NCBI RefSeq assembly: GCF_015751965.1
Contig: NZ_JADOVH010000002.1
Location: forward strand, 550,763-614,762
DNA length: 64,000 bases
Source: Frigoribacterium sp. CG_9.8
GTDB taxonomy: Bacteria; Actinomycetota; Actinomycetes; Actinomycetales; Microbacteriaceae
Reading direction: 5' to 3'
The number at the start of each line of letters is the position of its first letter. Position 1 is the stretch's first letter. Positions 1-64,000 of the stretch are shown here, one piece after another. Below the pieces are notes generated by a model that did not search any database, was not told where the DNA came from, and saw nothing but the letters and a program-made list of their open reading frames with translations. Position numbers and translations under genes: made by a program.

Positions 1-1469
1 TGCTGATGTTTGCGACGCCGCTGTTCGCCGGATTCGCCAACTTCCTGATGCCGATCCAGATTGGCGCTCCGGATGTGGCATTCCCCCGTCTCAACGCCTT
101 CGCCTACTGGCTCTACAGCTTCGGGTCTTTGATGGCCGTTGCCGGCTTCCTGACCCCGCAGGGGGCGGCCTCGTTTGGCTGGTTTGCGTATGTGCCGCTG
201 TCAACGACCACCTTCTCGCCGTCACTCGGCGGTAATCTCTGGGTGTTCGGACTCGCTCTGAGCGGATTCGGCACCATCCTCGGCGCCGTCAACTTCATCA
301 CGACAATCGTCACAATGCGTGCGCCCGGGATGACGATGTTCCGCATGCCGATCTTCGTGTGGAACACGCTGGTCACGTCGATCCTGATCCTCATGGCATT
401 CCCGGTACTTGCCGCAGCGCTGTTCGCCCTCGGCTCTGATCGGGTGTTCGGCTCGCAGCTGTACAACGTCCAGGCGGGTGGCGCCATCCTCTGGCAGCAC
501 CTCTTCTGGTTCTTCGGCCATCCGGAGGTGTACATCATTGCGCTGCCATTCTTCGGCATCATCTCCGAGGTGCTTCCGGTGTTCAGCCGCAAGCCGATCT
601 TTGGCTACAAAACTCTGATCTACGCGACCATCTCCATCGCGGCGCTTTCTGTCACGGTGTGGGCTCATCACATGTACGTGACCGGCTCGGTGCTGTTGCC
701 GTTCTTCTCGCTCATGTCCATGCTCATAGCTGTGCCGACGGGTGTGAAGATCTTCAACTGGGTCGGCACAATGTGGCGGGGGTCAGTCACCTTCGAGACT
801 CCGATGCTGTGGGCGATCGGCTTCCTGGTCACCTTCGTATTCGGTGGTCTCACCGGCGTAATCCTCGCTTCGCCGCCGCTTGACTTCCATGTGTCGGACA
901 CCTACTTCGTTGTCGCACACTTCCACTACGTGGTCTTCGGCACTGTCGTGTTCGCCATGTTCAGCGGGTTCTACTTCTGGTGGCCCAAGTGGACGGGCAA
1001 GATGCTCAACGAACGTCTGGGCAAGATCCACTTCTGGACTCTGTTCATCGGATTCCACACCACGTTCCTGGTGCAGCACTGGCTCGGAGTGATGGGCATG
1101 CCACGCCGGTACGCGACGTACCAGCCTGAGGATGGCTTTACCTGGATGAACCAGTTGTCGACCGTCGGAGCAATGATCCTCGGTGTATCGATGCTGCCGT
1201 TCATCTTCAACGTGTACATTACCGCGCGTACCGCTCCTCGGGTGACTGTCAATGACCCATGGGGGTACGGCCGGTCGCTCGAGTGGGCAACTTCCTGCCC
1301 GCCGCCACGTCACAACTTCACGTCGATTCCCCGCATCCGCTCGGAGTCGCCGGCCTTCGACCTCAATCACCCAGAGGCGGGTATTCCGGTCGGAGTCGGT
1401 GGGCTCGGCTCATTCAAGGATGCACCAGAGGCTGCTATCTATGACGTTGCCGACGGACAGGTGAAGTAG
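1..1469 (+). CDS. ctaD: Cytochrome c oxidase subunit I (aa3-type), 5' partial
   Basis: Catalytic subunit of the terminal oxidase. It carries the low-spin haem, haem a3 and CuB in the membrane and reduces oxygen to water. The reading frame is open from the left edge, so the start lies upstream; about 90 N-terminal residues are missing compared with actinobacterial CtaD. Visible signatures are the CuB-site block FGHPEVYI near residue 170 of the visible part and HFHYVVFG near 305, with many membrane helices and a hydrophilic C-terminal tail typical of actinobacteria. ctaF follows after 5 bases, so the two are co-transcribed. The partner genes ctaE and qcrCAB lie just downstream on the other strand. 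Identity is secure. Confidence 0.97.
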
Positions 1470-1474
1470 AACGC

Positions 1475-1942
1475 ATGAATGCTCAAGCGAAAATGCTCTG
1501 GGTCCTCTGTGGCTTCTTCGTCCTGGTCGACATCATCTACGTGAGTTGGAACATCATCCAGCGCGGTCAAGGCAACGTGACTCAGCTCGCCGGAACTGCG
1601 GGCGGGGGAGTCGGGTCGCCCGTTGAATGGGTGGGAGCATTCGTCATCGGACTGTCCGCAGTGCTGTCAGCCTTCGTTGCCTTTTACCTCAGCCGCACCA
1701 ACAAGTCTGTCGGTGGCGTGCTGCCCGAAGATCGTCTCGACGCGAACATCGATGACGGTGACTCAGAACAGGGATTCTTCAGCCCGTGGAGTTGGTGGCC
1801 GGTCTTGCTCGCTGCCGGAGGAGCATTCCTATTCATGGGAATCGCAGTCGGCGTGTGGATTGCCTTCTTCGGTGCCGCAATCACCCTGATCAGTCTCGTA
1901 GGCTGGGTCTATGAGTACTACCGCGGAAACTTCGCCCGCTAG
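1475..1942 (+). CDS. ctaF: Cytochrome c oxidase subunit 4, actinobacterial type
   Basis: Small accessory subunit of the bc1-aa3 supercomplex, found only in actinobacteria. The 155 residues show four hydrophobic segments: one N-terminal (LWVLCGFFVLVDIIYVSW), one in the middle (about 50-70), and two close together at the C-terminus (about 108-145). A short acidic loop around residue 85-95 separates the halves. This is the usual size and topology of CtaF. It lies 5 bases behind ctaD, and its 3' end overlaps the next gene by 32 bases. Confidence 0.93.
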   Translation: MNAQAKMLWVLCGFFVLVDIIYVSWNIIQRGQGNVTQLAGTAGGGVGSPVEWVGAFVIGLSAVLSAFVAFYLSRTNKSVGGVLPEDRLDANIDDGDSEQGFFSPWSWWPVLLAAGGAFLFMGIAVGVWIAFFGAAITLISLVGWVYEYYRGNFAR

Positions 1943-2375
1943 CCCTTCAATCGTTCGACTGGCCGCGGCCGCCGATGTGGATGCCGTATTCGCCCTGGTG
2001 GAGCAGCTTGGCATTGGTGAGAAGCCGGTGCGTGAATCCTTCGCTGGGGCCTTTGAACACGCGGTGGAACCGAGTAGGCACCACATGCTGCTGGTAGCAG
2101 AACTCGATGGGGTTGTTTCCGCTTACGCCTACACGACGATCGCGCGCCTTCTCTACACGAATGGCGACTCTGCCCAGCTGCAGGAGTTGGCGGTGAATAC
2201 GCCCGCACGGGATCGTGGCCTTGGCAGCCTACTTGTCGCTGCCATTGAGGAAGAGTGCCGGTCACGCGGTGTTCGTCAGCTCACCGTAGCCAGCAGTCAT
2301 GCCGCCCGATTCTATGAGCGCCTGGATTATCGGTCGACCTCGGACTTCCTCAAGAAGAGATTCACCACCGACTAA
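1911..2375 (+). CDS. GNAT-family N-acetyltransferase
   Basis: Predicted acetyl-CoA-dependent N-acetyltransferase of 154 residues; the substrate is unknown. The GNAT core is visible: the beta4 strand LQELAVNTPARDRGLGSLLV carries a degenerate acetyl-CoA pyrophosphate loop (normally Q/RxxGxG/A; here RDRGLGSLL), followed by a helix and a C-terminal AARFYERLDYRS strand-turn typical of the fold. The start overlaps the end of ctaF by 32 bases in another frame, which suggests translational coupling. It faces qcrB across a strong palindromic terminator. Family call is firm, function open. Confidence 0.85.
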   Translation: MSTTAETSPASPSIVRLAAAADVDAVFALVEQLGIGEKPVRESFAGAFEHAVEPSRHHMLLVAELDGVVSAYAYTTIARLLYTNGDSAQLQELAVNTPARDRGLGSLLVAAIEEECRSRGVRQLTVASSHAARFYERLDYRSTSDFLKKRFTTD

Positions 2376-2472
2376 GCCCAGCGGTGACGCGACGCCCAGA
2401 CCCAGACCCCGAGCCAGGCCATGATTCAGATCCTGGCTTGCATTGCGGGTGTTGTTTCGAGTCGTCGTTAAC

Positions 2473-2520
2473 CGCCAGATGCCCCGACCGATTGTGCGGG
2501 TCGGGGCATCTGGCGTTTCA
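2473..2520. terminator. Bidirectional intrinsic terminator between the GNAT gene and qcrB
   Basis: A perfect 17-bp inverted repeat (2473-2489 and 2499-2515) with a 9-base loop lies between two convergent genes and is followed by a short T run on the + strand (tttca). It probably ends transcripts from both sides. Confidence 0.8.
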
Positions 2521-2527
2521 CTGAGGG

Positions 2528-4171
2528 TTAGTGCTGGTTCGACCGTTCTACGTCGGTCTTCGTAGCGGGTGAGATCCGATCCTCGAAGAACCAGTGGGAC
2601 AGCGCGGCACGTGTGCGCTGGGCCCCGGAGATCCGGCCATCGGCATCCGGGCGGATCGTCAACGGGGTGTACTCGTTGTAGCTCACCAGGCGCCACCGCT
2701 CGTAGTCGTCGAGCTGCTCATGCACCTCGACGTACTCGCCGCCGGGGAGCCTCACGATTCGGCCTGATTCGAAGCCGTGGAGTGCGATTTCCCGATCCTT
2801 CTTCTGGAGGCCGAGACAGATCCGCTTGGTGATGAAGAACGCGAGAACCGGCCCGAGGAAGAAGAGCACCTGAAGAGTGTGGATGACACCCTCGATAGTG
2901 ACCTTGAAATGGGTCGACATGAGGTCGGAACTCGCCGCTGCCCAGAGCACAGCGTAGAACGTGACGCCGGCCGCTCCGATGGCTGTACGGGTGGGGGCGT
3001 TGCGTGGGCGCTCTGCGATGTGGTGTTCACGCTTGTCACCCGTGATCCACGCTTCGATGAAGGGGTAGGCAGCAACGAGACCCAGGAATGCGATCAAGAT
3101 CACAGTGATCACAATGATGTTGAAGGAGTAGGTGTTGTTGAACCACACGACCTCCCACCCCGGCGGGATCAGTCGGAGCATTCCGTCGGCAAAGCCGATG
3201 TACCAGTCCGGCTGGGTCCCGGCGGAGACGGGGGAGGGGTCATATGGACCATAGGTCCAGATCGGGTTGATCGTGAAGAATGACGCGATCAACACGATTA
3301 CGCCGAAGACCACGAAGAAGAAGCCGCCAGCTTTCGCCGCGAACAGCGGCATGATCGGAACTCCAACGACGTTGTCGTTAGTGCGTCCGGGGCCAGCAAA
3401 CTGGGTGTGCTTGTTGATGATCATCAGGAGCAGATGTGCCCCGAGGGCAGCAACAAGAATTGCGGGTAACAACAGGATGTGGATCGAGTAGAACATCGCA
3501 ATGACGGTGGTGCCGGGGAACTCTCCGCCGAAGAGAAGATAGGACGTCCAGGTACCGATCACCGGTATGCCCTTGATGATGCCGTTGATGATCTGCAGGC
3601 CATTGCCCGAGAGCAGGTCGTCAGGAAGGGAGTAACCGGTGAATCCTTCGGCCATTGCGAGCACGAAGAGGATGAAGCCGATGAACCAGTTGATCTCGCG
3701 AGGCTTGCGGAATGCGCCGGTGAAGAACACTCGGAGCATGTGCAAGCCGATTGCGGCAATGAACAGTAACGCAGCCCAGTGGTGGATCTGACGGAACAGC
3801 AGCCCGCCACGCACGTCGAATGAGAGGTGCATGGTGGAGGAGAAGGCCGCGGACATTTGCATGCCCTTGAGCGGAACATAGGAGCCGTCGTAGACGACTT
3901 CGACCATTGAAGGCTGGTAGAAGAAGGTCAGGAAGGTTCCGGAGAGCAGGATGACGACGAAGCTGTAGAGGGCGACCTCGCCGAGCATGAAGGACCAGTG
4001 GTCGGGGAAGACCTTCCGGCCGAGCTCCTTGACGAGACCTGAGATGCTCGTACGCTCGTCAATGTAGTTGGCAGCAGCGCCGGTGAATCGTGCGCCACGG
4101 CTGGGTGCTGCGGCCGCCGGCGTCTCAACAACGGTCGGGGCGGCAGCGGGTTTGGTTTCGGTGACGGTCAT
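2528..4171 (-). CDS. qcrB: Cytochrome bc1 complex cytochrome b subunit
   Basis: Di-haem cytochrome b of the menaquinol:cytochrome c oxidoreductase. It passes electrons from menaquinol to the Rieske protein and QcrC in the bc1-aa3 supercomplex. The start chosen is the ATG at 4171 (MTVTETKPAA), which overlaps the qcrA stop in an ATGA; it gives 547 residues, the usual actinobacterial length. Haem-ligand histidines lie in the helices around QIHHWAALLF and IGLHMLR. The quinol-site motif reads PDWY (QPDWYIGFAD), as is usual in actinobacteria where others have PEWY. It is the last gene of the ctaE-qcrCAB operon. Confidence 0.97.
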   Translation of the reverse strand: MTVTETKPAAAPTVVETPAAAAPSRGARFTGAAANYIDERTSISGLVKELGRKVFPDHWSFMLGEVALYSFVVILLSGTFLTFFYQPSMVEVVYDGSYVPLKGMQMSAAFSSTMHLSFDVRGGLLFRQIHHWAALLFIAAIGLHMLRVFFTGAFRKPREINWFIGFILFVLAMAEGFTGYSLPDDLLSGNGLQIINGIIKGIPVIGTWTSYLLFGGEFPGTTVIAMFYSIHILLLPAILVAALGAHLLLMIINKHTQFAGPGRTNDNVVGVPIMPLFAAKAGGFFFVVFGVIVLIASFFTINPIWTYGPYDPSPVSAGTQPDWYIGFADGMLRLIPPGWEVVWFNNTYSFNIIVITVILIAFLGLVAAYPFIEAWITGDKREHHIAERPRNAPTRTAIGAAGVTFYAVLWAAASSDLMSTHFKVTIEGVIHTLQVLFFLGPVLAFFITKRICLGLQKKDREIALHGFESGRIVRLPGGEYVEVHEQLDDYERWRLVSYNEYTPLTIRPDADGRISGAQRTRAALSHWFFEDRISPATKTDVERSNQH

Positions 4172-5235
4172 GCGCGCTCCCAGAAGCTTGGTCCGACAGG
4201 CTCGGTGAAATCGCTTTGCGCGATGAGATAGCCATCGGAATCGATCGCGATGGGCAACTGCGGTAGGGCGCGTGCAGCCGGACCGAAGATGACCTCGCAT
4301 TCATTTGTAACGTCGAAGGTGGAGGAATGGCAGGGGCAGAGCAGATGATGGGTCTGCTGCTCGTACAGCGCAACCGGGCATCCGACATGGGTGCAAATCT
4401 TAGAATATGCGACGATGCCGTCGTAATTCCAGGATTCACGGCCCGCGGAGATCTTAAGATCCGAGGGCTTGAGGCGCATCACCAGGACTGCAGCCTTCGC
4501 TTTTTGTTCGAGTCGATCTTTTTGATCGTTGAGCCCCTCCGGGATAACGTGGAAAACAGATCCGATGGTGACGTCAGCCGCCCTGATCGGAGTTCCGGAC
4601 GGGTCGCGGGTCAGTCGTACGCCCTTGGCCCACATGGTCTCTTTGAATAGCGGGATCGGGTCAGCGGCAGGTGCCAGATCACGGAACAGCACGATCGCCG
4701 GCAATGGGAATGCCACAAGCGCCCCGATGAGCGAGTTGCGGATGAGAGTGCGACGTCCAAATCCGGACTCTTGGTTTCCGAGCTTGAAGATCTCCACCGC
4801 TTTTTCGCGAGTCGCCTCGGTGCCGCGGGTGGGATGACGAGATTCCGTTATTTCATCGCCGCGCATGAGATTCTTTGCCCAGTAGATAGCACCGACTCCG
4901 ATGGCGAGCAGCCCGAGAGAGATGCCCAGTCCGAGGAAGACCGTGTTCAGTCGAACCGAGTTGGTGTTACCCGGGATGATCGGGAATGCGACGTACGCGG
5001 CGACGGCGAACACGCTGCCGACGATCGACAGGAAGAAGAGAGTGTAGACCCGACGCTCGGCGACGCGATCTTTCTTCGGGTCGAGATCGGTGACTCGAAG
5101 CCGGTGGGGCGGGAGTCCGGGATTCTCGAAGGAGTCGGAGCGGAGAACTGCCGTACCCGCTTTGGCAACGGGGGGTTCACTTCGGACTACGGCCGACCCG
5201 GCAGCGGCGGAAGTGCCGTCGTCGTCCTGTGCCAT
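4168..5235 (-). CDS. qcrA: Cytochrome bc1 complex Rieske iron-sulfur subunit
   Basis: Carries the 2Fe-2S cluster that takes the first electron from menaquinol. The two cluster-binding boxes are seen as CTHVGCP and CPCHSSTF in the C-terminal third. The 355-residue length and three hydrophobic segments before the Rieske fold match actinobacterial QcrA, which has three N-terminal membrane helices instead of one. Translationally coupled to qcrB by a 4-base overlap; about 70 bases separate it from qcrC upstream. Confidence 0.97.
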   Translation of the reverse strand: MAQDDDGTSAAAGSAVVRSEPPVAKAGTAVLRSDSFENPGLPPHRLRVTDLDPKKDRVAERRVYTLFFLSIVGSVFAVAAYVAFPIIPGNTNSVRLNTVFLGLGISLGLLAIGVGAIYWAKNLMRGDEITESRHPTRGTEATREKAVEIFKLGNQESGFGRRTLIRNSLIGALVAFPLPAIVLFRDLAPAADPIPLFKETMWAKGVRLTRDPSGTPIRAADVTIGSVFHVIPEGLNDQKDRLEQKAKAAVLVMRLKPSDLKISAGRESWNYDGIVAYSKICTHVGCPVALYEQQTHHLLCPCHSSTFDVTNECEVIFGPAARALPQLPIAIDSDGYLIAQSDFTEPVGPSFWERA

Positions 5236-5308
5236 TCTGTGTCCTTTCGGTGGTGCGATGAAGAGGTGCAGTGAAGAGGTGTTGTGAAGTTGTGCGGGCT
5301 GGTGCTGG

Positions 5309-6127
5309 TCAGTTGGCTTTTGCAGCGATCCAGATGGTTACCGCGACGATTGCGCCGAGTCCGAAGATCCAGATGAAGAGACCTTCAGAGACAGGCCCTA
5401 CGGCCCCGAGGTCGAATCCGCCGGGGGACGGATTCTTGTCAAGATACTTGAGGTAAGTGATGATGTCGGCCTTCTGGGTCGGCGTGAGGTTCGTGTCGTT
5501 GAACACGGGCATACTCTGCGGACCAGTGACCATGGCTTCGTAGATGTGCACGGGGAGCACCCCGGCGAGAGCCGGTGCCCACTTGCCCTGGGTGAGAGCT
5601 CCTCCCGCGCCAGCGACGTTGTGACACATCGCGCAGTTGACTCGGAACAATTCAGCCCCGGTCGACGCATTTCCATTGGCCCCCAGATATTCTGCCGACG
5701 GGATCGCTGGTCCCGGCGAGAGGGACGCCACGTACAGGGCCAGCGATGAGACCTGCTCTTCGGTGAACTGCACTGCCTTCTTCTCTGCCTGTGGGCCCTG
5801 GTTGGCCAGCGGCATGCGTCCGGTGCCGACCTGGAAACTGACGGATGCCGCACCCACGCCATACAGGCTCGGTCCAACGTTGTCGACGCCCTGCAAGTTC
5901 AATCCGTGACAGGTTGCACAGTTCGAGGAGAAGAGCTTCTTGCCCTCATCCACCGACGCCTGTGTATTCACTGACGAGGTCTCTGCAGACGCCGTGCTGC
6001 TGAATAGCGCATACGCACCACCGGTGGACAGCAGTCCGATCGTGACCAGTGCGATTGTGGCGAGCGGATGCCGCCGGCCACGACGGCTCGTCTTGCCGAT
6101 TCTCGTGCTCTTGCTGTTCCTCGTCAT
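5309..6127 (-). CDS. qcrC: Cytochrome bc1 complex di-haem cytochrome c subunit
   Basis: Di-haem c-type cytochrome that replaces a soluble cytochrome c in actinobacteria and carries electrons straight to the aa3 oxidase. Two haem-attachment motifs are visible, CATCH and CAMCH, about 100 residues apart. An N-terminal membrane anchor (HPLATIALVTIGLLSTGG) and a C-terminal helix (LFIWIFGLGAIVAVTIW) frame the exported domain. The ATG at 6127 is preferred because the basic N-terminus then matches relatives and an AGGG lies upstream. An in-frame ATG at 6163, abutting the ctaE stop, would add 12 residues but has no ribosome site. Confidence 0.95.
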   Translation of the reverse strand: MTRNSKSTRIGKTSRRGRRHPLATIALVTIGLLSTGGAYALFSSTASAETSSVNTQASVDEGKKLFSSNCATCHGLNLQGVDNVGPSLYGVGAASVSFQVGTGRMPLANQGPQAEKKAVQFTEEQVSSLALYVASLSPGPAIPSAEYLGANGNASTGAELFRVNCAMCHNVAGAGGALTQGKWAPALAGVLPVHIYEAMVTGPQSMPVFNDTNLTPTQKADIITYLKYLDKNPSPGGFDLGAVGPVSEGLFIWIFGLGAIVAVTIWIAAKAN

Positions 6128-6163
6128 GCTGAGGGTATCCCTGATTCCTTTGGTGACTGTCAT

Positions 6164-6793
6164 TTATTTCAGGACGTAGATGACCAGGAACAACCCGATC
6201 CACACCACGTCGACGAAGTGCCAGTAGTAGGAGACGACTATCGTCGACGTCGCCTCTTTGTGGCTGAAGTTCTTCACGCTGTAGGCCCGACCGATGATCA
6301 GCAGCATTGCGATCAGGCCGCCCACCACGTGCAGTGCGTGGAATCCGGTGGTGATGTAGAAGGCAGATCCGTAGGAGTTGGAGGCGAGAGAGATGTTCTC
6401 GCTTACGAGGGTCGCGTACTCGAAGACCTGCCCGGTGACGAAAATCGCGCCGAGGATGTAGCTGGCGAAGAACCACTCCACCATCCCCCAGTTGACCGGG
6501 CTGGCACTCGTTCGCCTCTTCTGCAACCGCTCAGCGGCGAACACGCCGAACTGCGCGGTGAATGACGAGGCCACGAGGATGATCGTGTTGGTGAGTGCGT
6601 ACGGCACTGCGAGCTTGGGGGTCTCGGCCGCCCAGAGTTCCGGTGACGTGGAACGCAGGGTGAAGTAGATGGCAAAAAGCCCGGCGAAGAACATGACCTC
6701 ACTGCCAAGCCAGACGATCGTGCCAACAGCGACCACACTCGGTCGATTGACGACGGGGGTGTTGAGTCCGATTGAGTATGTAGTACTGGTCAC
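6164..6793 (-). CDS. ctaE: Cytochrome c oxidase subunit III
   Basis: Integral membrane subunit III of the aa3 oxidase. The 209-residue product has the expected helices, including the conserved first one ([18 protein letters not shown]) and the C-terminal pair containing FHALHVVGG and [10 protein letters not shown], where the histidines and glutamates are typical of the family. The start is a GTG at 6793, just after TAGGAGA. First gene of the ctaE-qcrC-qcrA-qcrB operon. The 88 bases to the divergent trpD start must contain both promoters. Confidence 0.95.
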
Positions 6794-6881
6794 TCTCCTA
6801 TTATGGTCGATCAGCCTGGGCCCAGTTCTCCGAACCCGCCCTAGTCGGGTGAATCTTTCAGGCTTGTCACGGCTCGTCGCT

Positions 6882-7964
6882 ATGATCGCAGTCATGCTCT
6901 CCGTACTGTCCTGGCCCAGTGTTCTCAACGCTCTGCTGGACGGCGAGGACCTCGCGATCAGTGAAGCTTCTTGGGCCATGCGGCAGGTGATGACCGGTGA
7001 TACGACTCCCGCCCAGCTTGCGGGCTTCCTCGTTGCCCTGCGCGCGAAAGGGGAGACCGTTGACGAAGTTGTTGGATTCCGGGACGCGATACTCGAGAAC
7101 GCTCTGCCGCTGGCCGTCGACCCGATGGCGCTTGATATCGTCGGCACCGGTGGAGATCAATTCGGAACTGTGAATGTTTCCACCATGGCGTCGGTGGTGG
7201 CCGCTGCCTCCGGAGTGCCAGTCGTCAAGCACGGCAACCGGGCTGCCAGTTCGGCATCCGGATCATCGGATGTCCTTGCCGCGCTCGGTATCAACCTCGA
7301 CCTTCCTCCGGAGGGTGTCGCTCGCGTGTTTGGCGAGACGGGCATCACCTTCGCCTACGCGGCACTGTTCCACCCCGGATTCCGCCACGCGGGACCAACC
7401 CGCCGCGAGTTGGGCATCCCGACCGCTTTCAATTTTCTCGGCCCCCTCGTGAATCCGGCGCGCTGCGAAGCCAACGCTGTCGGGGTTGCAAGTCTCGACA
7501 AAGTACCGCTCGTGGTTGGTGTGTTCCGCACCCGAGGCGCTACGGCGCTGGTGTTTCGGGGGGACGACGGACTTGATGAACTCACGACAACTGGCCACAG
7601 CCATATCTGGGAAGTGTCACGCGGGTCGGTAACCGAACACGACCTCGATCCGCTCGAGCTGGGGATTGACCGCGCCAGCATCGCTGATCTGCTCGGCGGT
7701 GACGGGGCACACAATGCCGGCATCGCCCGCGCAACCCTGGCCGGCCAGGCTGGACCGGTACGTGACATCGTGCTGCTGAACGCTGCAGCCGGTCTTGTGG
7801 CGTTCGACCTTGCACAGGATCCCGCACAGTTGCAGGTCGGTATCCTCGAGCGGTTTCGGGCGAAGATCGCCGTCGCAGCCGACGCGATCGACTCGGGTGC
7901 GGCGATAAAGAAGCTCGACCTGTGGATTGCCGCGACCAACGCGGGGAATCCGGCAGGGGACTGA
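6882..7964 (+). CDS. trpD: Anthranilate phosphoribosyltransferase
   Basis: Second step of tryptophan synthesis: joins anthranilate and PRPP. The PRPP-binding motif [14 protein letters not shown] and the KHGNRAASS block are both present, and the 360-residue length fits. The ATG at 6882 is taken as start; another in-frame ATG at 6894 (MLSVLSWPS) is equally possible, as neither has a clear ribosome site. It stands alone, away from other trp genes, divergent from ctaE, an arrangement I recall from other actinobacteria. Confidence 0.94.
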
Positions 7965-8016
7965 ATCCGCGTGGATGAAGGACTCCAAGACACTCACATC
8001 ACGAGGAGATCTCTGA

Positions 8017-8406
8017 ATGGACGACTCTCGGCCCGCGGATAACCGGTCACGGATCGAATCCGTTCTGGATGCCGAGCGAGCAGACCTGGAGCACAGCGCC
8101 GAGCGGACCCGCGCCGAGCGTGATGATGTGCGCGATGGGCGGGCCGACGCGTCGGCTGACGATGAGCACGATCCCGAGGGCTCGACTCTTTCATCGGAGT
8201 GGTCTCGAATCGAAGGTATCCGGCGCGGCCTTAGCGCGCGGCTGAAGGAGAACATGCAAGCCATGGCCAGGCTGACGGCCGGAACCTACGGTCTCTGCAC
8301 TCGGTGCGCAGGCAAGATCGGCGCTGCGCGTCTCACCGCCCGGCCGAGTGCAGGACTGTGCATCGACTGCGCGCGCGAGCTGGAGCGTGAGAAGTCTGGT
8401 GCGTGA
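8017..8406 (+). CDS. DksA/TraR-type C4 zinc-finger protein
   Basis: A 129-residue protein with a long charged helical N-terminus (likely coiled coil, residues about 10-85) and a C-terminal zinc finger, CTRC...CIDC, 18 residues between the pairs. This is the DksA/TraR layout; such proteins may reach into the RNA polymerase secondary channel, but no function can be assigned from sequence. The ATG follows a good AGGAG. The last residues (EREKSGA) and the stop are encoded by the first two units of a 16-bp tandem array, so the natural C-terminus has probably been changed by repeat expansion. Confidence 0.85.
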   Translation: MDDSRPADNRSRIESVLDAERADLEHSAERTRAERDDVRDGRADASADDEHDPEGSTLSSEWSRIEGIRRGLSARLKENMQAMARLTAGTYGLCTRCAGKIGAARLTARPSAGLCIDCARELEREKSGA

Positions 8407-8496
8407 GAACCCTGAAGCGTGAGAAGTCTGGTGCGTGAGAACCCTGAAGCGTGAGAACCCTGAAGCGTGAGAACCCTGAAACGTCAGAACCCTGAA
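8385..8496. repeat. Seven-unit 16-bp tandem array spanning the 3' ends of two convergent genes
   Basis: Seven consecutive 16-bp units. The main form is gcgtgagaaccctgaa; units 1 and 3 carry the variant ending gaagtctggt, and unit 7 begins acgtcag. The zinc-finger gene (+) stops in unit 2 (TGA 8404-8406) and hutI (-) stops in unit 7 (8484-8486). Confidence 0.95.
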
Positions 8497-9659
8497 ACGA
8501 TCGGGGGAGTGCGGATGCCACCGCGCCAGACTGCCGCCGTGAGCGGTACGCCTGGTCGATAGGCGAGGTGCACGACGGAGGGTGCATCGAGCACCTGGAG
8601 GTCGGCGCGGCCGCCAACACGGAGTGAGCCGACCGCATCCGACCCCGTATCGCGGCCGAGCGCGCGCGCACCTCCACGGGTCGCCGCCCACACGGCCTCG
8701 TCGATAGTGAGCCCCATCTGGAGCACTGCCACGGCAATGCAGAACGGCACCGATGTGGTGTACGAACTTCCCGGATTGCAGTTGCTGGCCAAGGCGATTT
8801 CGGCGCCGGCATCCAGTAGCAGTCGGGCGGGGGCGAGGGGCTGGCGGGTGGAGAGATCGCACGCCGGCAGGAGGGTGGCGACGGTCGATGACGAGGCGAG
8901 CGAGTCGATGTCATTGGCACTCAGGTGGTTGCAGTGGTCAACGCTCGCGCATCCCAGTTCGACCGCGAGTTCGACTCCGCCGCTGAAGCCGAGTTGGTTG
9001 CCGTGAAGTCGCAGTCCGAGACCAGCCACCAGGCCAGCGAGCAGCACTTCGCGGGACTCCTCCACATCGAAGGCTCCCACCTCGCAGAAGGCATCGATCC
9101 ATTGAACGTACGGCACAACCGCCGTGAGCATCGGGCCGGTCACCAGGTCGAGGTAGTCGCGGCGATCGATGCCGGCCGGCACGACATGTGCCCCGAGAAA
9201 GCTGACCGTATCGGCGACGGATGCTGCGACTCGTGCCGAGCGGCACTCGCTCTCGACATCGAGTCCGTAGCCGGTCTTGGTCTCAAGAAAAGTGGTGCCC
9301 TGGAGTTCTGCTTCGCGGCGCAGCGCCGTCGCAGTCTCGAGCAGCATCGCCTCGGATGCGCCGCGCGTCGCGGTGACAGTGGTTGCGATTCCGCCGGCCT
9401 CATAGCGTCGTCCGGCCATCCGGGCGTCGAACTCCGCGTCACGGGATCCCGCGAAGACCAGGTGGCTGTGCGAGTCGACCCAGCCAGGCAGCACCGCCCG
9501 GCCCGCGACGGAGGTGCGGATGTCGGCGGCCGGGGCATCCGCGGCCGACCCGATCCAGGCCACTCGAGAGCCGTCGATCACGAGGGCGGCGTCGTGGAGT
9601 CGCTGTCGATCACCGCACTGGGTGGTGAGTTCACCGATGTCGGTGATGAGTTCAGACAT
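8484..9659 (-). CDS. hutI: Imidazolonepropionase
   Basis: Third step of histidine breakdown: hydrolyses imidazolone-5-propionate to N-formimino-L-glutamate. It is an amidohydrolase-fold metalloenzyme of 391 residues. The metal-binding HSHLVFAGSR, the ETKTGYGLD stretch, LHGNQLG and the C-terminal NCNPGSSYT are all family signatures. It is the last gene of the hut operon, 18 bases after hutF. The last codons and stop lie inside a 16-bp tandem array shared with the convergent gene. Confidence 0.95.
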   Translation of the reverse strand: MSELITDIGELTTQCGDRQRLHDAALVIDGSRVAWIGSAADAPAADIRTSVAGRAVLPGWVDSHSHLVFAGSRDAEFDARMAGRRYEAGGIATTVTATRGASEAMLLETATALRREAELQGTTFLETKTGYGLDVESECRSARVAASVADTVSFLGAHVVPAGIDRRDYLDLVTGPMLTAVVPYVQWIDAFCEVGAFDVEESREVLLAGLVAGLGLRLHGNQLGFSGGVELAVELGCASVDHCNHLSANDIDSLASSSTVATLLPACDLSTRQPLAPARLLLDAGAEIALASNCNPGSSYTTSVPFCIAVAVLQMGLTIDEAVWAATRGGARALGRDTGSDAVGSLRVGGRADLQVLDAPSVVHLAYRPGVPLTAAVWRGGIRTPPIVSGF

Positions 9660-9677
9660 CAGAAAATAAGCGAGGCA

Positions 9678-11006
9678 TCAGGCGTCCGCCAGTGCGGCCA
9701 TGGCCTCGGCCAGAAGGTCTTCGGGATGACGGGTGCCAGCGTTGGCGAGTCGCCCACTGTCGGCGACGACCGCGCCCCCGACGATCACCCGCCGCACATC
9801 GGTGGCGGTGGCGGTGAGGATCAGCTGGCTCACTGTCGATCCGATCGTGCGAACGGATGCCGGATCCAGTTCCACGAGGTCGCAGGGATCACCGGGAGCC
9901 AGCACACTGTGACTGATGCCGAGGCTTGCATACCCGGAAACGCTACCGGCTTCGAGGAGGGCGGCAGGCATGAATCGACCGCGGCGACCGGAGGCGAGGC
10001 GTTCGCCGGCTTCGAGGCCGCGTATTTCGAGCAGGGGATCGATGACGGCATTCTGATCTGAGCCGACAGCAATCGGCGTTCCTCCCGATGCGAGTTCGAA
10101 AGCGGGGCCAATGCCGTCGCCAAGATCGGCCTCGGTCGTCGGGCACATGACGACGGTGCAGCCGGAGGCGCTGACGAGACCACGGTCGGCTGGCGTGAGG
10201 TTGGTGGCGTGCACGATGCTGAGGCGTGCGTCCAGCATCCCGATTCCGGCAAGCACTCCGACCGGTGTCTTGCCATATGCGGCCAGGCAGTCGGCATTTT
10301 CCTGTGGCTGTTCCGAGACGTGGATATGCAGCGGGATCCCCGCGCCGAGCGCGCGCCAAATCTCTGCCATCGCCGTCGGCGTTACGGCGCGCACCGAGTG
10401 GATGGCCGCGCCGAGCGTGACCCGGTCACTCTCGATCACCTCGCGGAGGGCGTGCCAGCGCTCGAGCCAGCCTGCGGCAGATCCATCGCCGAAGCGCCGC
10501 TGCACTGCACTGAGAGGCTGCCCGATCGCTCCGTCCAGGTAGCAGGTGTCCAGCAGCACCAGGCGGATACCCACCTCGCGGGCCGCATCGGCGATGGCCA
10601 GTTCCATCCCGTGCGCCGGTGCGTAGGGCGAGCCGTCGCTGTGATGGTGCAGGTAGTGGAACTCACCCACTGCGGTGTACCCGCAGACTAGCATCTCGGC
10701 GAAGACCGCTCTGGCGACCAGGAACATGAGAGCCGGATCGAGCAACTCGGCGACCCGGTACATCGAGTCGCGCCACTGCCAGAAGTCACCGCCGTCGGCA
10801 TGGGTGGTGCCCCGCAGGAGCCGGTGGAACGCGTGCGAGTGTGCGTTGGCGAAGCCGGGCAGTACGGTTCCGAGTCGGAGATCGCCGGTGACCGGCTCGA
10901 CACCCTCGTGGATGCGCGCGATGCGGCCAGCCGCATCCGTTTCGATGCGCACTCTCTCGGCGACGGATCCGGGTCGCACAAGCACGGCGCAGTGGAGAAA
11001 GGCCAC
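9678..11006 (-). CDS. hutF: Formimidoylglutamate deiminase
   Basis: Amidohydrolase that converts N-formimino-L-glutamate to N-formyl-L-glutamate plus ammonia, the branch of histidine catabolism that does not release formamide. Metal ligands are seen in NAHSHAFHR near residue 55, HIHVSEQ, IVHATNLT and a late GSDQNA aspartate. The length of 442 residues is normal. Its ATG directly follows the hutU stop. A deformylase (HutG) or equivalent needed to finish this route is not encoded in the window. Confidence 0.94.
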   Translation of the reverse strand: MAFLHCAVLVRPGSVAERVRIETDAAGRIARIHEGVEPVTGDLRLGTVLPGFANAHSHAFHRLLRGTTHADGGDFWQWRDSMYRVAELLDPALMFLVARAVFAEMLVCGYTAVGEFHYLHHHSDGSPYAPAHGMELAIADAAREVGIRLVLLDTCYLDGAIGQPLSAVQRRFGDGSAAGWLERWHALREVIESDRVTLGAAIHSVRAVTPTAMAEIWRALGAGIPLHIHVSEQPQENADCLAAYGKTPVGVLAGIGMLDARLSIVHATNLTPADRGLVSASGCTVVMCPTTEADLGDGIGPAFELASGGTPIAVGSDQNAVIDPLLEIRGLEAGERLASGRRGRFMPAALLEAGSVSGYASLGISHSVLAPGDPCDLVELDPASVRTIGSTVSQLILTATATDVRRVIVGGAVVADSGRLANAGTRHPEDLLAEAMAALADA

Positions 11007-12770
11007 TCAGTTTTCCCAGAGTGGCACGCGGAGTCCGCGTTCGCGAGCGACCTCTGCCGCCCTCTCGTAGCCGGCGTCGACATGCCGCATCACCCCGGTG
11101 CCCGGGTCGTTGACCAGCACCCGCTCAATCTTCTGGCGCGCGAGTTCGGTGCCGTCGGCCACGATCACCTGGCCGGCATGGATGCTCCGGCCGATGCCGA
11201 CTCCGCCGCCGTGGTGGATCGAAACCCAGGTGGCCCCCGATGCGGTGTTGAGCAGTGCGTTCAGCAGAGGCCAGTCGGCGATGGCGTCCGAGCCATCCGC
11301 CATGCCCTCCGTCTCACGGTACGGGGACGCGACCGAGCCGGAGTCGAGGTGGTCGCGGCCGATCACGATGGGCGCGCTGAGCTCCCCGGACGCGACCATC
11401 TCGTTGAACTTGAGGCCGGCGAGGTGGCGCTCCTGGTAGCCGAGCCAGCAGATGCGAGCGGGAAGCCCCTCGAAATGAACCTTCTTGCCAGCCTCGGTAA
11501 TCCAGCGGTGCAGTTTCTTATCGTTTGGGAACAGCTCGAGGATGGCCCGATCTGTCGCCGCAATGTCCGCCGGATCTCCGGACAGCGCCACCCAGCGGAA
11601 TGGGCCCTTGCCTTCAGCGAAGAGGGGGCGGATGTAGGCCGGCACAAACCCGGGAAAGTCGAAGGCGCGGTCGTAGCCGCCGAGTTTCGCCTCGGCGCGA
11701 AGGGAATTTCCGTAGTCGAAGACCTCCGCCCCGGCATCCTGGAACCCGACCATGGCACGAACCTGCTTCGCCATGCTCGCGCGGGACAGCTCGGTCGACC
11801 CCTGTGGATCGTCGAGGCAGCGCTGCTTCCAGTCGTCGAGGGTGATGGCCTCGGGAATATAGGCGAGCGGGTCGTGGGCCGAGGTCTGGTCGGTGACGAT
11901 GTCGATGGGAGCGTGCCGCTCGAGCAACTCGGTGAAAACGGTCGCGGCGTTGCCCACGAGGCCGACCGACATGGGGATGCGCAGTTCCTTGGCCGCAATC
12001 ACCCGGCGCAGCGCATCGTCGAGGTTGTGAGCGATTTCATCGAGATATCCCTTCGCCATCCGGCGTTCGAGCCGGGAACGATCGATATCGACAATGAGAA
12101 CGACTCCGTGATTCATGGTGACGGCGAGAGGCTGGGCACCCCCCATCCCACCCGCACCGCCGGTGAGAGTGATCGTGCCGGCGAGCGTGCCGCCACTGTG
12201 CCGGTATTTTCCGTCTGCTCGGCTGGCGAGCTTGTCAGCCACGGCAGCGAAGGTCTCGTAGGTGCCCTGCAGGATGCCCTGGGTGCCAATGTAGATCCAC
12301 GAGCCCGCGGTCATCTGCCCATACATCGTGAGGCCGAGTTGTTCGAGTCGGCGAAACTCCGGCCAGGTCGCCCAGTCACCGACGAGGTTGGAGTTTGCAA
12401 TGAGCACCCGCGGCGCCCACTCGTGGGTGCGGAAGACACCCACCGGCTTACCCGACTGCACGAGCAGGGTTTCGTCGCTCTCGAGGGTTTCGAGCGTGCG
12501 GACGATCGCGTCATAACATTCCCAGTTGCGTGCCGCCTTGCCGGTTCCGCCATAGACCACGAGCTCGTCGGGGTGCTCGGCGACCTCCGGATCGAGGTTG
12601 TTCATCAGCATCCGCAGAGGGCCCTCGGTCTGCCAGCTTTTTGCCGTGAGGGTCGAGCCGCGGGAGGCGCGAACCGGCCGTGGGCCTGCCGGGCTCGGGT
12701 TTCGCGGGCTCGGGTTTTGCGCGGTGAGGTTCTGCGGGCCTGGGCTTTGGTGGGTGAGGTTCTTGGTCAT
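11007..12770 (-). CDS. hutU: Urocanate hydratase
   Basis: Second step of histidine breakdown: NAD-dependent hydration of urocanate to imidazolonepropionate. Glycine-rich NAD contact [12 protein letters not shown], the [20 protein letters not shown] active-site block and [10 protein letters not shown] are all visible. At 587 residues it is longer than the usual ~555 because the first ~35 residues are an added low-complexity tail built from five-residue repeats ([20 protein letters not shown]), encoded by a 15-bp tandem array. The conserved protein begins near [11 protein letters not shown]. Overlaps the end of hutH by 4 bases. Confidence 0.96.
12688..12762. repeat. 15-bp tandem array in the hutU 5' end
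   Basis: Five imperfect 15-bp units of the gcgggctcgggttt / gcggtgaggttc type lie in frame just after the hutU start codon and encode five-residue repeats. Confidence 0.85.
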
Positions 12771-14353
12771 CTGAGTTCTCCGATCACGGTACGGACGGCA
12801 GCGAGGATCCGACCAGAGGCAACGGCCTCGACGACGGATTCGATTTCGGGGGAGAGGTAGCGGTCGGGGCCCGGCCCCGCGACATCCCGGCGCACCTCGG
12901 CAAGGGCGGCGCCGGTTGCGCGGCCCGGGAGCAGAGGAGCGCGCAGGTCGAGTGCGCGGGAAGCGGTGAGGATCTCGATCGCCAGCACCCGAGTGAGTCC
13001 GTCGATCGCTCTCCGGAGCTTGCGAGCCGAGGCCCAGCCCATCGACACGTGGTCCTCCTGCATGGCCGACGAGGGAATCGAGTCGACGGATGCCGGCGCG
13101 GCGAGGCGCTTCAGCTCCGACACGATCCCGGCGGAGGTGTACTGGGCGATCATCAGCCCGGAGTCGACCCCGACTTCGAAGGCGAGAAACGCGGGCAGGC
13201 CCTGGCTGCGGGAGGGATCGAGCATCCGGTCGGTGCGGCGCTCCGACATGCTTGCGACATCCGCGATCACGATCGCCAGAAAGTCGAGCACATAGGCCAC
13301 CGGTGCGCCGTGGAAATTACCGTTCGACGCGACCCGGCCATCGAGGGTGACGACGGGGTTGTCCACCGCTGAGGCGAGCTCGCGCCCGGCGATCATCGTG
13401 GCATGGTCGACGGTGTCGCGGGCGGCACCGTGCACCTGGGGCGCGCAGCGCAGCGAGTACGCGTCTTGCACGCGAGTGCACTCCGGACTCTTATGGCTGT
13501 GCACGATCGGGGATCCGGCGAGCAGGTGGCGTAGGTTCGCCGCCGAGACCTGTTGGCCGCTCTGGGGGCGAAGGGCTGCGAGATCCTCAGCGAAAACCGC
13601 GTCGGTGCCGAGCAGCGCTTCGACGGACATCGCCGCGGACAGGTCGGCGGTGCTGAGGAGTCGGTCGAGGTCGTCAAGGGCGAGCACGAGCTGGCCGAGC
13701 ATCCCATCGGTCCCGTTAATGAGGGCAAGGCCCTCTTTCTCGGCGAGCAGAATGGGAGTGAGACCGGCCGCGGCCAGTGCGTCAGCGGCGGGCATGAGGA
13801 TGCCGTCGCGGTCGCGCACCGTGCCTTCGCCGAGGAGAGCAAGGGCGCAATGGGCGAGCGGTGCGAGGTCGCCCGAACAGCCGAGCGACCCGTATTCGCG
13901 AACGATCGGCGTGATGCTAGCGTTGAGAAGGCCGGCATAGGCTTCGGCCGTCTCGAGGCGGATGCCGGTGCGGCCGGTGAGCAGAGTCGAGAGCCGGAGT
14001 GCCATCAGCGCACGCACAGTTTCACGTTCGACCTCGGGTCCGGAGCCCGCGGCATGAGAGCGCACGAGGCTGCGCTGCAACTGGCGACGACGATCCTCCG
14101 CGATGAAGGTGGTCGCGAGCGCGCCGAAACCGGTCGAGATGCCGTAGTGGGGTTCGACGTCGCTGGCAAGGCGCTCGATCGTTTCCCGACTCGCGGTCAC
14201 TGCGGCTCGAGCCGCGTCGTCGATTTCGATCGGAACATCGTCACGCGCGATCGCGACCACCTGCTCTGCGGTGAGTGCGCCGATACCCATCAACACACTG
14301 CGTGCTGCGACTCGGCTGGTTTTGGTGGTGGTGCTGATCGTGGAATGCTCCAT
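12767..14353 (-). CDS. hutH: Histidine ammonia-lyase
   Basis: First step of histidine breakdown: removes ammonia from histidine to give urocanate. The self-forming MIO cofactor site reads [14 protein letters not shown], with Cys-Ser-Gly at about residues 159-161 instead of the common Ala-Ser-Gly. HYGISTGFG and [12 protein letters not shown] are further signatures. The start chosen, ATG at 14353 (MEHSTIS), gives 528 residues; open frame continues upstream but without homology, and a GGGAG lies about 12 bases ahead of this ATG. First gene of hutHUFI, divergent from the iclR gene. Confidence 0.95.
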
Positions 14354-14406
14354 GGCACCATCAGACTCCCTCACCACGGTGATGCGCCACATCGTTAGGC
14401 TGACCT

Positions 14407-14426
14407 CTGTCTCAGATACGAGACAG
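14407..14426. promoter_or_regulatory. Candidate IclR operator between hutH and iclR
   Basis: A perfect 7-bp inverted repeat, ctgtctc-N6-gagacag, sits in the 102-bp divergent region. Size and position suit a dimeric IclR-family regulator controlling both directions. Assignment is inference from position and symmetry. Confidence 0.5.
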
Positions 14427-14455
14427 TTGTCGATGCGGAAAACAGGGAAAGAGAA

Positions 14456-15229
14456 ATGGATGATCGGACCACTCGCCCCGCTCCAGCTGCGCACCACACC
14501 CTGCGCATCCTTGCGCTGCTGTCTGCCCAGCGTGGTCCGATCGCCGCCTCGACTATCGCCCACGCCCTGCAGCTTCCGCGATCCACCGTCTACCGCCTGC
14601 TCGGCGTACTCGAGGAACATGGCTTCGTTCTGCACTTTCCGGAGGAACGGCGCTATGGAATCGGAATCGCGGCCTTCGAACTGAGCTCGGGATTCATGCG
14701 CCAGGAGCCGCTCACTCGACTGGGGCGCCCCATCCTCTCCGCCCTCGTCGACCGGCTTGGTGAGAGCGCCCACCTCGCGGTTTTGCACGGACGGGACGTC
14801 GTCTACCTCATCGAGGAGCGTGCCCCGCGGCGGCCACATCTCGTGACGGATGTCGGGGTGCGGCTGCCGAGCCATGTCACCGCGAGCGGGCGGGCACTGC
14901 TTGCGACCCTGCCGAAATCCCAACTGAGGGCGTTGTTTCCCTCCAGCGAGAGTTTTGAACACCGGCTGGATTCGGGTCCGTCCAGATACGCGGAGCTCTC
15001 CCGCCTGCTCGATGGCGTACGCGAACGCGGTTTTGCGGCGGAAGACGGGGATGTCACAGAGGGAATCGCCTCCGTCGCGGTCGCAGTGCGGGACCACACC
15101 GGCTGGCCGGCTGCGGGCATCGCCGTCTCATTCCCGCGCGATGCGATCCCGGTCGAACGCTGGCCGGACCTCGCTGCCGAGATCAGCAGGGCCGCTGCCG
15201 AACTCTCGCGCCGGATCCGCGGTCGCTGA
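14456..15229 (+). CDS. IclR-family transcriptional regulator, probable hut regulator
   Basis: 257-residue regulator. An N-terminal winged helix-turn-helix (about 13-65, with ASTIAHALQLPRSTVYRLL as the recognition part) is followed by the IclR effector domain with its hallmark SHVTASGRALLAT near residue 140. It is divergent from hutHUFI, so control of histidine use, perhaps with urocanate or a later intermediate as ligand, is the simplest role. That role is inference; the family is clear. Confidence 0.9.
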   Translation: MDDRTTRPAPAAHHTLRILALLSAQRGPIAASTIAHALQLPRSTVYRLLGVLEEHGFVLHFPEERRYGIGIAAFELSSGFMRQEPLTRLGRPILSALVDRLGESAHLAVLHGRDVVYLIEERAPRRPHLVTDVGVRLPSHVTASGRALLATLPKSQLRALFPSSESFEHRLDSGPSRYAELSRLLDGVRERGFAAEDGDVTEGIASVAVAVRDHTGWPAAGIAVSFPRDAIPVERWPDLAAEISRAAAELSRRIRGR

Positions 15230-15264
15230 GCCGCCGCGGCACGACCGCTGCTTGTCAGTTGTGC

Positions 15265-15334
15265 GACCGCGCGCCCGTTTGTCAGCCATGCGCCCGAACG
15301 TTCGGGCGCATGGCTGACAAACGGGCGCGCGGTC
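15265..15334. repeat. Perfect 70-bp palindrome without loop between convergent genes
   Basis: Two 35-base arms (15265-15299 and 15300-15334) are exact reverse complements with no spacer. It lies between the iclR stop and the YchJ-like stop, so a bidirectional terminator role is likely. Just upstream (15241-15263) there is a partial copy of part of the arm (cgaccgc...tgtcag). Confidence 0.9.
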
Positions 15335-15349
15335 ACGCCGATCGACGGC

Positions 15350-15730
15350 TCAGGCCTCGCCGAGATAGGCCCAACGTTGCTCGACGCGGGTAAATCGACT
15401 GTTCTCCGATTGCACCCCGGCCGCGCCATCCGCCGCCCGCCAGTAGGCGCGAAAGTCGACTGTGCCCGTTGTGTCCAACGGCCCTCCCGCGGTGCGCCCG
15501 ACGATGTCGAGGCGGTACCAGCGCAGGTGGTTGAGTTCGAGAGAGGCCGGGCGCGAATCCGGATGCCAGCTGGCCAGAAGGTAAGCACTGTCGCCGAGGG
15601 CAAACGCCGCGTATCGCGACCGCATGAGTCGTTCGGCGGTCGGTGGACAGGCAGCTCCGCGATGAAATGGCCCGCAGCATTCGTCATAGCTGTCGCCGCG
15701 CAGGCATGGACAACGCTTCACAGGCGGCAT
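15350..15730 (-). CDS. YchJ-like SEC-C motif protein (UPF0225)
   Basis: A 126-residue protein starting MPPVKRCPCLRG. It has the zinc-binding SEC-C cluster C-P-C...E-C-C at its N-terminus, followed by the YchJ-type domain with RLMRSRYAAFALGD and SWHPDSRP. Function unknown. The ATG at 15730 is chosen because conserved sequence starts there; the frame upstream is only a translated tandem repeat. Convergent with the IclR gene across a 70-bp palindrome. Confidence 0.85.
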   Translation of the reverse strand: MPPVKRCPCLRGDSYDECCGPFHRGAACPPTAERLMRSRYAAFALGDSAYLLASWHPDSRPASLELNHLRWYRLDIVGRTAGGPLDTTGTVDFRAYWRAADGAAGVQSENSRFTRVEQRWAYLGEA

Positions 15731-15732
15731 CG

Positions 15733-15839
15733 ACTCAGTGTGCCAGAACTCAGTGTGCCACAACGCAGTGTGCCAGAAGCACGCGTGCCAGAAGCACGCG
15801 TGCCAGTAGCCCCGTGTGCCAGTAGCCCCGTGTGCCAGT
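15733..15839. repeat. 15-16-bp tandem array upstream of the YchJ-like start
   Basis: About seven degenerate units of 15-16 bp sharing gtgccaga(a/g) lie directly upstream of the start codon of the YchJ-like gene, where its leader should be. The last two units are 16 bp (agccccgtgtgccagt). Confidence 0.85.
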
Positions 15840-15887
15840 AACTCGCAACCCAGCCAACCGTAGGCATCAGAGAGTAGTTTCGTCACC

Positions 15888-16949
15888 ATGAAACGCACCT
15901 GGTTGAAGTGGATGCCCGCCCTCGCGGTGCCCGTCTTGATCGCATCGGTCGCGGTCGCTGTGCCCGTCGCGGCGAATGCCGCAGTGAACCTGCCGACCAA
16001 AACGCCGTCCCAAGTGCTCGCGCTCGCGGCCGGGGAGAAGGTCACTGCGCTGTCGGGCACACTCTCGCAGACCTCGAACTTCGGACTGCCGGAGATCCCG
16101 ACCACCGGCGCGGATGCCTCGGCGGGTTCCGCAATCGAACTGCTCACCGGTTCGCACACCGCCCGGATTTTCGTGGACGGATCAACCAAGCAGCGCGTGC
16201 AGGTGCTCGACACCATGGCGGAGCGGGACATGGTGCGAAATGGCTCCGAGGTGTGGCTCTACGACTCGAAGAAGAAGACAGCAGCGCATTCGACGCTCGC
16301 TGCGGGTGCCACCTCGCCGCCGCTGACCGAGGGCAGCATTCCTACCCCTGACGAATTTGCCTCGAAGTTCCTTTCCTCGGTCGACTCCACCACCGTTGTC
16401 TCGCTTGGCGACGATCTGCGCGTCGCGGGACGGACGGCATACAACTTGGTGCTCACGCCGAAGGCCGGCGAGACGCTGATCGGATCCGTCTCCATCGCGG
16501 TCGACTCCGAAACCGGGCTCCCGCTGTCGGTCGAGGTCTTCGCCCGTTCGCAGGAGGCCCCCGCATTCCGCGTCGGATTCTCTACGCTCGACCTCGGCAC
16601 TCCCGATGCCAGCCTCTTCACCTTCACCCCGCCAGCCGGGGTCACAGTGATGACAAAAACCCCGAAGGCCCAGGCGCCTCAGACTGAAACACCTCGGAAC
16701 GACACCGCGAAGCCGACAGTCTCAGGAACCGGATGGGACGCGATCGTCGCCCTCCCGGCCGGCAAGAATACGGCACGCGCGACATCCTCGCCCCTCTTCG
16801 CACAGCTCACCACCTCGGTGACGGGCGGACGCCTGCTTCGCACGAGCCTAATTAACGTCTTGCTGACGGATGACGGACGCGTGTTCGCCGGTTCGGTGCC
16901 GCTGGCCAAACTTCAGACTGCTGCTGCCGCTGCCGCTGCAACGAAGTGA
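15888..16949 (+). CDS. Exported LolA-like (DUF2092-type) protein
   Basis: 353 residues with a clear Sec signal peptide (hydrophobic MPALAVPVLIASVAVAVPVAANA, cleavage near residue 31). The rest resembles the LolA/LppX-like fold family of actinobacterial proteins: strands around IFVDGSTKQRVQVLD and VWLYDSKKKTAAH, then a sequence that reads like a lipid or hydrophobic-ligand carrier. There is no lipobox cysteine. It overlaps the following ABC ATPase gene by 4 bases, so it probably works with that exporter. The substrate is not known. Confidence 0.75.
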   Translation: MKRTWLKWMPALAVPVLIASVAVAVPVAANAAVNLPTKTPSQVLALAAGEKVTALSGTLSQTSNFGLPEIPTTGADASAGSAIELLTGSHTARIFVDGSTKQRVQVLDTMAERDMVRNGSEVWLYDSKKKTAAHSTLAAGATSPPLTEGSIPTPDEFASKFLSSVDSTTVVSLGDDLRVAGRTAYNLVLTPKAGETLIGSVSIAVDSETGLPLSVEVFARSQEAPAFRVGFSTLDLGTPDASLFTFTPPAGVTVMTKTPKAQAPQTETPRNDTAKPTVSGTGWDAIVALPAGKNTARATSSPLFAQLTTSVTGGRLLRTSLINVLLTDDGRVFAGSVPLAKLQTAAAAAAATK

Positions 16950-17920
16950 CCCCCGTCGCGACCGGGTTCGCGATGGGTACCGAATTTGCGATCCACACCG
17001 AGGGTCTGACCAAGCGATTTGGATCACAACTCGCCGTTGACGGCGTAGACCTTCGTGTACCGGTCGGCTCGGTGTTCGGGTTTCTCGGTCCGAACGGGTC
17101 GGGCAAGACCACCACCATCCGCCTCCTTCTGGGTCTTGCCTCGGCCACGAGCGGGCAAATCGAGGTGCTTGGGAAGCGCATTCCGGAGGATCTGCGGATG
17201 GTACTTCCCGAGGTCGGCGCGCTCGTGGAGGGGCCAGGGTTCTACCCCTACCTGTCGGGTGCAGCCAACCTCCATCGTCTCGACACCGCCGACGGCCACG
17301 CAACATCCGCGACCCGGCGTGTTCGCGTGCAGACGGCACTCGAGCGGGTCGGGCTGTCGCATGCGGCGGGGAAGAAGGTGAAGGCGTACTCCCTGGGAAT
17401 GAAGCAGCGGCTCGGCATCGCCAACGCCCTCCTGACCCCCCGTCGACTACTTGTGCTTGACGAGCCGACGAATGGCCTCGACCCGCAGGGGACTCGTGAG
17501 GTGCGCAGCCTCATCCGGTCCCTGGCGGCAGAGGGCACTACCGTTTTCGTTTCCAGTCACCTGCTCGCTGAGATCGAGCAGGTCTGCACCGACGCGGCCG
17601 TGATGAGCGTCGGACGTCTCGTTGCGCAGGGCACGATCGCAGAGCTGCGCGGAGTCGGCGGTGCGCGCGTGAGGCTGGAGAGCCCGGACCGGGATCTGGC
17701 AATCGCAGTTTTCTCCCGCTTCGGGATGACCGTTGCCGAGCCGGGAGCGGATGCTACGGAGCTGATCGCCGCGTTCGGCGAGAAGGAACCCGATCCGGAA
17801 GTAATGGTCGCCGCCCTCGTGGACGCGCGAGTGCGAGTGCGTTCGTTCACTGTCGATCGACCGAGCCTCGAGCAGCGTTTCGTCGACCTCACGGGGGAGG
17901 GTTTCGATGTCGCCGGCTGA
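16946..17920 (+). CDS. ABC transporter ATP-binding protein
   Basis: ATPase of an ABC-2 type exporter, 324 residues. Walker A GPNGSGKTTT, signature YSLGMKQRLG and Walker B LLVLDEPTNGLDP are intact, and a C-terminal extension of ~90 residues is typical of drug or lipid exporter subunits. Start is a GTG overlapping the stop of the LolA-like gene. It is followed by its membrane partner with a 14-base overlap. Confidence 0.93.
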   Translation: MTPVATGFAMGTEFAIHTEGLTKRFGSQLAVDGVDLRVPVGSVFGFLGPNGSGKTTTIRLLLGLASATSGQIEVLGKRIPEDLRMVLPEVGALVEGPGFYPYLSGAANLHRLDTADGHATSATRRVRVQTALERVGLSHAAGKKVKAYSLGMKQRLGIANALLTPRRLLVLDEPTNGLDPQGTREVRSLIRSLAAEGTTVFVSSHLLAEIEQVCTDAAVMSVGRLVAQGTIAELRGVGGARVRLESPDRDLAIAVFSRFGMTVAEPGADATELIAAFGEKEPDPEVMVAALVDARVRVRSFTVDRPSLEQRFVDLTGEGFDVAG

Positions 17921-18764
17921 TCGACCCGCTCTGAGCAATCGGTCGGTGCTCGGGCTGCCCCTTCTGGCATCCGAAATCTCGGTGCTGTTCCGCCGTCGCC
18001 GCACCTGGGCGATGCTTGCCTCTCTCGCTCTGATTCCGGTGCTGATCGCCCTTGCCGTGCGGCTCACCTCCTCCCGCCCCTCGACAGGACGCGGCCCCGC
18101 GTTTCTCGATCAGGTGAGCCAAAATGGCCTCTTCGTGAGTTTCGTCGGGCTGCTGGTCTCGGTGCCTCTGTTCTTACCGCTGACCGTCGGAGTCGTTGCC
18201 GGAGACACGATTGCGGGGGAGGCGAGTGCAGGCACCCTGCGGTATCTGCTAATCGCACCGGCCGGCCGGGTGCGGCTTCTCGTCGTGAAGTACGTAGCGA
18301 CCGCGGTTTTCTGCGTTGCAGGCACGCTCGCGGTGGCGGTCTCCGGCGCGATGATCGGCGCCGCACTGTTCCCGATTGGCCCGGTCACCCTCCTCTCGGG
18401 TGACAGCATCGCGGTGGGGGACTCGATCGTGCGGTCGCTGCTGATCGCCGCCTACATCAGCGTCTCGCTACTCGGACTCTCTGCGATCGGCCTGTTCATC
18501 TCCACGATGACGGACGTGCCGGTCGGAGCGATGGCCACCACGATTGTGCTGTCCGTCGTCTCCCAGGTGCTCGACTCGCTGCCGCAGCTCGACTGGTTGC
18601 ACCCGTGGTTGTTCAGCCATTACTGGCTCGGGTTCGCCGACCTATCACGTCAGCCCATCCTGTGGGATTCATTCGGCAGCAATCTGATTCTGCAGGCCGG
18701 ATATATCCTCGTTTTCGGGGCTCTCGCGTTTGGACGCTTCACCACAAAAGACATCCTCTCCTAG
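17907..18764 (+). CDS. ABC-2 type transporter permease
   Basis: 285-residue membrane protein with about six hydrophobic helices, starting after a basic cytoplasmic N-terminus (FRRRRTWAMLASLALIPVLIALAV) and with a conserved AGDTIAGEASAGTLRYLL loop that contacts the ATPase in ABC-2 permeases. Partner of the ATPase just upstream. Direction is most likely export. The stop is followed at once by a 16-bp tandem repeat. Confidence 0.9.
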   Translation: MSPADRPALSNRSVLGLPLLASEISVLFRRRRTWAMLASLALIPVLIALAVRLTSSRPSTGRGPAFLDQVSQNGLFVSFVGLLVSVPLFLPLTVGVVAGDTIAGEASAGTLRYLLIAPAGRVRLLVVKYVATAVFCVAGTLAVAVSGAMIGAALFPIGPVTLLSGDSIAVGDSIVRSLLIAAYISVSLLGLSAIGLFISTMTDVPVGAMATTIVLSVVSQVLDSLPQLDWLHPWLFSHYWLGFADLSRQPILWDSFGSNLILQAGYILVFGALAFGRFTTKDILS

Positions 18765-18812
18765 GCTCCGTTCTTCCTGTGCTCCATTCTTCCTGGGCTC
18801 CATCCTCTGGGG
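18765..18812. repeat. 16-bp tandem repeat immediately after the permease stop
   Basis: About three 16-bp units (gctccgttcttcctgt, gctccattcttcctgg, then a decayed copy) begin at the base after the stop codon. Confidence 0.8.
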
Positions 18813-18859
18813 CGGATGCTCGATTGGCCGGTGTCGGTCGGGTGGGGCATCCTGTTGCC

Positions 18860-19750
18860 ATGGCAGAACCGGTCGAACTGTGGTGGGCCAGACGCCAATG
18901 GTCGAAGGCGCTCGAGATCCCATATCCGGTCGGTTGTTATCGCAGCGACTGGGAGCGTCATCCGGTGCTGGTGCGCCAATATCGCCCCGACCTGAACTCG
19001 GGGATCACCCTGACCCAGGTGCCGCCAGCCGCCGAGGTCTATCTCGTCTGGCAGTGCGACTTCGGGCATCAATTCGTGGCAACCCCTGAGGAGCAACGTC
19101 AGCGACCCGGGCAGTCGAGGCGGCGGTCGACCTGGTGTCCCGAGTGCGCGGCGGGAGCGAGGCGCCCGCGTGCACCTGTACCGTCTCGCACTGTGTCGCC
19201 GGTGCGTTCACGAACCCGTCGCGTACCGGTTCGACAAATTTCGCCCCTTCATCCTGTGGGGGAGGCCGTCGCGGGGAAGTCTGCTGTGGGGGAGTCTCGT
19301 GTGGGGGAGGCCTTTTTCAGCGCTCTCGCTCCAACGCCGGCGTCGGCAGCCGAGGGCGACCTGCGGCATCGGCTCGCCCAGATATTCGACGTCGATTTCT
19401 CACTGAATGCGGTGCGGGTTGGCCGTGCGTTCTTCGCGCACCACGAGGTGTGGCCCGACATCGTGATCGCAGAGTTGCGGGTCGCGATCGAATACGACAC
19501 GACGGGCCGGGACGGTCTCGAACATGTCGGTCGACGCGAGGACACTGACCGGCGAAAAGATCGCCTCCTGCGCGCAGCCGGCTGGGAAGTCATTCGCATC
19601 CGGTGCGGAAAGCTGCAGCCCATCGGCCCGTGGGACATCTCTGCGCCGGGGGTCTCAAAGAAAACGGTGGGGCGGGTCATCGATCGGCTCTGCGAGATTC
19701 GCGGTGACCTAATCGTCGAGTGTTACCGCCGCAGATTATCCCTGACTTGA
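18860..19750 (+). CDS. Zinc-ribbon / DUF559-like nuclease-fold protein
   Basis: 296 residues in two parts. The N-terminal part has a treble-clef or zinc-ribbon layout, WQCDFGHQF...WCPECAAG (about residues 60-95). The C-terminal part (about 170-275) reads like a PD-(D/E)XK nuclease of the Vsr/DUF559 type: VWPDIVIAELRVAIEYD, then RKDRLLRAAGWEVIRIRCG. Between them is a linker containing four five-residue repeats (VGEAV, AGKSA, VGESR, VGEAF) encoded by a 15-bp array. The ATG at 18860 is taken because upstream frame overlaps the permease gene. Biological role unknown; nuclease activity is inference. Confidence 0.7.
   Translation: MAEPVELWWARRQWSKALEIPYPVGCYRSDWERHPVLVRQYRPDLNSGITLTQVPPAAEVYLVWQCDFGHQFVATPEEQRQRPGQSRRRSTWCPECAAGARRPRAPVPSRTVSPVRSRTRRVPVRQISPLHPVGEAVAGKSAVGESRVGEAFFSALAPTPASAAEGDLRHRLAQIFDVDFSLNAVRVGRAFFAHHEVWPDIVIAELRVAIEYDTTGRDGLEHVGRREDTDRRKDRLLRAAGWEVIRIRCGKLQPIGPWDISAPGVSKKTVGRVIDRLCEIRGDLIVECYRRRLSLT
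19256..19315. repeat. 15-bp in-frame tandem array in the linker of the zinc-ribbon protein
   Basis: Four 15-bp units of the gtgggggaggccgtc type separate the zinc-ribbon and nuclease-like domains. Confidence 0.85.
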
Positions 19751-19788
19751 CATGCAGAATATCCCCGACTTGACATAATGCGCATTAT
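19746..19788. repeat. Paired acttgacat motifs with a 14-bp palindrome
   Basis: Directly after the stop of the zinc-ribbon gene, atcccYgacttgacat occurs twice, 23 bases apart. The second copy runs into the perfect palindrome ataatgcgcattat (19775-19788). Two more cttgacat copies lie near 20085 and 20101. No promoter can be assigned with certainty. Confidence 0.6.
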
Positions 19789-19884
19789 CAGCGCTTTTGC
19801 CAGCAGCAGAAGCTGGGAGCCCCCGCACGAAACCCTTGAATAGAGGCGCCCGAGGCATCCGCCGCAATCTGGGATACTTGGGAC

Positions 19885-20025
19885 ATGTCGATGTTTCTTT
19901 CGCTGGTCCGGTCCGCCGGAATCGCCGTTTTGATCGTGATGGCCGTGCTGGTCGCTGTTACCGCACTCATCGGAATCATCGTCTCGTTGTCACCAACGCT
20001 CATCCCGGGTTTCTTACAAAGTTGA
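19885..20025 (+). CDS. Putative 46-residue single-span membrane peptide
   Basis: Small ORF of 46 codons. After a short MSMFLSLVRSAG start comes one strongly hydrophobic helix (about residues 12-36) and a short tail ending GFLQS. A purine-rich stretch (ttgggac) precedes the ATG. It is the only plausible gene in the 375 bases between two convergent genes. The clean hydrophobic pattern argues for a real gene, but no homologue is recognised and function is unknown. Confidence 0.45.
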   Translation: MSMFLSLVRSAGIAVLIVMAVLVAVTALIGIIVSLSPTLIPGFLQS

Positions 20026-20125
20026 TCTGCTGCCTCGCCAGCTCAAACAGTGTCTCGACAGTGCGGTCCTCCGCGTCGTCTTTTCTTGACATGATGTTTA
20101 CTTGACATAACGGCGCAGCCCGGCA

Positions 20126-20608
20126 CTACTGGTCGCTGAGGCCGAGAAATCGCTCGATGGCTTCGACCACGAGGCGGTGATCCGCATCCTGGGCGAGGCC
20201 CGATACGGTGACGGTGCCGATCAGGCCCGAATCGCGGATGATGATTGGAAACGCACCGCCATGCGCCGCGAACAGCAATGAATCGTTCCATTCGCGCGTC
20301 TCGAAGGGTGTTCCGGTGGCGCGATGGCGCAGTCCGACCAGAAAAGAACTGTTGCCGAATCGCCGCGCTGTGCGCACCTTGCGATCGATCCACTGGTCGT
20401 TGTCCGCGGCGGTGCCGGCCAGTGCGGCATGGAAGAGCTGCTGGTCGCCGCGGCGGATGTCGATGGTGATCGCAAGGCCGCGCTCGGTACCGAGCGCAAC
20501 CAGGATGCATCCGAGTTCCCACGCATCGGCGTGGCTGAACCGGGCGAAGACGAGGCGCTCCTCCTGTGCTTCGATCTCGGCGATGAGGCGGGCGGTGTCT
20601 TCGGTCAC
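20126..20608 (-). CDS. UPF0303 / heme-degrading-domain family protein
   Basis: 160-residue protein of the UPF0303 (GlcG/HbpS-related) family. Recognisable pieces are the ADAWELGCILVALG helix, IDIRRGDQQLFHAAL, and FPIIIRDSGLIGTVTVSGL near the C-terminus. Members may bind small molecules or haem; no catalytic residues can be named. Start is a GTG at 20608 behind an AAAGG ribosome site. Lies downstream of the Nudix gene on the same strand with only 10 bases between, so probably one operon with it and the S9 peptidase. Confidence 0.8.
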   Translation of the reverse strand: MTEDTARLIAEIEAQEERLVFARFSHADAWELGCILVALGTERGLAITIDIRRGDQQLFHAALAGTAADNDQWIDRKVRTARRFGNSSFLVGLRHRATGTPFETREWNDSLLFAAHGGAFPIIIRDSGLIGTVTVSGLAQDADHRLVVEAIERFLGLSDQ

Positions 20609-20618
20609 GGTGAGCCTT

Positions 20619-21071
20619 TCAACAGGGCGGTAACTGGTTGCGGATGAGGTCGAGCAGTTCGGGAGGACGAAACGGCTCTGTCGTGCTGGTGAGTTCGTCG
20701 AGCGTCCACCAGCGGGTCTCGAGCACGTCGAGTAGTTCTTCGGCGGTCCAATTCTCTCGTGACGGCTGGAAGCCCGTGGTACGCAACAGGTAATACTCGG
20801 CATGAGCGGTGTCGTGGTCTCCCCCGGCGTAGTCCGGCACGAAATCTTGGCGCCAGACCGGTTCGCCGAGGTCGGAGATGTCGAGGCCCGTCTCCTCGAA
20901 GAGTTCGCGCCGAGCGCCCTGGGCATGGGTCTCCCCCGGCTCTACTCCCCCACCGGGTGTAATCCAGCGTGTGCGCTCGGCAGGCACCGATCCAACCGTC
21001 AGGTACAACAGAATTCGATCCTGCTCATCGAAGATCAGGATTCGGGACGTGAGGCGATGTCGATTCCGCAC
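20619..21071 (-). CDS. NUDIX hydrolase
   Basis: 150-residue Nudix-fold pyrophosphohydrolase; the Nudix box is complete (GGGVEPGETHAQGARRELFEETG spans the pattern GX5EX7REUXEEXGU). Substrate unknown. The GTG start immediately follows the stop of the S9 peptidase gene, implying coupled translation. The WWTLDELTST tail is common in housecleaning Nudix enzymes. Confidence 0.92.
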   Translation of the reverse strand: MRNRHRLTSRILIFDEQDRILLYLTVGSVPAERTRWITPGGGVEPGETHAQGARRELFEETGLDISDLGEPVWRQDFVPDYAGGDHDTAHAEYYLLRTTGFQPSRENWTAEELLDVLETRWWTLDELTSTTEPFRPPELLDLIRNQLPPC

Positions 21072-23153
21072 TTAGACGCCCGGACTCGTGACGCCCGGAT
21101 TCGCAATGCCCGGATTCGCAACGGACGGCAGGTATCGCGCCCACCAGTCCAGCACGGCCTCGAAGCGCTGCACGCGGTGTCGTGGTCTTCCGCTGCGACT
21201 CAGCTCGTGATTCTCCCCCGGAAAGATGAGCAGTTCCGTCTCGACACCGTTGCGCTTCAACGCTGCGTAAAAGCGTTCGCCCTGGCTGAGTGGGCAGCGC
21301 AGATCGTCCTCCGAATGGATCACCAGCGTTGGAGTGGTCACCTGGCCCGACAGCGCCTGCGGACTCTGCTGACGCATCCGCTGCGGATCCGTACCGGTGT
21401 ATTCGTCGCTGAAGAACGAGCCGATGTCGGAGGTGCCGACAAAAGTCTCGGGGTCGAGGTAGCCGCGTTCGACGATCGCTCCGGCGAAACGGTGGTCATT
21501 GGCGATGATCCACGCGGTCAGATAACCGCCATACGAGCCGCCCATCACACCGATGCGCTCTCTGTCGAGTGCGGGGTGACGTGACAAAGCCCCCTCGAGG
21601 AAGTCGATCACATCCGTGAAGTCGACAGTGCCCATTCGCTGGCGCGTGGCACGTCCGTGCACCTCGCCATATCCGGCCGACCCGCGCGGATTGCACATCA
21701 CCACGGCGTAGCCCGCGTCGACATACACCTGCGCCTCGTCGAAAAATGAGACTCCCCACTGGGCGAATGGTCCGCCGTGAATAACCAGCAGCACCGGATG
21801 TGGTTCCCCTTGGTCGATCGGTGTCAGAACCCAGCCGTGCACATCGCTGCCATCGTGCGCGGTCACCGACAGCTCCTGAAGCGGAGTCACCCCGCCGCGG
21901 CGCAACCCCGCGGAAAAGTCGGTGAGCGGATGCGACCCGCTCGCGGTGACGAGACCGAGCTCACCCATCGAGGATGGGGTCGTGTAGGAGACCACGATCG
22001 TGTTTGCCCCGGTGCTGGCATTGTGGCTGGCCGCTGTTCCGTGCACTTCGAGATCGCCGGTGACGAGAGCGGTCACCGTGCCGTCGAGTGCGATCCGCAG
22101 CAGATGTACCCGCCCACGGTCGAGGCGGTGCACGAGGGCTCCCTCGGCTGTCACGATCAGCTCGCCGTCGAGCTGAACTGTGGCCGAATCGGTGAGCCGT
22201 CGCGCGGCCTCGGTTGCCGCATCCTGCACCCAGAGTTGATCTCCACGTCCGACGAAGTCGATGCCGCGCTCGCCCAGATCAGCACCGATGAACCACAGCT
22301 CGCCACTCGGAGAATATTCGACGCTCGAGATACCGTAGCGGCGGTGGTGGCCGGTGACCTGCACTGCGGCCGGTAGCTCCCCAGCAGGCGTTTCGAGAGT
22401 GAGCTCGTAGACGTTGTTGGCGAGGTCACGGTCACGATCGGGATGCCGCGCCGACACCACCGCGAGTGTTCGGCCGTCCGGCGAGAAGGCGAGAGCTCCA
22501 TGGTCGAAGTCTCCTTCGGTGAGCCGGCGCGGCAGGGGAACCCCGGTGGATGCGTCGGGCTCCGGATGCTCGGCCGAAGGTGCCGTCGGGTAGCCGGGCT
22601 CGTCATCCACGCTGGGCACATCGATGAGGAAGACCTGGCGACGCCGATCGGTCGTGTAGCCGAACCCGTTGGAGCGGTACTTGAGAGTGCTGATGCGACG
22701 GGGCGGCTCAGAACCCGGCCCGAGGTGCGCGACGGTGCCGTAACGTCCGTCCTCGGCGACCGCAGCGGTGAAGGCGATCTTGCGGGAGTCCGGGGACCAG
22801 CGCCAGATGCCGATGCCCAGTTTCTGATCGGTCAGCTGCACCGGCTCTCCGCCAGGTGCAGCCATGACGTACAGCTGTGCCGGACCGTCGGTTGGCGACC
22901 GGACAAACGCGAGTAAAGCGCCGTCCGGTGAGAACTGCGGATAAGAATCACTGATCCCGCGGGTGATCCGCCGCGCACCGGAGCCGTCGACATCGACACC
23001 GACATCGACACCGACATCGACACTCCACAGTTGCCCAACCGTGCGGTCCGCATCAAGATCCGGTCGCGAGACCGCCACGACAGCACGACTGCCATCCGGG
23101 TGGATCGTGGGGCGGGATACGGTGGACAGCAGGGGAAGATCTGAAGGCTTCAT
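21072..23153 (-). CDS. S9-family (prolyl oligopeptidase) serine peptidase
   Basis: Large cytoplasmic peptidase: an N-terminal beta-propeller (repeated blades such as SPDGALLAFV, SPDSRKIAF, SPDGRTLAVV) caps a C-terminal alpha/beta-hydrolase. The nucleophile is in GGSYGG; acid and base are expected in SEDDLRC and FPGENHELS. Start chosen is ATG at 23153 (MKPSDLPLL), preceded by GGGA and matching relatives; two further ATGs lie 9 and 18 bases upstream. Two tandem arrays change the protein: VDVG repeats in the first blade and three copies of the (A/T)(N/S)PG(I/V) repeat at the very C-terminus. Confidence 0.93.
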   Translation of the reverse strand: MKPSDLPLLSTVSRPTIHPDGSRAVVAVSRPDLDADRTVGQLWSVDVGVDVGVDVDGSGARRITRGISDSYPQFSPDGALLAFVRSPTDGPAQLYVMAAPGGEPVQLTDQKLGIGIWRWSPDSRKIAFTAAVAEDGRYGTVAHLGPGSEPPRRISTLKYRSNGFGYTTDRRRQVFLIDVPSVDDEPGYPTAPSAEHPEPDASTGVPLPRRLTEGDFDHGALAFSPDGRTLAVVSARHPDRDRDLANNVYELTLETPAGELPAAVQVTGHHRRYGISSVEYSPSGELWFIGADLGERGIDFVGRGDQLWVQDAATEAARRLTDSATVQLDGELIVTAEGALVHRLDRGRVHLLRIALDGTVTALVTGDLEVHGTAASHNASTGANTIVVSYTTPSSMGELGLVTASGSHPLTDFSAGLRRGGVTPLQELSVTAHDGSDVHGWVLTPIDQGEPHPVLLVIHGGPFAQWGVSFFDEAQVYVDAGYAVVMCNPRGSAGYGEVHGRATRQRMGTVDFTDVIDFLEGALSRHPALDRERIGVMGGSYGGYLTAWIIANDHRFAGAIVERGYLDPETFVGTSDIGSFFSDEYTGTDPQRMRQQSPQALSGQVTTPTLVIHSEDDLRCPLSQGERFYAALKRNGVETELLIFPGENHELSRSGRPRHRVQRFEAVLDWWARYLPSVANPGIANPGVTSPGV
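21075..21119. repeat. 15-bp array at the S9 peptidase C-terminus
   Basis: Three 15-bp units (gacgcccggattcgc and variants) directly before the stop codon encode repeated five-residue ANPGV-like units. Confidence 0.88.
22989..23024. repeat. 12-bp array in the S9 peptidase propeller
   Basis: Three near-identical copies of gacatcgacacc encode VDVG repeats in a surface loop. Confidence 0.88.
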
Positions 23154-23249
23154 CGTTCCCATGCTAGCCACCGCGACACAGATGCTATCGGCCGCGACAC
23201 AGGGCAGCCCAGAGCTGGCGGGAGAACCCCGACGCGCGCCCCGACAGGA

Positions 23250-24014
23250 TCAGGCGGTACCGAAGCCGCTCACGTCCCCGACCAGCCGGGTGTGATCGGT
23301 GGGGATCGGCTCTACCGCAGCCAACGCGATCTCCGCGGCGAACTCGCTCACGTTGAACAGGCGGCCGGCCGAGCTCTTGCGTGCACTGATCGCCCCGGGA
23401 TTGGCCCGCTCGAGCAGTGTGGCGGTGATGGTGCCCTCGATCATGTCACCGGAGACCACGACCAATCCGATGCCCGCAGCATCCAGGATCGTGATCATCG
23501 CCAGCAGCGCATCCTCACCCGCCCGCTTGCTGAGTGCCACGGGAAGGTACTCCGGCATCGTGGGGGTCGAGTGGATGAAGTGCGCCTGGTGGCTGGTCAC
23601 GAAGATCACGCGGGATCCGGGCGAGAGCAGTGGAAGTGCGGCAGTCAACAGGCTGACCTGGGCGTCGCGATTGAGCTGCATCGCGTAATCCTCGGCCATT
23701 CCGGACTCCATGCCGCCGGAGGCATTCATCACGAGGATGTCGAGGCCGCCCCATTCGCTCGTGATGGTGTCGAACAGCCCGGTGACCGACGTCGGGTCGG
23801 TGAGGTCCGCGCCGATGGCGATCGCGGATCCGCCTGCGGCGATGATCTTGTCGACGAGCTTGGTTGCGCGGGCCTCTTTGTTGCGGAAGTTGATCACGAC
23901 TCTCGCGCCAGCCTCGGCGAGGTAGGTGGCGGTGTCGGCGCCGATGCCGCGGGAAGAGCCGGTCACGAGGGCGCGGAGCCCGTCGAGCGAACCGGCGGCG
24001 AGGGGATTTGTCAC
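23250..24014 (-). CDS. SDR-family oxidoreductase
   Basis: 254-residue short-chain dehydrogenase with the NAD(P)-binding TGSSRGIG near residue 18 and the VMNASGG strand after it. The expected catalytic YxxxK is not seen; instead the region reads EYLPVALSKRAGED, with seven steps from Tyr to Lys. The start is the GTG at 24014, seven bases after AGGAG. A longer frame upstream lacks a ribosome site. Substrate unknown. Confidence 0.85.
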   Translation of the reverse strand: MTNPLAAGSLDGLRALVTGSSRGIGADTATYLAEAGARVVINFRNKEARATKLVDKIIAAGGSAIAIGADLTDPTSVTGLFDTITSEWGGLDILVMNASGGMESGMAEDYAMQLNRDAQVSLLTAALPLLSPGSRVIFVTSHQAHFIHSTPTMPEYLPVALSKRAGEDALLAMITILDAAGIGLVVVSGDMIEGTITATLLERANPGAISARKSSAGRLFNVSEFAAEIALAAVEPIPTDHTRLVGDVSGFGTA

Positions 24015-24142
24015 GGGATGGCTCCTGAAGTCGAAAGGGCGGTCGAGGCGCGAGCCACGGGTCACGAGAATAGCAAGATCAGGCGGTTTTACGGGTGCCG
24101 GTGCTAGTTTTAGGGGACACGAGTGGCAAGGGGCACCGCTGA

Positions 24143-24619
24143 ATGATCGCTGATTTTTTCACGATGTACGCCTGGGTCTTTTGGGTGGCGCTGTTGCTGG
24201 TGTTCGTCATCGTCGAGGTTCTCACCGTCGATTTCACCTTTCTCATGCTCGCGGGTGGCTGTGTCGGCGGTCTCGTGGCAGACCTGCTCGGTGCGCCGTT
24301 CTGGGCGCAAATTCTGCTTGCGGGGATGCTCTCCCTTCTCTTTCTGTTTATTGCGCGGCCGGCTATCAAGCGCTCACTGGGCCGTGGGTCCGATGCCACC
24401 CCGACTAATGTTGCCGCCTTGATCGGAGCCGCTGGAACGGTCACTACACCTTTTGTCGACGGGCAGGGCCACGTCAAGCTCGCGAACGGCGAAACCTGGA
24501 CAGCTCGTCTGTCGCAGGCCACCACGAATCGACCGGTAGATACCGGTGAACGCATCGTCGTAACGGCGATCGAAGGGGCAACCGCGATAGTGGCGCCCTC
24601 GGAAGGAACAGCACTGTGA
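24143..24619 (+). CDS. NfeD-like membrane protein
   Basis: 158 residues: three or so N-terminal membrane helices (WVFWVALLLVFVIVEVLTV; MLAGGCVGGLVADLL; LLAGMLSLLFLFIA) and a C-terminal OB-fold NfeD domain (GAAGTVTTPFVDGQGHVKLANGETW). NfeD proteins pair with SPFH/stomatin proteins in membrane quality control. It overlaps the SPFH gene by 4 bases, the usual arrangement. Confidence 0.9.
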   Translation: MIADFFTMYAWVFWVALLLVFVIVEVLTVDFTFLMLAGGCVGGLVADLLGAPFWAQILLAGMLSLLFLFIARPAIKRSLGRGSDATPTNVAALIGAAGTVTTPFVDGQGHVKLANGETWTARLSQATTNRPVDTGERIVVTAIEGATAIVAPSEGTAL

Positions 24620-25611
24620 TCATCGACCTGTTCGGACAAATCATTCTCGTGATCGTGATCATCATTGTCGCGATCTTCGTACTGGCCATTCTCTTCAGGT
24701 CAGTGAAGATAATCCCTCAGGCTCGCGCCGGAGTTGTCGAGCGACTCGGCAAATATCACAAGACCCTCCAGCCGGGACTCAACATCCTTGTGCCGTTTAT
24801 CGACCGGGTGCGACCGCTCATCGATATGCGTGAGCAGGTTGTCTCCTTCCCGCCACAGCCGGTGATCACCGAAGACAACCTGGTCGTCTCGATCGATACT
24901 GTCGTGTACTTCCAGGTGACGGATGCCCGCGCGGCAACCTATGAGATCGCCAATTACCTGGGCGCTGTCGAGCTTCTCACCACCACCACACTGCGAAACG
25001 TGGTCGGATCTCTCAACCTCGAGGAAGCCCTCACCAGCCGCGACAATATCAACGGACAGTTGCGCGTCGTACTCGACGAGGCCACTGGCAAGTGGGGCGT
25101 TCGAGTCGGTCGTGTCGAGCTCAAGGCCATCGACCCGCCAGTCTCCATCCAGGACTCGATGGAAAAGCAGATGCGCGCCGAGCGCGATCGTCGGGCACAG
25201 ATTTTGACCGCTGAGGGAACAAAGCAGGCTGCGATCCTGCAGGCTGAGGGTGCAAGGCAGGCCTATATTCTCGAAGCGGAGGGCGCAGCCAAGGCTCAGG
25301 TGCTGCGCGCCCAGGGTGAGGCTGAGGCGATCCAAACGGTCTTCAAGGCAATTCACGATGGAGATCCCGATTCGAAGCTGCTCGCCTACCAGTACTTGCA
25401 GATGCTCCCGAAGATTGCGCAGGGTGACTCCAACAAGCTCTGGATCATTCCGTCGGAGCTCACCGAGGCGATCAAGAGCATCACTGCTGGCTTCGGTGCG
25501 AGCCTGACGGGGAATACCGGCGGAAATGCCGGCGCTCACACAGCGACTCCCCCGACATCCGCTCCGGTGACACCCACTCCCCCGCCTGCGACTGACTCAC
25601 CAGTCATCTAG
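24616..25611 (+). CDS. SPFH/Band-7 (stomatin/paraslipin-like) protein
   Basis: 331-residue membrane-anchored SPFH protein. It has one N-terminal helix, a Band-7 domain (IIPQARAGVVERLGKYHKTL to the ...SIQDSMEKQMRAERDRRA stretch), a coiled coil rich in Ala/Glu (AAILQAEGARQAYILEAEGA) and a Pro/Thr-rich tail. Such proteins build ring assemblies in the membrane. The GTG start overlaps the nfeD stop, so both proteins are made together. Confidence 0.93.
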   Translation: MIIDLFGQIILVIVIIIVAIFVLAILFRSVKIIPQARAGVVERLGKYHKTLQPGLNILVPFIDRVRPLIDMREQVVSFPPQPVITEDNLVVSIDTVVYFQVTDARAATYEIANYLGAVELLTTTTLRNVVGSLNLEEALTSRDNINGQLRVVLDEATGKWGVRVGRVELKAIDPPVSIQDSMEKQMRAERDRRAQILTAEGTKQAAILQAEGARQAYILEAEGAAKAQVLRAQGEAEAIQTVFKAIHDGDPDSKLLAYQYLQMLPKIAQGDSNKLWIIPSELTEAIKSITAGFGASLTGNTGGNAGAHTATPPTSAPVTPTPPPATDSPVI

Positions 25612-25645
25612 GCAGTTTTTTCGGATCGTTCGATGAGAGGAACGC

Positions 25646-26482
25646 GTGGTCGAGCACGGCCCGGCCGAGCACGGCCCTGTCGAGAACGGCCCTGTCGAGA
25701 ACGGCCCTGTCGAGAGTCTCAACGGGTTTTTTGATGGCCCGCTGCCCCGCATCTTTGCGCATCGGGGGTGGGCGGCGGATGCTCCGGAGAACACGCTTCT
25801 CGCCTTCGCGGCCGCGCTCGCACTCGGCATCACCCACTGTGAGACCGATGTTCACGCATCCGTCGATGGCGTCCCCGTCGTCAGCCACGATGCCGATCTC
25901 GCTCGCACAGCCGGGGTTGCCGGGCGCATCGACCAACTCTCGTTCGCCGAACTCCAGAAGATCGACCTTGGGCGTGGTCAGAGCTACCCGAGCCTGCAGG
26001 AGGCGCTGTGTGCGTTTCCCGAGGCTCGATTCAACATCGACCTGAAGTCGGACGGAGCGGTGGCGCCAGCCGTCGAGGCGATTCGTAGCGCACAGGCGAC
26101 GCACCGCGTGCTTCTGACCTCGTTCGACAATGCGCGCAGGCTGCGTGCGGTGCGATTGTTGCCGGGTGTTGCGACCTCCGCATCCGCCCTGCCGTTCGCC
26201 ATTGCCCTGCTCGCGGTGACGCTCGGAATCGTGCCACTCGCGCGGCACGTGCTTCGTGGCATGCAGGCCGTGCAGGTGCCAGAGCGAATTCGGGGGCTTC
26301 GCGTGGTCTCCGCCCGTTCGGTGCGGCTGCTGAAGAAATGCGGTGTGGAGGTGCACGTGTGGACGATCAACGATCCGGCAGCTATGACACGACTTCTGGA
26401 TCTCGGTGTCGATGCGCTCATCACCGATCGGCCGGATCTCGCCCTCGAGATCATCAGGGCCCGGCTCGCAAGCAGGGAGTAG
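25646..26482 (+). CDS. Glycerophosphodiester phosphodiesterase
   Basis: TIM-barrel phosphodiesterase of the GDPD family. Catalytic elements are the His in FAHRGWAADAPENT, the metal-binding CETDVH, and HDADL. A GTG start at 25646 follows GAGAGG. The first ~22 residues are five-residue repeats (VEHGP, AEHGP, VENGP, VENGP) from a 15-bp tandem array; the conserved domain starts only at FDGPLPRIFAHRG. There is a possible hydrophobic insert (LPFAIALLAVTLGIVPLARHV). Downstream of NfeD/SPFH. Confidence 0.9.
   Translation: MVEHGPAEHGPVENGPVENGPVESLNGFFDGPLPRIFAHRGWAADAPENTLLAFAAALALGITHCETDVHASVDGVPVVSHDADLARTAGVAGRIDQLSFAELQKIDLGRGQSYPSLQEALCAFPEARFNIDLKSDGAVAPAVEAIRSAQATHRVLLTSFDNARRLRAVRLLPGVATSASALPFAIALLAVTLGIVPLARHVLRGMQAVQVPERIRGLRVVSARSVRLLKKCGVEVHVWTINDPAAMTRLLDLGVDALITDRPDLALEIIRARLASRE
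25649..25708. repeat. 15-bp array after the GDPD start codon
   Basis: Four 15-bp units (gtcgagaacggccct type) start at the second codon and add an N-terminal tail. Confidence 0.9.
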
Positions 26483-26576
26483 CCTGTGAGTTCGCTGGTA
26501 TCACCGCGCAATGGAAATGATTTGCCCAGCTTGGGGGTTTATAACTGGAGGTTGAAACGCGAGAGAGGACCACACA

Positions 26577-26942
26577 ATGGCGGATCGCAGTTTGCGCGGA
26601 ATGAGGCTCGGGTCTCAGAGTCTTCAGAGCGAAGAAGGCGTCACCTTCTCCCCGCGAAAGAAAAGTACCTACCAGGCAGCGGACGGGTCTACGTTCGAGG
26701 TGACCTTCTCATCAGATGCGGAGGTCCCTACGGTCTGGGAGTCTCCGAAGAGCGGCCAGGAGGGTCGACTTCTTGGTGAAGATGGCGTCCAAGTCGAGCC
26801 GGAGCCGTCAGACGCGAAGGTTCCCCGCACCCACTGGGACATGCTCCTCGAGCGTCGTACTCGTGACGAGCTGGAGGAACTGCTTCAGGAGCGTCTTGAT
26901 TTTCTTCGGGCACGCAAGGGTCAGCACAAGGTCGGCGCGTAG
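26577..26942 (+). CDS. rbpA: RNA polymerase-binding protein RbpA
   Basis: Actinobacterial general transcription activator, 121 residues, binding sigma factor domain 2 and core RNA polymerase. N-terminal RGMRLGSQSL, the core-binding FEVTFSSDAEVPTVWE strand set and the C-terminal sigma-binding helix region THWDMLLERRTRDELEELLQERL are visible. The ATG follows a purine-rich gagagagga. It ends in a strong terminator, separate from the convergent ppm-lnt operon. Confidence 0.94.
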   Translation: MADRSLRGMRLGSQSLQSEEGVTFSPRKKSTYQAADGSTFEVTFSSDAEVPTVWESPKSGQEGRLLGEDGVQVEPEPSDAKVPRTHWDMLLERRTRDELEELLQERLDFLRARKGQHKVGA

Positions 26943-26977
26943 CGTCTGATCCGAAAAGAACGTGGCTCTACCGGGCC

Positions 26978-27014
26978 TAGCCGATTGTCGCTCACGCGGC
27001 AGTCGGCTATTTTT
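26978..27014. terminator. Intrinsic terminator after rbpA
   Basis: A 14-bp stem (26978-26991 with 26996-27009, two G-U-type positions) with a 4-base loop, followed by TTTTT. It lies between rbpA and the convergent ppm gene and may serve both. Confidence 0.85.
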
Positions 27015-27031
27015 CTGAGCGCCGACGCACG

Positions 27032-27757
27032 CTACTTCGTCATCGCGGAGCGAAGGCCGAAAATACCCCACAGCGTGACCCGCAGCAGGGCCTCGAGAAC
27101 GATACCGGCGTGCATCTTGGAGCGTCCAGCTGCGCGTTCGATGAAGACGATCGGATGTTCGACCACGATTTTTCCCGCCCGCTCCAGCCGCCAGGCCAGC
27201 TCCACCTGAAAGCAATAACCCTGCGAGGAAACCGCGGACAGGTCGAGCCATCGCAGTGCATCAGCGCGGTAGACGCGGAATCCTGCGGTGATGTCGTGGA
27301 TGTTTGAACGCAGCACGATGCGGCAGTAGACGTTGCCTGCGCGGGAGATGACCTGCCTGATCCACGGCCAATTGCGCACCGATCCACCGCTCACCCAGCG
27401 TGAACCGATGACGAGGTCTGCATCCCCGGCGGCAAGGCTGAGCATAGCCGGGAGCACTGACGGATCGTGTGAGCCGTCGGCATCCATCTCGATGACGTAA
27501 AGGTAGCCGTTGTCGAGGGCGTGTGCGAAGCCGGCCAGATAGGCGCGCCCGAGGCCGTCTTTCTCTGCCCGGTGCAGCACGCTCAGGCCCGGATCGGTTG
27601 CGGCGAGTTGGTCGGCCAGGCGCCCCGTGCCATCCGGACTCGAGTCGTCAACCACCAGCACGTCGGCCTGCGGCACGGACTGGCGGATGCGCCCGAGTAT
27701 CATCTCCAGGCTCTCGATCTCGTTGTAGGTCGGGAGGATGATGAGGGCCTCAGCCAC
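27032..27757 (-). CDS. Polyprenol monophosphomannose synthase-like glycosyltransferase
   Basis: GT2-family enzyme of 241 residues, similar to dolichol-phosphate mannosyltransferase: makes polyprenyl-phosphate-mannose for cell-envelope and protein glycosylation. Signatures are ILPTYNE, VVDDSSPDGTG, the metal-binding EMDADGSHDP, and GSRWVSGG. The domain is joined to Lnt in Mycobacterium Ppm1; here the two are separate but overlap by 8 bases with lnt upstream. Confidence 0.88.
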   Translation of the reverse strand: MAEALIILPTYNEIESLEMILGRIRQSVPQADVLVVDDSSPDGTGRLADQLAATDPGLSVLHRAEKDGLGRAYLAGFAHALDNGYLYVIEMDADGSHDPSVLPAMLSLAAGDADLVIGSRWVSGGSVRNWPWIRQVISRAGNVYCRIVLRSNIHDITAGFRVYRADALRWLDLSAVSSQGYCFQVELAWRLERAGKIVVEHPIVFIERAAGRSKMHAGIVLEALLRVTLWGIFGLRSAMTK

Positions 27758-29399
27758 GGCGACTCCGCTCTCGCGTTGTTCTGTTCTGGTTTGTAGTGTT
27801 TGGGTTTGCGCTGTTTGGGTTTGTGCTGTCGCGCAGTCTGCCGGCCCGGTGCTGACGCGGTGCCAGCAGCATCCCGACCAGTAACACGACGAGGCCGAAG
27901 CCCGTGATGATCCATTCGAATTGGCGACCGGCGAACATCGCGGGCGTGATGGTGGTGCTCAGCGGAATAGTCTCGACCAGGGCGCCGCGCGTGAAGGTGG
28001 GAAGCGTCGCGATGACCCGGCCATCAGGAGCAAACATGGCACTCACCCCGACCGTGGAGCTGTTCACCACACTGCGTCCGGTCTCGATCGCGCGCAGACG
28101 GGCGATAGCCACCTGCTGTGCACTCTCGTCGGAGCGCCCGAAGTCGGCGTTGTTGGTGGGGGCGAGAATGAACTGCGCTCCCCCGTCGACCATCTGGTGG
28201 ATGAGTCCGTCGTCGACGATGTCGAAACAGATGGCGAGCCCAGCCATCGCCCCGTTGATATCGAAGACGTTGGAGCGCTTCCCGAAGCTGTAGTCACGTG
28301 GCACGAGGTCGAACAGGCTCGGCGCCAGTGGATACCAGAAGGCGCGATCGGGCAGATATTCGGCAAACGGCACCGGATGGATCTTGTCGTACTGGGCGAC
28401 CGCACCCGCGCCGTTCTTCCAGAGCAGCAGGCTGTTGAATGTCTGGCCGGCACCGTTTTCGGTGATGGTGCCGGTCACGAGTGGGGCATTCATCTGCCGG
28501 GAGACGAAGTCGAGGGTCTTGGCAGCCTGCTCGCTTCTCAGCGGATCGATATCGGAGGCATTTTCGGGCCAGACGACCACATCCACTTTTTTGCCCAGAA
28601 TCGGCACTGTGGCCTGCAGGTGGTCGTTGAGGCTGTCTCCCGGCCGGACTTGGGCGAATAGCCCGGAGTTGGAGTTGCCCTGAACCGCTGCGACACGAAT
28701 ACTTCCGGAGGAGAGGACTGGCCACGCCGGAAACAGCGCGGCGATGAGGAACGCGGTTGCCGCGATCATCCCCCGAGTCGTCCAGCGCACCCGAGTCGTG
28801 CGCACGGCTTGAAGCAGCACTGCGCTGAGGAACGCGATGACGAAACTGACCCCGGAGATTCCGAGCCATGCCACAAGCGGGGCGAAGGTGCTGTCGGATT
28901 GGGAGAAGGCGAGGCGACCCCAGGAGAAGCCGCCATAGGGCCACACGCTGGTGACGGCTTCACGAAGCACCCACAGTGCGGCGAGCACCGCTGGGAGGCC
29001 AATGAGCTTGCCCCCCGGTCCCGACCACACGCGGGGTACATGGCGCCAGGCCAGCGCCATGAGCACGCAGCCCAGTGCGAAGAAGATCGATTCGAGCCCA
29101 GCGAGGGCGAGCCACGGCACCGGTCCGAGATAGACCGTTAGCCAGAGGATGTGGTTGCCGAAGAACGCGAAGCCGCCCACGAATCCGACCAGCAGCGCCG
29201 ACCACGCCCGGCGACCGTTGAGTGACCAGAACATCAGCGCGGTGCCGATGAAGATGAGCGGCCACCAGCCGAGCCCGGGGAAAGCGGCCGCATTGGCGAA
29301 GCCCGAGATCGCTGCGAGAAGAATCGCGGCGGTGAGTGGAAGTGGGCGCCTCAACCATCCGGGGGCAACCCCTCTGCGGGGTGAGAGGCTCGAACGCAC
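27750..29399 (-). CDS. lnt: Apolipoprotein N-acyltransferase
   Basis: Transfers an acyl chain to the N-terminal cysteine of lipoproteins. 549 residues: about six N-terminal membrane helices, then the nitrilase-fold domain with Glu (VPFAEYLP), Lys, and the nucleophile cysteine in GLAICFD. One more helix (IITGFGLVVLLVGMLL) closes the protein. The tail after it is made of five-residue repeats (STNPN, SANPN, TTNQN) from a 15-bp array. Operon with ppm. Confidence 0.92.
   Translation of the reverse strand: MRSSLSPRRGVAPGWLRRPLPLTAAILLAAISGFANAAAFPGLGWWPLIFIGTALMFWSLNGRRAWSALLVGFVGGFAFFGNHILWLTVYLGPVPWLALAGLESIFFALGCVLMALAWRHVPRVWSGPGGKLIGLPAVLAALWVLREAVTSVWPYGGFSWGRLAFSQSDSTFAPLVAWLGISGVSFVIAFLSAVLLQAVRTTRVRWTTRGMIAATAFLIAALFPAWPVLSSGSIRVAAVQGNSNSGLFAQVRPGDSLNDHLQATVPILGKKVDVVVWPENASDIDPLRSEQAAKTLDFVSRQMNAPLVTGTITENGAGQTFNSLLLWKNGAGAVAQYDKIHPVPFAEYLPDRAFWYPLAPSLFDLVPRDYSFGKRSNVFDINGAMAGLAICFDIVDDGLIHQMVDGGAQFILAPTNNADFGRSDESAQQVAIARLRAIETGRSVVNSSTVGVSAMFAPDGRVIATLPTFTRGALVETIPLSTTITPAMFAGRQFEWIITGFGLVVLLVGMLLAPRQHRAGRLRDSTNPNSANPNTTNQNRTTRERSRRG
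27783..27827. repeat. 15-bp array at the lnt C-terminus
   Basis: Three 15-bp units (gtttgggtttgcgct and variants) encode Asn/Pro-rich five-residue repeats in the last residues of Lnt. Confidence 0.88.
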
Positions 29400-29461
29400 C
29401 CGTCAAGCTTAAGTGGAGGTTGCGATCACTGCAGCCAGCTCACCCTGGTTAATCGCCCGTG

Positions 29462-31915
29462 TCAGGCAACCGAAGAATAGGCCACAATCCCACGGCGGAT
29501 CGATTCCAGTGCCTGCCGCGCCGTGCGCCCGACGGTGCCATCGGCCACCACGGAGAGCTGGTCGAGTAGGTCGATCGTCTGCTTGGTCATGCGCACGAAG
29601 TCTCCCGCGGCGAGTTCCGATTCCATCAGCACCGAATCGAGGGGCACTCCCTGCGCCCAGCGGTTCATCGCGAGTGACAGGCCGGTGGACAGCGGGTTGC
29701 TGCCGGGGAGCTTGTGGTCGCGCTCGATGTCGTCGAGCTTCGACCACAGGTCTGTTGTCTTCTCGAAGGCTGGGCGGAACGCACCCTTCGGCAGGTAGCG
29801 ATCCGATGTCTGACCTTCATCGCGTCGCGGCTCGTAGACCAGGGCGGCGGCCATTGCCGCGAGTCCGGCGGGATCCAGATCAGTCCAGACACCGCGCCTC
29901 AGACACTCGGCCACGAGCAGGTCACGCTCACCGTAGATCCGCCGCAGCGTGCGCCCGTGCACGGATGCCGTCACCTCGCCATTCTCGGAGCGCAGCAGGT
30001 ACCCGAGCTCGAGCAGCACATCGGTGACGCGGTCGAAGATGCGGGCAACGGCGCCGGTGCGGGTCTGGATCTGGCGGCTCAGCTCATCCGTCTGCTTCTT
30101 CAGCTTCCACCAGCGTTCCGCCCAGCGTGCGTGCGTCTCGCGGTCATTGCAGGTGTGGCAGGGGTGCTGCTTGAGCCGCTTGCGCAGGGCGGCGAGCTGG
30201 TTCTGGCGCTTGTCCCGCTCGTTACGACTCTGCAGGTCGGCACGAATAGCCCCCTTGCGTTCTAGATCGGTGAGCTCACGACGGATGCCCGAATACTCGC
30301 GGAAATCTCCGAGGTGGCAAGTCATCGCCTCCTCGTACCCCCGAAGGGACTCCTCCTGCGATCGCACCTTGCGGGCGAGATCCACGACGGCGCGGTCGGC
30401 CTGGAACTGCGCGAACGACGACTCGAGGATGTCGCGGGCACGTTCGCGGCTGAACTGCTCGATGAGATTCACTGCCATGTTGTAGGTGGGTGAGAAGCTG
30501 GAGTTGAGCGGGTAGGTGCGGCGGGAGGCCAGCGAGGCCACCGCCTGGGGGTCGAGCCCCTCCTGCCACTGGATCACCGAATGGCCTTCGACGTCGATTC
30601 CGCGGCGACCGGCACGTCCGGTGAGCTGGGTGTACTCCCCCGGCGTGATCGGCACGCGGGCCTCGCCGTTGAATTTCTCGAGCTTCTCGAGCACGACGGT
30701 GCGTGCGGGCATGTTGATTCCGAGAGCGAGGGTCTCGGTGGCGAAGACGGCCTTGACGAGCTTCTTCTGGAAGAGTTCTTCGACCACCTCCTTGAACGCG
30801 GGCAGCATGCCAGCGTGATGGGCGGCGACGCCGCGCTGCAGTCCGTCGAGCCACTCGTAGTAGCCGAGAACGGCGAGGTCTTCATCGAGAATGGTGCGGC
30901 AGCGTTCCTCCACGATGTCTGCGATCTCGTCGCGCTCGAGCTGGGTGGTGAGTCGCACACCGGCGCGGAGTACCTGCTTGACGGCCTGGTCGCAGCCCAC
31001 CCGGCTGAAGATGAAAAAGATGGCGGGCAGCAGATTGCGCTCCCCCAGCATTGATACGACGCCGGCGCGATCCATCTTGAGGTCGTCAGGACGTCCACCG
31101 CGGGAGTGCCGCCGGCCGACATCCTGCATCTGGCGCGAACTGATGGTGCGCCCGCCGTATCGCGCCATCTGCACAAGTTCGGGGTTCACCCGGTGGGTGG
31201 GAGTGCCGGGAGGATCCCCCGGACCGGCCTTCGTCGTTGCGAAGAGGTCGATGAGCTTGGTGCGCATGATCACGTGCTGGTCGAGCGGCACCGGACGCTC
31301 CTCCGAGACGATCACCGCTGTCTCGCCGCGCACCGCCTGCAGCCAGTCGCCGAACTCCTCGGCGTTCGAGACGGTCGCGCTGAGCGAGACCAGCCGCACC
31401 GACTGCGGGAGGTGGATGATGACCTCCTCCCACACCGCGCCGCGGAACCGATCCGCCAGGTAGTGCACCTCGTCCATCACGACGAAGGAGAGATCTCTCA
31501 GCAGGTCGGAGTCGGCGTAGAGCATGTTGCGCAACACCTCGGTGGTCATCACCACGATGCGTGCCCCGGAGTTGATATTCGTGTCGCCGGTGAGCAGTCC
31601 CACCTGGTCCGCACCGTATTCGGCGACGAACTCCTGAAATTTCTGGTTGGACAGTGCCTTCATCGGTGCGGTGTAAAACACCTTCGCCCGTGGTTGCTGC
31701 ATCGCGAGGAACACCGCGAATTCGGCCACGATGGTCTTGCCGGCACCGGTCGGAGCCGCGACGAGCACGCTGTCTCCACGCTCGAGCGCGACGCAAGATT
31801 CGATCTGGAACGGATCGAGGTCGAAGGATTGGTTGCTGCGAAACATCTCGACGCGCGGGGTGCCGCGCCGTTCGCGAGACGCGGCGAAACGTTCTGCGGG
31901 GCTCAGCCCGGTCAT
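29462..31915 (-). CDS. helY: DEAD/DEAH-box (Ski2/Mtr4-like) helicase
   Basis: 817-residue superfamily 2 RNA helicase. Motif I APTGAGKTIVAEF, motif Ia, motif II DEVH, SAT in LSLSATVSN, and the QLTGRAGRRGID motif VI are all intact; the long C-terminal region resembles the Mtr4/HelY DSHCT-type domain, with a Cys pair in HPCHTCNDRE. The order tatA-tatC-helY is as in Mycobacterium. Its ATG overlaps the tatC stop. Confidence 0.93.
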   Translation of the reverse strand: MTGLSPAERFAASRERRGTPRVEMFRSNQSFDLDPFQIESCVALERGDSVLVAAPTGAGKTIVAEFAVFLAMQQPRAKVFYTAPMKALSNQKFQEFVAEYGADQVGLLTGDTNINSGARIVVMTTEVLRNMLYADSDLLRDLSFVVMDEVHYLADRFRGAVWEEVIIHLPQSVRLVSLSATVSNAEEFGDWLQAVRGETAVIVSEERPVPLDQHVIMRTKLIDLFATTKAGPGDPPGTPTHRVNPELVQMARYGGRTISSRQMQDVGRRHSRGGRPDDLKMDRAGVVSMLGERNLLPAIFFIFSRVGCDQAVKQVLRAGVRLTTQLERDEIADIVEERCRTILDEDLAVLGYYEWLDGLQRGVAAHHAGMLPAFKEVVEELFQKKLVKAVFATETLALGINMPARTVVLEKLEKFNGEARVPITPGEYTQLTGRAGRRGIDVEGHSVIQWQEGLDPQAVASLASRRTYPLNSSFSPTYNMAVNLIEQFSRERARDILESSFAQFQADRAVVDLARKVRSQEESLRGYEEAMTCHLGDFREYSGIRRELTDLERKGAIRADLQSRNERDKRQNQLAALRKRLKQHPCHTCNDRETHARWAERWWKLKKQTDELSRQIQTRTGAVARIFDRVTDVLLELGYLLRSENGEVTASVHGRTLRRIYGERDLLVAECLRRGVWTDLDPAGLAAMAAALVYEPRRDEGQTSDRYLPKGAFRPAFEKTTDLWSKLDDIERDHKLPGSNPLSTGLSLAMNRWAQGVPLDSVLMESELAAGDFVRMTKQTIDLLDQLSVVADGTVGRTARQALESIRRGIVAYSSVA

Positions 31916-32673
31916 GCGGCGGCCGCGCCGCCGAGGTCGTCGGCCAAGCGGTCGGTGCGTTTAGCCATGACCCGGTCCCGCCACAGGGCAATCGAACCGG
32001 CGAGCAGATACAGGAAGATCATCGGCACCGAGAGTAGGAACATCGATGCGACGTCTGCCGAGGGCGTTGCGAGCGCGCAGAACACGAAGATGGCGAGAAT
32101 CGCCCAGCGCCAACTGCGGAAGATGCTGACTCCGGAAATGATCCCGAGGAAGTTGAGCAGCACAAGGAACACCGGAAGAACGAACGCGATTCCGACCGCG
32201 AGAACGAGCTTGGTGACGAAACCAAGAAAGTCCTTCGCCTCGGTGATGGCTGCATCCTGGGTCGGCACGAAGGAGTTGAGCACATCCACGATGTGCGGGA
32301 AAACCCACCATCCGGCGGCGCATCCCGCAAAGAACAATGGCACAGCCGAGAAAAAGAACCCGAAGGTGTAGCGCTTCTCCTTCTTGGTGAGCCCCGGCAC
32401 GATGAATGCGAAGATCTGATACAGCCACACCGGGCTGGAGGCGATCACACCCACCGTGATCGCAATCTGGATGTGCACGTCGAACGCCGCACCGACAGTC
32501 GAGTAGTTGAGCGTCGTATTGCCATGGGTCTTGGCGATCGCCTCGATTGGAGCGCGGATTGCCTTGAGTACAAAGTCGGCGACGAGGAAGCCACCCACGG
32601 CAAAGACCACGATAGCGATCGCGGAGATGAAGAGTCGTTTGCGCAGCTCAATCAGATGCTGGCCGAGAGACAT
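31912..32673 (-). CDS. tatC: Sec-independent protein translocase TatC
   Basis: Receptor core of the twin-arginine translocase, which exports folded proteins. Six membrane helices are visible in 253 residues, with the conserved N-terminal LGQHLIELRKRL (signal-recognition site), FAFIVPGLTKKEKRY in the first cytoplasmic loop, and the GIISG periplasmic stretch. Lies between tatA and helY. Confidence 0.95.
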   Translation of the reverse strand: MSLGQHLIELRKRLFISAIAIVVFAVGGFLVADFVLKAIRAPIEAIAKTHGNTTLNYSTVGAAFDVHIQIAITVGVIASSPVWLYQIFAFIVPGLTKKEKRYTFGFFFSAVPLFFAGCAAGWWVFPHIVDVLNSFVPTQDAAITEAKDFLGFVTKLVLAVGIAFVLPVFLVLLNFLGIISGVSIFRSWRWAILAIFVFCALATPSADVASMFLLSVPMIFLYLLAGSIALWRDRVMAKRTDRLADDLGGAAAA

Positions 32674-32751
32674 CCGGCCTTCACGGCCCGCACCCCGCTC
32701 ACTGCGGGCAGGCTTCGTGCGGGACGGCTTAGTGGCGGTAATGGGCTATCG

Positions 32752-33018
32752 CTAGGGCTTAGCCGAGGGATGCGCGGAGTCGGTCGATTCGCGCACCTCT
32801 AACGGCGCGTGACTCTGCGACGCGTGACTCTGCGGTGCATGATTATGCGGCGCAGCGTCGGCGGGCGGTGCCACCTTCTCCTCCGCCTTGACCTCGTTCT
32901 TGAAAATCTTCATCGACTGTCCGACGCTCTTTGCGAGGCCTGGGAGCTTGGTGGCTCCGAAGAGGAGCACGACGATAACCAGAAGTACCAGGGCGTGCCA
33001 ACCGGTGAGATTTGCCAT
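32752..33018 (-). CDS. tatA: Sec-independent protein translocase TatA
   Basis: Pore-forming Tat component, 88 residues: short membrane helix (HALVLLVIVVLLFGATKLP), then the amphipathic helix with the FGATKLPGLAKSVGQSMKIF signature. The acidic/variable tail holds His/Pro-rich five-residue repeats (PHNHA, PQSHA, SQSHA) from a 15-bp array, so the tail length may vary between strains. Confidence 0.93.
   Translation of the reverse strand: MANLTGWHALVLLVIVVLLFGATKLPGLAKSVGQSMKIFKNEVKAEEKVAPPADAAPHNHAPQSHASQSHAPLEVRESTDSAHPSAKP
32804..32848. repeat. 15-bp array in the tatA tail
   Basis: Three 15-bp units of the gacgcgtgactctgc type, in frame in the unstructured C-terminal tail. Confidence 0.88.
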
Positions 33019-33096
33019 GGGCGAGATCCTTAGGAGTCGAAAAACATATCTCAGAGAAGGTTACCGCGTATTCGAATCACGCGCCTGTTATTCGGC

Positions 33097-33432
33097 TCAG
33101 AACCACCGACGGGAATTCGCATCGACGCGCGTGAGGGCGCGGCCACGAGCTATGCGGACTGCCTGCCTGGCATCGCGGCGGAGTGCGGATGCCTCCCGCA
33201 CGCGTCGTCGTCGTGCTCGCACAGCGGAAAGGTTCTGCAGGATCGCGAGTTCGTCGTCGCTATCGAACTCCGTGATGGCGGCAGCCGGCAGCTCCGTCGT
33301 GCCAGCAAGCGTGCCCACATCGGTGAACACTGTCACGGCCTTGCGAAACAGGCGCCACGCCGCGATGACGAACACGGCGACGAGTGCGAGGGCGAGACAG
33401 GTCCAGATGACGAGCCATGACCACCAGGGCAT
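33097..33432 (-). CDS. Conserved hypothetical small membrane protein
   Basis: 111 residues: one N-terminal helix (WLVIWTCLALALVAVFVIAAW), then a soluble region ending in a very basic stretch (RARRRRVREASALRRDARQAVRIARGRAL). Its ATG touches the pafC stop region (same strand, no gap), so it is part of the pafB-pafC operon. A protein of this type commonly sits between pafC and tatA in actinobacteria. Function unknown. Confidence 0.75.
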   Translation of the reverse strand: MPWWSWLVIWTCLALALVAVFVIAAWRLFRKAVTVFTDVGTLAGTTELPAAAITEFDSDDELAILQNLSAVRARRRRVREASALRRDARQAVRIARGRALTRVDANSRRWF

Positions 33433-34478
33433 CAGCGTGTGTCGTTTTCTTGGCCGGCGTCTTCCGCATCTCCTGCTGCGGCGTCTTCTGCGATGTCGTT
33501 TGCGGGTTCATAGCGCGCCGCGCCCGCCGCCGCCCAGTCTCTGACCGCGCGCCGGGCATCCGCTGGCTCGACCACCGTGACCATGCCCGGGAGCCCGCCG
33601 ACGAGACGTTTGAGCCCGTGATAGTGCGAGACCCGAAGCTCAGTACGGTTGCGACCGCCCACCAGAGTGCTTTCCGTGCCGTCGGTGAAGTAGTCCGCCA
33701 GAAGCGGAGCCGCTGACGGAGCGACATCGATCGTGACTACCAGGTCATTTGCTGAGCCCTCAAAGAGCGTGTCGGGCAGGTGCACGTCGGCCGCATGCGT
33801 GGTGATCGGCTCGGTGGTGACGGTGGGGTTGCCGATGCGGTCGATGCGGAAGGTGCGCACCGCCTCGCGCAGGTGGCACCATCCGCGCAAGTACCAGTCG
33901 GCATCCATCGATTCGATCCGCAGCGGGTCGACCCGGCGACGCTCGTGCTCACCGCGCGAGTTGATGTAGTCGAACTGCAGTTGCACGCCGGAGGCGACCG
34001 AAGTGCGGATGAGTGCAAGCGTCTCATCGGTCTCCGATGCCCCAACCGCGAATTGGCTCGGGAGGGCGGATGCTCCGCGTGAGAGCTTGGCCATGAGGCT
34101 CGCGATGGCGGTGCGATCGGAATTCTCCGGCAGGGCCGACAGGTACTGCAACCCGGCGATGAGGGCGGCTGCTTCGCGCCCCGAAAAGCGCGGTGCATCG
34201 TCGATGGCCACGAGATTGGTCAGCACGATCTGGTCATGGTCTTCGAAGTCGTCCCAGGCGAGATCGAACAGGTCGCCGTGCTGGTACTGGCCGGTCTCAC
34301 CGGGGATACCGGAGACGGCGATGAGCTTCACCGCCTCCCGCACCTGCTCTGGTTTCACGGCGAAATGGCGCGCGGCATCCTGCACGCTGATGCGCTCGTG
34401 CTCCATGAGAAACGGCACGAGCGAGAGGAGAAAAGCGAGTTTGTCCTGCGCCTGCAGCGGTGGGGTTCTCTCAGCCAT
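33432..34478 (-). CDS. pafC: WYL-domain regulator PafC
   Basis: 348-residue partner of PafB; the PafBC heterodimer activates LexA-independent DNA-damage genes in mycobacteria. N-terminal winged helix (LLSLVPFLMEHERISVQDAARHF), then a WYL domain with DADWYLRGWCHLREAVRTFRIDRI. The ATG at 34478 is used because the longer frame upstream overlaps pafB and has no homology. Overlaps pafB by 8 bases. Confidence 0.9.
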   Translation of the reverse strand: MAERTPPLQAQDKLAFLLSLVPFLMEHERISVQDAARHFAVKPEQVREAVKLIAVSGIPGETGQYQHGDLFDLAWDDFEDHDQIVLTNLVAIDDAPRFSGREAAALIAGLQYLSALPENSDRTAIASLMAKLSRGASALPSQFAVGASETDETLALIRTSVASGVQLQFDYINSRGEHERRRVDPLRIESMDADWYLRGWCHLREAVRTFRIDRIGNPTVTTEPITTHAADVHLPDTLFEGSANDLVVTIDVAPSAAPLLADYFTDGTESTLVGGRNRTELRVSHYHGLKRLVGGLPGMVTVVEPADARRAVRDWAAAGAARYEPANDIAEDAAAGDAEDAGQENDTR

Positions 34479-35547
34479 GGTTGGTCCCTTCGGCACCGGG
34501 TGCACCGGCGGTGCTCGGGTCGGCAGCGTGTTCATCAACCGTGCGCAGCAGGCGACTGTGCACCGCTGCACGGAGCGCTGGCGGAGAAAGCACGAGCGCC
34601 TCTGGGCCGTATCCGGCGAGTTCGTCGGCGAAGATATTGACGTCGGAGTAGTGCAATCGCAACACACCGGATGGCAGTCGCAGGCTGCCGCGGCGTTTGA
34701 GCAGGCGGGTGCCCGCATCGGAGTCGGGGACCACCTCGACGTCGGCGGTGTGGGACTCCCAGACCTCGTCGAGTTCTGCGAGGGCGTGCGCGGTCTGATC
34801 GCCGCTCGGTGCTGGGAAGGTCGCGCCGGTGGTCGTCACCTGGCTCACAATGCGCCGAAGCAGAAAGGTCTTGGTGATCTCGGTGCCCGGCTCCGCAGCA
34901 TGCAGGTGCCACCGGCCCTGATGCTGCACGAGCGCGAGCGGGGCGAGCTCCCGCACCCGCGCCTCGGCCTCCCCGGGCTTCAGGTAGGCGAAGCGCACGA
35001 TCGCGTTGCGCTCGAGAGCGGCGCGCAACGGCTCGAAAGCGGCATCCCGCAGGCGAATCCGAGGCGCATAGCCCAGCACCGGCTCATCGGAGACGAGCCC
35101 GAGTCCCTTGAGTTTGATTATCGCGCGACGGGATTCCCCGGAGAGCGATCCCTCTCGCCACACCAGAGCGGCGAGGTTGAGCAACGTGGACTCCCCGGGC
35201 GAGAAGGTGATGTCGTCGGGCAGCTCGTAGCTTCCGCGCGGGATGCGATACCGCAGGTTCTGGTTGTTGCCGGACTGGCCCGGGGAATCCACGGTCTCCA
35301 GTGGCACTCCCAGGTCGCGGATGTCATCTTTGTCGCGTTCAAACTGGCGCTCGAGATTGGCGTTGTCACCGCCGGCACGGTAGCGCTGGCGATACCCCTG
35401 CACGGTCGCGAGTACTTCGTTCTTGGTCAGGCCGGTCTCGGTCGCAAGAAGAGCGAGCACGAGACTGAACAGCCGCTCCTCGACGGGAATTTTGGAAACA
35501 CTTGGAGTTGGCACGGCATCCTGGCTGGAAATGAACTCGGAGGACAC
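34471..35547 (-). CDS. pafB: WYL-domain regulator PafB
   Basis: 358 residues with a N-terminal HTH (LVLALLATETGLTKNEVLATV) and a WYL domain (VQHQGRWHLHAAEPG...). Forms the PafBC activator with the next gene. GTG start at 35547. A C-terminal Ala/Gly-rich tail follows the domain. The Pup-proteasome genes that accompany pafBC in many relatives are not here. Confidence 0.9.
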   Translation of the reverse strand: MSSEFISSQDAVPTPSVSKIPVEERLFSLVLALLATETGLTKNEVLATVQGYRQRYRAGGDNANLERQFERDKDDIRDLGVPLETVDSPGQSGNNQNLRYRIPRGSYELPDDITFSPGESTLLNLAALVWREGSLSGESRRAIIKLKGLGLVSDEPVLGYAPRIRLRDAAFEPLRAALERNAIVRFAYLKPGEAEARVRELAPLALVQHQGRWHLHAAEPGTEITKTFLLRRIVSQVTTTGATFPAPSGDQTAHALAELDEVWESHTADVEVVPDSDAGTRLLKRRGSLRLPSGVLRLHYSDVNIFADELAGYGPEALVLSPPALRAAVHSRLLRTVDEHAADPSTAGAPGAEGTNHG

Positions 35548-35592
35548 TCGGCCTGTGTCCGGATGGGGCCGGCTGACCGGTCGGAAGGTAAC

Positions 35593-36546
35593 TTACCCGG
35601 CGATGCCGAGGATGTCCACGACGTAGACGGCGGCATCATCGGTGGGGGCCTTACCGGCCCCGTCAGCGGTCGCCGCAGCTTTCGGCGGCAACACTGCGAG
35701 CACCTGGGATCCGACCGTCTGGCCGATCAGGGCTGTGCTCAATCCGGTGGAGACGCTGGCCGTTCCGACCTGCAGAATTGAGGCCTGGCGATCGGTCCAG
35801 GTCGAATCGAAGACGGTCTTGGTGCCCCAGCCGATGGCGGTGTACTTGACCGCAACGAACTGCTCGCTCTTTACGGTCTCTCCCGAGCCTTTCTTCAGCA
35901 CGTTGACCTTGGCGGTCTTCGGTGCTGCACTGGCGGGAACACTGATGCCGGGAGTGCCCTCGGCCGTCAACACGACCGCTGGCATGCCGTTGACCGGGAT
36001 CTGGTCATCCCCGTCGGCCTTGGCGAGGAAGGCATCCTTCACGTCGACGACATAGACGAAGGAGTCGTTCTTACCGATGCCATTGGTCGCATCGGCGGTG
36101 CCGCCGTGACTGTCTTTCGCCGATCCGACGATCGCGATGCGGGATCCGACCTGAGCACATTCGAGCCCGAGGCTCACGGCGGGGAAGGCGGATTTGCCCG
36201 CGGTGATCAGGCTGCCGCCCGTGGCGTTGTAGCTGGTCGTCTGCAGCGGTGTTCCGTTGGCACCGTTGAGAATCGTGACCTCGAGGATTACTGGCTGGCC
36301 GGCGCCGATCGGTGCACCCGTGCCCGCGATGATCGTGGAGACCTGTGAGGTCGCGGAATACAGGGGCGTGGGGAAGGTCACCTTTGGCGCAGCCCCGAAC
36401 TTGCCGGTCGCCGCGACGACAGAGGATGCCGCACCAGAGGTCAAGCTCCGATCGCACCCGGCGATGCTGGCTTCGGTGCTGCTCGCGCAGGCCGTCAGTG
36501 AGCCGAGTAGAGCAATGGCAGCTATCAGCGCCGTGGTCTTACGCAC
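35593..36546 (-). CDS. FKBP-type peptidyl-prolyl isomerase lipoprotein
   Basis: 317 residues with a lipoprotein signal: hydrophobic stretch then the lipobox LTAC at about residue 17-20. Two FKBP-like halves follow; the C-terminal one has the better signature (VKYTAIGWGTKTVFDSTW, ...GTASVSTGLSTALIGQTVGSQVLAVLPP). Assists folding on the outside of the membrane. Placed as in other actinobacteria next to pafB. Confidence 0.88.
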   Translation of the reverse strand: MRKTTALIAAIALLGSLTACASSTEASIAGCDRSLTSGAASSVVAATGKFGAAPKVTFPTPLYSATSQVSTIIAGTGAPIGAGQPVILEVTILNGANGTPLQTTSYNATGGSLITAGKSAFPAVSLGLECAQVGSRIAIVGSAKDSHGGTADATNGIGKNDSFVYVVDVKDAFLAKADGDDQIPVNGMPAVVLTAEGTPGISVPASAAPKTAKVNVLKKGSGETVKSEQFVAVKYTAIGWGTKTVFDSTWTDRQASILQVGTASVSTGLSTALIGQTVGSQVLAVLPPKAAATADGAGKAPTDDAAVYVVDILGIAG

Positions 36547-36585
36547 GAATCCTCATTTCGATCACGATCGTTGAACGGGGTAATT

Positions 36586-37689
36586 CTAGAGTGACGGGGC
36601 GGTCGGCACGTCCGCAGGGGGCGAAACTACCGGCCTGCGGGGCGGCGTTGGTGCACCATCCGCCTCGGTAGCTGCAGCGATCACTGCTGTGGAATCTGCC
36701 TCGTTATCTGCTGCGGCGATTGCGTGGCCAGCAGTGGCCTGGGCCGCCCTGGCAGTCTTCCGCAGGCGCTTGTCGGTGACCGAGCGCTCCCCGAGCGCCC
36801 CCGGGGTCCAGGCTTCGACATCCTCATCGGAGTAGTCCGACTTGGAGAGCCTGCGCTTGACCTGTGGCAGCACAGTGTCGGGCGCGAGGCGGCGGGCCGT
36901 CAGCAGGAAGCCAGTGTGAGCGACCATGCGGTGGTCGGGGCGAACGGCGAGACCCTCAACGTGCCACCCGCGCACCATTGTCTCGGAGGAATCCGGATCG
37001 GTGAACATCCCCGTTCCACGCACAGCTTCGGCAACCCGGGAGAGCTGTGTGACCGTGGCGATGTAGCAGAGCAGAACGCCGCCGGGGGCGAGAGCATCGG
37101 CGACGACTCCGAGACACTCCCAGGGGGCGAGCATGTCGAGCATGACGCGGTCAACCGATCCGTTCTGCACCGCCGTGGGAAGTGATTCGACGAGGTCACC
37201 GACCGTCACGGTCCAGTTCTCGGGTTCCGCACCGAGGAATGAGACGACGTTGCCGCGGGCGACATCCGCAAACTCTTCGCGACGTTCGAAGGAGGTGAGG
37301 GATCCGGTTGGTCCGATGGCCCGGAGCAGCCACAGGCTGAGCGCGCCCGAGCCGACGCCGGCTTCGACGACGGTGGCACCGGGGAAGATGTCACCGAGGC
37401 TGAGGATCTGCGCCGCATCCTTCGGGTAGATGATGGCAGCCCCTCGGGGCATCGACATCACGAAATCGTTGAGCAGCGGGCGAAGGGCGAGGAACTCGTC
37501 GCCATTGGTCGCGGTGACGACCGAGGCATCCGCGAGCCCGATCAGGGCGTCGTGATCCACCATGCCGCGGTGAGTATGAAAGACCTTGCCCGGTTCGAGG
37601 GTGATGGTGTTGAGCCGGCCTTTCGGGCCGGTGAGCTGCACGCGGTCTCCGGCGCGAAATGGCCCACTCTGGCGTCGAACGGCGGTCAC
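36586..37689 (-). CDS. trmI: tRNA (adenine-58-N1)-methyltransferase
   Basis: SAM-dependent enzyme methylating A58 in the T-loop of tRNAs. The 367-residue product starts at the GTG at 37689 (VTAVRRQSGPF). It has the Rossmann motif VVEAGVGSGALSLWLLRAIG and the VMLDMLAPWECL motif. A C-terminal Ala/Pro-rich tail is extra. GTG overlaps the HAD stop by 4 bases. The gene is normally the neighbour of the proteasome ATPase; here the FKBP gene follows after only 39 bases. Confidence 0.9.
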   Translation of the reverse strand: MTAVRRQSGPFRAGDRVQLTGPKGRLNTITLEPGKVFHTHRGMVDHDALIGLADASVVTATNGDEFLALRPLLNDFVMSMPRGAAIIYPKDAAQILSLGDIFPGATVVEAGVGSGALSLWLLRAIGPTGSLTSFERREEFADVARGNVVSFLGAEPENWTVTVGDLVESLPTAVQNGSVDRVMLDMLAPWECLGVVADALAPGGVLLCYIATVTQLSRVAEAVRGTGMFTDPDSSETMVRGWHVEGLAVRPDHRMVAHTGFLLTARRLAPDTVLPQVKRRLSKSDYSDEDVEAWTPGALGERSVTDKRLRKTARAAQATAGHAIAAADNEADSTAVIAAATEADGAPTPPRRPVVSPPADVPTAPSL

Positions 37690-38360
37690 GCGACATCCGT
37701 TCGTCTCGAACGCAAGACCTCCGACAGATCGGCGATACCCCGGCCGGCGAGGGTGGGCCAGATCGTGTACCCGCGCCCGTGTTCGAGCGGGGAATGCAGC
37801 GGCACACCAATCGCGGTGGCCCCAGCGGCGACAGCGGAGGCAAGCCCGGTGGTCGAATCCTCGATGGCGATGCACTGCTCGGGATCGACCCCGAGCAACT
37901 CGGCGCCAATCAGGTACGGCTCGGGATGCGGCTTGCTGTGGGTGACCGAATCACCGGCGACGATGTGGTCGAAGGCGCTAAACGGAATGAAGGACGCGAC
38001 ATGCTCGGCCATCCGCCGAATGGACATCGTGACCAGGGTCATCGGAACACCCGCGTCCCGCAGCTCGGCCAGGAGTTCGAGAGCCCCCGGACGCCACGCG
38101 ACCCCGGTCTCGATCTGCTCCATCACCCGGTCGGTGAGGCGGTCGACGATCTCGTCTTCGGTGAGTTCGACTCCGCGGCGCTGCAGGATGCTCGCGGCAT
38201 GCCAGAGTCCGGATCCGACGAGGGTGAAGCCGTCCTCCTGTGTCCAGGTGCCACCGTATGACGCGACGAGCTCGGCCTCCGCGGCGAGCCAGTACGGCTC
38301 GGTATCGACGAGGGTGCCATCCATGTCCCACAGGACGGCGGCGGGGAGGAGTTCGGTCAC
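37686..38360 (-). CDS. HAD-family phosphatase
   Basis: 224-residue haloacid-dehalogenase-like hydrolase. Nucleophile motif WDMDGTLVDTEPYW, motif II (LVTMS), motif III Lys in HSKPHPEPYL and motif IV IEDSTTGLASAVAAG are complete, with an alpha-helical cap as in beta-phosphoglucomutase relatives. Substrate unknown. Start taken as the GTG at 38360; a GTG 6 bases upstream is possible. Divergent from PAC2. Confidence 0.9.
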   Translation of the reverse strand: MTELLPAAVLWDMDGTLVDTEPYWLAAEAELVASYGGTWTQEDGFTLVGSGLWHAASILQRRGVELTEDEIVDRLTDRVMEQIETGVAWRPGALELLAELRDAGVPMTLVTMSIRRMAEHVASFIPFSAFDHIVAGDSVTHSKPHPEPYLIGAELLGVDPEQCIAIEDSTTGLASAVAAGATAIGVPLHSPLEHGRGYTIWPTLAGRGIADLSEVLRSRRTDVA

Positions 38361-38460
38361 GAGCACCAAGTTTAGACGGACAGGGGTTCTATCCTTGACG
38401 AAGGGTAAGTCATGGGCCACAGCCGGCCGTCCACCGAAACGTGACCCCAGAGGGTAGCGA

Positions 38461-39474
38461 GTGCCAAACGCGGGAATGTTGAATGGGCGACTTCTGGTCG
38501 TCGCCTTCGAGGGCTGGAACGATGCGGGGGAAGCCGCAAGCGGGGCGGTCTCGATGCTCAAGGACCTGCTCGACCTGTATCCGATCGCCGAGATCGATGC
38601 GGAGCGGTATTTCGACTACCAGTTCAATCGGCCGACCGTGGCGCAGGATGATAAGGGCAATCGCCTGCTTATCTGGCCGACCGTTGTCACCTATGGGCCG
38701 ACACAGGTGCTGGGTCAGCGGCTGGCGGGTGCCGGCTCTGACGGTGCTGATGCTGCTGCTACTGGCGCTGCTGACGATGCTGACGCTGCTGGCGCTGCTG
38801 CTGGCGCCATCGGTGGAAACGCCTCGAACATCTACCTGCTGCTCGGCACCGAGCCATCGCGTAACTGGAAGAGTTTCACCGCTGAGATCATGGCCACCAT
38901 CACCGAGAACGAGATCACCGGCGTCGTGTTCCTCGGTGCAATGCTCGCCGATGTGCCGCACACTCGACCAATCTCGGTCTTCGTCGGCAGTGAGAATGTG
39001 CAGTTGCGCGCGCAACTCTCGGTGGAGAAGAGCACCTACGAGGGGCCGGTCGGCATCCTCTCGGTGCTCGGCGAGGCTGCGGAGAAGGCCGGGATTGCCA
39101 CTGTCTCGATCTGGGCATCCGTGCCGCACTATGTACACAATGCACCGTCGCCCAAAGCAACACTCGCGATCATCGACAAGCTCGAGGAGCTGATCGACGT
39201 GGTGATTCCGAGGGGGGAACTGGTGGACGAATCTGCTGCCTGGGAGGGCGGGATCGATGTGCTCGCGAGCGAGGACGAGGACATGGCGACCTACATCACG
39301 CAGCTTGAGCAGGCGAGGGACACGGTCGACTCCCCCGAAGCGAGCGGCGAGGCTATCGCGCAGGAGTTCGAGAAGTACCTGCGGCGCCGTGATGGCAAGG
39401 CGGATGGGCGCGGTGCGGGCGGACCTTCTGGTCCGCCGTCCCTTCCCCCCGACGACCGCGGCCCACGCGAGTAG
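38461..39474 (+). CDS. PAC2-family protein
   Basis: 337-residue PAC2 (proteasome assembly chaperone-like) protein, common in actinobacteria; molecular role in bacteria not known. N-terminal GRLLVVAFEGWNDAGEAASGAV and the later GVVFLGAMLADVPHTRP, SIWASVPHYVHN blocks are typical. Residues about 95-120 form an Ala/Asp-rich insertion encoded by a repetitive GCT-rich array. GTG start after gagggtagcga. A Gly/Pro-rich C-terminus ends before a long noncoding region. Confidence 0.9.
   Translation: MPNAGMLNGRLLVVAFEGWNDAGEAASGAVSMLKDLLDLYPIAEIDAERYFDYQFNRPTVAQDDKGNRLLIWPTVVTYGPTQVLGQRLAGAGSDGADAAATGAADDADAAGAAAGAIGGNASNIYLLLGTEPSRNWKSFTAEIMATITENEITGVVFLGAMLADVPHTRPISVFVGSENVQLRAQLSVEKSTYEGPVGILSVLGEAAEKAGIATVSIWASVPHYVHNAPSPKATLAIIDKLEELIDVVIPRGELVDESAAWEGGIDVLASEDEDMATYITQLEQARDTVDSPEASGEAIAQEFEKYLRRRDGKADGRGAGGPSGPPSLPPDDRGPRE
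38743..38802. repeat. 15-bp, GCT-rich array in the PAC2 gene
   Basis: Four imperfect 15-bp units such as gctactggcgctgct encode the low-complexity Ala/Asp insert of the PAC2 protein. Confidence 0.75.
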
Positions 39475-40180
39475 CGCCCGGCGGTATCCGGACACAGCCG
39501 TGAGTCGGACGTCCGCCGACCCCTACGTGCAGTCGTGTCCGAGTTGCCCGAAATGGTTGCTATCCAGTTGGGGATAGCGGCCATTTTGGGCAACTCGGCG
39601 GAACTGCCACTGCCGCAATCACCACTCCCGCGATCACCACTGCCAGGAATGCACAACTCCTGCAATCTGGGGATGCTTCGATGCCCACACCTGCAGCTCC
39701 GGGAGCGGCGATGCGTCCGCCAAAAATTGCAGGAGTTATGCAGGAAGACCATCGTCTGCTGTGCACCAGAAGCGCGCCAGAACTGCATCAGAAGCGCATC
39801 AGGAGCGCGTCAGAATTGCATCAGGAGCGCGTCAGCAATCCGCCGTGCACGATTCGCCTCGGTTTGTTTGAATGACCACAGCCTGCGGGACTAGCCTCCG
39901 CGATATCTTCCGCCGTGGGTGCAAAGCTGTGGTTGCACCTTCTACCGTGGTCGCATGGTCATGGGTGCACTTTTTGTCGTGGGTGAAAGGCCGTGGTGGG
40001 AGATATGGCTGCTCGCGGCAGCGGGGCATCGCGGACGGCGTTACGTCTCCTGCCGCGAGGCTTTTTCTCGGCCGTGACGTCTTTATGTGCGGGATTCACG
40101 TCCAGTAGCCTCGCGGTGAGCTACCCCTGAGCTGCCCCACAGCACGATACCCACTCGTGCCGGGCGGAGCACGCCGAAAG
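39475..40180. other. About 700 bases without a convincing gene, rich in inverted repeats
   Basis: Between the convergent PAC2 and mshC genes I see no credible gene. It holds a 27-nt inverted repeat (39539-39565 with 39572-39598, 24 of 27 positions paired), a second pair of 16-nt arms (39651-39666 with 39726-39741), imperfect tandem copies of gcatcaggagcgcgtcag near 39770-39840, a repetitive cgtgggtgca-rich stretch near 39915-39995, and a further inverted pair (gccgcgaggct / agcctcgcggt) near 40053 and 40110. Confidence 0.7.
39539..39598. repeat. Long intergenic hairpin (27-nt arms)
   Basis: Arms pair with three mismatches around a 6-base loop (agttgg). It could terminate the PAC2 transcript, but no T run follows. 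Confidence 0.75.
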
Positions 40181-41521
40181 TCAGGGTGCGAGACGGATGC
40201 CGAGCAGCGCGTCGAGCGCGTCGATTGCGGTCTGCGTCGCGGCTGCCCCACTGCGGATGTGAGCGTCGAACGCGGCGATCGCCCCTGGAGTGTCGAGGTC
40301 GTCGGCCAGGCGTTCGCGGAGCTCTGTAAGGAGAGCGCCGTCACCCGAAGCACCGCCCGAAGCACCGCCCGACACTACGCCACCCTCGACAAGAGCACTG
40401 TCACCCGAAGCGCTGTCACCCGAAGCACCCTTGACCTCACCCTCAATTGCCGTGGTCGCAGCCCACCCCATCCAGGAGATGAGCCGCTGCTCTGCGCTGC
40501 GGAGGTGGGCATCCGTCCACTCCCAATCGTTGCGATAGCGCTCAGATAGCAGGGCCAGCCGGATGGCCCGGGGATCCGCTCCGCCGGCGACTAGGCGCGA
40601 AACGAGCACGAGATTTCCAAGAGACTTGCTCATTTTCTCGCCCTCGTGGGCGACCATGCCGGCATGGGCATAGATTCGGGCAAGCGGATGCCCGGTGAGT
40701 GCGGCCGCATGACCCGCGCTGAATTCGTGGTGCGGAAACACCAGATCCCGCCCGCCGCCGTTCACCGTGAGCGGCGTCGGAAGGTGTGCGAGCGCGATAA
40801 CGGAGCACTCGATGTGCCATCCCGGTCGTCCGCGGCCGAGTGCAGACTCCCAGGCCGGCTCGCCGATGCGTTCCGAGCGCCAGAGCAGCGGATCGAGCGG
40901 ATCGCGTTTGCCTGCACGCAGCGGGTCTCCCCCACGTTCCGCGCTCAGGGCGAGCATGGTCGCTCGATCCAACGAACTCTCCTGCCCCAGGTGCCAGGCA
41001 GTTGCGGCAAAACCACTGTCGAAATAGACGTCATCGGCGGCACCCGCACTCGGCACGTGGTAGGCGGAGCCGTTTTGCAGCAGAACCTTCACCGCATCCG
41101 CCACATCCGGCACCACGTCGGTGACTGCCACATATTCGTCCGGCGGAATGATGCAGAGGTTCTCCATGTCACCACGGAATAGCTCGATTTGGGAGGCTGC
41201 GAGCTCCCGCCAGTCCACGCTGTCGCGCGCGGCACGTTCGAGCAGCGGATCGTCGATATCCGTGGTGTTCTGCACATAGCGCACCTCAAGGCCGGCATCC
41301 AGCCAGACGCGGATGAGGGTGTCGAAGGCGAGATAGGTCGCGGCGTGGCCGAGGTGAGTGGCGTCGTACGGAGTGATACCGCAGACATAGATACTCGCGA
41401 TGCCCGGCGTTGCGGGGTACGGACTCGCCTCAACCAGACTCTGAGTCGCCGAATCGAAGATGCGGGGAAAGACTCCGGTCCCGGGCAGGCGGGGAACTGT
41501 CGGACGGGACCAAGATTGCAC
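40181..41521 (-). CDS. mshC: Cysteine:glucosaminyl-inositol ligase (mycothiol synthesis)
   Basis: ATP-dependent ligase joining cysteine to GlcN-inositol in mycothiol synthesis, a class I aminoacyl-tRNA-synthetase-like fold derived from CysRS. HIGH-type HLGHAA near residue 57 and KMSKS near 300 are present; zinc ligands are expected at VCGITPYD and later His/Cys sites (HIECS). 446 residues; about 30 extra residues near 380-410 are Gly/Ser/Ala repeats (ASGDS, GGASG), encoded by a repetitive array. Presence points to a mycothiol-making actinobacterium. Confidence 0.94.
   Translation of the reverse strand: MQSWSRPTVPRLPGTGVFPRIFDSATQSLVEASPYPATPGIASIYVCGITPYDATHLGHAATYLAFDTLIRVWLDAGLEVRYVQNTTDIDDPLLERAARDSVDWRELAASQIELFRGDMENLCIIPPDEYVAVTDVVPDVADAVKVLLQNGSAYHVPSAGAADDVYFDSGFAATAWHLGQESSLDRATMLALSAERGGDPLRAGKRDPLDPLLWRSERIGEPAWESALGRGRPGWHIECSVIALAHLPTPLTVNGGGRDLVFPHHEFSAGHAAALTGHPLARIYAHAGMVAHEGEKMSKSLGNLVLVSRLVAGGADPRAIRLALLSERYRNDWEWTDAHLRSAEQRLISWMGWAATTAIEGEVKGASGDSASGDSALVEGGVVSGGASGGASGDGALLTELRERLADDLDTPGAIAAFDAHIRSGAAATQTAIDALDALLGIRLAP
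40335..40439. repeat. 15- and 12-bp array in mshC
   Basis: Degenerate units of gcactgtcacccgaa (15 bp) and gcaccgcccgaa (12 bp) encode the Gly/Ser/Ala insert near the MshC C-terminal helical domain. Confidence 0.8.
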
Positions 41522-41579
41522 CGCCCAAGCCTAAGCCTCGGTATGACTGGCGCGCGATCTGGACGTGCGGGTGCGCTTC

Positions 41580-43028
41580 CTATTTTTTGACCGACATCGC
41601 GGTATTTCGCGGGCTCTGGGGATTCATCACCGAGTGCTTCCGGCCATAGGCGAAATAGATCACGAGTCCGATTATGAGCCAGATGGCGAAGCGCACCCAG
41701 GTCTCCCAGTGCAGTTGGGTGATCAGGAAGGCCGAGGCGAGCACACCGAAGATGGGGATCACGGGCATGAAGGGCAGTCTGAACGTGCGCGGGATCTCGG
41801 GGCGTGTGCGGCGCATGATGATCACGGCAATGCAGACCACGACGAACGCAGCCAAGATACCGATATTGGTGAGGTCGGCGATGAGGCGGATGGGAAACAC
41901 TCCGGCCAGAAGGGCCGCCGCGATGCCTGCGATCCAGGTGACGCGCTGCGGGGTGCCCCGCTTGTCGGTGCCGGAGAACCACTTGGGCAGCAGGCCGTCG
42001 CGGCTCATGCTGAACCACACTCGACTGACCCCGAGGAGGAAGGTGAGCATCACCGTGAGGATGGAGACCACCGCGAAGGCCGAGATGATCGTGGCGATCA
42101 CGGGAAGTCCGACCGAGGTGAATGCGACAGCAAATGCGGCTGTCGGGTCGATTTTGGTCCAGTTCTGCATTCCGGTGAGCACGAGGGTGGCCATCACGTA
42201 GAGCACCATGGCGATGGCAAGGGAGAGCAGAATCGCCTTGGGCATATGTTTCTTGCCGTCGACGGCCTCCTCTGCTGCCGTGCTCATCGCGTCGTATCCG
42301 AACACCGCAAAAAATACCGTTGCTGCACCGGTGAAGACTGCTCCGAAACCGTTGGGCACGAAAGGCAGGTAATTCTCGGTGTTGATATACGAAACACCGA
42401 TGCCGATGATGGCGAGGATGAGCAGCACCTTCAGGCCGACGGCCACGAGTTCGAAGCGTCCGAACGTCTGCGTGCCGCGGCTGAGGATGAAGGTGACGAG
42501 CAGACACACCACAATCGCGGGCAGGTTGACGACGCCGCCGTTCACCGTGTCGGCGGTCCCCTGCATCCACTGCGGTATTGCCACCCCAATCCCGGACATG
42601 AACTCGGTGAAATATCCCGAAATACCGATGGCGACAACGGCCACGATGGCGACGTATTCCAGGAGCAGGTCCCAGCCGATGAACCAGCCGACGATCTCGC
42701 CGATGGCGACGTACCCGTAGGTGTAGGCGGATCCCGACCGGGGGATCATGCCAGCGAACTCCGCATAGGAGAGCGCGGCGGCCGCGCTCGCCAGGCCGGC
42801 GATGAGAAACGAGATGACGACGGCCGGTCCAGCACCCACCCCGTCTGGCCCGCCGTTTGCCACCAGGCCGGCCAGGGTGAAGATTCCGATCCCGATGATG
42901 CCGCCGACTCCGATGGCGGTGAGCTGCCAGAGTCCGAGGCTTTTGAACAACCCGTTCTTGTGCGAGTTGTCGTCGATGTCATCGACCGGCTTGCGACGAA
43001 GGATCGAATACGGGTTGTACTTCGTCAT
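41580..43028 (-). CDS. APC-family amino acid permease
   Basis: 482-residue transporter with about 12 membrane helices. The conserved GVGGIIGIGIFTLAG in helix 1 and FAGMIPRSGSAYTYGYVAIGE in helix 3 mark the cationic-amino-acid (CAT/YfnA-like) group of the APC superfamily. Substrate not resolved. Lies alone between mshC and uppP on the - strand. Long open frames on the opposite strand here are only coding shadow. Confidence 0.92.
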   Translation of the reverse strand: MTKYNPYSILRRKPVDDIDDNSHKNGLFKSLGLWQLTAIGVGGIIGIGIFTLAGLVANGGPDGVGAGPAVVISFLIAGLASAAAALSYAEFAGMIPRSGSAYTYGYVAIGEIVGWFIGWDLLLEYVAIVAVVAIGISGYFTEFMSGIGVAIPQWMQGTADTVNGGVVNLPAIVVCLLVTFILSRGTQTFGRFELVAVGLKVLLILAIIGIGVSYINTENYLPFVPNGFGAVFTGAATVFFAVFGYDAMSTAAEEAVDGKKHMPKAILLSLAIAMVLYVMATLVLTGMQNWTKIDPTAAFAVAFTSVGLPVIATIISAFAVVSILTVMLTFLLGVSRVWFSMSRDGLLPKWFSGTDKRGTPQRVTWIAGIAAALLAGVFPIRLIADLTNIGILAAFVVVCIAVIIMRRTRPEIPRTFRLPFMPVIPIFGVLASAFLITQLHWETWVRFAIWLIIGLVIYFAYGRKHSVMNPQSPRNTAMSVKK

Positions 43029-43101
43029 AGAGGTCTCCGTTGACTTGTCGTTTTTTCTCCGGATAAACGCGTTGTTCGCATTACGGGGGTTTCGACTTGC
43101 T

Positions 43102-43129
43102 GGTATTCGGTATTCGGTATTCGGTAATC
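43102..43129. repeat. 7-bp tandem repeat upstream of the permease
   Basis: Four units of ggtattc (the last ggtaatc) lie in the 206-base gap upstream of the permease start. No other structure seen in this gap. Confidence 0.85.
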
Positions 43130-43234
43130 GGGCGAGAACGCTTCTGGGCAGAATACTCCCCCGGTCGGGGGTCAGAATCCCGCAACCGTCCGCACCAACA
43201 GCACAAATAGTGGATGCTGGCGCGGCCTGGGGCC

Positions 43235-44077
43235 TCAGGGCTGAATCGCGCCGGTAGTCAAGAGTGCCACGAGCGTGCCGCCGAGGGCGAGGCGGTAGAT
43301 GACGAACGGAAGAAACGATCGCTTCGAGATGTAGCTCATGAAGAATGCGATCACGACGAGTCCGACCACAAACGAGACACCCGTTGCTGCGGCCGTTTCC
43401 CCCGCCGTGAATACCTCGGATCCGGGTGTCTTGATGGTTTTATACAGCTCGAACAGCCCGCTTCCGAAGACGGCGGGGATGGCGAGGAGGAAGGAATAGC
43501 GGGCCGCTGCAGCACGCTCATACCCGAGGAAGAGCCCGGCGGTGATGGTGCCTCCCGAACGCGAGACTCCCGGGATGAGCGCGAGCGACTGCGCCCCTCC
43601 GTAGATCACGGCGTGCGGCACGGTGAGATCACGCAATTGGCGCTTCTTCGCACCGACATAGTCCGCGATGCCGAGCAGGATGCCGAAGACGATGAGCGTG
43701 ATGGCGATCACCCAGAGGGAGCGCAGCGTGGTCTCGATCGCCTTTTGGAAGATGAGGCCGAGCACCACAATCGGAACGGATCCGAGGATGATGAACCAGC
43801 CCATCTTCGCGTCAATATCGTTGCGTGGCACCCGGTTGAACAGCGAGAGGAACCAGCGCGAGACGATGCGCCACAGGTCCGCTGCGAAATAGACGACAAC
43901 GGCGAGTTCGGTGCCGAGTTGGATGATCGCGGTGAAGGCGGCACCCGGATCCGTGCCGGTGCCGAGCAGCAGCCCGACGAGACGCAGGTGTGCGTTGGAG
44001 GAGATCGGCAGAAACTCGGTGAGACCCTGGACGATGCCGAGGATGATGGCGTCGAGCAGGCCCACAGGCGGATCCAA
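43235..44077 (-). CDS. uppP: Undecaprenyl-diphosphatase
   Basis: BacA/UppP-type membrane phosphatase that recycles undecaprenyl diphosphate in cell-wall synthesis. The 280-residue protein has eight or so helices and the signatures [18 protein letters not shown] and [12 protein letters not shown]. The first codon is a TTG directly after the M20 stop; a GTG at 44065 ([10 protein letters not shown]) is the alternative. Probably co-transcribed with the M20 gene. Confidence 0.94.
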
Positions 44078-45391
44078 TCAGTAGTCGAGCAGCAGGTCCC
44101 CGAGAACACGCCTGCCAAACACTAACGCGTCGAGTGGCACGCGCTCGTCGACGCCGTGAAACATGGCCGGAAAGTCCAGTTCGGGCGGCAGCTTGAGCGG
44201 GGCGAAACCGTATCCCTTGATGCCGAGCAGTGAAAGAGCCTTGTTATCAGTGCCGCCGGAGAGCATGTACGGCAGCACCGGCGCACCGGGATCGTGCGTG
44301 CCAAGCGCCGCGGTCATCGCCTCGACGAGGGGCCCGGAAAAAGCAGTTTCTAGCCCGATGTCGCGGTGGAGCACCACAATCTCGATGTCGGGGCCGACCA
44401 ATTCCGCGAGCTCGGCGAGCACGGCATCCTCCTCGCCCGGGAGGGTGCGGATGTCGATGAGCGCCTCGGCTGTATCTGGGATGACATTGTGCTTGTAGCC
44501 CGCCGTCAGCGCGGTGGGATTGGTCGTGGTGCGAAGCGAGGCCTGGATGAACCGGCTCGTCGTTCCGGTGGCGAGGGCGATCTCATCCGGACCCACCTTC
44601 TGCGGATCCACCTCGAGGATGCGCGCGAGTTCGCCGAGCAGCTCGGTCGTGGTGTCGGTGAGTCGCACCGGCCATTCGCGGCGACCGACAATAGCGACAG
44701 CCTCGGCGAGCTTCGTGACGGCGTTATTGCGCATCACGTGCGAGCCGTGAGAGGCCGTGCCGCGCGCGATGAGTTTGACCCAGACCAGGGCTTTCTCGCC
44801 GGTCTGCAGCAGGTAGGCACGGGTGCCATTGAGCGTCACCGAGTATCCGCCGACCTCACTGATCGCCTCGGTCGCACCGGCGAAGAGTTCCGGATGATCC
44901 CTCACTAGGTAGCCGGAACCGAGCACTCCCCCGGCCTCCTCGTCGGCGAAGAAGGCGATCACGAGGTCACGGGATGGCTGCTTGCCGGCACCGAGGATGT
45001 CCTCGAGCGCGGTGAGCATCATGGCGTCCATGTTCTTCATGTCGACCGCGCCGCGGCCCCAGAGCATGCCGTCTTTGACAACTCCGCCGAAGGGGTCGAC
45101 GCTCCAGTTATCCGGCTGGGCTGGCACGACATCCGTGTGGCCGTGCACCACGAGAGCCGGTTTCGAGCGGTCGGATCCCTCGACCCGGGCGATGACACTC
45201 ACGCGTCCGGGCTCGGATTCGAACATCTCGGGGCTGAGGCCGAGGCCGGTGAGATAGGCGGAAACGTACTCCGCGGCATCCGCCTCACCGTTGGATTTAC
45301 CGCCTCCGTAATTGGTGGTGTCGAACCGGATCAGGTCGCGGGCGATTCGCGCGGTCGCGTCGAGCTGGTCGTCAGAAGTCTCAGTCAGCAT
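44078..45391 (-). CDS. M20-family metallopeptidase
   Basis: 437-residue zinc peptidase. Metal ligands occur in VVHGHTDVVP, GRGAVDMK, and the catalytic ADEEAGG; a dimerisation lid follows (TASHGSHVMRNNAV). Members act as dipeptidases, carboxypeptidases or deacylases; the exact substrate is not visible. The gene starts just upstream of the tRNA-Leu on the other strand and runs into uppP with no gap. Confidence 0.9.
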   Translation of the reverse strand: MLTETSDDQLDATARIARDLIRFDTTNYGGGKSNGEADAAEYVSAYLTGLGLSPEMFESEPGRVSVIARVEGSDRSKPALVVHGHTDVVPAQPDNWSVDPFGGVVKDGMLWGRGAVDMKNMDAMMLTALEDILGAGKQPSRDLVIAFFADEEAGGVLGSGYLVRDHPELFAGATEAISEVGGYSVTLNGTRAYLLQTGEKALVWVKLIARGTASHGSHVMRNNAVTKLAEAVAIVGRREWPVRLTDTTTELLGELARILEVDPQKVGPDEIALATGTTSRFIQASLRTTTNPTALTAGYKHNVIPDTAEALIDIRTLPGEEDAVLAELAELVGPDIEIVVLHRDIGLETAFSGPLVEAMTAALGTHDPGAPVLPYMLSGGTDNKALSLLGIKGYGFAPLKLPPELDFPAMFHGVDERVPLDALVFGRRVLGDLLLDY

Positions 45392-45494
45392 GCCTCAACG
45401 GTATCCTCTCGAGCCTCTGCGCCGGTGTTCCAGGCAGGTCGCGCGCGCGTGCTAGTGTCAGATCTCGATGCTTCTGGAAAGAAGAATCGAAAGC

Positions 45495-45578
45495 GCGCGG
45501 ATGGCGGAAATGGTAGACGCGCCAGCTTGAGGTGCTGGTGCCCGTTAGGGCGTGGGGGTTCAAGTCCCCCTTCGCGCA
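45495..45578 (+). tRNA. tRNA-Leu (anticodon GAG)
   Basis: 84-nt cloverleaf: acceptor gcgcgga / ttcgcgc, anticodon arm ccagc-ttgaggt-gctgg giving anticodon GAG, a long variable arm (tgcccgttagggcg) as expected for leucine tRNAs, and a T-arm ggggg-ttcaagt-ccccc. No CCA encoded. Confidence 0.95.
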
Positions 45579-45629
45579 CAGTGGGGTGGTTCCGACATTA
45601 GGTCGGTACCGGTTCAGAGAATGGGTCGC

Positions 45630-45663
45630 GACAACTGGTCAACAGTCGTCCGGCCCTTTTTTT
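45630..45663 (+). terminator. Likely terminator after tRNA-Leu
   Basis: An 8-bp stem with one mismatch (gacaactg / cagtcgtc, loop gtcaa) is followed by cggccc and seven T's. Confidence 0.55.
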
Positions 45664-45820
45664 GTGCGCGAGTTTTTCGTGGTTTGCCGATGAAGGGAGT
45701 CGGCGGGCGGGCGGGTGGCTAGTTTGTCGACATAGAGCAGCGGAGGGCGAAGCACACGTTCATTCATGGCCGACAGTTGGAGTTCGTTGCTCGGGGCGCG
45801 GTTAGATAGTGTGGCGGTAA

Positions 45821-46780
45821 GTGATAGGATATCATATTGTCAGATCACGCGGCACAGTTGCCGAAGACACTGCGCCTCCGGTACTCAGCCAGTGCGCGCA
45901 GTGCGCGATCGATTTGCCCACCGGCACCCGTGCGGTGTACGACCGCGATACCAAGAGCGTCACCTGCCTGGCGTGCCTGGCCGAACCAATCCCGTCGGCA
46001 CCGCAAACGACCGGCCCGGTTCTCCCCGAGAGCTTCGATGATGCGAAGAGCGCACTCCTGGAACTTGGCCCGGAGCAATCGGAGGTCTCCGCCGGAGTTG
46101 CTGGCGCGTCGGCTCAGCACGAGTATGAGCGACGCAAGAACAAGTGGGAGACGCAAATTCGCGGCGCTCACCCACACATGGGTGGCCTCATCCTGGCCCT
46201 GAGCGATGACCCGCAAAGTACCAAGGCGTGGGCTACCGGGGCGCAGGTCGAAAAGCGACTGGGCCGACTACGTGACGGCTTCGTCGGAGACGGCGTGCAT
46301 GTTCTGCACGTCCGCCGCATTCCTCCCACTAAGGCCAACATTGACCACATCGTGGTGTGCCCCTCGGGCGTCTTCGTGATCGATGCGAAGAAGTACCAGG
46401 GGCAACGCCCCAGCCTTCGGATCGAGGGTGGATGGATTCGCGCACGCACGGAGACCCTGATCGTCGGTTCACGCAATGGCACCAAACTGGTCGACAGAGT
46501 CCATAAGCAGGTCGCCCATGTCCGGGCGGCGCTCGACGCGACTGGTCTTAGTGCGGTGCCGGTCGGCGGAATGCTGTGCTTTGTCGAGGCCGACTGGCCA
46601 CTGATCGGCGATCACTTTACGATCACCGGGCTGAATGTGCTGTGGCCGAACAAGGTGGCTAGCCACATTATTAAACCGGGCGCCGTTGACGTTGACACCG
46701 CGAAGCAGGTCTACCTACCCCGCATCATCGTTCCAGCCCGCGTAGGTTTCTCCAGTCGGGACTGCAGACCGTTTAGTTGA
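45821..46780 (+). CDS. NERD-domain nuclease-like protein with zinc ribbon
   Basis: 319 residues. The N-terminal part has two CxxC pairs (CAQC and CLAC, about 23 residues apart), a small zinc ribbon. The middle has the NERD (nuclease-related) fold: AQVEKRLGRL, then ANIDHIVVCPSGVFVIDAKKYQGQR, where Asp and the E/D-x-K residues would form a PD-(D/E)XK-like site. The start is a GTG at 45821 with no clear ribosome site. NERD proteins are often found near mobile or defence genes; the role here is unknown. Confidence 0.8.
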   Translation: MIGYHIVRSRGTVAEDTAPPVLSQCAQCAIDLPTGTRAVYDRDTKSVTCLACLAEPIPSAPQTTGPVLPESFDDAKSALLELGPEQSEVSAGVAGASAQHEYERRKNKWETQIRGAHPHMGGLILALSDDPQSTKAWATGAQVEKRLGRLRDGFVGDGVHVLHVRRIPPTKANIDHIVVCPSGVFVIDAKKYQGQRPSLRIEGGWIRARTETLIVGSRNGTKLVDRVHKQVAHVRAALDATGLSAVPVGGMLCFVEADWPLIGDHFTITGLNVLWPNKVASHIIKPGAVDVDTAKQVYLPRIIVPARVGFSSRDCRPFS

Positions 46781-47146
46781 CACGAATCAAACGAATCGAC
46801 GGCAGTCCCATCGTTCTTCGCCGGGATTGTGAACACGTCGAGTTCGCCCACGTATAAGGGAAGGATTTGCCGCGTAATTTCCACGGCGGCTGCCAAGGCG
46901 ACCACTACGCAGGTGGAGGGCTTGCTTTAGGAGGCCTTAGGTTTAGTGCTCGGCGCGCTGCGCCTCTTGCGCAATGCCCGGCCAGGTAGCACGCGCGACG
47001 GCGAGGATAGACACACTGTTCCCTACCGTAGTTTTCGCCAACCTAGTGGGATCGGCTCGGGTGTTGGTGTGAAAGCTGCGAGATCCCGCCCGCGGATTCT
47101 CGACGTCCGCGTCAGCCAGTTCTTGTTGGTCAGCCGATAGGGGGTG
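46781..47146. other. About 370 bases with no recognised gene
   Basis: No ORF with credible start, codon usage and homology is seen. A short minus-strand frame (46711-46905) overlaps the NERD gene and looks like chance. I see no repeats or clear promoter. Confidence 0.6.
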
Positions 47147-48436
47147 CTAGAACGGGGGTGGGTCGGCTTCTCGGTTGTAGCCGGTGGGGCTTGTCCATAC
47201 TGCGCGCTCGGCGCCGGGTGGTTTTTCGACCTGCCATTTGGTTTGGTGTTTCATCGTGTGGTGTGTGCGACATCGGTGGTTGAGATTGTCTGCGGTGGTT
47301 GTTCCGCCGTTGGCCCAGGCGCGGGTGTGGTCGAGATCGCAGTGGGCTGCGCGTCGTCCGCAGCCGGGGAAGTCGCAGGTGACGTGCAGGGTGGCGAGCC
47401 ATCGTTTCAGTGTGGTGGGAACTCGGTACTGTCGCGGGTCAATTCCAACGATCGTGCCGGAGACCGGATCGGTGAGCAGCCGGGTGATCGAGGGCACTGT
47501 TGCGCACAGCCTGCGGGCGGTGTTGATATCGATCGGGCCGATACCTTCGAGTAGAGCTGGCTCATCAAAGTGGCCGAGCAGGCTCAGCACGGGGATGGTC
47601 AGCGCGACCGTGACCCCGACTGCCGGCCGCGTGCCTGCGCCGCTTGTGCCTGCGCTGCTTGTGCCTGCGCTGCTTGTGCATGCGCGGCTTGTGCATGGGC
47701 TGCTTGTGGCGGTGAGCAGGTCGCTGAGCACGTCGGCGCGCAGTTGGGCCATTGTGCGTTGTTCGTCGGATTCGGTAAATAGTCCGAATGCGAGGCCATC
47801 GAGGGCGGCGCCGACCATCGCTAGTTTCTCGGCAGACAGGTGTGCGTGCAGTCGGCCCATGCCGTCTCGGTCCACTTCGGTCCACACCCCACGGTGTGCG
47901 TTGGCCGCGCCATGGCGTTCGGTGAGAGTCTGCGCGTGCAGTTTCTCGCGCACGGCGCGAGCTGTGGTCCGGAATCTGGCCGGAGCAAGAGTGATGGCAC
48001 CCATGATCCTGGTCTGAAACTCGGCCCATAAATCTGCCGGTAATTCGCTGACTATGGATGCCGCTTCCCGGGCGTTCTGGGTTGAGATATCTCCCTCGGC
48101 AAACCGCGCCCACAACAGCGGCAACGACTGTTGGAGGGTTTGCGCGACCATGCCGTAGGCGCGAACTGTGGACTCTGCGAGGCTGAGGCGCACCGCAAGG
48201 TCAGCCGCGGCGGCGCGCTCGGCGAATTCGACGGCATCCCCGCGGAGCATGACGGCATCGATGAACACCTCGGGATGTTCGGCGGCTTCCCGCAGGGTGG
48301 CATCGATCGCACGGAACACTTCGGCTGATGCCCGCCACTGGGTGTGCTGCGCGAACTCGGCTTCGGCCATGCCGAACTCGACGCGAGTGTCAGCGTCGGC
48401 CATGTCGAGGAGGGGGTGGTGCATGAACACACTCAA
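47147..48436 (-). CDS. DUF222 / HNH endonuclease-signature protein
   Basis: 429-residue protein of the 13E12-repeat type, common in many copies in actinobacteria: N-terminal helical DUF222 and a C-terminal HNH motif, CDFPGCGRRAAHCDLDHTRAW...HRCRTHHTMKH. Probably a DNA endonuclease of selfish or unknown purpose. Residues about 245-270 are a Ser/Thr/Ala/Gly repeat stretch (SSAGT units) encoded by a 15-bp array. Sits alone on the - strand in the accessory-looking stretch. Confidence 0.88.
   Translation of the reverse strand: MSVFMHHPLLDMADADTRVEFGMAEAEFAQHTQWRASAEVFRAIDATLREAAEHPEVFIDAVMLRGDAVEFAERAAAADLAVRLSLAESTVRAYGMVAQTLQQSLPLLWARFAEGDISTQNAREAASIVSELPADLWAEFQTRIMGAITLAPARFRTTARAVREKLHAQTLTERHGAANAHRGVWTEVDRDGMGRLHAHLSAEKLAMVGAALDGLAFGLFTESDEQRTMAQLRADVLSDLLTATSSPCTSRACTSSAGTSSAGTSGAGTRPAVGVTVALTIPVLSLLGHFDEPALLEGIGPIDINTARRLCATVPSITRLLTDPVSGTIVGIDPRQYRVPTTLKRWLATLHVTCDFPGCGRRAAHCDLDHTRAWANGGTTTADNLNHRCRTHHTMKHQTKWQVEKPPGAERAVWTSPTGYNREADPPPF
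47632..47706. repeat. 15-bp array in the DUF222-HNH gene
   Basis: Five 15-bp units (gtgcctgcgctgctt and variants), in frame, lie between DUF222 and HNH. Confidence 0.9.
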
Positions 48437-48544
48437 TCAGAGGCCACTGACATTGCAGCCGATAAGGGAAGTGCCGGTCAGGACTGGTATTTATCCACCG
48501 GCAGGTTCGCGCAAATCGGCTCTGTGGAGGAGGAGAGGCGAGGC

Positions 48545-48840
48545 CCTGCGAGGCCGTCGAGAAACTATTCTTCGCTGAGGAAGCATCCGTCGCCTCTGCA
48601 CTGTGTCGGTTGGTGGTGAAGAGCACACCGACCGTCGCGGCGCGAGTGGCCAGCGCACCTACGAACGACTGCACGGTTGGGCGCCCGACAACGACGTCTT
48701 CGGCACATCGCTTCGCTTCGATAAGGATCTGGCTGATGCCCAGCTCGTCACGGTCGATCTTGCCGTCGAGACCGCCGTCACCCGACGTTGATGACTGGAT
48801 CAGATCTTGCGGAGTCTGGTCATCCAGAACAGCGGCGGCC
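48545..48840 (-). pseudogene. Decayed Mrr-type restriction endonuclease fragment
   Basis: Read on the - strand, the frame from about 48782 to 48590 carries the central part of an Mrr catalytic domain: GDGGLDGKI, then ILIEAKRC, then FVGALATRAATVGVLFTTNR. This matches the GDGG(V/I)DG, QAKR, FVGAL...GVFITT pattern of Mrr-family type IV restriction enzymes. A TGA lies in frame just upstream, no start codon precedes the GDGG block, and the sequence on both sides no longer resembles the family, so this is a broken remnant. I infer loss of a defence gene here. Confidence 0.75.
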
Positions 48841-49041
48841 TGAAATCAGACACCTCGTCACACGGATCGTCTGGCACCGGGAATCAGACCCCCGCTACGT
48901 GATTCGCTGCTCCCACTGGCGACGAAAACACCAACATCATGCCCAGGCTGGGAGCTGTCCCAGCTTTTCCTCGCTTGCCCGACAGCCGTCCGTGGCCACC
49001 AATATTTCAACGGTGTGGAGTTATTTGATACTTCACTTATA

Positions 49042-49070
49042 TTGACAAAATCCTTTTCTGGGAGTAGAAA
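49042..49070 (+). promoter_or_regulatory. Candidate sigma-70-type promoter for the small ORFs
   Basis: TTGACA (49042-49047), 17-base spacer, TAGAAA (49065-49070), in a locally AT-rich stretch about 70 bases ahead of the small ORF at 49139. Confidence 0.45.
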
Positions 49071-49138
49071 AAAGAAATTCAATAAATAGTTTTCGCCCCA
49101 GACCCCGGCATAGCTTTTCTCAGAGCGAAGGGGTCAAT

Positions 49139-49288
49139 ATGTCCATCCACCCAAGCGGTGATCAAACCACAGTCGAGAATGTTCCAGACGATGGTCTCGG
49201 CAGCTGCGCATCATCCAGCAGTGACCTGGGGGCGACGCAGCCGATCGATATCAGTGCGTTGATCCCTCATATGGGTGACACGTGGTGA
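49139..49288 (+). CDS. Small hypothetical ORF (49 aa)
   Basis: 49 codons starting MSIHPSGDQTTVEN. A good ribosome site, gaagggg, lies 5 bases before the ATG, and a promoter-like pair lies upstream. Its stop overlaps the start of the next small ORF, so translation may be coupled. The product is acidic and Ser-rich, without a membrane segment or known motif. Could also be a remnant. Confidence 0.4.
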   Translation: MSIHPSGDQTTVENVPDDGLGSCASSSSDLGATQPIDISALIPHMGDTW

Positions 49289-49488
49289 CGATGATCGGTG
49301 GGAACACAGAAGGAGGTGCCGTTGGGCATGGTATCAATCCGACCGTGACGCCGGTCTCACCACGCACCCACCCGGTCGAGGTTCGCATCGCCGCTGAGAT
49401 GACGGCGACAATCCAAACCTGGTTGGACCGGCTTCCGGCTCTCTCGGTGCGGCACCGCCGCCACATCCAAAGCACTGACCCTCAGTGA
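49282..49488 (+). CDS. Small hypothetical ORF (68 aa)
   Basis: 68 codons from a GTG that overlaps the stop of the preceding ORF. The product has a possible amphipathic helix (EVRIAAEMTATIQTWLDRL) and a basic end (RHRRHIQ). No family recognised. Coupling to the ORF upstream supports a two-gene unit but neither is proven. Confidence 0.4.
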   Translation: MVTMIGGNTEGGAVGHGINPTVTPVSPRTHPVEVRIAAEMTATIQTWLDRLPALSVRHRRHIQSTDPQ

Positions 49489-49530
49489 GCGAAATCACAC
49501 CGTCTGTCGTTGCCAGCCCTTACCTGCCAG

Positions 49531-50274
49531 CTATTTTGTAGCTACTGCTTCGTCGCTGTTTGTAATTGTGAGAGTGCGATCGAGTACCCGTTCGCAGACG
49601 CCCCTGAGGGTGAGATTGTTGTCCCGCGCATACTTGCGCAAGAATGTGAAAGCGCTCTCCGGAGTAGTTTCTGCGGATTGAGCGACCGCTCCTTTCGCCT
49701 GTTCGATGAGCACTCGACTTTGTAGAGCTATTTGCAATTGCTCGGCCAACGCTTTGGAGTGGCGGATACTGTGTTGCTGGATGATCCCAATTGTTGCGAC
49801 GTCGGCAAGCGCCTGCACTATTGCAACATCTGCAAGGTTGAGCTCGCCAACAGCAGAGCTGAACAGGTTTATGGTGCCGAGGACGGTACCGCGCAGTCGC
49901 AGTGGCGTTGCGTGCACTGACCGAAACCCCTGCTCCAGGGCTGCCTCTCTAAAGACGGGCCACCGCGGATCGGTGCTGGCGAGATCGCCTATCGAGATGG
50001 ATTTGCCGGTCTTGAAGCAATCAATGCAGGGTCCCGTGCCTGCGTTCAGCGCAAGGATTTCCACCAAGCCGGCGCTTTCAGTTGTTGAAGCGACAAGTTG
50101 TAATTGACCGGAGTCATCGGCGAGCATTAGCCCGCCAGCATTTGTTGCCAGGATGTCCGCGCACACCTCCACGAGCGTGTGGAGGAGCTCAATGGTGTCG
50201 TAATCGTCAATGAGTGTGTCCGCGACCATCACGAACGCAGCGGTTACTTTTTCCTCACGGGTTAGTGTTTCCAT
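49531..50274 (-). CDS. GAF and ANTAR domain protein
   Basis: 247 residues: GAF sensor domain (about 20-170, with VEVCADILATNAGGLML and LGTINLFS), then an ANTAR RNA-binding domain (LIEQAKGAVAQ...ESAFTFLRKYARDNNLTLRGVCERVL). ANTAR proteins stop early termination by binding paired hairpins in leader RNA. AGGAG lies ahead of the ATG. The next GAF-ANTAR gene is 14 bases upstream in the operon. Their targets could be the divergent pilus operon; that is inference. Confidence 0.88.
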   Translation of the reverse strand: METLTREEKVTAAFVMVADTLIDDYDTIELLHTLVEVCADILATNAGGLMLADDSGQLQLVASTTESAGLVEILALNAGTGPCIDCFKTGKSISIGDLASTDPRWPVFREAALEQGFRSVHATPLRLRGTVLGTINLFSSAVGELNLADVAIVQALADVATIGIIQQHSIRHSKALAEQLQIALQSRVLIEQAKGAVAQSAETTPESAFTFLRKYARDNNLTLRGVCERVLDRTLTITNSDEAVATK

Positions 50275-50288
50275 TTTCGGATCTCCTG

Positions 50289-51002
50289 TTACGGGTTAGA
50301 GACTTCTGGATGCGGGTACTCGCCAGGATCTCTGAAGTCCAGTTTCCGCTGGACAACATTTAACGCGACCTCGGCTATTGGGCGCCCCTCGGCAAATGCG
50401 CGGGCTTGAAGCAGAGCGAAGGCCTCTGCCATTGATACACCGAGCTGGGTGAAGATCATGCCCGTGGCTTGGTGTGTTTCACGTCGCATGGCAGGTGCGA
50501 AGGCTATTTCCGCTTCGGCGGTGTAGCTAGCTGATGCGGCGGCGAATTGGAGGGCCTGATCAGAGATAGCTACCGCCAGGGTCATTCCTGCTTCGAGGTC
50601 GGCGGCTGTGAGTATTCCGGGTGTCGACCGGTATAGGTCCACAACGCCCACTGTCGCGGCACCTGACTTGAGAGGCAAAGAAAAGATTGCTCCAACATCC
50701 AGTGCGTCGATGGCGGACCAAAACATGGGCCACCCTTCTCCCGGGTGTCTGTTGATGTCGGGAATGAGCACGGGTCTTCCCGTACGCAGAGCATCCCAGT
50801 GAGGTCCTTCCCCTAACTCAAATTGCACTTCTTCTAATCTGGCCGCCACAGAATCCGTTATCCCGATTGTGGACAGCTGGCCTATCTCGCTGGTAAGTGA
50901 TATCGAGGCGCCGCTGACGGGCAAAATGTCGACAAATCGCGCGCATAGTTCCCGCGAAGCTTCTGCAGTACCTGACGAGCAGGCTGCGAACCTGTTGTGC
51001 AC
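50289..51002 (-). CDS. GAF and ANTAR domain protein, second copy
   Basis: 237 residues from a GTG. The GAF part (GASISLTSEIGQLSTIGITD, FSLPLKSGAATVGVVDLYR) is followed by an ANTAR domain (HQATGMIFTQLGVSMAEAFALLQARAFAEGRPIAEVAL). It is the first gene of the pair, which is divergent from the pilB operon. The two copies differ clearly in sequence, so they are old paralogues, perhaps forming a heteromer. Confidence 0.87.
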   Translation of the reverse strand: MHNRFAACSSGTAEASRELCARFVDILPVSGASISLTSEIGQLSTIGITDSVAARLEEVQFELGEGPHWDALRTGRPVLIPDINRHPGEGWPMFWSAIDALDVGAIFSLPLKSGAATVGVVDLYRSTPGILTAADLEAGMTLAVAISDQALQFAAASASYTAEAEIAFAPAMRRETHQATGMIFTQLGVSMAEAFALLQARAFAEGRPIAEVALNVVQRKLDFRDPGEYPHPEVSNP

Positions 51003-51379
51003 GGGGACCTACTTTGCAGAGGGGCTATCACGCTGCCCCGGTCCCACGATTTGGTGGAATTATTCGATAGCGAGAACGTTAGTTAACTTTATTACTAGCA
51101 TGTCAAATAGCTGCACACAAGATGTAACCTGTTCAAAAGTAGGTCAGTGCTGGCGACCATAAAGCTGTTAGACGCCAACCAGGGCTGCCGCGATTACCCG
51201 CCAGAGGATATGGACTACGCACCGAGGGCACGGTCGCAGGGAGTCAATGAATTCGATGGGTCGATTTTTGACCGCGAGGGTGCCGGCGGCTTCGCCAGCT
51301 CCAACGGAAGACACCTTTGGCCACGACAGCCATTGACTGCAGCAACCGCACTGAGATAAGGGGTTCCGATTGAGGCAAC
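51003..51379. other. Divergent regulatory region between the GAF-ANTAR pair and the pilus operon
   Basis: About 380 bases without a convincing gene. The left part (about 51055-51130) is AT-rich and likely holds promoters; the right part contains small hairpins such as ggtcgatttttgacc near 51258. A weak 70-codon frame (51147-51359) is not supported. I could not recognise a paired-hexaloop ANTAR target with confidence. Confidence 0.5.
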
Positions 51380-51520
51380 GTGAGCGACCACATGGTGGCT
51401 TTTTATGAGTCGTCGCAGGATCGACACATTTTTCTGCGCCCGCTTATTAAAAAAATTTTTGAGGCAGAGGGACTTTTCATGCTTCGTCATCCCCGTCTTG
51501 CCAACTTTAGAAGGGCGTAG
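51380..51520 (+). CDS. Small ORF leading the pilus operon (46 aa)
   Basis: 46 codons, GTG start after gaggcaac, with product VSDHMVAFYESSQDRHIFL... ending in a basic NFRRA. The stop is 2 bases before the pilB ATG, and the pilB ribosome site lies inside its last codons. That spacing suits a leader peptide coupled to pilB. No homologue recognised. Confidence 0.4.
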   Translation: MSDHMVAFYESSQDRHIFLRPLIKKIFEAEGLFMLRHPRLANFRRA

Positions 51521-51522
51521 GA

Positions 51523-53193
51523 ATGTCATCAGTTGCTGAGATACTCACACTGCGTGGTCTGATGCCAGAGGGCAGCGTCGACTCGACGAACGGGGACACC
51601 ACTGCTGGTGAACTTGAGATCACCAGACTGATCGCAACGGGAATGCTCACCAGCACCCAAGTCGCATCTGCTCGCGCTGCACATGCCGACTTGCCGTTTG
51701 TGAAACTCGTGGATTTTCCGATCGATCGAAATGCAGTATCTCTCGTGCCCGCGATTTTGTGCCGCCGGCATGATTTGCTGCCGATAGCAATCAGCAGCGA
51801 CACGATCACCGTTGCGGTGTCGAACCCTGGTGATGTGTTTGCTCTTGAGGATGTTCGCGCTGCGACCAAGATGCGGGTGAATGCAGTGGTCGCAGAAAGC
51901 CGCGATCTGCATGATGCCATGAACCGACTGCTTCGGGCCGACCGAGAACTCATTGACCTTACGGCTGCCATCAAAGGTGAGAGTGGCACCCCCGCAGAAG
52001 TCACGGGGGCGAACCCAGAAGTCCTGGAAGAAAACGTGCCGATTGTGCGGCTCGTAAATCTGCTGATCAGCCAAGCTATCCAAGATCGTGCTTCCGACAT
52101 CCATCTTGAGCCCGCTGAGCATGAAATGCGAGTGCGCTATCGCATTGACGGGGTGCTCCACGAGATGCATCCAGCCCCCAAGCAGATCCAGAATGGCGTG
52201 ATTTCACGCCTCAAGATCATGAGCGACATGGATATCGCTGAGCGTCGTAAGCCACAAGATGGTCGTCTTTCGGTGAGTCACGGAGGACGCAACGTCGATC
52301 TTCGCGTAGCGACTCTTCCTACAGTGTGGGGCGAGAAGATGGTCATGCGAATACTCGATAACTCGGGCCGCAGCTTGAACCTTGATGATCTCGGATTGCT
52401 TCAACGAAACTTCGATGTTTATAAAAAGTCGTATACGAAGCCCTGCGGCATGATCCTCGTCACCGGACCGACCGGCTGCGGGAAGTCAACAACGCTTTAC
52501 GCCACTCTCAACTCGGTTGCTAAGCCAGAGATCAATGTGATCACGGTTGAAGATCCGGTTGAATACCGGTTAGCGGGCATCAATCAGGTACAGGTCAATC
52601 CCAAAGCCGGACTGACCTTCGCGAGCGCTCTGCGGTCAATTCTGCGATCGGACCCAGATGTCGTGTTGGTCGGTGAGATTCGAGACTACGAGACCGCTCA
52701 GATCGCTATAGAAGCCTCGCTCACTGGGCACCTGGTGCTCTCAACACTGCATACCAACGACGCCCCCAGCGCCATTGCGCGTCTCACTGAAATGAATGTC
52801 GAGCCGTTTTTGGTGGGGTCGGCACTCGACGCGGTGGTGGCCCAGCGTCTCGCACGTCGATTGTGCGAATACTGCAAGCAAATTTTTCAACCAAACCTGT
52901 CCCAAATGGCGGTCCTAGGGTTTTTTCTCGACCCGGAACGACCCGATCCAGCGTTTTACCAACCGATCGGATGCACGGTCTGCGCGAATACGGGGTACCG
53001 GGGGCGCATTGCCGTCCACGAGATTATGGAGGTCAGCGAGGAGATCGGGCGCATGGCCGTGCGCCGCGTATCGAACGCAGAAATCAAGAGTGTCGCAGAG
53101 GCTGAGGGCATGATCACGCTGCGCGAAGATGGCTGGGCAAAGGTGCAGTTGGGGTTGACCTCCGTCGAGGAAATCTTGCGTGTCGTGACCTAG
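51523..53193 (+). CDS. pilB: Type IV pilus assembly ATPase
   Basis: 556-residue GspE/PilB-type secretion ATPase that powers pilus extension. N-terminal N1/N2-like region, then the ATPase core: Walker A GPTGCGKSTT near residue 314, Asp-box EDPVEYRLAGINQVQV, Walker B DPDVVLVGEIRDYETA, His-box LSTLHTNDAPSA. A four-cysteine zinc site, CEYC and CTVC, lies near the C-terminus as in GspE/PilB. First large gene of the pilus cluster. Confidence 0.95.
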   Translation: MSSVAEILTLRGLMPEGSVDSTNGDTTAGELEITRLIATGMLTSTQVASARAAHADLPFVKLVDFPIDRNAVSLVPAILCRRHDLLPIAISSDTITVAVSNPGDVFALEDVRAATKMRVNAVVAESRDLHDAMNRLLRADRELIDLTAAIKGESGTPAEVTGANPEVLEENVPIVRLVNLLISQAIQDRASDIHLEPAEHEMRVRYRIDGVLHEMHPAPKQIQNGVISRLKIMSDMDIAERRKPQDGRLSVSHGGRNVDLRVATLPTVWGEKMVMRILDNSGRSLNLDDLGLLQRNFDVYKKSYTKPCGMILVTGPTGCGKSTTLYATLNSVAKPEINVITVEDPVEYRLAGINQVQVNPKAGLTFASALRSILRSDPDVVLVGEIRDYETAQIAIEASLTGHLVLSTLHTNDAPSAIARLTEMNVEPFLVGSALDAVVAQRLARRLCEYCKQIFQPNLSQMAVLGFFLDPERPDPAFYQPIGCTVCANTGYRGRIAVHEIMEVSEEIGRMAVRRVSNAEIKSVAEAEGMITLREDGWAKVQLGLTSVEEILRVVT

Positions 53194-53260
53194 TCAGTAC
53201 GTATCCAACCAGTTTCACATCCATCGCGTCGCAAATCGTGTCTGGTCAATCGAGGGAAAA

Positions 53261-54640
53261 ATGGCTAAGTCGCAGGAAATTCTGATCAATAACAGCGCGT
53301 CGGCCATGTCTGCACGACGCAGTGCCCCCGAGGTTCCGGCGGTGCCGGGTGATGCTGCACTGCAGCCGGAGGCTTCACAGCCTGGACGGTCCCCGGAGGC
53401 TTTCGACCGTACGGGTGCGCAGCAGCCTCGCGATGTGCTCCAGCGTGCTGACGAGCTCAGGTCCCGTGCATTGGACTATCCCGTCAACGCTGATCCTGAG
53501 CTGATCGAGGCACTGCAGAACGTGCTGGTTCTCGGTGCATCAGATCTCCACATCACCAGCAACGCGGCACCTACGGTGAGGATTGACGGCACACTTCGTC
53601 CGATCGCCGGTGCTGAGGCGTGGTCGGCGGAGCGAGTTTCACTAGCGCTGATGAGTATCCTGACGACGCAACAGAGGGAGACTTTCGAGCGGGAACTCGA
53701 ACTCGATCTCGCGTACACCGTGTCCTTCAGCACACGCTTTCGCGTCAATTTATACCAACAGCGCGGAGCGGTTGCTGGGGCGTTTCGTCTAATTCCTTCC
53801 GAGGTGCGGCCACTGAGCGATTTGGGGATTCCCAGCGCTGTCGCCAGTTTTGCGAACCTAGCCCGCGGCCTCGTGCTGATCACTGGCCCTACGGGTTCCG
53901 GAAAGTCAACAACGCTTGCCGCGCTCGTCGACCTGGTGAACCGCACCCGCGCCGACCATATCGTCACCGTCGAGGACCCCATTGAATTCATTCATATGCA
54001 CCAAAAATCGCTGGTCAACCAACGCGAAGTGGGTTCCGACACCCATAGCTTTGCCAACGCACTGAAACACGTGCTGCGGCAGGACCCGGATGTCATTCTC
54101 ATTGGCGAATTGCGCGACCTCGAAACTATCTCGGTCGCGCTCACCGCAGCCGAAACCGGCCATCTCGTTTTTGCGACCCTGCATACACAGGATGCTTCCC
54201 AGACAATCGACCGGGTCATAGATGTATTTCCATCGCATCAGCAGGGCCAGATCCGGGCACAACTCGCCGCAACGCTCAACGGTGTCGTCTGTCAGACCCT
54301 CGTCAAGCGCGCATCGGGGCCCGGCCGGGCTGTGGCAACCGAAGTATTAATGGCCACCCCGGCAATTGCGAACTTGATTCGGGAAGGCAAGACTTATCAG
54401 ATTCCGTCGGCGATGCAGGCGGGGCGTGACCTCGGGATGCACACAATGGATCAGCATCTCGCTGAGCTCGTCAATACCGGCGTCATTACCCGCCAAGCGG
54501 CCCTCGACAAAGCTCACGACATCGGCGACATCACACGGCTTATCAACAGCACTGGTTCACCGACAGAGGTGCCCACACGTGCGATGGCCGCGAGCGGAAT
54601 CAACTTCGGCGACTCCTACTCGCTGGGGGTCCACAAATGA
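53261..54640 (+). CDS. pilT: Type IV pilus retraction ATPase
   Basis: 459 residues; the core (from about 85) matches PilT: Walker A GPTGSGKSTT near 209, EDPIEFIHMHQKSLVNQREVG, Walker B DPDVILIGELRD, LHTQDASQTIDRVID, and the retraction signature AIANLIREGKTYQI near 370. The first ~80 residues are a Pro/Ala-rich extension not usual in PilT. Presence of PilT points to pili that retract (twitching or DNA uptake). The stop overlaps the pilC start by 4 bases. Confidence 0.94.
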   Translation: MAKSQEILINNSASAMSARRSAPEVPAVPGDAALQPEASQPGRSPEAFDRTGAQQPRDVLQRADELRSRALDYPVNADPELIEALQNVLVLGASDLHITSNAAPTVRIDGTLRPIAGAEAWSAERVSLALMSILTTQQRETFERELELDLAYTVSFSTRFRVNLYQQRGAVAGAFRLIPSEVRPLSDLGIPSAVASFANLARGLVLITGPTGSGKSTTLAALVDLVNRTRADHIVTVEDPIEFIHMHQKSLVNQREVGSDTHSFANALKHVLRQDPDVILIGELRDLETISVALTAAETGHLVFATLHTQDASQTIDRVIDVFPSHQQGQIRAQLAATLNGVVCQTLVKRASGPGRAVATEVLMATPAIANLIREGKTYQIPSAMQAGRDLGMHTMDQHLAELVNTGVITRQAALDKAHDIGDITRLINSTGSPTEVPTRAMAASGINFGDSYSLGVHK

Positions 54641-55866
54641 AAACTGCACCGGGTTTCGCCTATACGGGCAGGACCAGCGCCGGAAAGCTTGTCAAGGGAC
54701 AAGTTGACGCCTTGAGCGAGGCCGCGGTGGTGTCCAAGTTGCGCGACATGGGAGTCTCGCCGGTCTCCATCACCGAGGCGGCACGGCGCACTGGGCTTCA
54801 ACGCGAGATTACGATTCCCGGTCTCAGCAAGCGCGTCACGCTGAAGGATCTGATGATCATGTCTCGTCAAATGGCAACGATGATCGGTTGCGGGCTGTCG
54901 CTGCTGCGCACGCTGTCCATTCTTGCGGAACAGACCGAGAGCAAAACTCTCACGAAGATTCTGGAGAAAGTACGAGATGACGTGCAGACCGGTACGTCTA
55001 CGTCTGACGCGTTTGCCAAACATGCCGACTCATTTCCGCCGCTGATGATCAACATGATTCGTGCGGGTGAGACCGGCGGTTTTCTTGAGGGTGCGCTCGT
55101 TTCGGTCGCAAACAATTTTGAAAAAGAGGTAAAGCTGCGGGGCACTATCAAGTCGGCTATGACCTATCCCGTTATTGTGCTCATCATCGCCCTTCTCGCC
55201 GTTGCTGCCATGCTCATCTTTATCGTGCCGGTGTTTCAGAAGATGTTCGAAAGCATGGGGGGCCAGCTGCCGCTGCCGACCATGCTGCTCGTTTATCTTT
55301 CGCAGTCGATGGTCTTCGTACTGCCGCTTCTCGGGGTGTTCGCCGTTGTCTTTTCGATCTGGTGGCCACGCAACAAAAACACTGATCGAGTGAGACGAAA
55401 AGTCGATCCGGTCAAGCTCAACCTGCCGGTGTTCGGGCCACTCCTCAAAAAGATCGCTGTTGCGCGTTTCAGCCGCAATCTTTCGGACATGATCGGCGCT
55501 GGGGTACCGATCCTGCAAGCGCTGGATGTGGTGGGCCAAACTTCCGGCAATTGGGTGATTGAGAATGCCCTGAGGCGGGTTGGGGAGTCCGTGCGCCAAG
55601 GACGTTCCATCGCAGCGCCGCTTGCCCAGGAGCCGGCGTTTCCTGCGATGGTGACGCAGATGATCTCGGTTGGCGAGAATGCCGGCTCTCTCGAGATGAT
55701 GCTCGATAAAATTGCTGACTTTTATGACGAGGAGGTCGAGGCCGCAACGGGACAGCTCACCTCGATGATCGAGCCGATTATGGTCGCGTTCCTCGGCGTA
55801 ATCATCGGTGGCATGATCGTCGCGCTTTATCTACCGATCTTCAATATCGCGACCCTCATCGAATAG
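54637..55866 (+). CDS. pilC: Type IV pilus inner-membrane platform protein
   Basis: 409-residue PilC/GspF protein with two repeated GspF domains (ISRQMATMIGCGLSLLRTLSIL and ARFSRNLSDMIGAGVPILQALDVV) and three membrane helices. It anchors the ATPases. N-terminal YTGRTSAGKLVKGQVDA is typical. Coupled to pilT. Confidence 0.95.
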   Translation: MKTAPGFAYTGRTSAGKLVKGQVDALSEAAVVSKLRDMGVSPVSITEAARRTGLQREITIPGLSKRVTLKDLMIMSRQMATMIGCGLSLLRTLSILAEQTESKTLTKILEKVRDDVQTGTSTSDAFAKHADSFPPLMINMIRAGETGGFLEGALVSVANNFEKEVKLRGTIKSAMTYPVIVLIIALLAVAAMLIFIVPVFQKMFESMGGQLPLPTMLLVYLSQSMVFVLPLLGVFAVVFSIWWPRNKNTDRVRRKVDPVKLNLPVFGPLLKKIAVARFSRNLSDMIGAGVPILQALDVVGQTSGNWVIENALRRVGESVRQGRSIAAPLAQEPAFPAMVTQMISVGENAGSLEMMLDKIADFYDEEVEAATGQLTSMIEPIMVAFLGVIIGGMIVALYLPIFNIATLIE

Positions 55867-56180
55867 CAGGAACGAGCGGCGCCGGCTCAACCCAGTGCAA
55901 TGATCAGGACCCAATCGAGGATCTTGCATGGGGATACGCTGACCCTACCCTCACTGTTCGCCACTGAAATTGACGCTGACATGGTTGATGGGATGGCCTA
56001 GCCGCGAGTCGTGTGATTTGCGCGACGACCTGTATTCGCCTATCTACCTGGAGTGCCGTAGTTTTGCGTACCCCCCTCTCTGGGGAGGTGTTGAACGCGG
56101 TACATGATCTTATTGTTTGATAGGAGGTATTCCAGAAAACTGATATCCACCACCCATCACTCCGATCGGAATGGATAACA
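55867..56180. other. Leader region of the major pilin
   Basis: About 310 bases without a supported gene. A C/G-rich hairpin (near 56070-56090) and a perfect AGGAGGT at 56122-56128 lie upstream of pilA, but the latter is 50 bases too early for the annotated ATG and no start codon follows it at a useful distance. A separate promoter for the abundant pilin is likely here. Confidence 0.45.
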
Positions 56181-56645
56181 ATGTGTTCTGTAAATAACCG
56201 TGCTCTCACTGCTCGTCTCTCTTCGCGAAAGACCGACGAGGGCTTCACTCTGATTGAATTGCTCGTCGTTGTCATTATCATCGGCGTTCTCGCCGCGATC
56301 GCCGTGCCGGTCTACCTGGGCATTCAAAACAGTGCGAAGAACTCTGCGGTCCAATCGGATCTGACCAACGCGAAAATCGCGGTGGTCGCCTACTTCACCG
56401 CTAATCCCTCGGCCACAGCCGCAAACCTTGCTGACCTCGGCGCCTTTGGCTATGTCGTTTCGGCAAATAACGCGATCGCCTATGGCGGCACCGCTCCGAA
56501 TAGTGCCTCCGCCACTTTCTGTATCAACGGGCTGAGGAGTGGCGGAACGGCTGGAACAGTGACATCCGGCCAAAATGCTGCGTTGGCGGGTGACAGCTAC
56601 AGCGTCAGATCCAACGGCGGAGTCGTACCCGGGATCTGCCCCTAG
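56181..56645 (+). CDS. pilA: Type IV major pilin
   Basis: 154-residue prepilin. Leader of 21 residues ending in Gly, then FTLIELLVVVIIIGVLAAIAVP, with the required Glu at +5 of the mature pilin. A long N-terminal helix and a small beta-rich head with a C-terminal Cys pair region (FCINGLRS...GICP) follow. Processed by PilD encoded downstream. Confidence 0.92.
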   Translation: MCSVNNRALTARLSSRKTDEGFTLIELLVVVIIIGVLAAIAVPVYLGIQNSAKNSAVQSDLTNAKIAVVAYFTANPSATAANLADLGAFGYVVSANNAIAYGGTAPNSASATFCINGLRSGGTAGTVTSGQNAALAGDSYSVRSNGGVVPGICP

Positions 56646-56786
56646 CTGATCGTGTCGGTTCTGGTGATCGTAATCCCCAAGACTATTCACGGGTACTCCG
56701 TGGCGAGCGCCCCGCATCGCCTCGTACCCGACCCAAAGGACAGAGATTTTCGCTATCCGCAGTATTGCAAGGTAGGCAGGTGCATC

Positions 56787-57209
56787 GTGAGTGAGTCCGT
56801 CGCTTCTCCTTCCCCTCGGAAGCTTCACTCCCGTGACGAGCGTGGCTTCGGTCTCATCGAGATCGTCGTGACGATGTTTCTCCTGATGATCGTCTCCGTC
56901 GCGTTGCTGCCCCTTCTCGTGCAGGGATTGAAACTGTCCGCCGTAAACGCCACGCTGACCGCAGCCGGCCAACTCGCAAGCGGCCAAATCGAATTGCTGC
57001 GTTCACAGAGTCTCTGCAGCGCCATCACGCCCACGAGCACCACGACAACGGCCTCGGGTGTCACACTGCTCGTCAGTCGAGCAGTCAGCTCGTCTTGCCC
57101 CACCAGCGGATATCCCACCACCGTACCCGTCTCGATCACCGTCACGCGAACCGACACCAGCGTTGTCGTCGCTTCCGCCAACACGCTTATATTCGTGACA
57201 GGACGCTGA
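56787..57209 (+). CDS. Minor pilin-like prepilin (PilV/GspI type)
   Basis: 140 residues from a GTG at 56787. The processing site is RDERG/FGLIEIVVT with Glu at +5, followed by a hydrophobic helix and a Ser/Thr-rich head. The longer frame upstream has no ribosome site or homology. Overlaps nothing; the next prepilin starts 2 bases later. Likely a minor pilin that primes the pilus tip. Confidence 0.8.
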   Translation: MSESVASPSPRKLHSRDERGFGLIEIVVTMFLLMIVSVALLPLLVQGLKLSAVNATLTAAGQLASGQIELLRSQSLCSAITPTSTTTTASGVTLLVSRAVSSSCPTSGYPTTVPVSITVTRTDTSVVVASANTLIFVTGR

Positions 57210-57210
57210 C

Positions 57211-57783
57211 ATGACCTCCCCAACCGACCGTGACACTGCAGCGGGCTTCACGCTCGTGGAAGTGCTGCTGTACAGCCTGTTGCTTATTGTTATTTTGGCC
57301 GTTGTCGGTTCGATGCTCCTGACCACGACGACCACATCGAAAACTGTGAATTCGGTGACCGATGCTGCGACGTCCGCGCAGATCGCATCAGAGTCTGTCG
57401 GGCGTGGCATCCGTAATTCTTCTGATTTTTTTCTCACAACGCCCGTGGGCGCTGATCAGCTGCTCAGGGCACGCACTGCGCGAGGGGGCGCGACTGTCAG
57501 CTGGGTGTGTATGGCGTGGTACTACTCGGCAGCGGGTGGCGGCACCATTCGAACCACGACGTCGGCAACGGCCATTTCCGCTACCCCTACCGCCGCAACT
57601 CTCGCGCAATGGACACTGCTCGATACGGGAGTAGCGCCTGCGAGCGGTGCAGCGATTTTCAGTGCCGATGATGCTGTACTCACAGTGGCGTTCACGGGAA
57701 TCGCGGCCAACCAATCGGTCGTATCCATCTCTAATTCGGCCTACAGTCGGGCCGGCGCGACGGGAGTGCCGTCATGTTACTGA
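57211..57783 (+). CDS. Minor pilin-like prepilin (PilW/GspJ type)
   Basis: 190 residues, short 12-residue leader ending AAG/FTLVEVLLY (Glu at +5), then LLLIVILAVVGSMLL and a head domain with one predicted disulfide. Follows the PilV-like gene by 1 base and overlaps the PilX-like gene by 10, so the minor-pilin set is one transcription unit. Confidence 0.82.
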   Translation: MTSPTDRDTAAGFTLVEVLLYSLLLIVILAVVGSMLLTTTTTSKTVNSVTDAATSAQIASESVGRGIRNSSDFFLTTPVGADQLLRARTARGGATVSWVCMAWYYSAAGGGTIRTTTSATAISATPTAATLAQWTLLDTGVAPASGAAIFSADDAVLTVAFTGIAANQSVVSISNSAYSRAGATGVPSCY

Positions 57784-59234
57784 GACGCTGGTCACAACTA
57801 GTCGCGGCACATGAACGTGGCTCGGCACTGGTTGCCGTTCTCGGCGTCATGGTCGTCGGGCTCATCCTTACGACCGTGATCGCGAGCACCGTCGTGAGAG
57901 CCTTCGGCTTTAGTACGTCGACTCGCGCTTCGGTCGAGTCGCAGGCGGCGGCTGACGCGGGTGTTGCTGCTGCGCGCGCCGGACTGTACGCTCCGGGAAA
58001 CTGCGCGGCGCAAACCACACCGGGACGATATTCGTCGACCGGGTCGCTTGCCTACATCGCTAGCGTCTTTTTCGATTCGGGATCGGGCTGGCAAACGGGG
58101 TGTCCCACAGCCGCAACCATACGCGTGAAAATACTGTCGACCGGAACGGCTCAGTCATTCGCCGTGGCGGGTGCTACAGCGGGCAACAATCGCACTGTCG
58201 AAGCAATATTCAATTACACAACACCCGGGCCTCAGCCGAGTGGATCGGCTGTTGATTTATTCTCCGGCGGCACAGTGGAAGCGAACTCCGCTTTCACCCT
58301 CTCCGGAACCACCGGTCTGTTGACCCACAATGGCAATCTTGACTGCAATAAAAACAACGCGGTGATCAACGGCAATATCGTGGTGAACGGCAACTTGACC
58401 TTCGGCAGGTCATGCACCGTCAACGGCAACGCGACGGTGTCAGGCGCAGCCTCCCTCGGCTCTGGATCGGTATCGGGAAACTTGACCGCGTCTGCCGTCA
58501 GTCCCAACCCCCCGGGGAGTCGAGTGGGTGGCGTTTATACGCAAACCACCTCAATGCCAGCGCCGCCGCCCTGGGCTGACGTGCAATATTCGCCGAACGA
58601 CTGGGTTGATTCACGCGGTGTGGCATTTCAGGTAAGGACCGCACCGACGGCCGATTTGTCGTGCACTCTGAGTAGCGGAAATCTCGGGGGAACAACGAGC
58701 CCGGGTCGGGCAGTGATCATCAACATGCTCGGGTGCCCTGGCGGGCCGCTCGTGGGTAACAATACGAGCATCACCCTCACCAGTGATGTCGCGATCTTTG
58801 CGCAGCAGTTTAATTTCGGCTCTGCAAGCTCCCTCACCTTCGGAACATCGGGGAGTGCAGTGTTCCGGCTGTGGTTCATCACCCCGGACTACTCGACGAA
58901 TCAATTACCCACCTGCAATCGCAGCAAGCCGTCACCGGGTGCCCAGGGTGATTTCACTATGGCGAACGGCTTTGTTGCCTCCACCAACGGTTCGGGCACT
59001 GGTGGCGTGCGCGCGATGCTGTATACCCCGTGCGCTCTGTTGGGCAATAACGGTTTCACCTGGAGCGGGCAGATTTACGCCGGTCAGTACAGTTCCCTGA
59101 AGAACAACCCGACCTTCACGGCTGACCCGATCGGAATTGCAGGCTACGACCTGGCAACCGGCACACAAACCACGGTACCGACGAACCCGCAGCCGGGTGC
59201 CCCTGTCTCCAACCGCAATATCGAGGGCGGTTAA
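57774..59234 (+). CDS. Large PilX-like prepilin-type protein with repeat-rich domain
   Basis: 486 residues. The N-terminus (HERG/SALVAVLGVMVVGLILTT) looks like a prepilin helix but lacks the +5 glutamate, as in PilX/GspK-like subunits. The rest is long: an NGN-repeat stretch (about 175-240, with units like INGNIVVNGNLTF) suggests a parallel beta-solenoid, followed by a Ser/Gly/Thr-rich domain with several cysteines. It may sit at the pilus tip as adhesin. That role is inference. Confidence 0.7.
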   Translation: MLLRRWSQLVAAHERGSALVAVLGVMVVGLILTTVIASTVVRAFGFSTSTRASVESQAAADAGVAAARAGLYAPGNCAAQTTPGRYSSTGSLAYIASVFFDSGSGWQTGCPTAATIRVKILSTGTAQSFAVAGATAGNNRTVEAIFNYTTPGPQPSGSAVDLFSGGTVEANSAFTLSGTTGLLTHNGNLDCNKNNAVINGNIVVNGNLTFGRSCTVNGNATVSGAASLGSGSVSGNLTASAVSPNPPGSRVGGVYTQTTSMPAPPPWADVQYSPNDWVDSRGVAFQVRTAPTADLSCTLSSGNLGGTTSPGRAVIINMLGCPGGPLVGNNTSITLTSDVAIFAQQFNFGSASSLTFGTSGSAVFRLWFITPDYSTNQLPTCNRSKPSPGAQGDFTMANGFVASTNGSGTGGVRAMLYTPCALLGNNGFTWSGQIYAGQYSSLKNNPTFTADPIGIAGYDLATGTQTTVPTNPQPGAPVSNRNIEGG

Positions 59235-59235
59235 C

Positions 59236-60060
59236 ATGGCCGCAATTCTTGTCGGCGCTTTCGGCTCTCTGGTCGGATCCTTTCTCAACGTGGTCATATT
59301 CCGAGTGCCCGCGGGCTTTTCAGTCGTTTTCCCGCCGAGCAGATGCCCCTCCTGTTTCGCTCGGATTAGAGCTTTTGATAACATTCCGGTCGTTTCGTGG
59401 CTCGTGCTACGTGGAAAGTGTCGCGACTGTCGGGTGGGTATCTCCATCCGCTATCCCCTGGTGGAGCTCTGCACTGCGGGGTTCTTCGGTGTTGTGGCGC
59501 TGCGATTTTGGTCGGGAGACTTGATCTCCGGCTCCGCTGCTTTCACTAATGCACTTACCGCCGCCCTTATTTTGATCGCCTATCTTTATCTCGCCGCGGT
59601 CAGTGTGGTGCTCGCGCTCATCGACATCGACACTCGGACGCTCCCCAACCGAATCGTGCTTCCCAGTTTGCTTGTCGGCATCGTACTGTTGAGCGCAGCG
59701 ACACTCATCGGCTCGGACTACTCGGCTCTGCTTCGAGCGGGTATCGGCTCGGCAGCATTGTTTCTCGCTTATGGGATGTTGGCATTCGCGTCCCCGGGAG
59801 GGATGGGCCTCGGCGATGTCAAGCTCGCCGCCGTGCTCGGTCTCTACCTCGGGTACCTCGGTTGGTCACAGCTCGTCGTCGGCGCATTCATCGCCTTTCT
59901 CATGGGCGGGCTCTTCGGGCTAACTCTGATGGTGTTTCGCCGAGCGAGCCGCAAAACGAGCATCCCGTTCGGTCCATGGATGCTCGCGGGCGCGTGGGGT
60001 GGGGCTCTCGTCGGCGTCCCGATCGCTCGCGGATATTTGTCCCTTTTCGGATTAGCGTAA
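59236..60060 (+). CDS. pilD: Prepilin peptidase / N-methyltransferase
   Basis: 274-residue membrane protease that cleaves the prepilin leaders. Zinc-binding cysteines CPSC and CRDC occur in the cytoplasmic loop; the two catalytic aspartates are in VLALIDIDTRTLPN and GMGLGDVKLA. Start ATG at 59236, 1 base after the PilX-like stop. The longer upstream frame overlaps that gene. Confidence 0.94.
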   Translation: MAAILVGAFGSLVGSFLNVVIFRVPAGFSVVFPPSRCPSCFARIRAFDNIPVVSWLVLRGKCRDCRVGISIRYPLVELCTAGFFGVVALRFWSGDLISGSAAFTNALTAALILIAYLYLAAVSVVLALIDIDTRTLPNRIVLPSLLVGIVLLSAATLIGSDYSALLRAGIGSAALFLAYGMLAFASPGGMGLGDVKLAAVLGLYLGYLGWSQLVVGAFIAFLMGGLFGLTLMVFRRASRKTSIPFGPWMLAGAWGGALVGVPIARGYLSLFGLA

Positions 60061-60087
60061 CCCGCATCGTTGGGCGGAGAAAGTGAG

Positions 60088-61143
60088 ATGAAAATGGCCA
60101 AAAATGTGGTCGGTGTCGACATTGGAAGCACTTCGGTGCGCGCCGTGGAAATAAGAGCGAGTTCGACCGGCATAGCGACCCTGGTGCGATTTCTCGAGCT
60201 TCCCTTTCCCGAGGGTGCGGTCAACCGCGGTGAAGTGCTCGAACCGCTCATGGTCGGAGCGGTTATCAAGCGACTCTGGTCGACTGGGGGTTTCACAAGC
60301 AAAAAGGTAGCTCTCGGTATGGGCAATCAGCGAGTGCTCGCACGCGACTTCACCGTTCCGCGTGCTTCACTTGCCCATATCCGTGAAGCCCTGCCATTTG
60401 AGGTGCAAGACATGCTCCCCGTGCCAGTTTCTGACGCCCTTCTCGACTTCTACCCGATCTCCGAGTCGATAGGCGAGAACGGTCCAGTCGTACATGGTTT
60501 GCTCATCGCGGCTATCAAAGACGCCGTAACAGGAAATGTGAAAGCAATCCAGGAAGCGGGGCTGAGCCCATGGGAGGTGGATCTCATTCCCTTTGCCCTG
60601 GCGAGAGTTCTCATCACTCGACCGCAGATCACGGGTACCGTCGCACTCATCGAGGTGGGGGCGAATGCATCCACGGTCGTCATCGCCACCGATGGTGTGC
60701 CGCAGTTTGTACGTATCATCCCCGCCGGGGGTGAGGACCTGACACAGGCCTTGAAACTGAAGCTCGCACTCACCATAAACCAAGCAGAAGCCCAGAAGAA
60801 GCGTCTCGGTCTTGCACAGCAGGTAGCCACATCCGAGGAGCGCAAGATCGTCGAGATCCTCCACGAGGTTATCGGGGAGCTGCTGGCAAGCCTTCGAAAC
60901 ACCATCGACTATTTCACCACCCTGCGTTCGCACGAGCCCATTCGTCAGATCCTCTTCACGGGGGGCGGAGCGCAGCTCATCGGTTTTGCCAATGCGCTCG
61001 CCGAGATCACGAAACTCCCGGTAGTAGAGGCCGATCCGTTCACCACCATCACGCTGTCTCGCTCGCTGGACGTTGACAAATTGAAACAGATCCGCGCATC
61101 GATAACGGTCGCGCTTGGACTCGCCCTCGGGAGCCTCGAATGA
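60088..61143 (+). CDS. pilM: Type IV pilus assembly protein PilM
   Basis: 351-residue actin-like ATPase-fold protein. Start is the ATG at 60088 behind GGAGAAAGTG (a TTG further up is less likely). VVGVDIGSTSVRAVEI is the phosphate-1 motif, LFTGGGAQLIGFANAL the late nucleotide-binding one. PilM binds PilN at the inner membrane. Confidence 0.93.
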   Translation: MKMAKNVVGVDIGSTSVRAVEIRASSTGIATLVRFLELPFPEGAVNRGEVLEPLMVGAVIKRLWSTGGFTSKKVALGMGNQRVLARDFTVPRASLAHIREALPFEVQDMLPVPVSDALLDFYPISESIGENGPVVHGLLIAAIKDAVTGNVKAIQEAGLSPWEVDLIPFALARVLITRPQITGTVALIEVGANASTVVIATDGVPQFVRIIPAGGEDLTQALKLKLALTINQAEAQKKRLGLAQQVATSEERKIVEILHEVIGELLASLRNTIDYFTTLRSHEPIRQILFTGGGAQLIGFANALAEITKLPVVEADPFTTITLSRSLDVDKLKQIRASITVALGLALGSLE

Positions 61144-61805
61144 GCCGCTCCGGAACGGCAGCGGCTCTTGTCATCGGAGGCATACCCAGAGCAGATCTGT
61201 TACCACCAGAGCTGAGACTGCAGAGGAAATGGCGCGCCCTTCAGAAGCGTCTATGGTTATCGGTCGCGGCTTTGTGCTTCGTGATGATCTTAGGAACGGC
61301 CGCGGCCGCACGACAGGCATCAGAAGCGCAGATGAACCTGGTGGCTGAACAGGGCAGGACCACCGCCCTGATAGCGGAACAGCAAAAGTATGCTGCCGTT
61401 CGAAGCGTGCAACAGGAGATGCGCCTGGTAGAGGCAGCACAGCACATCGGTACGTCCACCGAGATCGACTGGCAGAACTACCTGATGCGGGTGCAGGGCA
61501 CTCTGCCTGCCAACGTCATCCTCACCTCTGTCTCTATTGATGCTGGATCACCGCTCCAGTCTTACCGCCAGCCGACCGTGCCTCTGCAGGGGGCAAGGGT
61601 CGCAACCTTGAGTTTCGTGGCCACAAGCGCGACTCTGCCAGAAGTCCCGGCTTGGCTAGATTCGCTCACCAGTTTGCCCGGTTATACGGATGCGTCACCA
61701 GGATCGGTGACCCGTGATGATGCCACCGGCGCGTACACGGTCGACATTACGATGCACATAAACGAGGCCGCCTTCTCCAATCGCTTCGCGCCGGTGGAAA
61801 AATAA
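61140..61805 (+). CDS. pilN: PilN-like inner-membrane protein
   Basis: 221 residues: short cytoplasmic start with a PPELRL-type motif (DLLPPELRLQRKWR) as in PilN, one membrane helix (LWLSVAALCFVMILGTAAAA), then a coiled coil and an alpha/beta ferredoxin-like domain. Its ATG overlaps pilM by 4 bases. Confidence 0.82.
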   Translation: MSRSGTAAALVIGGIPRADLLPPELRLQRKWRALQKRLWLSVAALCFVMILGTAAAARQASEAQMNLVAEQGRTTALIAEQQKYAAVRSVQQEMRLVEAAQHIGTSTEIDWQNYLMRVQGTLPANVILTSVSIDAGSPLQSYRQPTVPLQGARVATLSFVATSATLPEVPAWLDSLTSLPGYTDASPGSVTRDDATGAYTVDITMHINEAAFSNRFAPVEK

Positions 61806-61806
61806 C

Positions 61807-62538
61807 ATGGATAAAAATCGAAGGTGGACTATCGCCGCAATTCTCACAATGGTGGCGGTGATGATCTTTGGTTGGTTCCTGGGAGTTCAACCGCAACTCG
61901 CCTCCACCGAAGCGGCGCGCCAACATCTGGTGCTCGTGCGCTCTCAAAACAACGCGAACTCCGTTTCGATTACGCAACTCAAAGGTGACTTTGACAGAAT
62001 TTCCGAGATCAAAATCAAACTTGCCACGATGCGCCTTTCGGTGCCGTCGAGCGCCGAAATCTCGACGCTCGTAACTGAACTCGACTCCTTGGCCGGCGAA
62101 CATCAGATTGAGGTGCATGCGATCACGGTCGCTGATGCACTGGGATATACACCCCCTTCAACCGCCGCAACAATACCCGCAGATGAAATGTCAGTGGATC
62201 CGTCGTCCGCCTCGACGCACGCCTCCGCTGGGATGCCGTCCACTTCCACGGCAGCCGTGCCACAATCACACAGCAGCATCACTGGGGCGAATTTCATTGC
62301 GATACCGGTTCAGTTGACTGTAACGGGCCCATTTCCCGGGGTTTTGGAGTTCGTGCATGGGCTGCAGACCGGTCATCGACTTTTCCTTGTCACGACGATG
62401 TCGACCACAGTGTCGCCAGACAAAGCCGCCGTGGAACTGGTTAATGCAACGGTTGGAGGACTTGTCTACGTGCTCCTCGCGAACGTGGAGGGCGAGACGG
62501 GCAAGTCGTGCAACCAGGACTGTCAGGCAGGGCGCTAG
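61807..62538 (+). CDS. pilO: PilO-like inner-membrane protein
   Basis: 243 residues: N-terminal membrane helix (WTIAAILTMVAVMIFGWFLGV), a coiled coil (about 35-85) and a ferredoxin-like domain interrupted by a Ser/Pro/Ala-rich stretch (about 120-160). Order pilM-pilN-pilO matches pilus clusters elsewhere. No pilP or pilQ follows, as expected for a cell without an outer membrane. Confidence 0.82.
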   Translation: MDKNRRWTIAAILTMVAVMIFGWFLGVQPQLASTEAARQHLVLVRSQNNANSVSITQLKGDFDRISEIKIKLATMRLSVPSSAEISTLVTELDSLAGEHQIEVHAITVADALGYTPPSTAATIPADEMSVDPSSASTHASAGMPSTSTAAVPQSHSSITGANFIAIPVQLTVTGPFPGVLEFVHGLQTGHRLFLVTTMSTTVSPDKAAVELVNATVGGLVYVLLANVEGETGKSCNQDCQAGR

Positions 62539-62600
62539 TCCGCAAGCCCGCACCTGCAGGCTCAGTCGCCCCAGGTTGTTTGTGCAGATAGCGCCTGCCC

Positions 62601-62630
62601 GAGCGCTGTCGCGCGCCTCAGTCTTTTTTT
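62601..62630 (+). terminator. Possible terminator after pilO
   Basis: An imperfect GC-rich hairpin (62601-62619, gagcgc...gcgcgcctc) is followed by gtc and seven T's. The 390 bases to the next gene also hold TTGACA at 62721 with a loosely spaced TATGAT, a possible new promoter. Confidence 0.5.
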
Positions 62631-62931
62631 GACGATCACGTTAGCAATCACGCCGATGCGGAGTTTTTCGAACGGGGCCGCGCATCAGGCCACTCGGAGA
62701 TTTTTTTCAAAAACCTGGGCTTGACAGTGCAGGCAGATATAGCTTTATGATTGTATTACTTCGCTCTAGATCTCGGTGACGTCAACATCACCCCGAGACC
62801 CAACGGAGCATCATTAATAATTTATCAGCCGTCCTCCCATGCGATGAAACATTCCGCTGGGATTGCACCGCCTATTTCAAGCTGGGCGGTACGAAGCCAC
62901 TCATCAACGTCCTTTCTACCGTGGCCGTCTC

Positions 62932-64000
62932 ATGAACCCGCGAAAAAGTGAGATTTTCACCGATTGTTTCGACGCACCATCCCCTGCACCTCTTCAAGCC
63001 ACTCGCTGTCACCTGCCCTTCCGGCGCACCATCGCGGGTTTTCTGGCACTGCTCCTGTTGCTACTGGTAGCTGGAGTTTCGGTGCTCGCTCCTGATGCGC
63101 CTGCCATCGCGGCCGGTACCAACACCAATGACCCCGCGACGTGGCAAACGGAACCTGGCGAGACTTGCGTAAAAATCGAGCCAGTCACTGTCGTACCGTA
63201 CATTTTGCCCGATGCGCCCACTGACCGCACGTATTCAAAAATCGTCGTCAAGGCGGGGTCTTCGGGTAAAAGCGTGACAGATGAGAATGCAGTGTTCCCG
63301 AATCCGACGCCCGGTGCGAGGTACCAGCATCCTGAAAAAGACTCGATCAGCCACATCATTCTGTGCACAATACCGGTCCGTGACCCTCTTCCGCAGGATG
63401 CCAGTGCTTCAGTCAGTACTGTCCCACCGACATGTGGTGCTGGTGAGCAGCTGGTGTTGGGCACTCCAGTGAACGCCGTCTGGGGCCCAGTCACAGATGC
63501 TTACTCGGTGACAGCGACAGCAACAGAGGGCCACGCTTTTGTTGGCGGGGAGCTGACCCAGACTTTTTCTGGTTCGCTTGCGGCACAGTTGTCATCAACT
63601 GATCCCAGATGTGTGGGGCCGAAAGAGGGGAATCCCGCAGACCCAAGTCATACTGATCAACAGTGCGTGGCCGGTGCCACCGCTGGCGGATCGATCACTG
63701 TCGAGTTGATCGAGGGCTTCACGTACACGATCACCGGACCAAACGACTTCCGATGGGTCTCTGGCACCGTTGCGACGGTGTCCGGCCTTGAACCTGGTTC
63801 GTACGTCGTCACTGTCGAGGCACAATCGGGCTATGTTCTCGTGGGAGCTGAATCGTGGCCATACGAAGTGACGACCCAACCGTCCGCGAACTGCTCACCC
63901 GTTGAGCAGGATGCCAGTGCTTCAGTCAGTACTGTCCCACCGACATGTGGTGCTGGTGAGCAGCTGGTGTTGGGCACTCCAGTGAACGCCGTCTGGGGCC
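62932..64000 (+). CDS. Exported repeat-containing surface protein, 3' partial
   Basis: The reading frame is open from the ATG at 62932 to the window end (356 codons visible). After a charged start comes a hydrophobic helix (residues about 34-53) and an AIAA cleavage-like site near 60. Beyond this the protein is Thr/Val/Pro-rich with regular cysteines and SVTATATEGHAF / SYVVTVEAQSGYVLV strands, as in bacterial immunoglobulin-like or SpaA-type surface repeats. An exact 95-bp direct repeat 513 bp apart shows that modules of 171 residues are tandemly duplicated. Start has no clear ribosome site. Adhesin role is inference. Confidence 0.7.
   Translation, partial: MNPRKSEIFTDCFDAPSPAPLQATRCHLPFRRTIAGFLALLLLLLVAGVSVLAPDAPAIAAGTNTNDPATWQTEPGETCVKIEPVTVVPYILPDAPTDRTYSKIVVKAGSSGKSVTDENAVFPNPTPGARYQHPEKDSISHIILCTIPVRDPLPQDASASVSTVPPTCGAGEQLVLGTPVNAVWGPVTDAYSVTATATEGHAFVGGELTQTFSGSLAAQLSSTDPRCVGPKEGNPADPSHTDQQCVAGATAGGSITVELIEGFTYTITGPNDFRWVSGTVATVSGLEPGSYVVTVEAQSGYVLVGAESWPYEVTTQPSANCSPVEQDASASVSTVPPTCGAGEQLVLGTPVNAVWG
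63393..64000. repeat. Exact 95-bp direct repeat, 513 bp apart (module repeat)
   Basis: 63393-63487 and 63906-64000 are identical; the second copy is cut by the window edge, so the true repeat is likely longer. The spacing is 171 codons, in frame. Confidence 0.97.

What the first reader, a model, noticed from the sequence alone, without database searches (positions are those of the whole stretch)
8385..47706. Scattered tandem arrays with a constant 15-16 bp period but unrelated unit sequences
At least eleven arrays share the same period but not the same sequence: 8385-8496 (16 bp x7), 12688-12762 (15 x5), 15733-15839 (15/16 x7), 18765-18812 (16 x3), 19256-19315 (15 x4), 21075-21119 (15 x3), 25649-25708 (15 x4), 27783-27827 (15 x3), 32804-32848 (15 x3), 40335-40439 (15, some 12), 47632-47706 (15 x5), and probably 38743-38802. 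One exception is 12 bp (22989-23024) and one 7 bp (43102-43129). They lie at start codons, C-termini and inter-domain linkers, or right after stop codons. Inside genes the period is always a multiple of three; outside it may be 16. Constant length with free sequence suggests a duplication mechanism that measures length (polymerase slippage or a loop of set size), not a spreading element, with selection keeping frame.
Basis: partly seen in the sequence, partly recalled or inferred. Interest (0 to 1): 0.85.

Follow-up and report, generated by a model that had tools for sequence, protein, structure and literature searches.

The report
Genome-wide in-place 15-base stutter repeats
The sampled third of this actinobacterial genome carries over a hundred short head-to-tail DNA repeats per million bases, most with units of 12 to 18 bases and unrelated sequences, about six times as many as a same-genus relative; they probably arise when the copying machinery slips on tiny pre-existing repeats, and inside genes nearly all of them keep the reading frame.

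Summary
The arrays are real and genome-wide. 51 systematic stretches (0.98 Mb) plus the window hold 131 strict arrays (125/Mb), against 21/Mb in same-genus G005. Units are mostly unrelated. The period is preferred, not constant: 24 of 43 arrays with four or more copies have period 15, and 40 fall in 12-18. Inside genes 49 of 49 strict arrays are multiples of three, elsewhere 42 of 82. Homologues show growth in place: two arrays of the S9 peptidase are two-unit insertions absent from 10 of 10 aligned relatives; the GDPD array has four units, against two in a 96% identical protein. Two-copy duplications carry junction homology (13 of 19 with 3 nt or more; control 8%), and adjacent copies are more alike than distant ones. 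This fits ABA-to-ABABA slippage plus expansion, filtered by selection. Ku, LigD and Prim-Pol have no match here, against end-joining fill-in; NucS and PolA are intact. No repair gene tested explains the density. Constant-size, variable-sequence repeats are described in bacteria (20-21 and 52 nt); a 15-nt class would be a new variant.

The parts
8380..8496 (.). 16-bp x7.3 array across the facing 3' ends of ORF 8017-8406 (+) and the HutI-like gene 8484-9659 (-); G005 is 96 bp (6x16) shorter here
12690..12762 (-). 15-bp array, 2.1 clear copies plus degenerate ones, N-terminal codons of urocanate hydratase gene 11007-12770
15736..15838 (.). mixed 15/16-bp array in a stretch called intergenic, before the gene called at 15912
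18759..18803 (+). 16-bp x2.8 array spanning the stop codon of gene 17907-18764 (weak match to a lantibiotic-immunity ABC permease family)
19255..19309 (+). 15-bp x3.7 degenerate array inside ORF 18605-19750, after its DUF4379 stretch
21075..21123 (-). 15-bp x3.3 array, C-terminus of S9 peptidase; 10 extra residues absent from 10 of 10 aligned relatives
22988..23023 (-). 12-bp x3.0 array, N-terminal part of the same S9 peptidase; 8 extra residues absent from 10 of 10 aligned relatives
23161..23202 (-). 21-bp x2.0 duplication at the start of the S9 peptidase gene; G005 holds part of one copy
25649..25715 (+). 15-bp x4.5 array directly after the start codon of the GDPD gene 25646-26482; two units in relatives P0001 and P0002
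27797..27829 (-). 15-bp x2.2 array, C-terminal end of the Lnt-like gene 27750-29399
32703..32734 (.). 15-bp x2.1 array between the tatC-like gene and the next called gene
32806..32834 (-). 15-bp x1.9 array (third copy degenerate) in called gene 32752-33018 beside the tatC-like gene; G005 is 30 bp shorter
38749..38800 (+). CTG-rich 27/9/3-bp repeat in called gene 38476-39474; not a clean 15-bp array
39607..39667 (.).
39763..39835 (.).
40344..40428 (-). 12-bp x2.4 and 15-bp x2.3 arrays near the C-terminus of the cysteinyl-tRNA-synthetase-like gene 40181-41521
43102..43131 (.). 7-bp x4.3 intergenic array
47631..47708 (-). 15-bp x5.2 array in DUF222 gene 47147-48436; a gene of the own genome in L032 has the same unit at the same place

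Best explanation
The arrays are in-place tandem duplications that likely arise by strand slippage between short direct repeats (ABA becomes ABABA) and likely grow by further slippage, one or a few units at a time. Shown: mostly unrelated units, in-frame periods in genes, two-unit insertions relative to homologues, junction homology in two-copy duplications, and adjacent copies more alike than distant ones. Inferred: that a nascent strand or unremoved flap re-anneals to an upstream repeat during replication; that the 12-18 window, peaking at 15, reflects units long enough to hold a misaligned strand yet short enough to loop out; and that purifying selection removes most arrays from gene bodies. 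What raises the density in this lineage is not shown.
For: 131 strict arrays in 1.044 Mb against 0 in triplet shuffles of the same stretches; 5.9-fold the density of G005. 13 of 19 exact two-copy duplications have 3 nt or more of junction homology, against 7.7% of artificial duplications; leaving out the 7 whose homology exceeds half a unit, which may be worn third copies, 6 of 12 (p 1e-4). S9 peptidase: +8 aa (2x12 bp) and +10 aa (2x15 bp) here, neither in 10 of 10 aligned relatives (120 were listed). GDPD: 4 pentapeptides here, 2 in P0001 (96%) and P0002, none in the other 8 aligned. L050:13845 has two copies of an 18-bp unit holding the stop codon where G005 has one; L048:15953 has one copy more than G005. 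10 of 47 gaps between aligned flanks differ from G005 by an exact positive multiple of the period. Adjacent copies more alike in 26 of 36 arrays, less in 6. 49 of 49 strict in-gene arrays in frame against 42 of 82 elsewhere. 0.60-0.71 arrays per kb intergenic against 0.13 in genes. Print: ABA-to-ABABA insertions, one with a 16-bp unit and 8-bp A, in flap-endonuclease-less yeast (PMC5677150, passages); M. smegmatis repeat deletions that need neither HR, NHEJ nor SSA (PMC3519483, passages including the abstract); NucS does not correct short indels (PMC8228993, passages).
Against: 34 of the 47 gaps differ by something other than a whole number of units (G005 is the longer in 8) and 3 do not differ, so many sites are too diverged to show the step; one of the 10 exact ones (L041) may be against a paralogue. 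6 of 19 two-copy duplications have no junction homology, and it is rarer in G012 (2 of 8) and in G005 plus G004 (4 of 11). 10 of 111 in-gene arrays at score 50 or more are not multiples of three. Slippage alone does not explain why the density is high here and in G012 but low in G005, nor why noncoding arrays with four or more copies peak at 15 (10 of 26). No strand bias with transcription or GC skew was found, and edge copies are not more worn than inner ones. Copy number within one species could not be tested.
Confidence: 0.62

Rival explanations
1. Ordinary background: G+C-rich actinobacteria all make such minisatellites, and this lineage only keeps more of them because selection is relaxed.
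For: Named actinobacteria also have them (35-50 strict arrays per Mb), with similar junction homology (9 of 16). Own proteins have 1.13-1.47 times as many lineage changes as those of G005 with five outgroups (against G004 the ratio is 0.8, 1.28 and 2.24 on 3-4 proteins each), and called coding fraction is lower (0.836 against 0.89).
Against: Per Mb of each class the density is still 5.4 (coding) and 4.3 (noncoding) times that of G005, and the period is tighter (63 of 80 noncoding in 12-18 against 12 of 37 in named actinobacteria, p 3e-6).
Confidence: 0.22
2. A lineage-specific repair change raises the duplication rate, for example loss of Ku, LigD and the stand-alone LigD-type Prim-Pol, leaving short gaps and ends to slippage-prone synthesis.
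For: None of the three has a match in the own genome (99.98% complete); all match in G005, G004, G012 and G008. The stand-alone Prim-Pol gene is missing at its syntenic place, where two arrays now lie.
Against: G012 has all three and is as dense (138/Mb); G015 lacks them and is not (21/Mb). Ku has no match in 44 of 120 family genomes, the own one included. Absence of NHEJ had no influence on direct-repeat deletions in M. smegmatis (PMC3519483, abstract).
Confidence: 0.1
3. The repeat size is selected for a function, such as periodic protein binding or small RNAs, as proposed for the 20-21 and 52 nt repeats of other bacteria.
For: Published for those sizes (PMC8161180, parts 1-2 and passages). 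Noncoding units are enriched in ACTG/CAGT (31 of 122 arrays against 11.7 expected) and CTGA (29 against 13.3).
Against: Arrays occur in frame inside many unrelated genes, show no strand preference and are missing in homologues where this was looked at. Part of the CTGA excess may come from units that include stop codons (inference).
Confidence: 0.04
4. Fill-in of staggered double-strand breaks by non-homologous end joining duplicates the overhang.
For: It would give tandem duplications of preferred length (inference).
Against: Ku and LigD have no match, and overhang fill-in needs no junction homology, which is present.
Confidence: 0.02

Closest known systems
[quoted passage not shown] PMC8161180, parts 1-2 and passages; PMC6749651, part 1)
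   Same: Many arrays per genome, preferred unit size, unrelated sequences, present in some species and few in others
   Different: Described sizes are 20-21(-23) and 52 nt; here the mode is 15 and the spread 12-18. 17 of 43 arrays with four or more copies lie inside genes. The authors favour function; the evidence here favours mutation
Bacterial minisatellites / VNTRs
   Same: Head-to-tail units of 7-60 bp, copy number differing between relatives
   Different: Density: 40/Mb with at least 4 copies and unit of 10 or more (39 in 0.98 Mb), against at most 23/Mb among bacterial replicons of the published Table 1 and group medians of 0-3/Mb (PMC6749651; other software, so only roughly comparable; Methanosarcina archaea reach 89/Mb there)
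ABA-to-ABABA insertions of rad27 (FEN1) deletion yeast (PMC5677150, passages)
   Same: Short direct repeat A at the junction, insertion of A+B, units such as 16 bp with 8-bp A
   Different: The PolA 5' nuclease domain is present here and the protein intact, and the absence of a stand-alone homologue is shared with low-density G005

Membership tests
Constant-size, variable-sequence bacterial tandem repeats | Unit size 20-21 or 52 nt | tested here: not met
   24 of 43 arrays with four or more copies have period 15; none has 20-21 or 52
Constant-size, variable-sequence bacterial tandem repeats | Size constant within about 1 nt across arrays | tested here: not met
   40 of 43 fall in 12-18, only 30 in 14-16
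Constant-size, variable-sequence bacterial tandem repeats | Several unrelated unit sequences in one genome | tested here: met
   102 of 275 arrays share an 11-mer with another array, but only 9 pairs share six or more 11-mers, six of these pairs within one gene
Constant-size, variable-sequence bacterial tandem repeats | Characteristic short sequence in all repeats of a species | tested here: inconclusive
   ACTG/CAGT in 31 of 122 noncoding arrays against 11.7 expected: enriched, not general
Minisatellite / VNTR | Copy number varies between close relatives | tested here: met
   GDPD 4 against 2 units; L048:15953 one copy more than G005
Minisatellite / VNTR | Copy number varies between strains of one species | not testable with these tools
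   one genome per species held
FEN1/PolA flap-defect duplications | Direct repeat at the junction (ABA to ABABA) | tested here: met
   13 of 19 with 3 nt or more against 7.7%; 6 of 12 when possible worn third copies are left out
FEN1/PolA flap-defect duplications | Flap endonuclease lost | tested here: not met
   PolA 5' nuclease domain present, protein 93.7% identical to G005
End-joining fill-in duplications | Ku and LigD present | tested here: not met
   no match for Ku, LigD_N or LigD_Prim-Pol
Mobile or dispersed repeat family | Shared sequence between sites | tested here: not met
   exceptions are one gene with 36-bp repeats, a DUF222-type pair and two other pairs

The most novel reading that the evidence does not exclude
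Bacteria have a third size class of constant-size, variable-sequence tandem repeats, about 15 nt, made by a replication process whose gap or flap length acts as the ruler; the 20-21 and 52 nt classes would be the same process with other ruler settings, so that the enigmatic repeat sizes are a mutational signature of each lineage's replication and repair machinery, not a function.
Probability: 0.15. Interest if true: 0.8.

Novelty: new variant of a known kind. Interest (0 to 1): 0.55.

Why it matters
Constant-size repeats of variable sequence are an open puzzle in bacterial genomics and have been explained by unknown functions. A genome in which the same length preference appears inside genes (filtered by frame), outside genes, and as unit-wise growth relative to homologues points to a mutational origin and makes it testable. 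Such arrays would also keep adding short in-frame tails and linkers to proteins.

Tried and rejected
Mobile element: units share almost no sequence. End-joining fill-in: Ku, LigD and Prim-Pol have no match. Hairpin-held loop: noncoding units fold less well than shuffled ones. Loss of NucS: present and 92% identical to G005; G012 has no NucS match and is dense, but the own genome has both NucS and density. Loss of PolA nuclease, ExoVII or Y-family polymerases: present as in G005. DnaE1: only the first PHP motif (LHVHS) was checked and is present. Transcription or replication strand: no bias. Ku loss as sole cause: G015 (no Ku) 21/Mb, G012 (Ku) 138/Mb. Same-genus G003 and G007: too little DNA (13.5 and 22.2 kb; 1 and 0 strict arrays). 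Edge-versus-core divergence of arrays: no difference.

Limits: genes were called by a home-made codon model, which starts the gene around 19255 too late; about a third of the genome was sampled, not the whole; TRF densities depend on G+C content (loose counts are high in 73% G+C genomes); several relatives were sampled with only 20-80 kb. G005 is the closest of the well-sampled genomes by DNA identity (about 80%), not a sister strain.
Full report
Observation. Tandem Repeats Finder reports repeats at all 14 places named. At score 50 or more the window holds 20 arrays, 10 of period 15 and two of 16. Several are weaker than stated (12690, 27797, 32806) and 38749 is not a clean 15-bp array; four others were missed.

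The window is the end of contig C2 of a 2.85 Mb genome. A scan for relatives of its cysteinyl-tRNA-synthetase-like protein ranks Curtobacterium and Cryobacterium records among the first (family Microbacteriaceae, recalled).

Genome-wide test. I took 51 stretches, about every third 20 kb, 982,288 bases. The period histogram peaks at 15: 82 of 352 arrays at score 40 or more, next 12 (45), 18 (39) and 14 (28). Strict arrays (score 60 or more, 2.7 copies or more, period 7 or more): 123 in the sample and 8 in the window, 125/Mb; 100 of the 131 have periods 12-18. Triplet-shuffled controls of the same stretches gave 0. Relatives by the same rule: G012 138/Mb (22 in 160 kb), G008 62, G019 50, G004 46, G016 25, G029 25, G005 21 (9 in 420 kb), G015 21, G014 12, and G013, G017 and G018 0; several of these samples are only 20-80 kb. 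Named Microbacteriaceae-rich loci L053-L076 50/Mb and other actinobacteria 35/Mb. Own against G005: 5.9-fold, p 6e-11. With four or more copies and units of 10 or more: 39 in the sample and 4 in the window; 24 of these 43 have period 15 and 40 fall in 12-18.

Coding and noncoding. Of 285 arrays at score 50 or more, 10 with periods under 7 were dropped, leaving 275: 111 inside called genes, 107 intergenic, 57 straddling. Strict arrays inside called genes: 49 of 49 multiples of three, 28 of them 15. Intergenic: 25 of 53; straddling gene ends: 17 of 29; Fisher p 9e-11. At the looser score 50 cut, 101 of 111 inside genes are multiples of three. A second gene call gave 51 strict arrays inside (58/Mb) and 80 elsewhere (466/Mb), against 11 and 108/Mb in G005. 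Noncoding periods run from 8 to 41, 63 of 80 within 12-18; in named actinobacteria 12 of 37. Among noncoding arrays with four or more copies, 10 of 26 have period 15 although no frame is at stake (p 3e-4 against an even spread over 10-18). Thus there is a soft length preference, and frame selection sharpens it inside genes. 22 of 49 strict in-gene arrays lie within 90 nt of a gene end, against 19% expected. Noncoding arrays lie nearest a stop codon (97, median 6 nt) more often than a start (55, median 43 nt).

Origin of single arrays. The S9 peptidase (21072-23171) carries two: relative to 10 of 10 aligned homologues (of 120 listed) it has 8 extra residues in an N-terminal stretch (2x12 bp) and 10 at the C-terminus (2x15 bp); the C-terminal ones repeat the native ANPG-like end. 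The GDPD array (25649-25715) encodes four pentapeptides; P0001, 96% identical, and P0002 have two, and the other eight aligned have none (120 listed). At L050:13845 an 18-bp unit containing the stop codon is doubled where G005 has one copy; at L048:15953 the own genome has one copy more than G005. Of 275 arrays, 47 have both flanks in fetched G005 DNA; the length difference is an exact positive multiple of the period in 10 (one, in L041, may be against a paralogue), zero in 3, and otherwise in 34, G005 being the longer in 8 of these.

Mechanism. Exact two-copy duplications in the own stretches have 3 nt or more of junction homology in 13 of 19 cases (mean 6.2 nt), against 7.7% (mean 0.8) for artificial duplications. 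In 7 of the 13 the homology exceeds half a unit and may be a worn third copy; without them it is 6 of 12, p 1e-4. The same is seen in named actinobacteria (9 of 16), less in G005 plus G004 (4 of 11) and G012 (2 of 8). Adjacent copies are more alike than distant ones in 26 of 36 arrays and less alike in 6; edge and inner copies do not differ. Units fold no better than shuffled ones, and there is no strand bias with transcription or GC skew. This is the ABA-to-ABABA pattern described in flap-endonuclease-deficient yeast, with an example of a 16-bp unit and 8-bp repeat (PMC5677150, passages). In M. smegmatis, deletion between direct repeats needs neither HR, NHEJ nor SSA, and loss of HR raised it (PMC3519483, passages including the abstract); NucS does not correct short indels (PMC8228993, passages). 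The slippage step itself is inferred.

Repair genes. NucS (92.2% identical to G005) and PolA (93.7%) are intact; ExoVII and two Y-family matches are present as in G005. Ku, LigD_N and LigD-type Prim-Pol have no match in the own genome but match in G005, G004, G012 and G008. G005 has its stand-alone Prim-Pol between 2,935,201 and 2,936,526; the own genome aligns on both sides and has 409 bp there with a 36-bp and an 8-bp array. This argues against end-joining fill-in as the source and offers a candidate, but G012 (has the genes, dense) and G015 (none, sparse) speak against it as sole cause. The stand-alone 5'-nuclease homologue is absent here but equally in G005.

Comparison with print. Subirana and Messeguer describe bacterial tandem repeats of constant size but variable sequence, only 20-21 or 52 nt in their data, and propose functions (PMC8161180, parts 1-2 and passages). 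Their survey's Table 1 lists at most 23 satellites per Mb in bacterial replicons (89 in an archaeon), with group medians of 0-3/Mb (PMC6749651, part 1; other software). The listings of my searches for tandem repeats in Microbacteriaceae, Actinobacteria and bacteria at large showed no report of a 15-nt class (listings only, subscription journals mostly not held). Verdict: a new variant of a known kind, most likely mutational.

Noticed in passing
L050:1848-2256 (own genome C6) against G005:C1:2935201-2936526: The stand-alone LigD-type Prim-Pol gene of G005 is missing at the syntenic place; two tandem arrays lie in the remaining 409 bp.
   Followed up: partly
own genome: No Ku, LigD_N or LigD_Prim-Pol match, while G005, G004, G012 and G008 have them; Ku has no match in 44 of 120 family genomes, own included.
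   Followed up: partly
G012: No NucS match in this genome (96% complete, 12% contamination), which has the highest strict array density sampled.
   Followed up: no
window 12767-15097: Histidine ammonia-lyase ORF has about 270 residues before the lyase match; the start may be misread or it is an extension.
   Followed up: no
L015:2717-3079: A run of 18/36-bp repeats inside one large called gene (1412-3442), encoding RPARTERP-like repeats.
   Followed up: no
window 47147-48436 and L032:17998-19251: Two genes of similar size share the same 15-bp unit at the same array position, so this array predates or was copied with the gene; only the window one was tested for DUF222.
   Followed up: partly
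own genome sample: G+C is 63% against 67% in G005, and proteins show 1.13-1.47 times as many changes as in G005, hinting at relaxed selection or a mutational shift.
   Followed up: partly
noncoding arrays of the sample: ACTG/CAGT and CTGA are enriched in units (31 against 11.7 and 29 against 13.3 expected of 122 arrays).
   Followed up: partly
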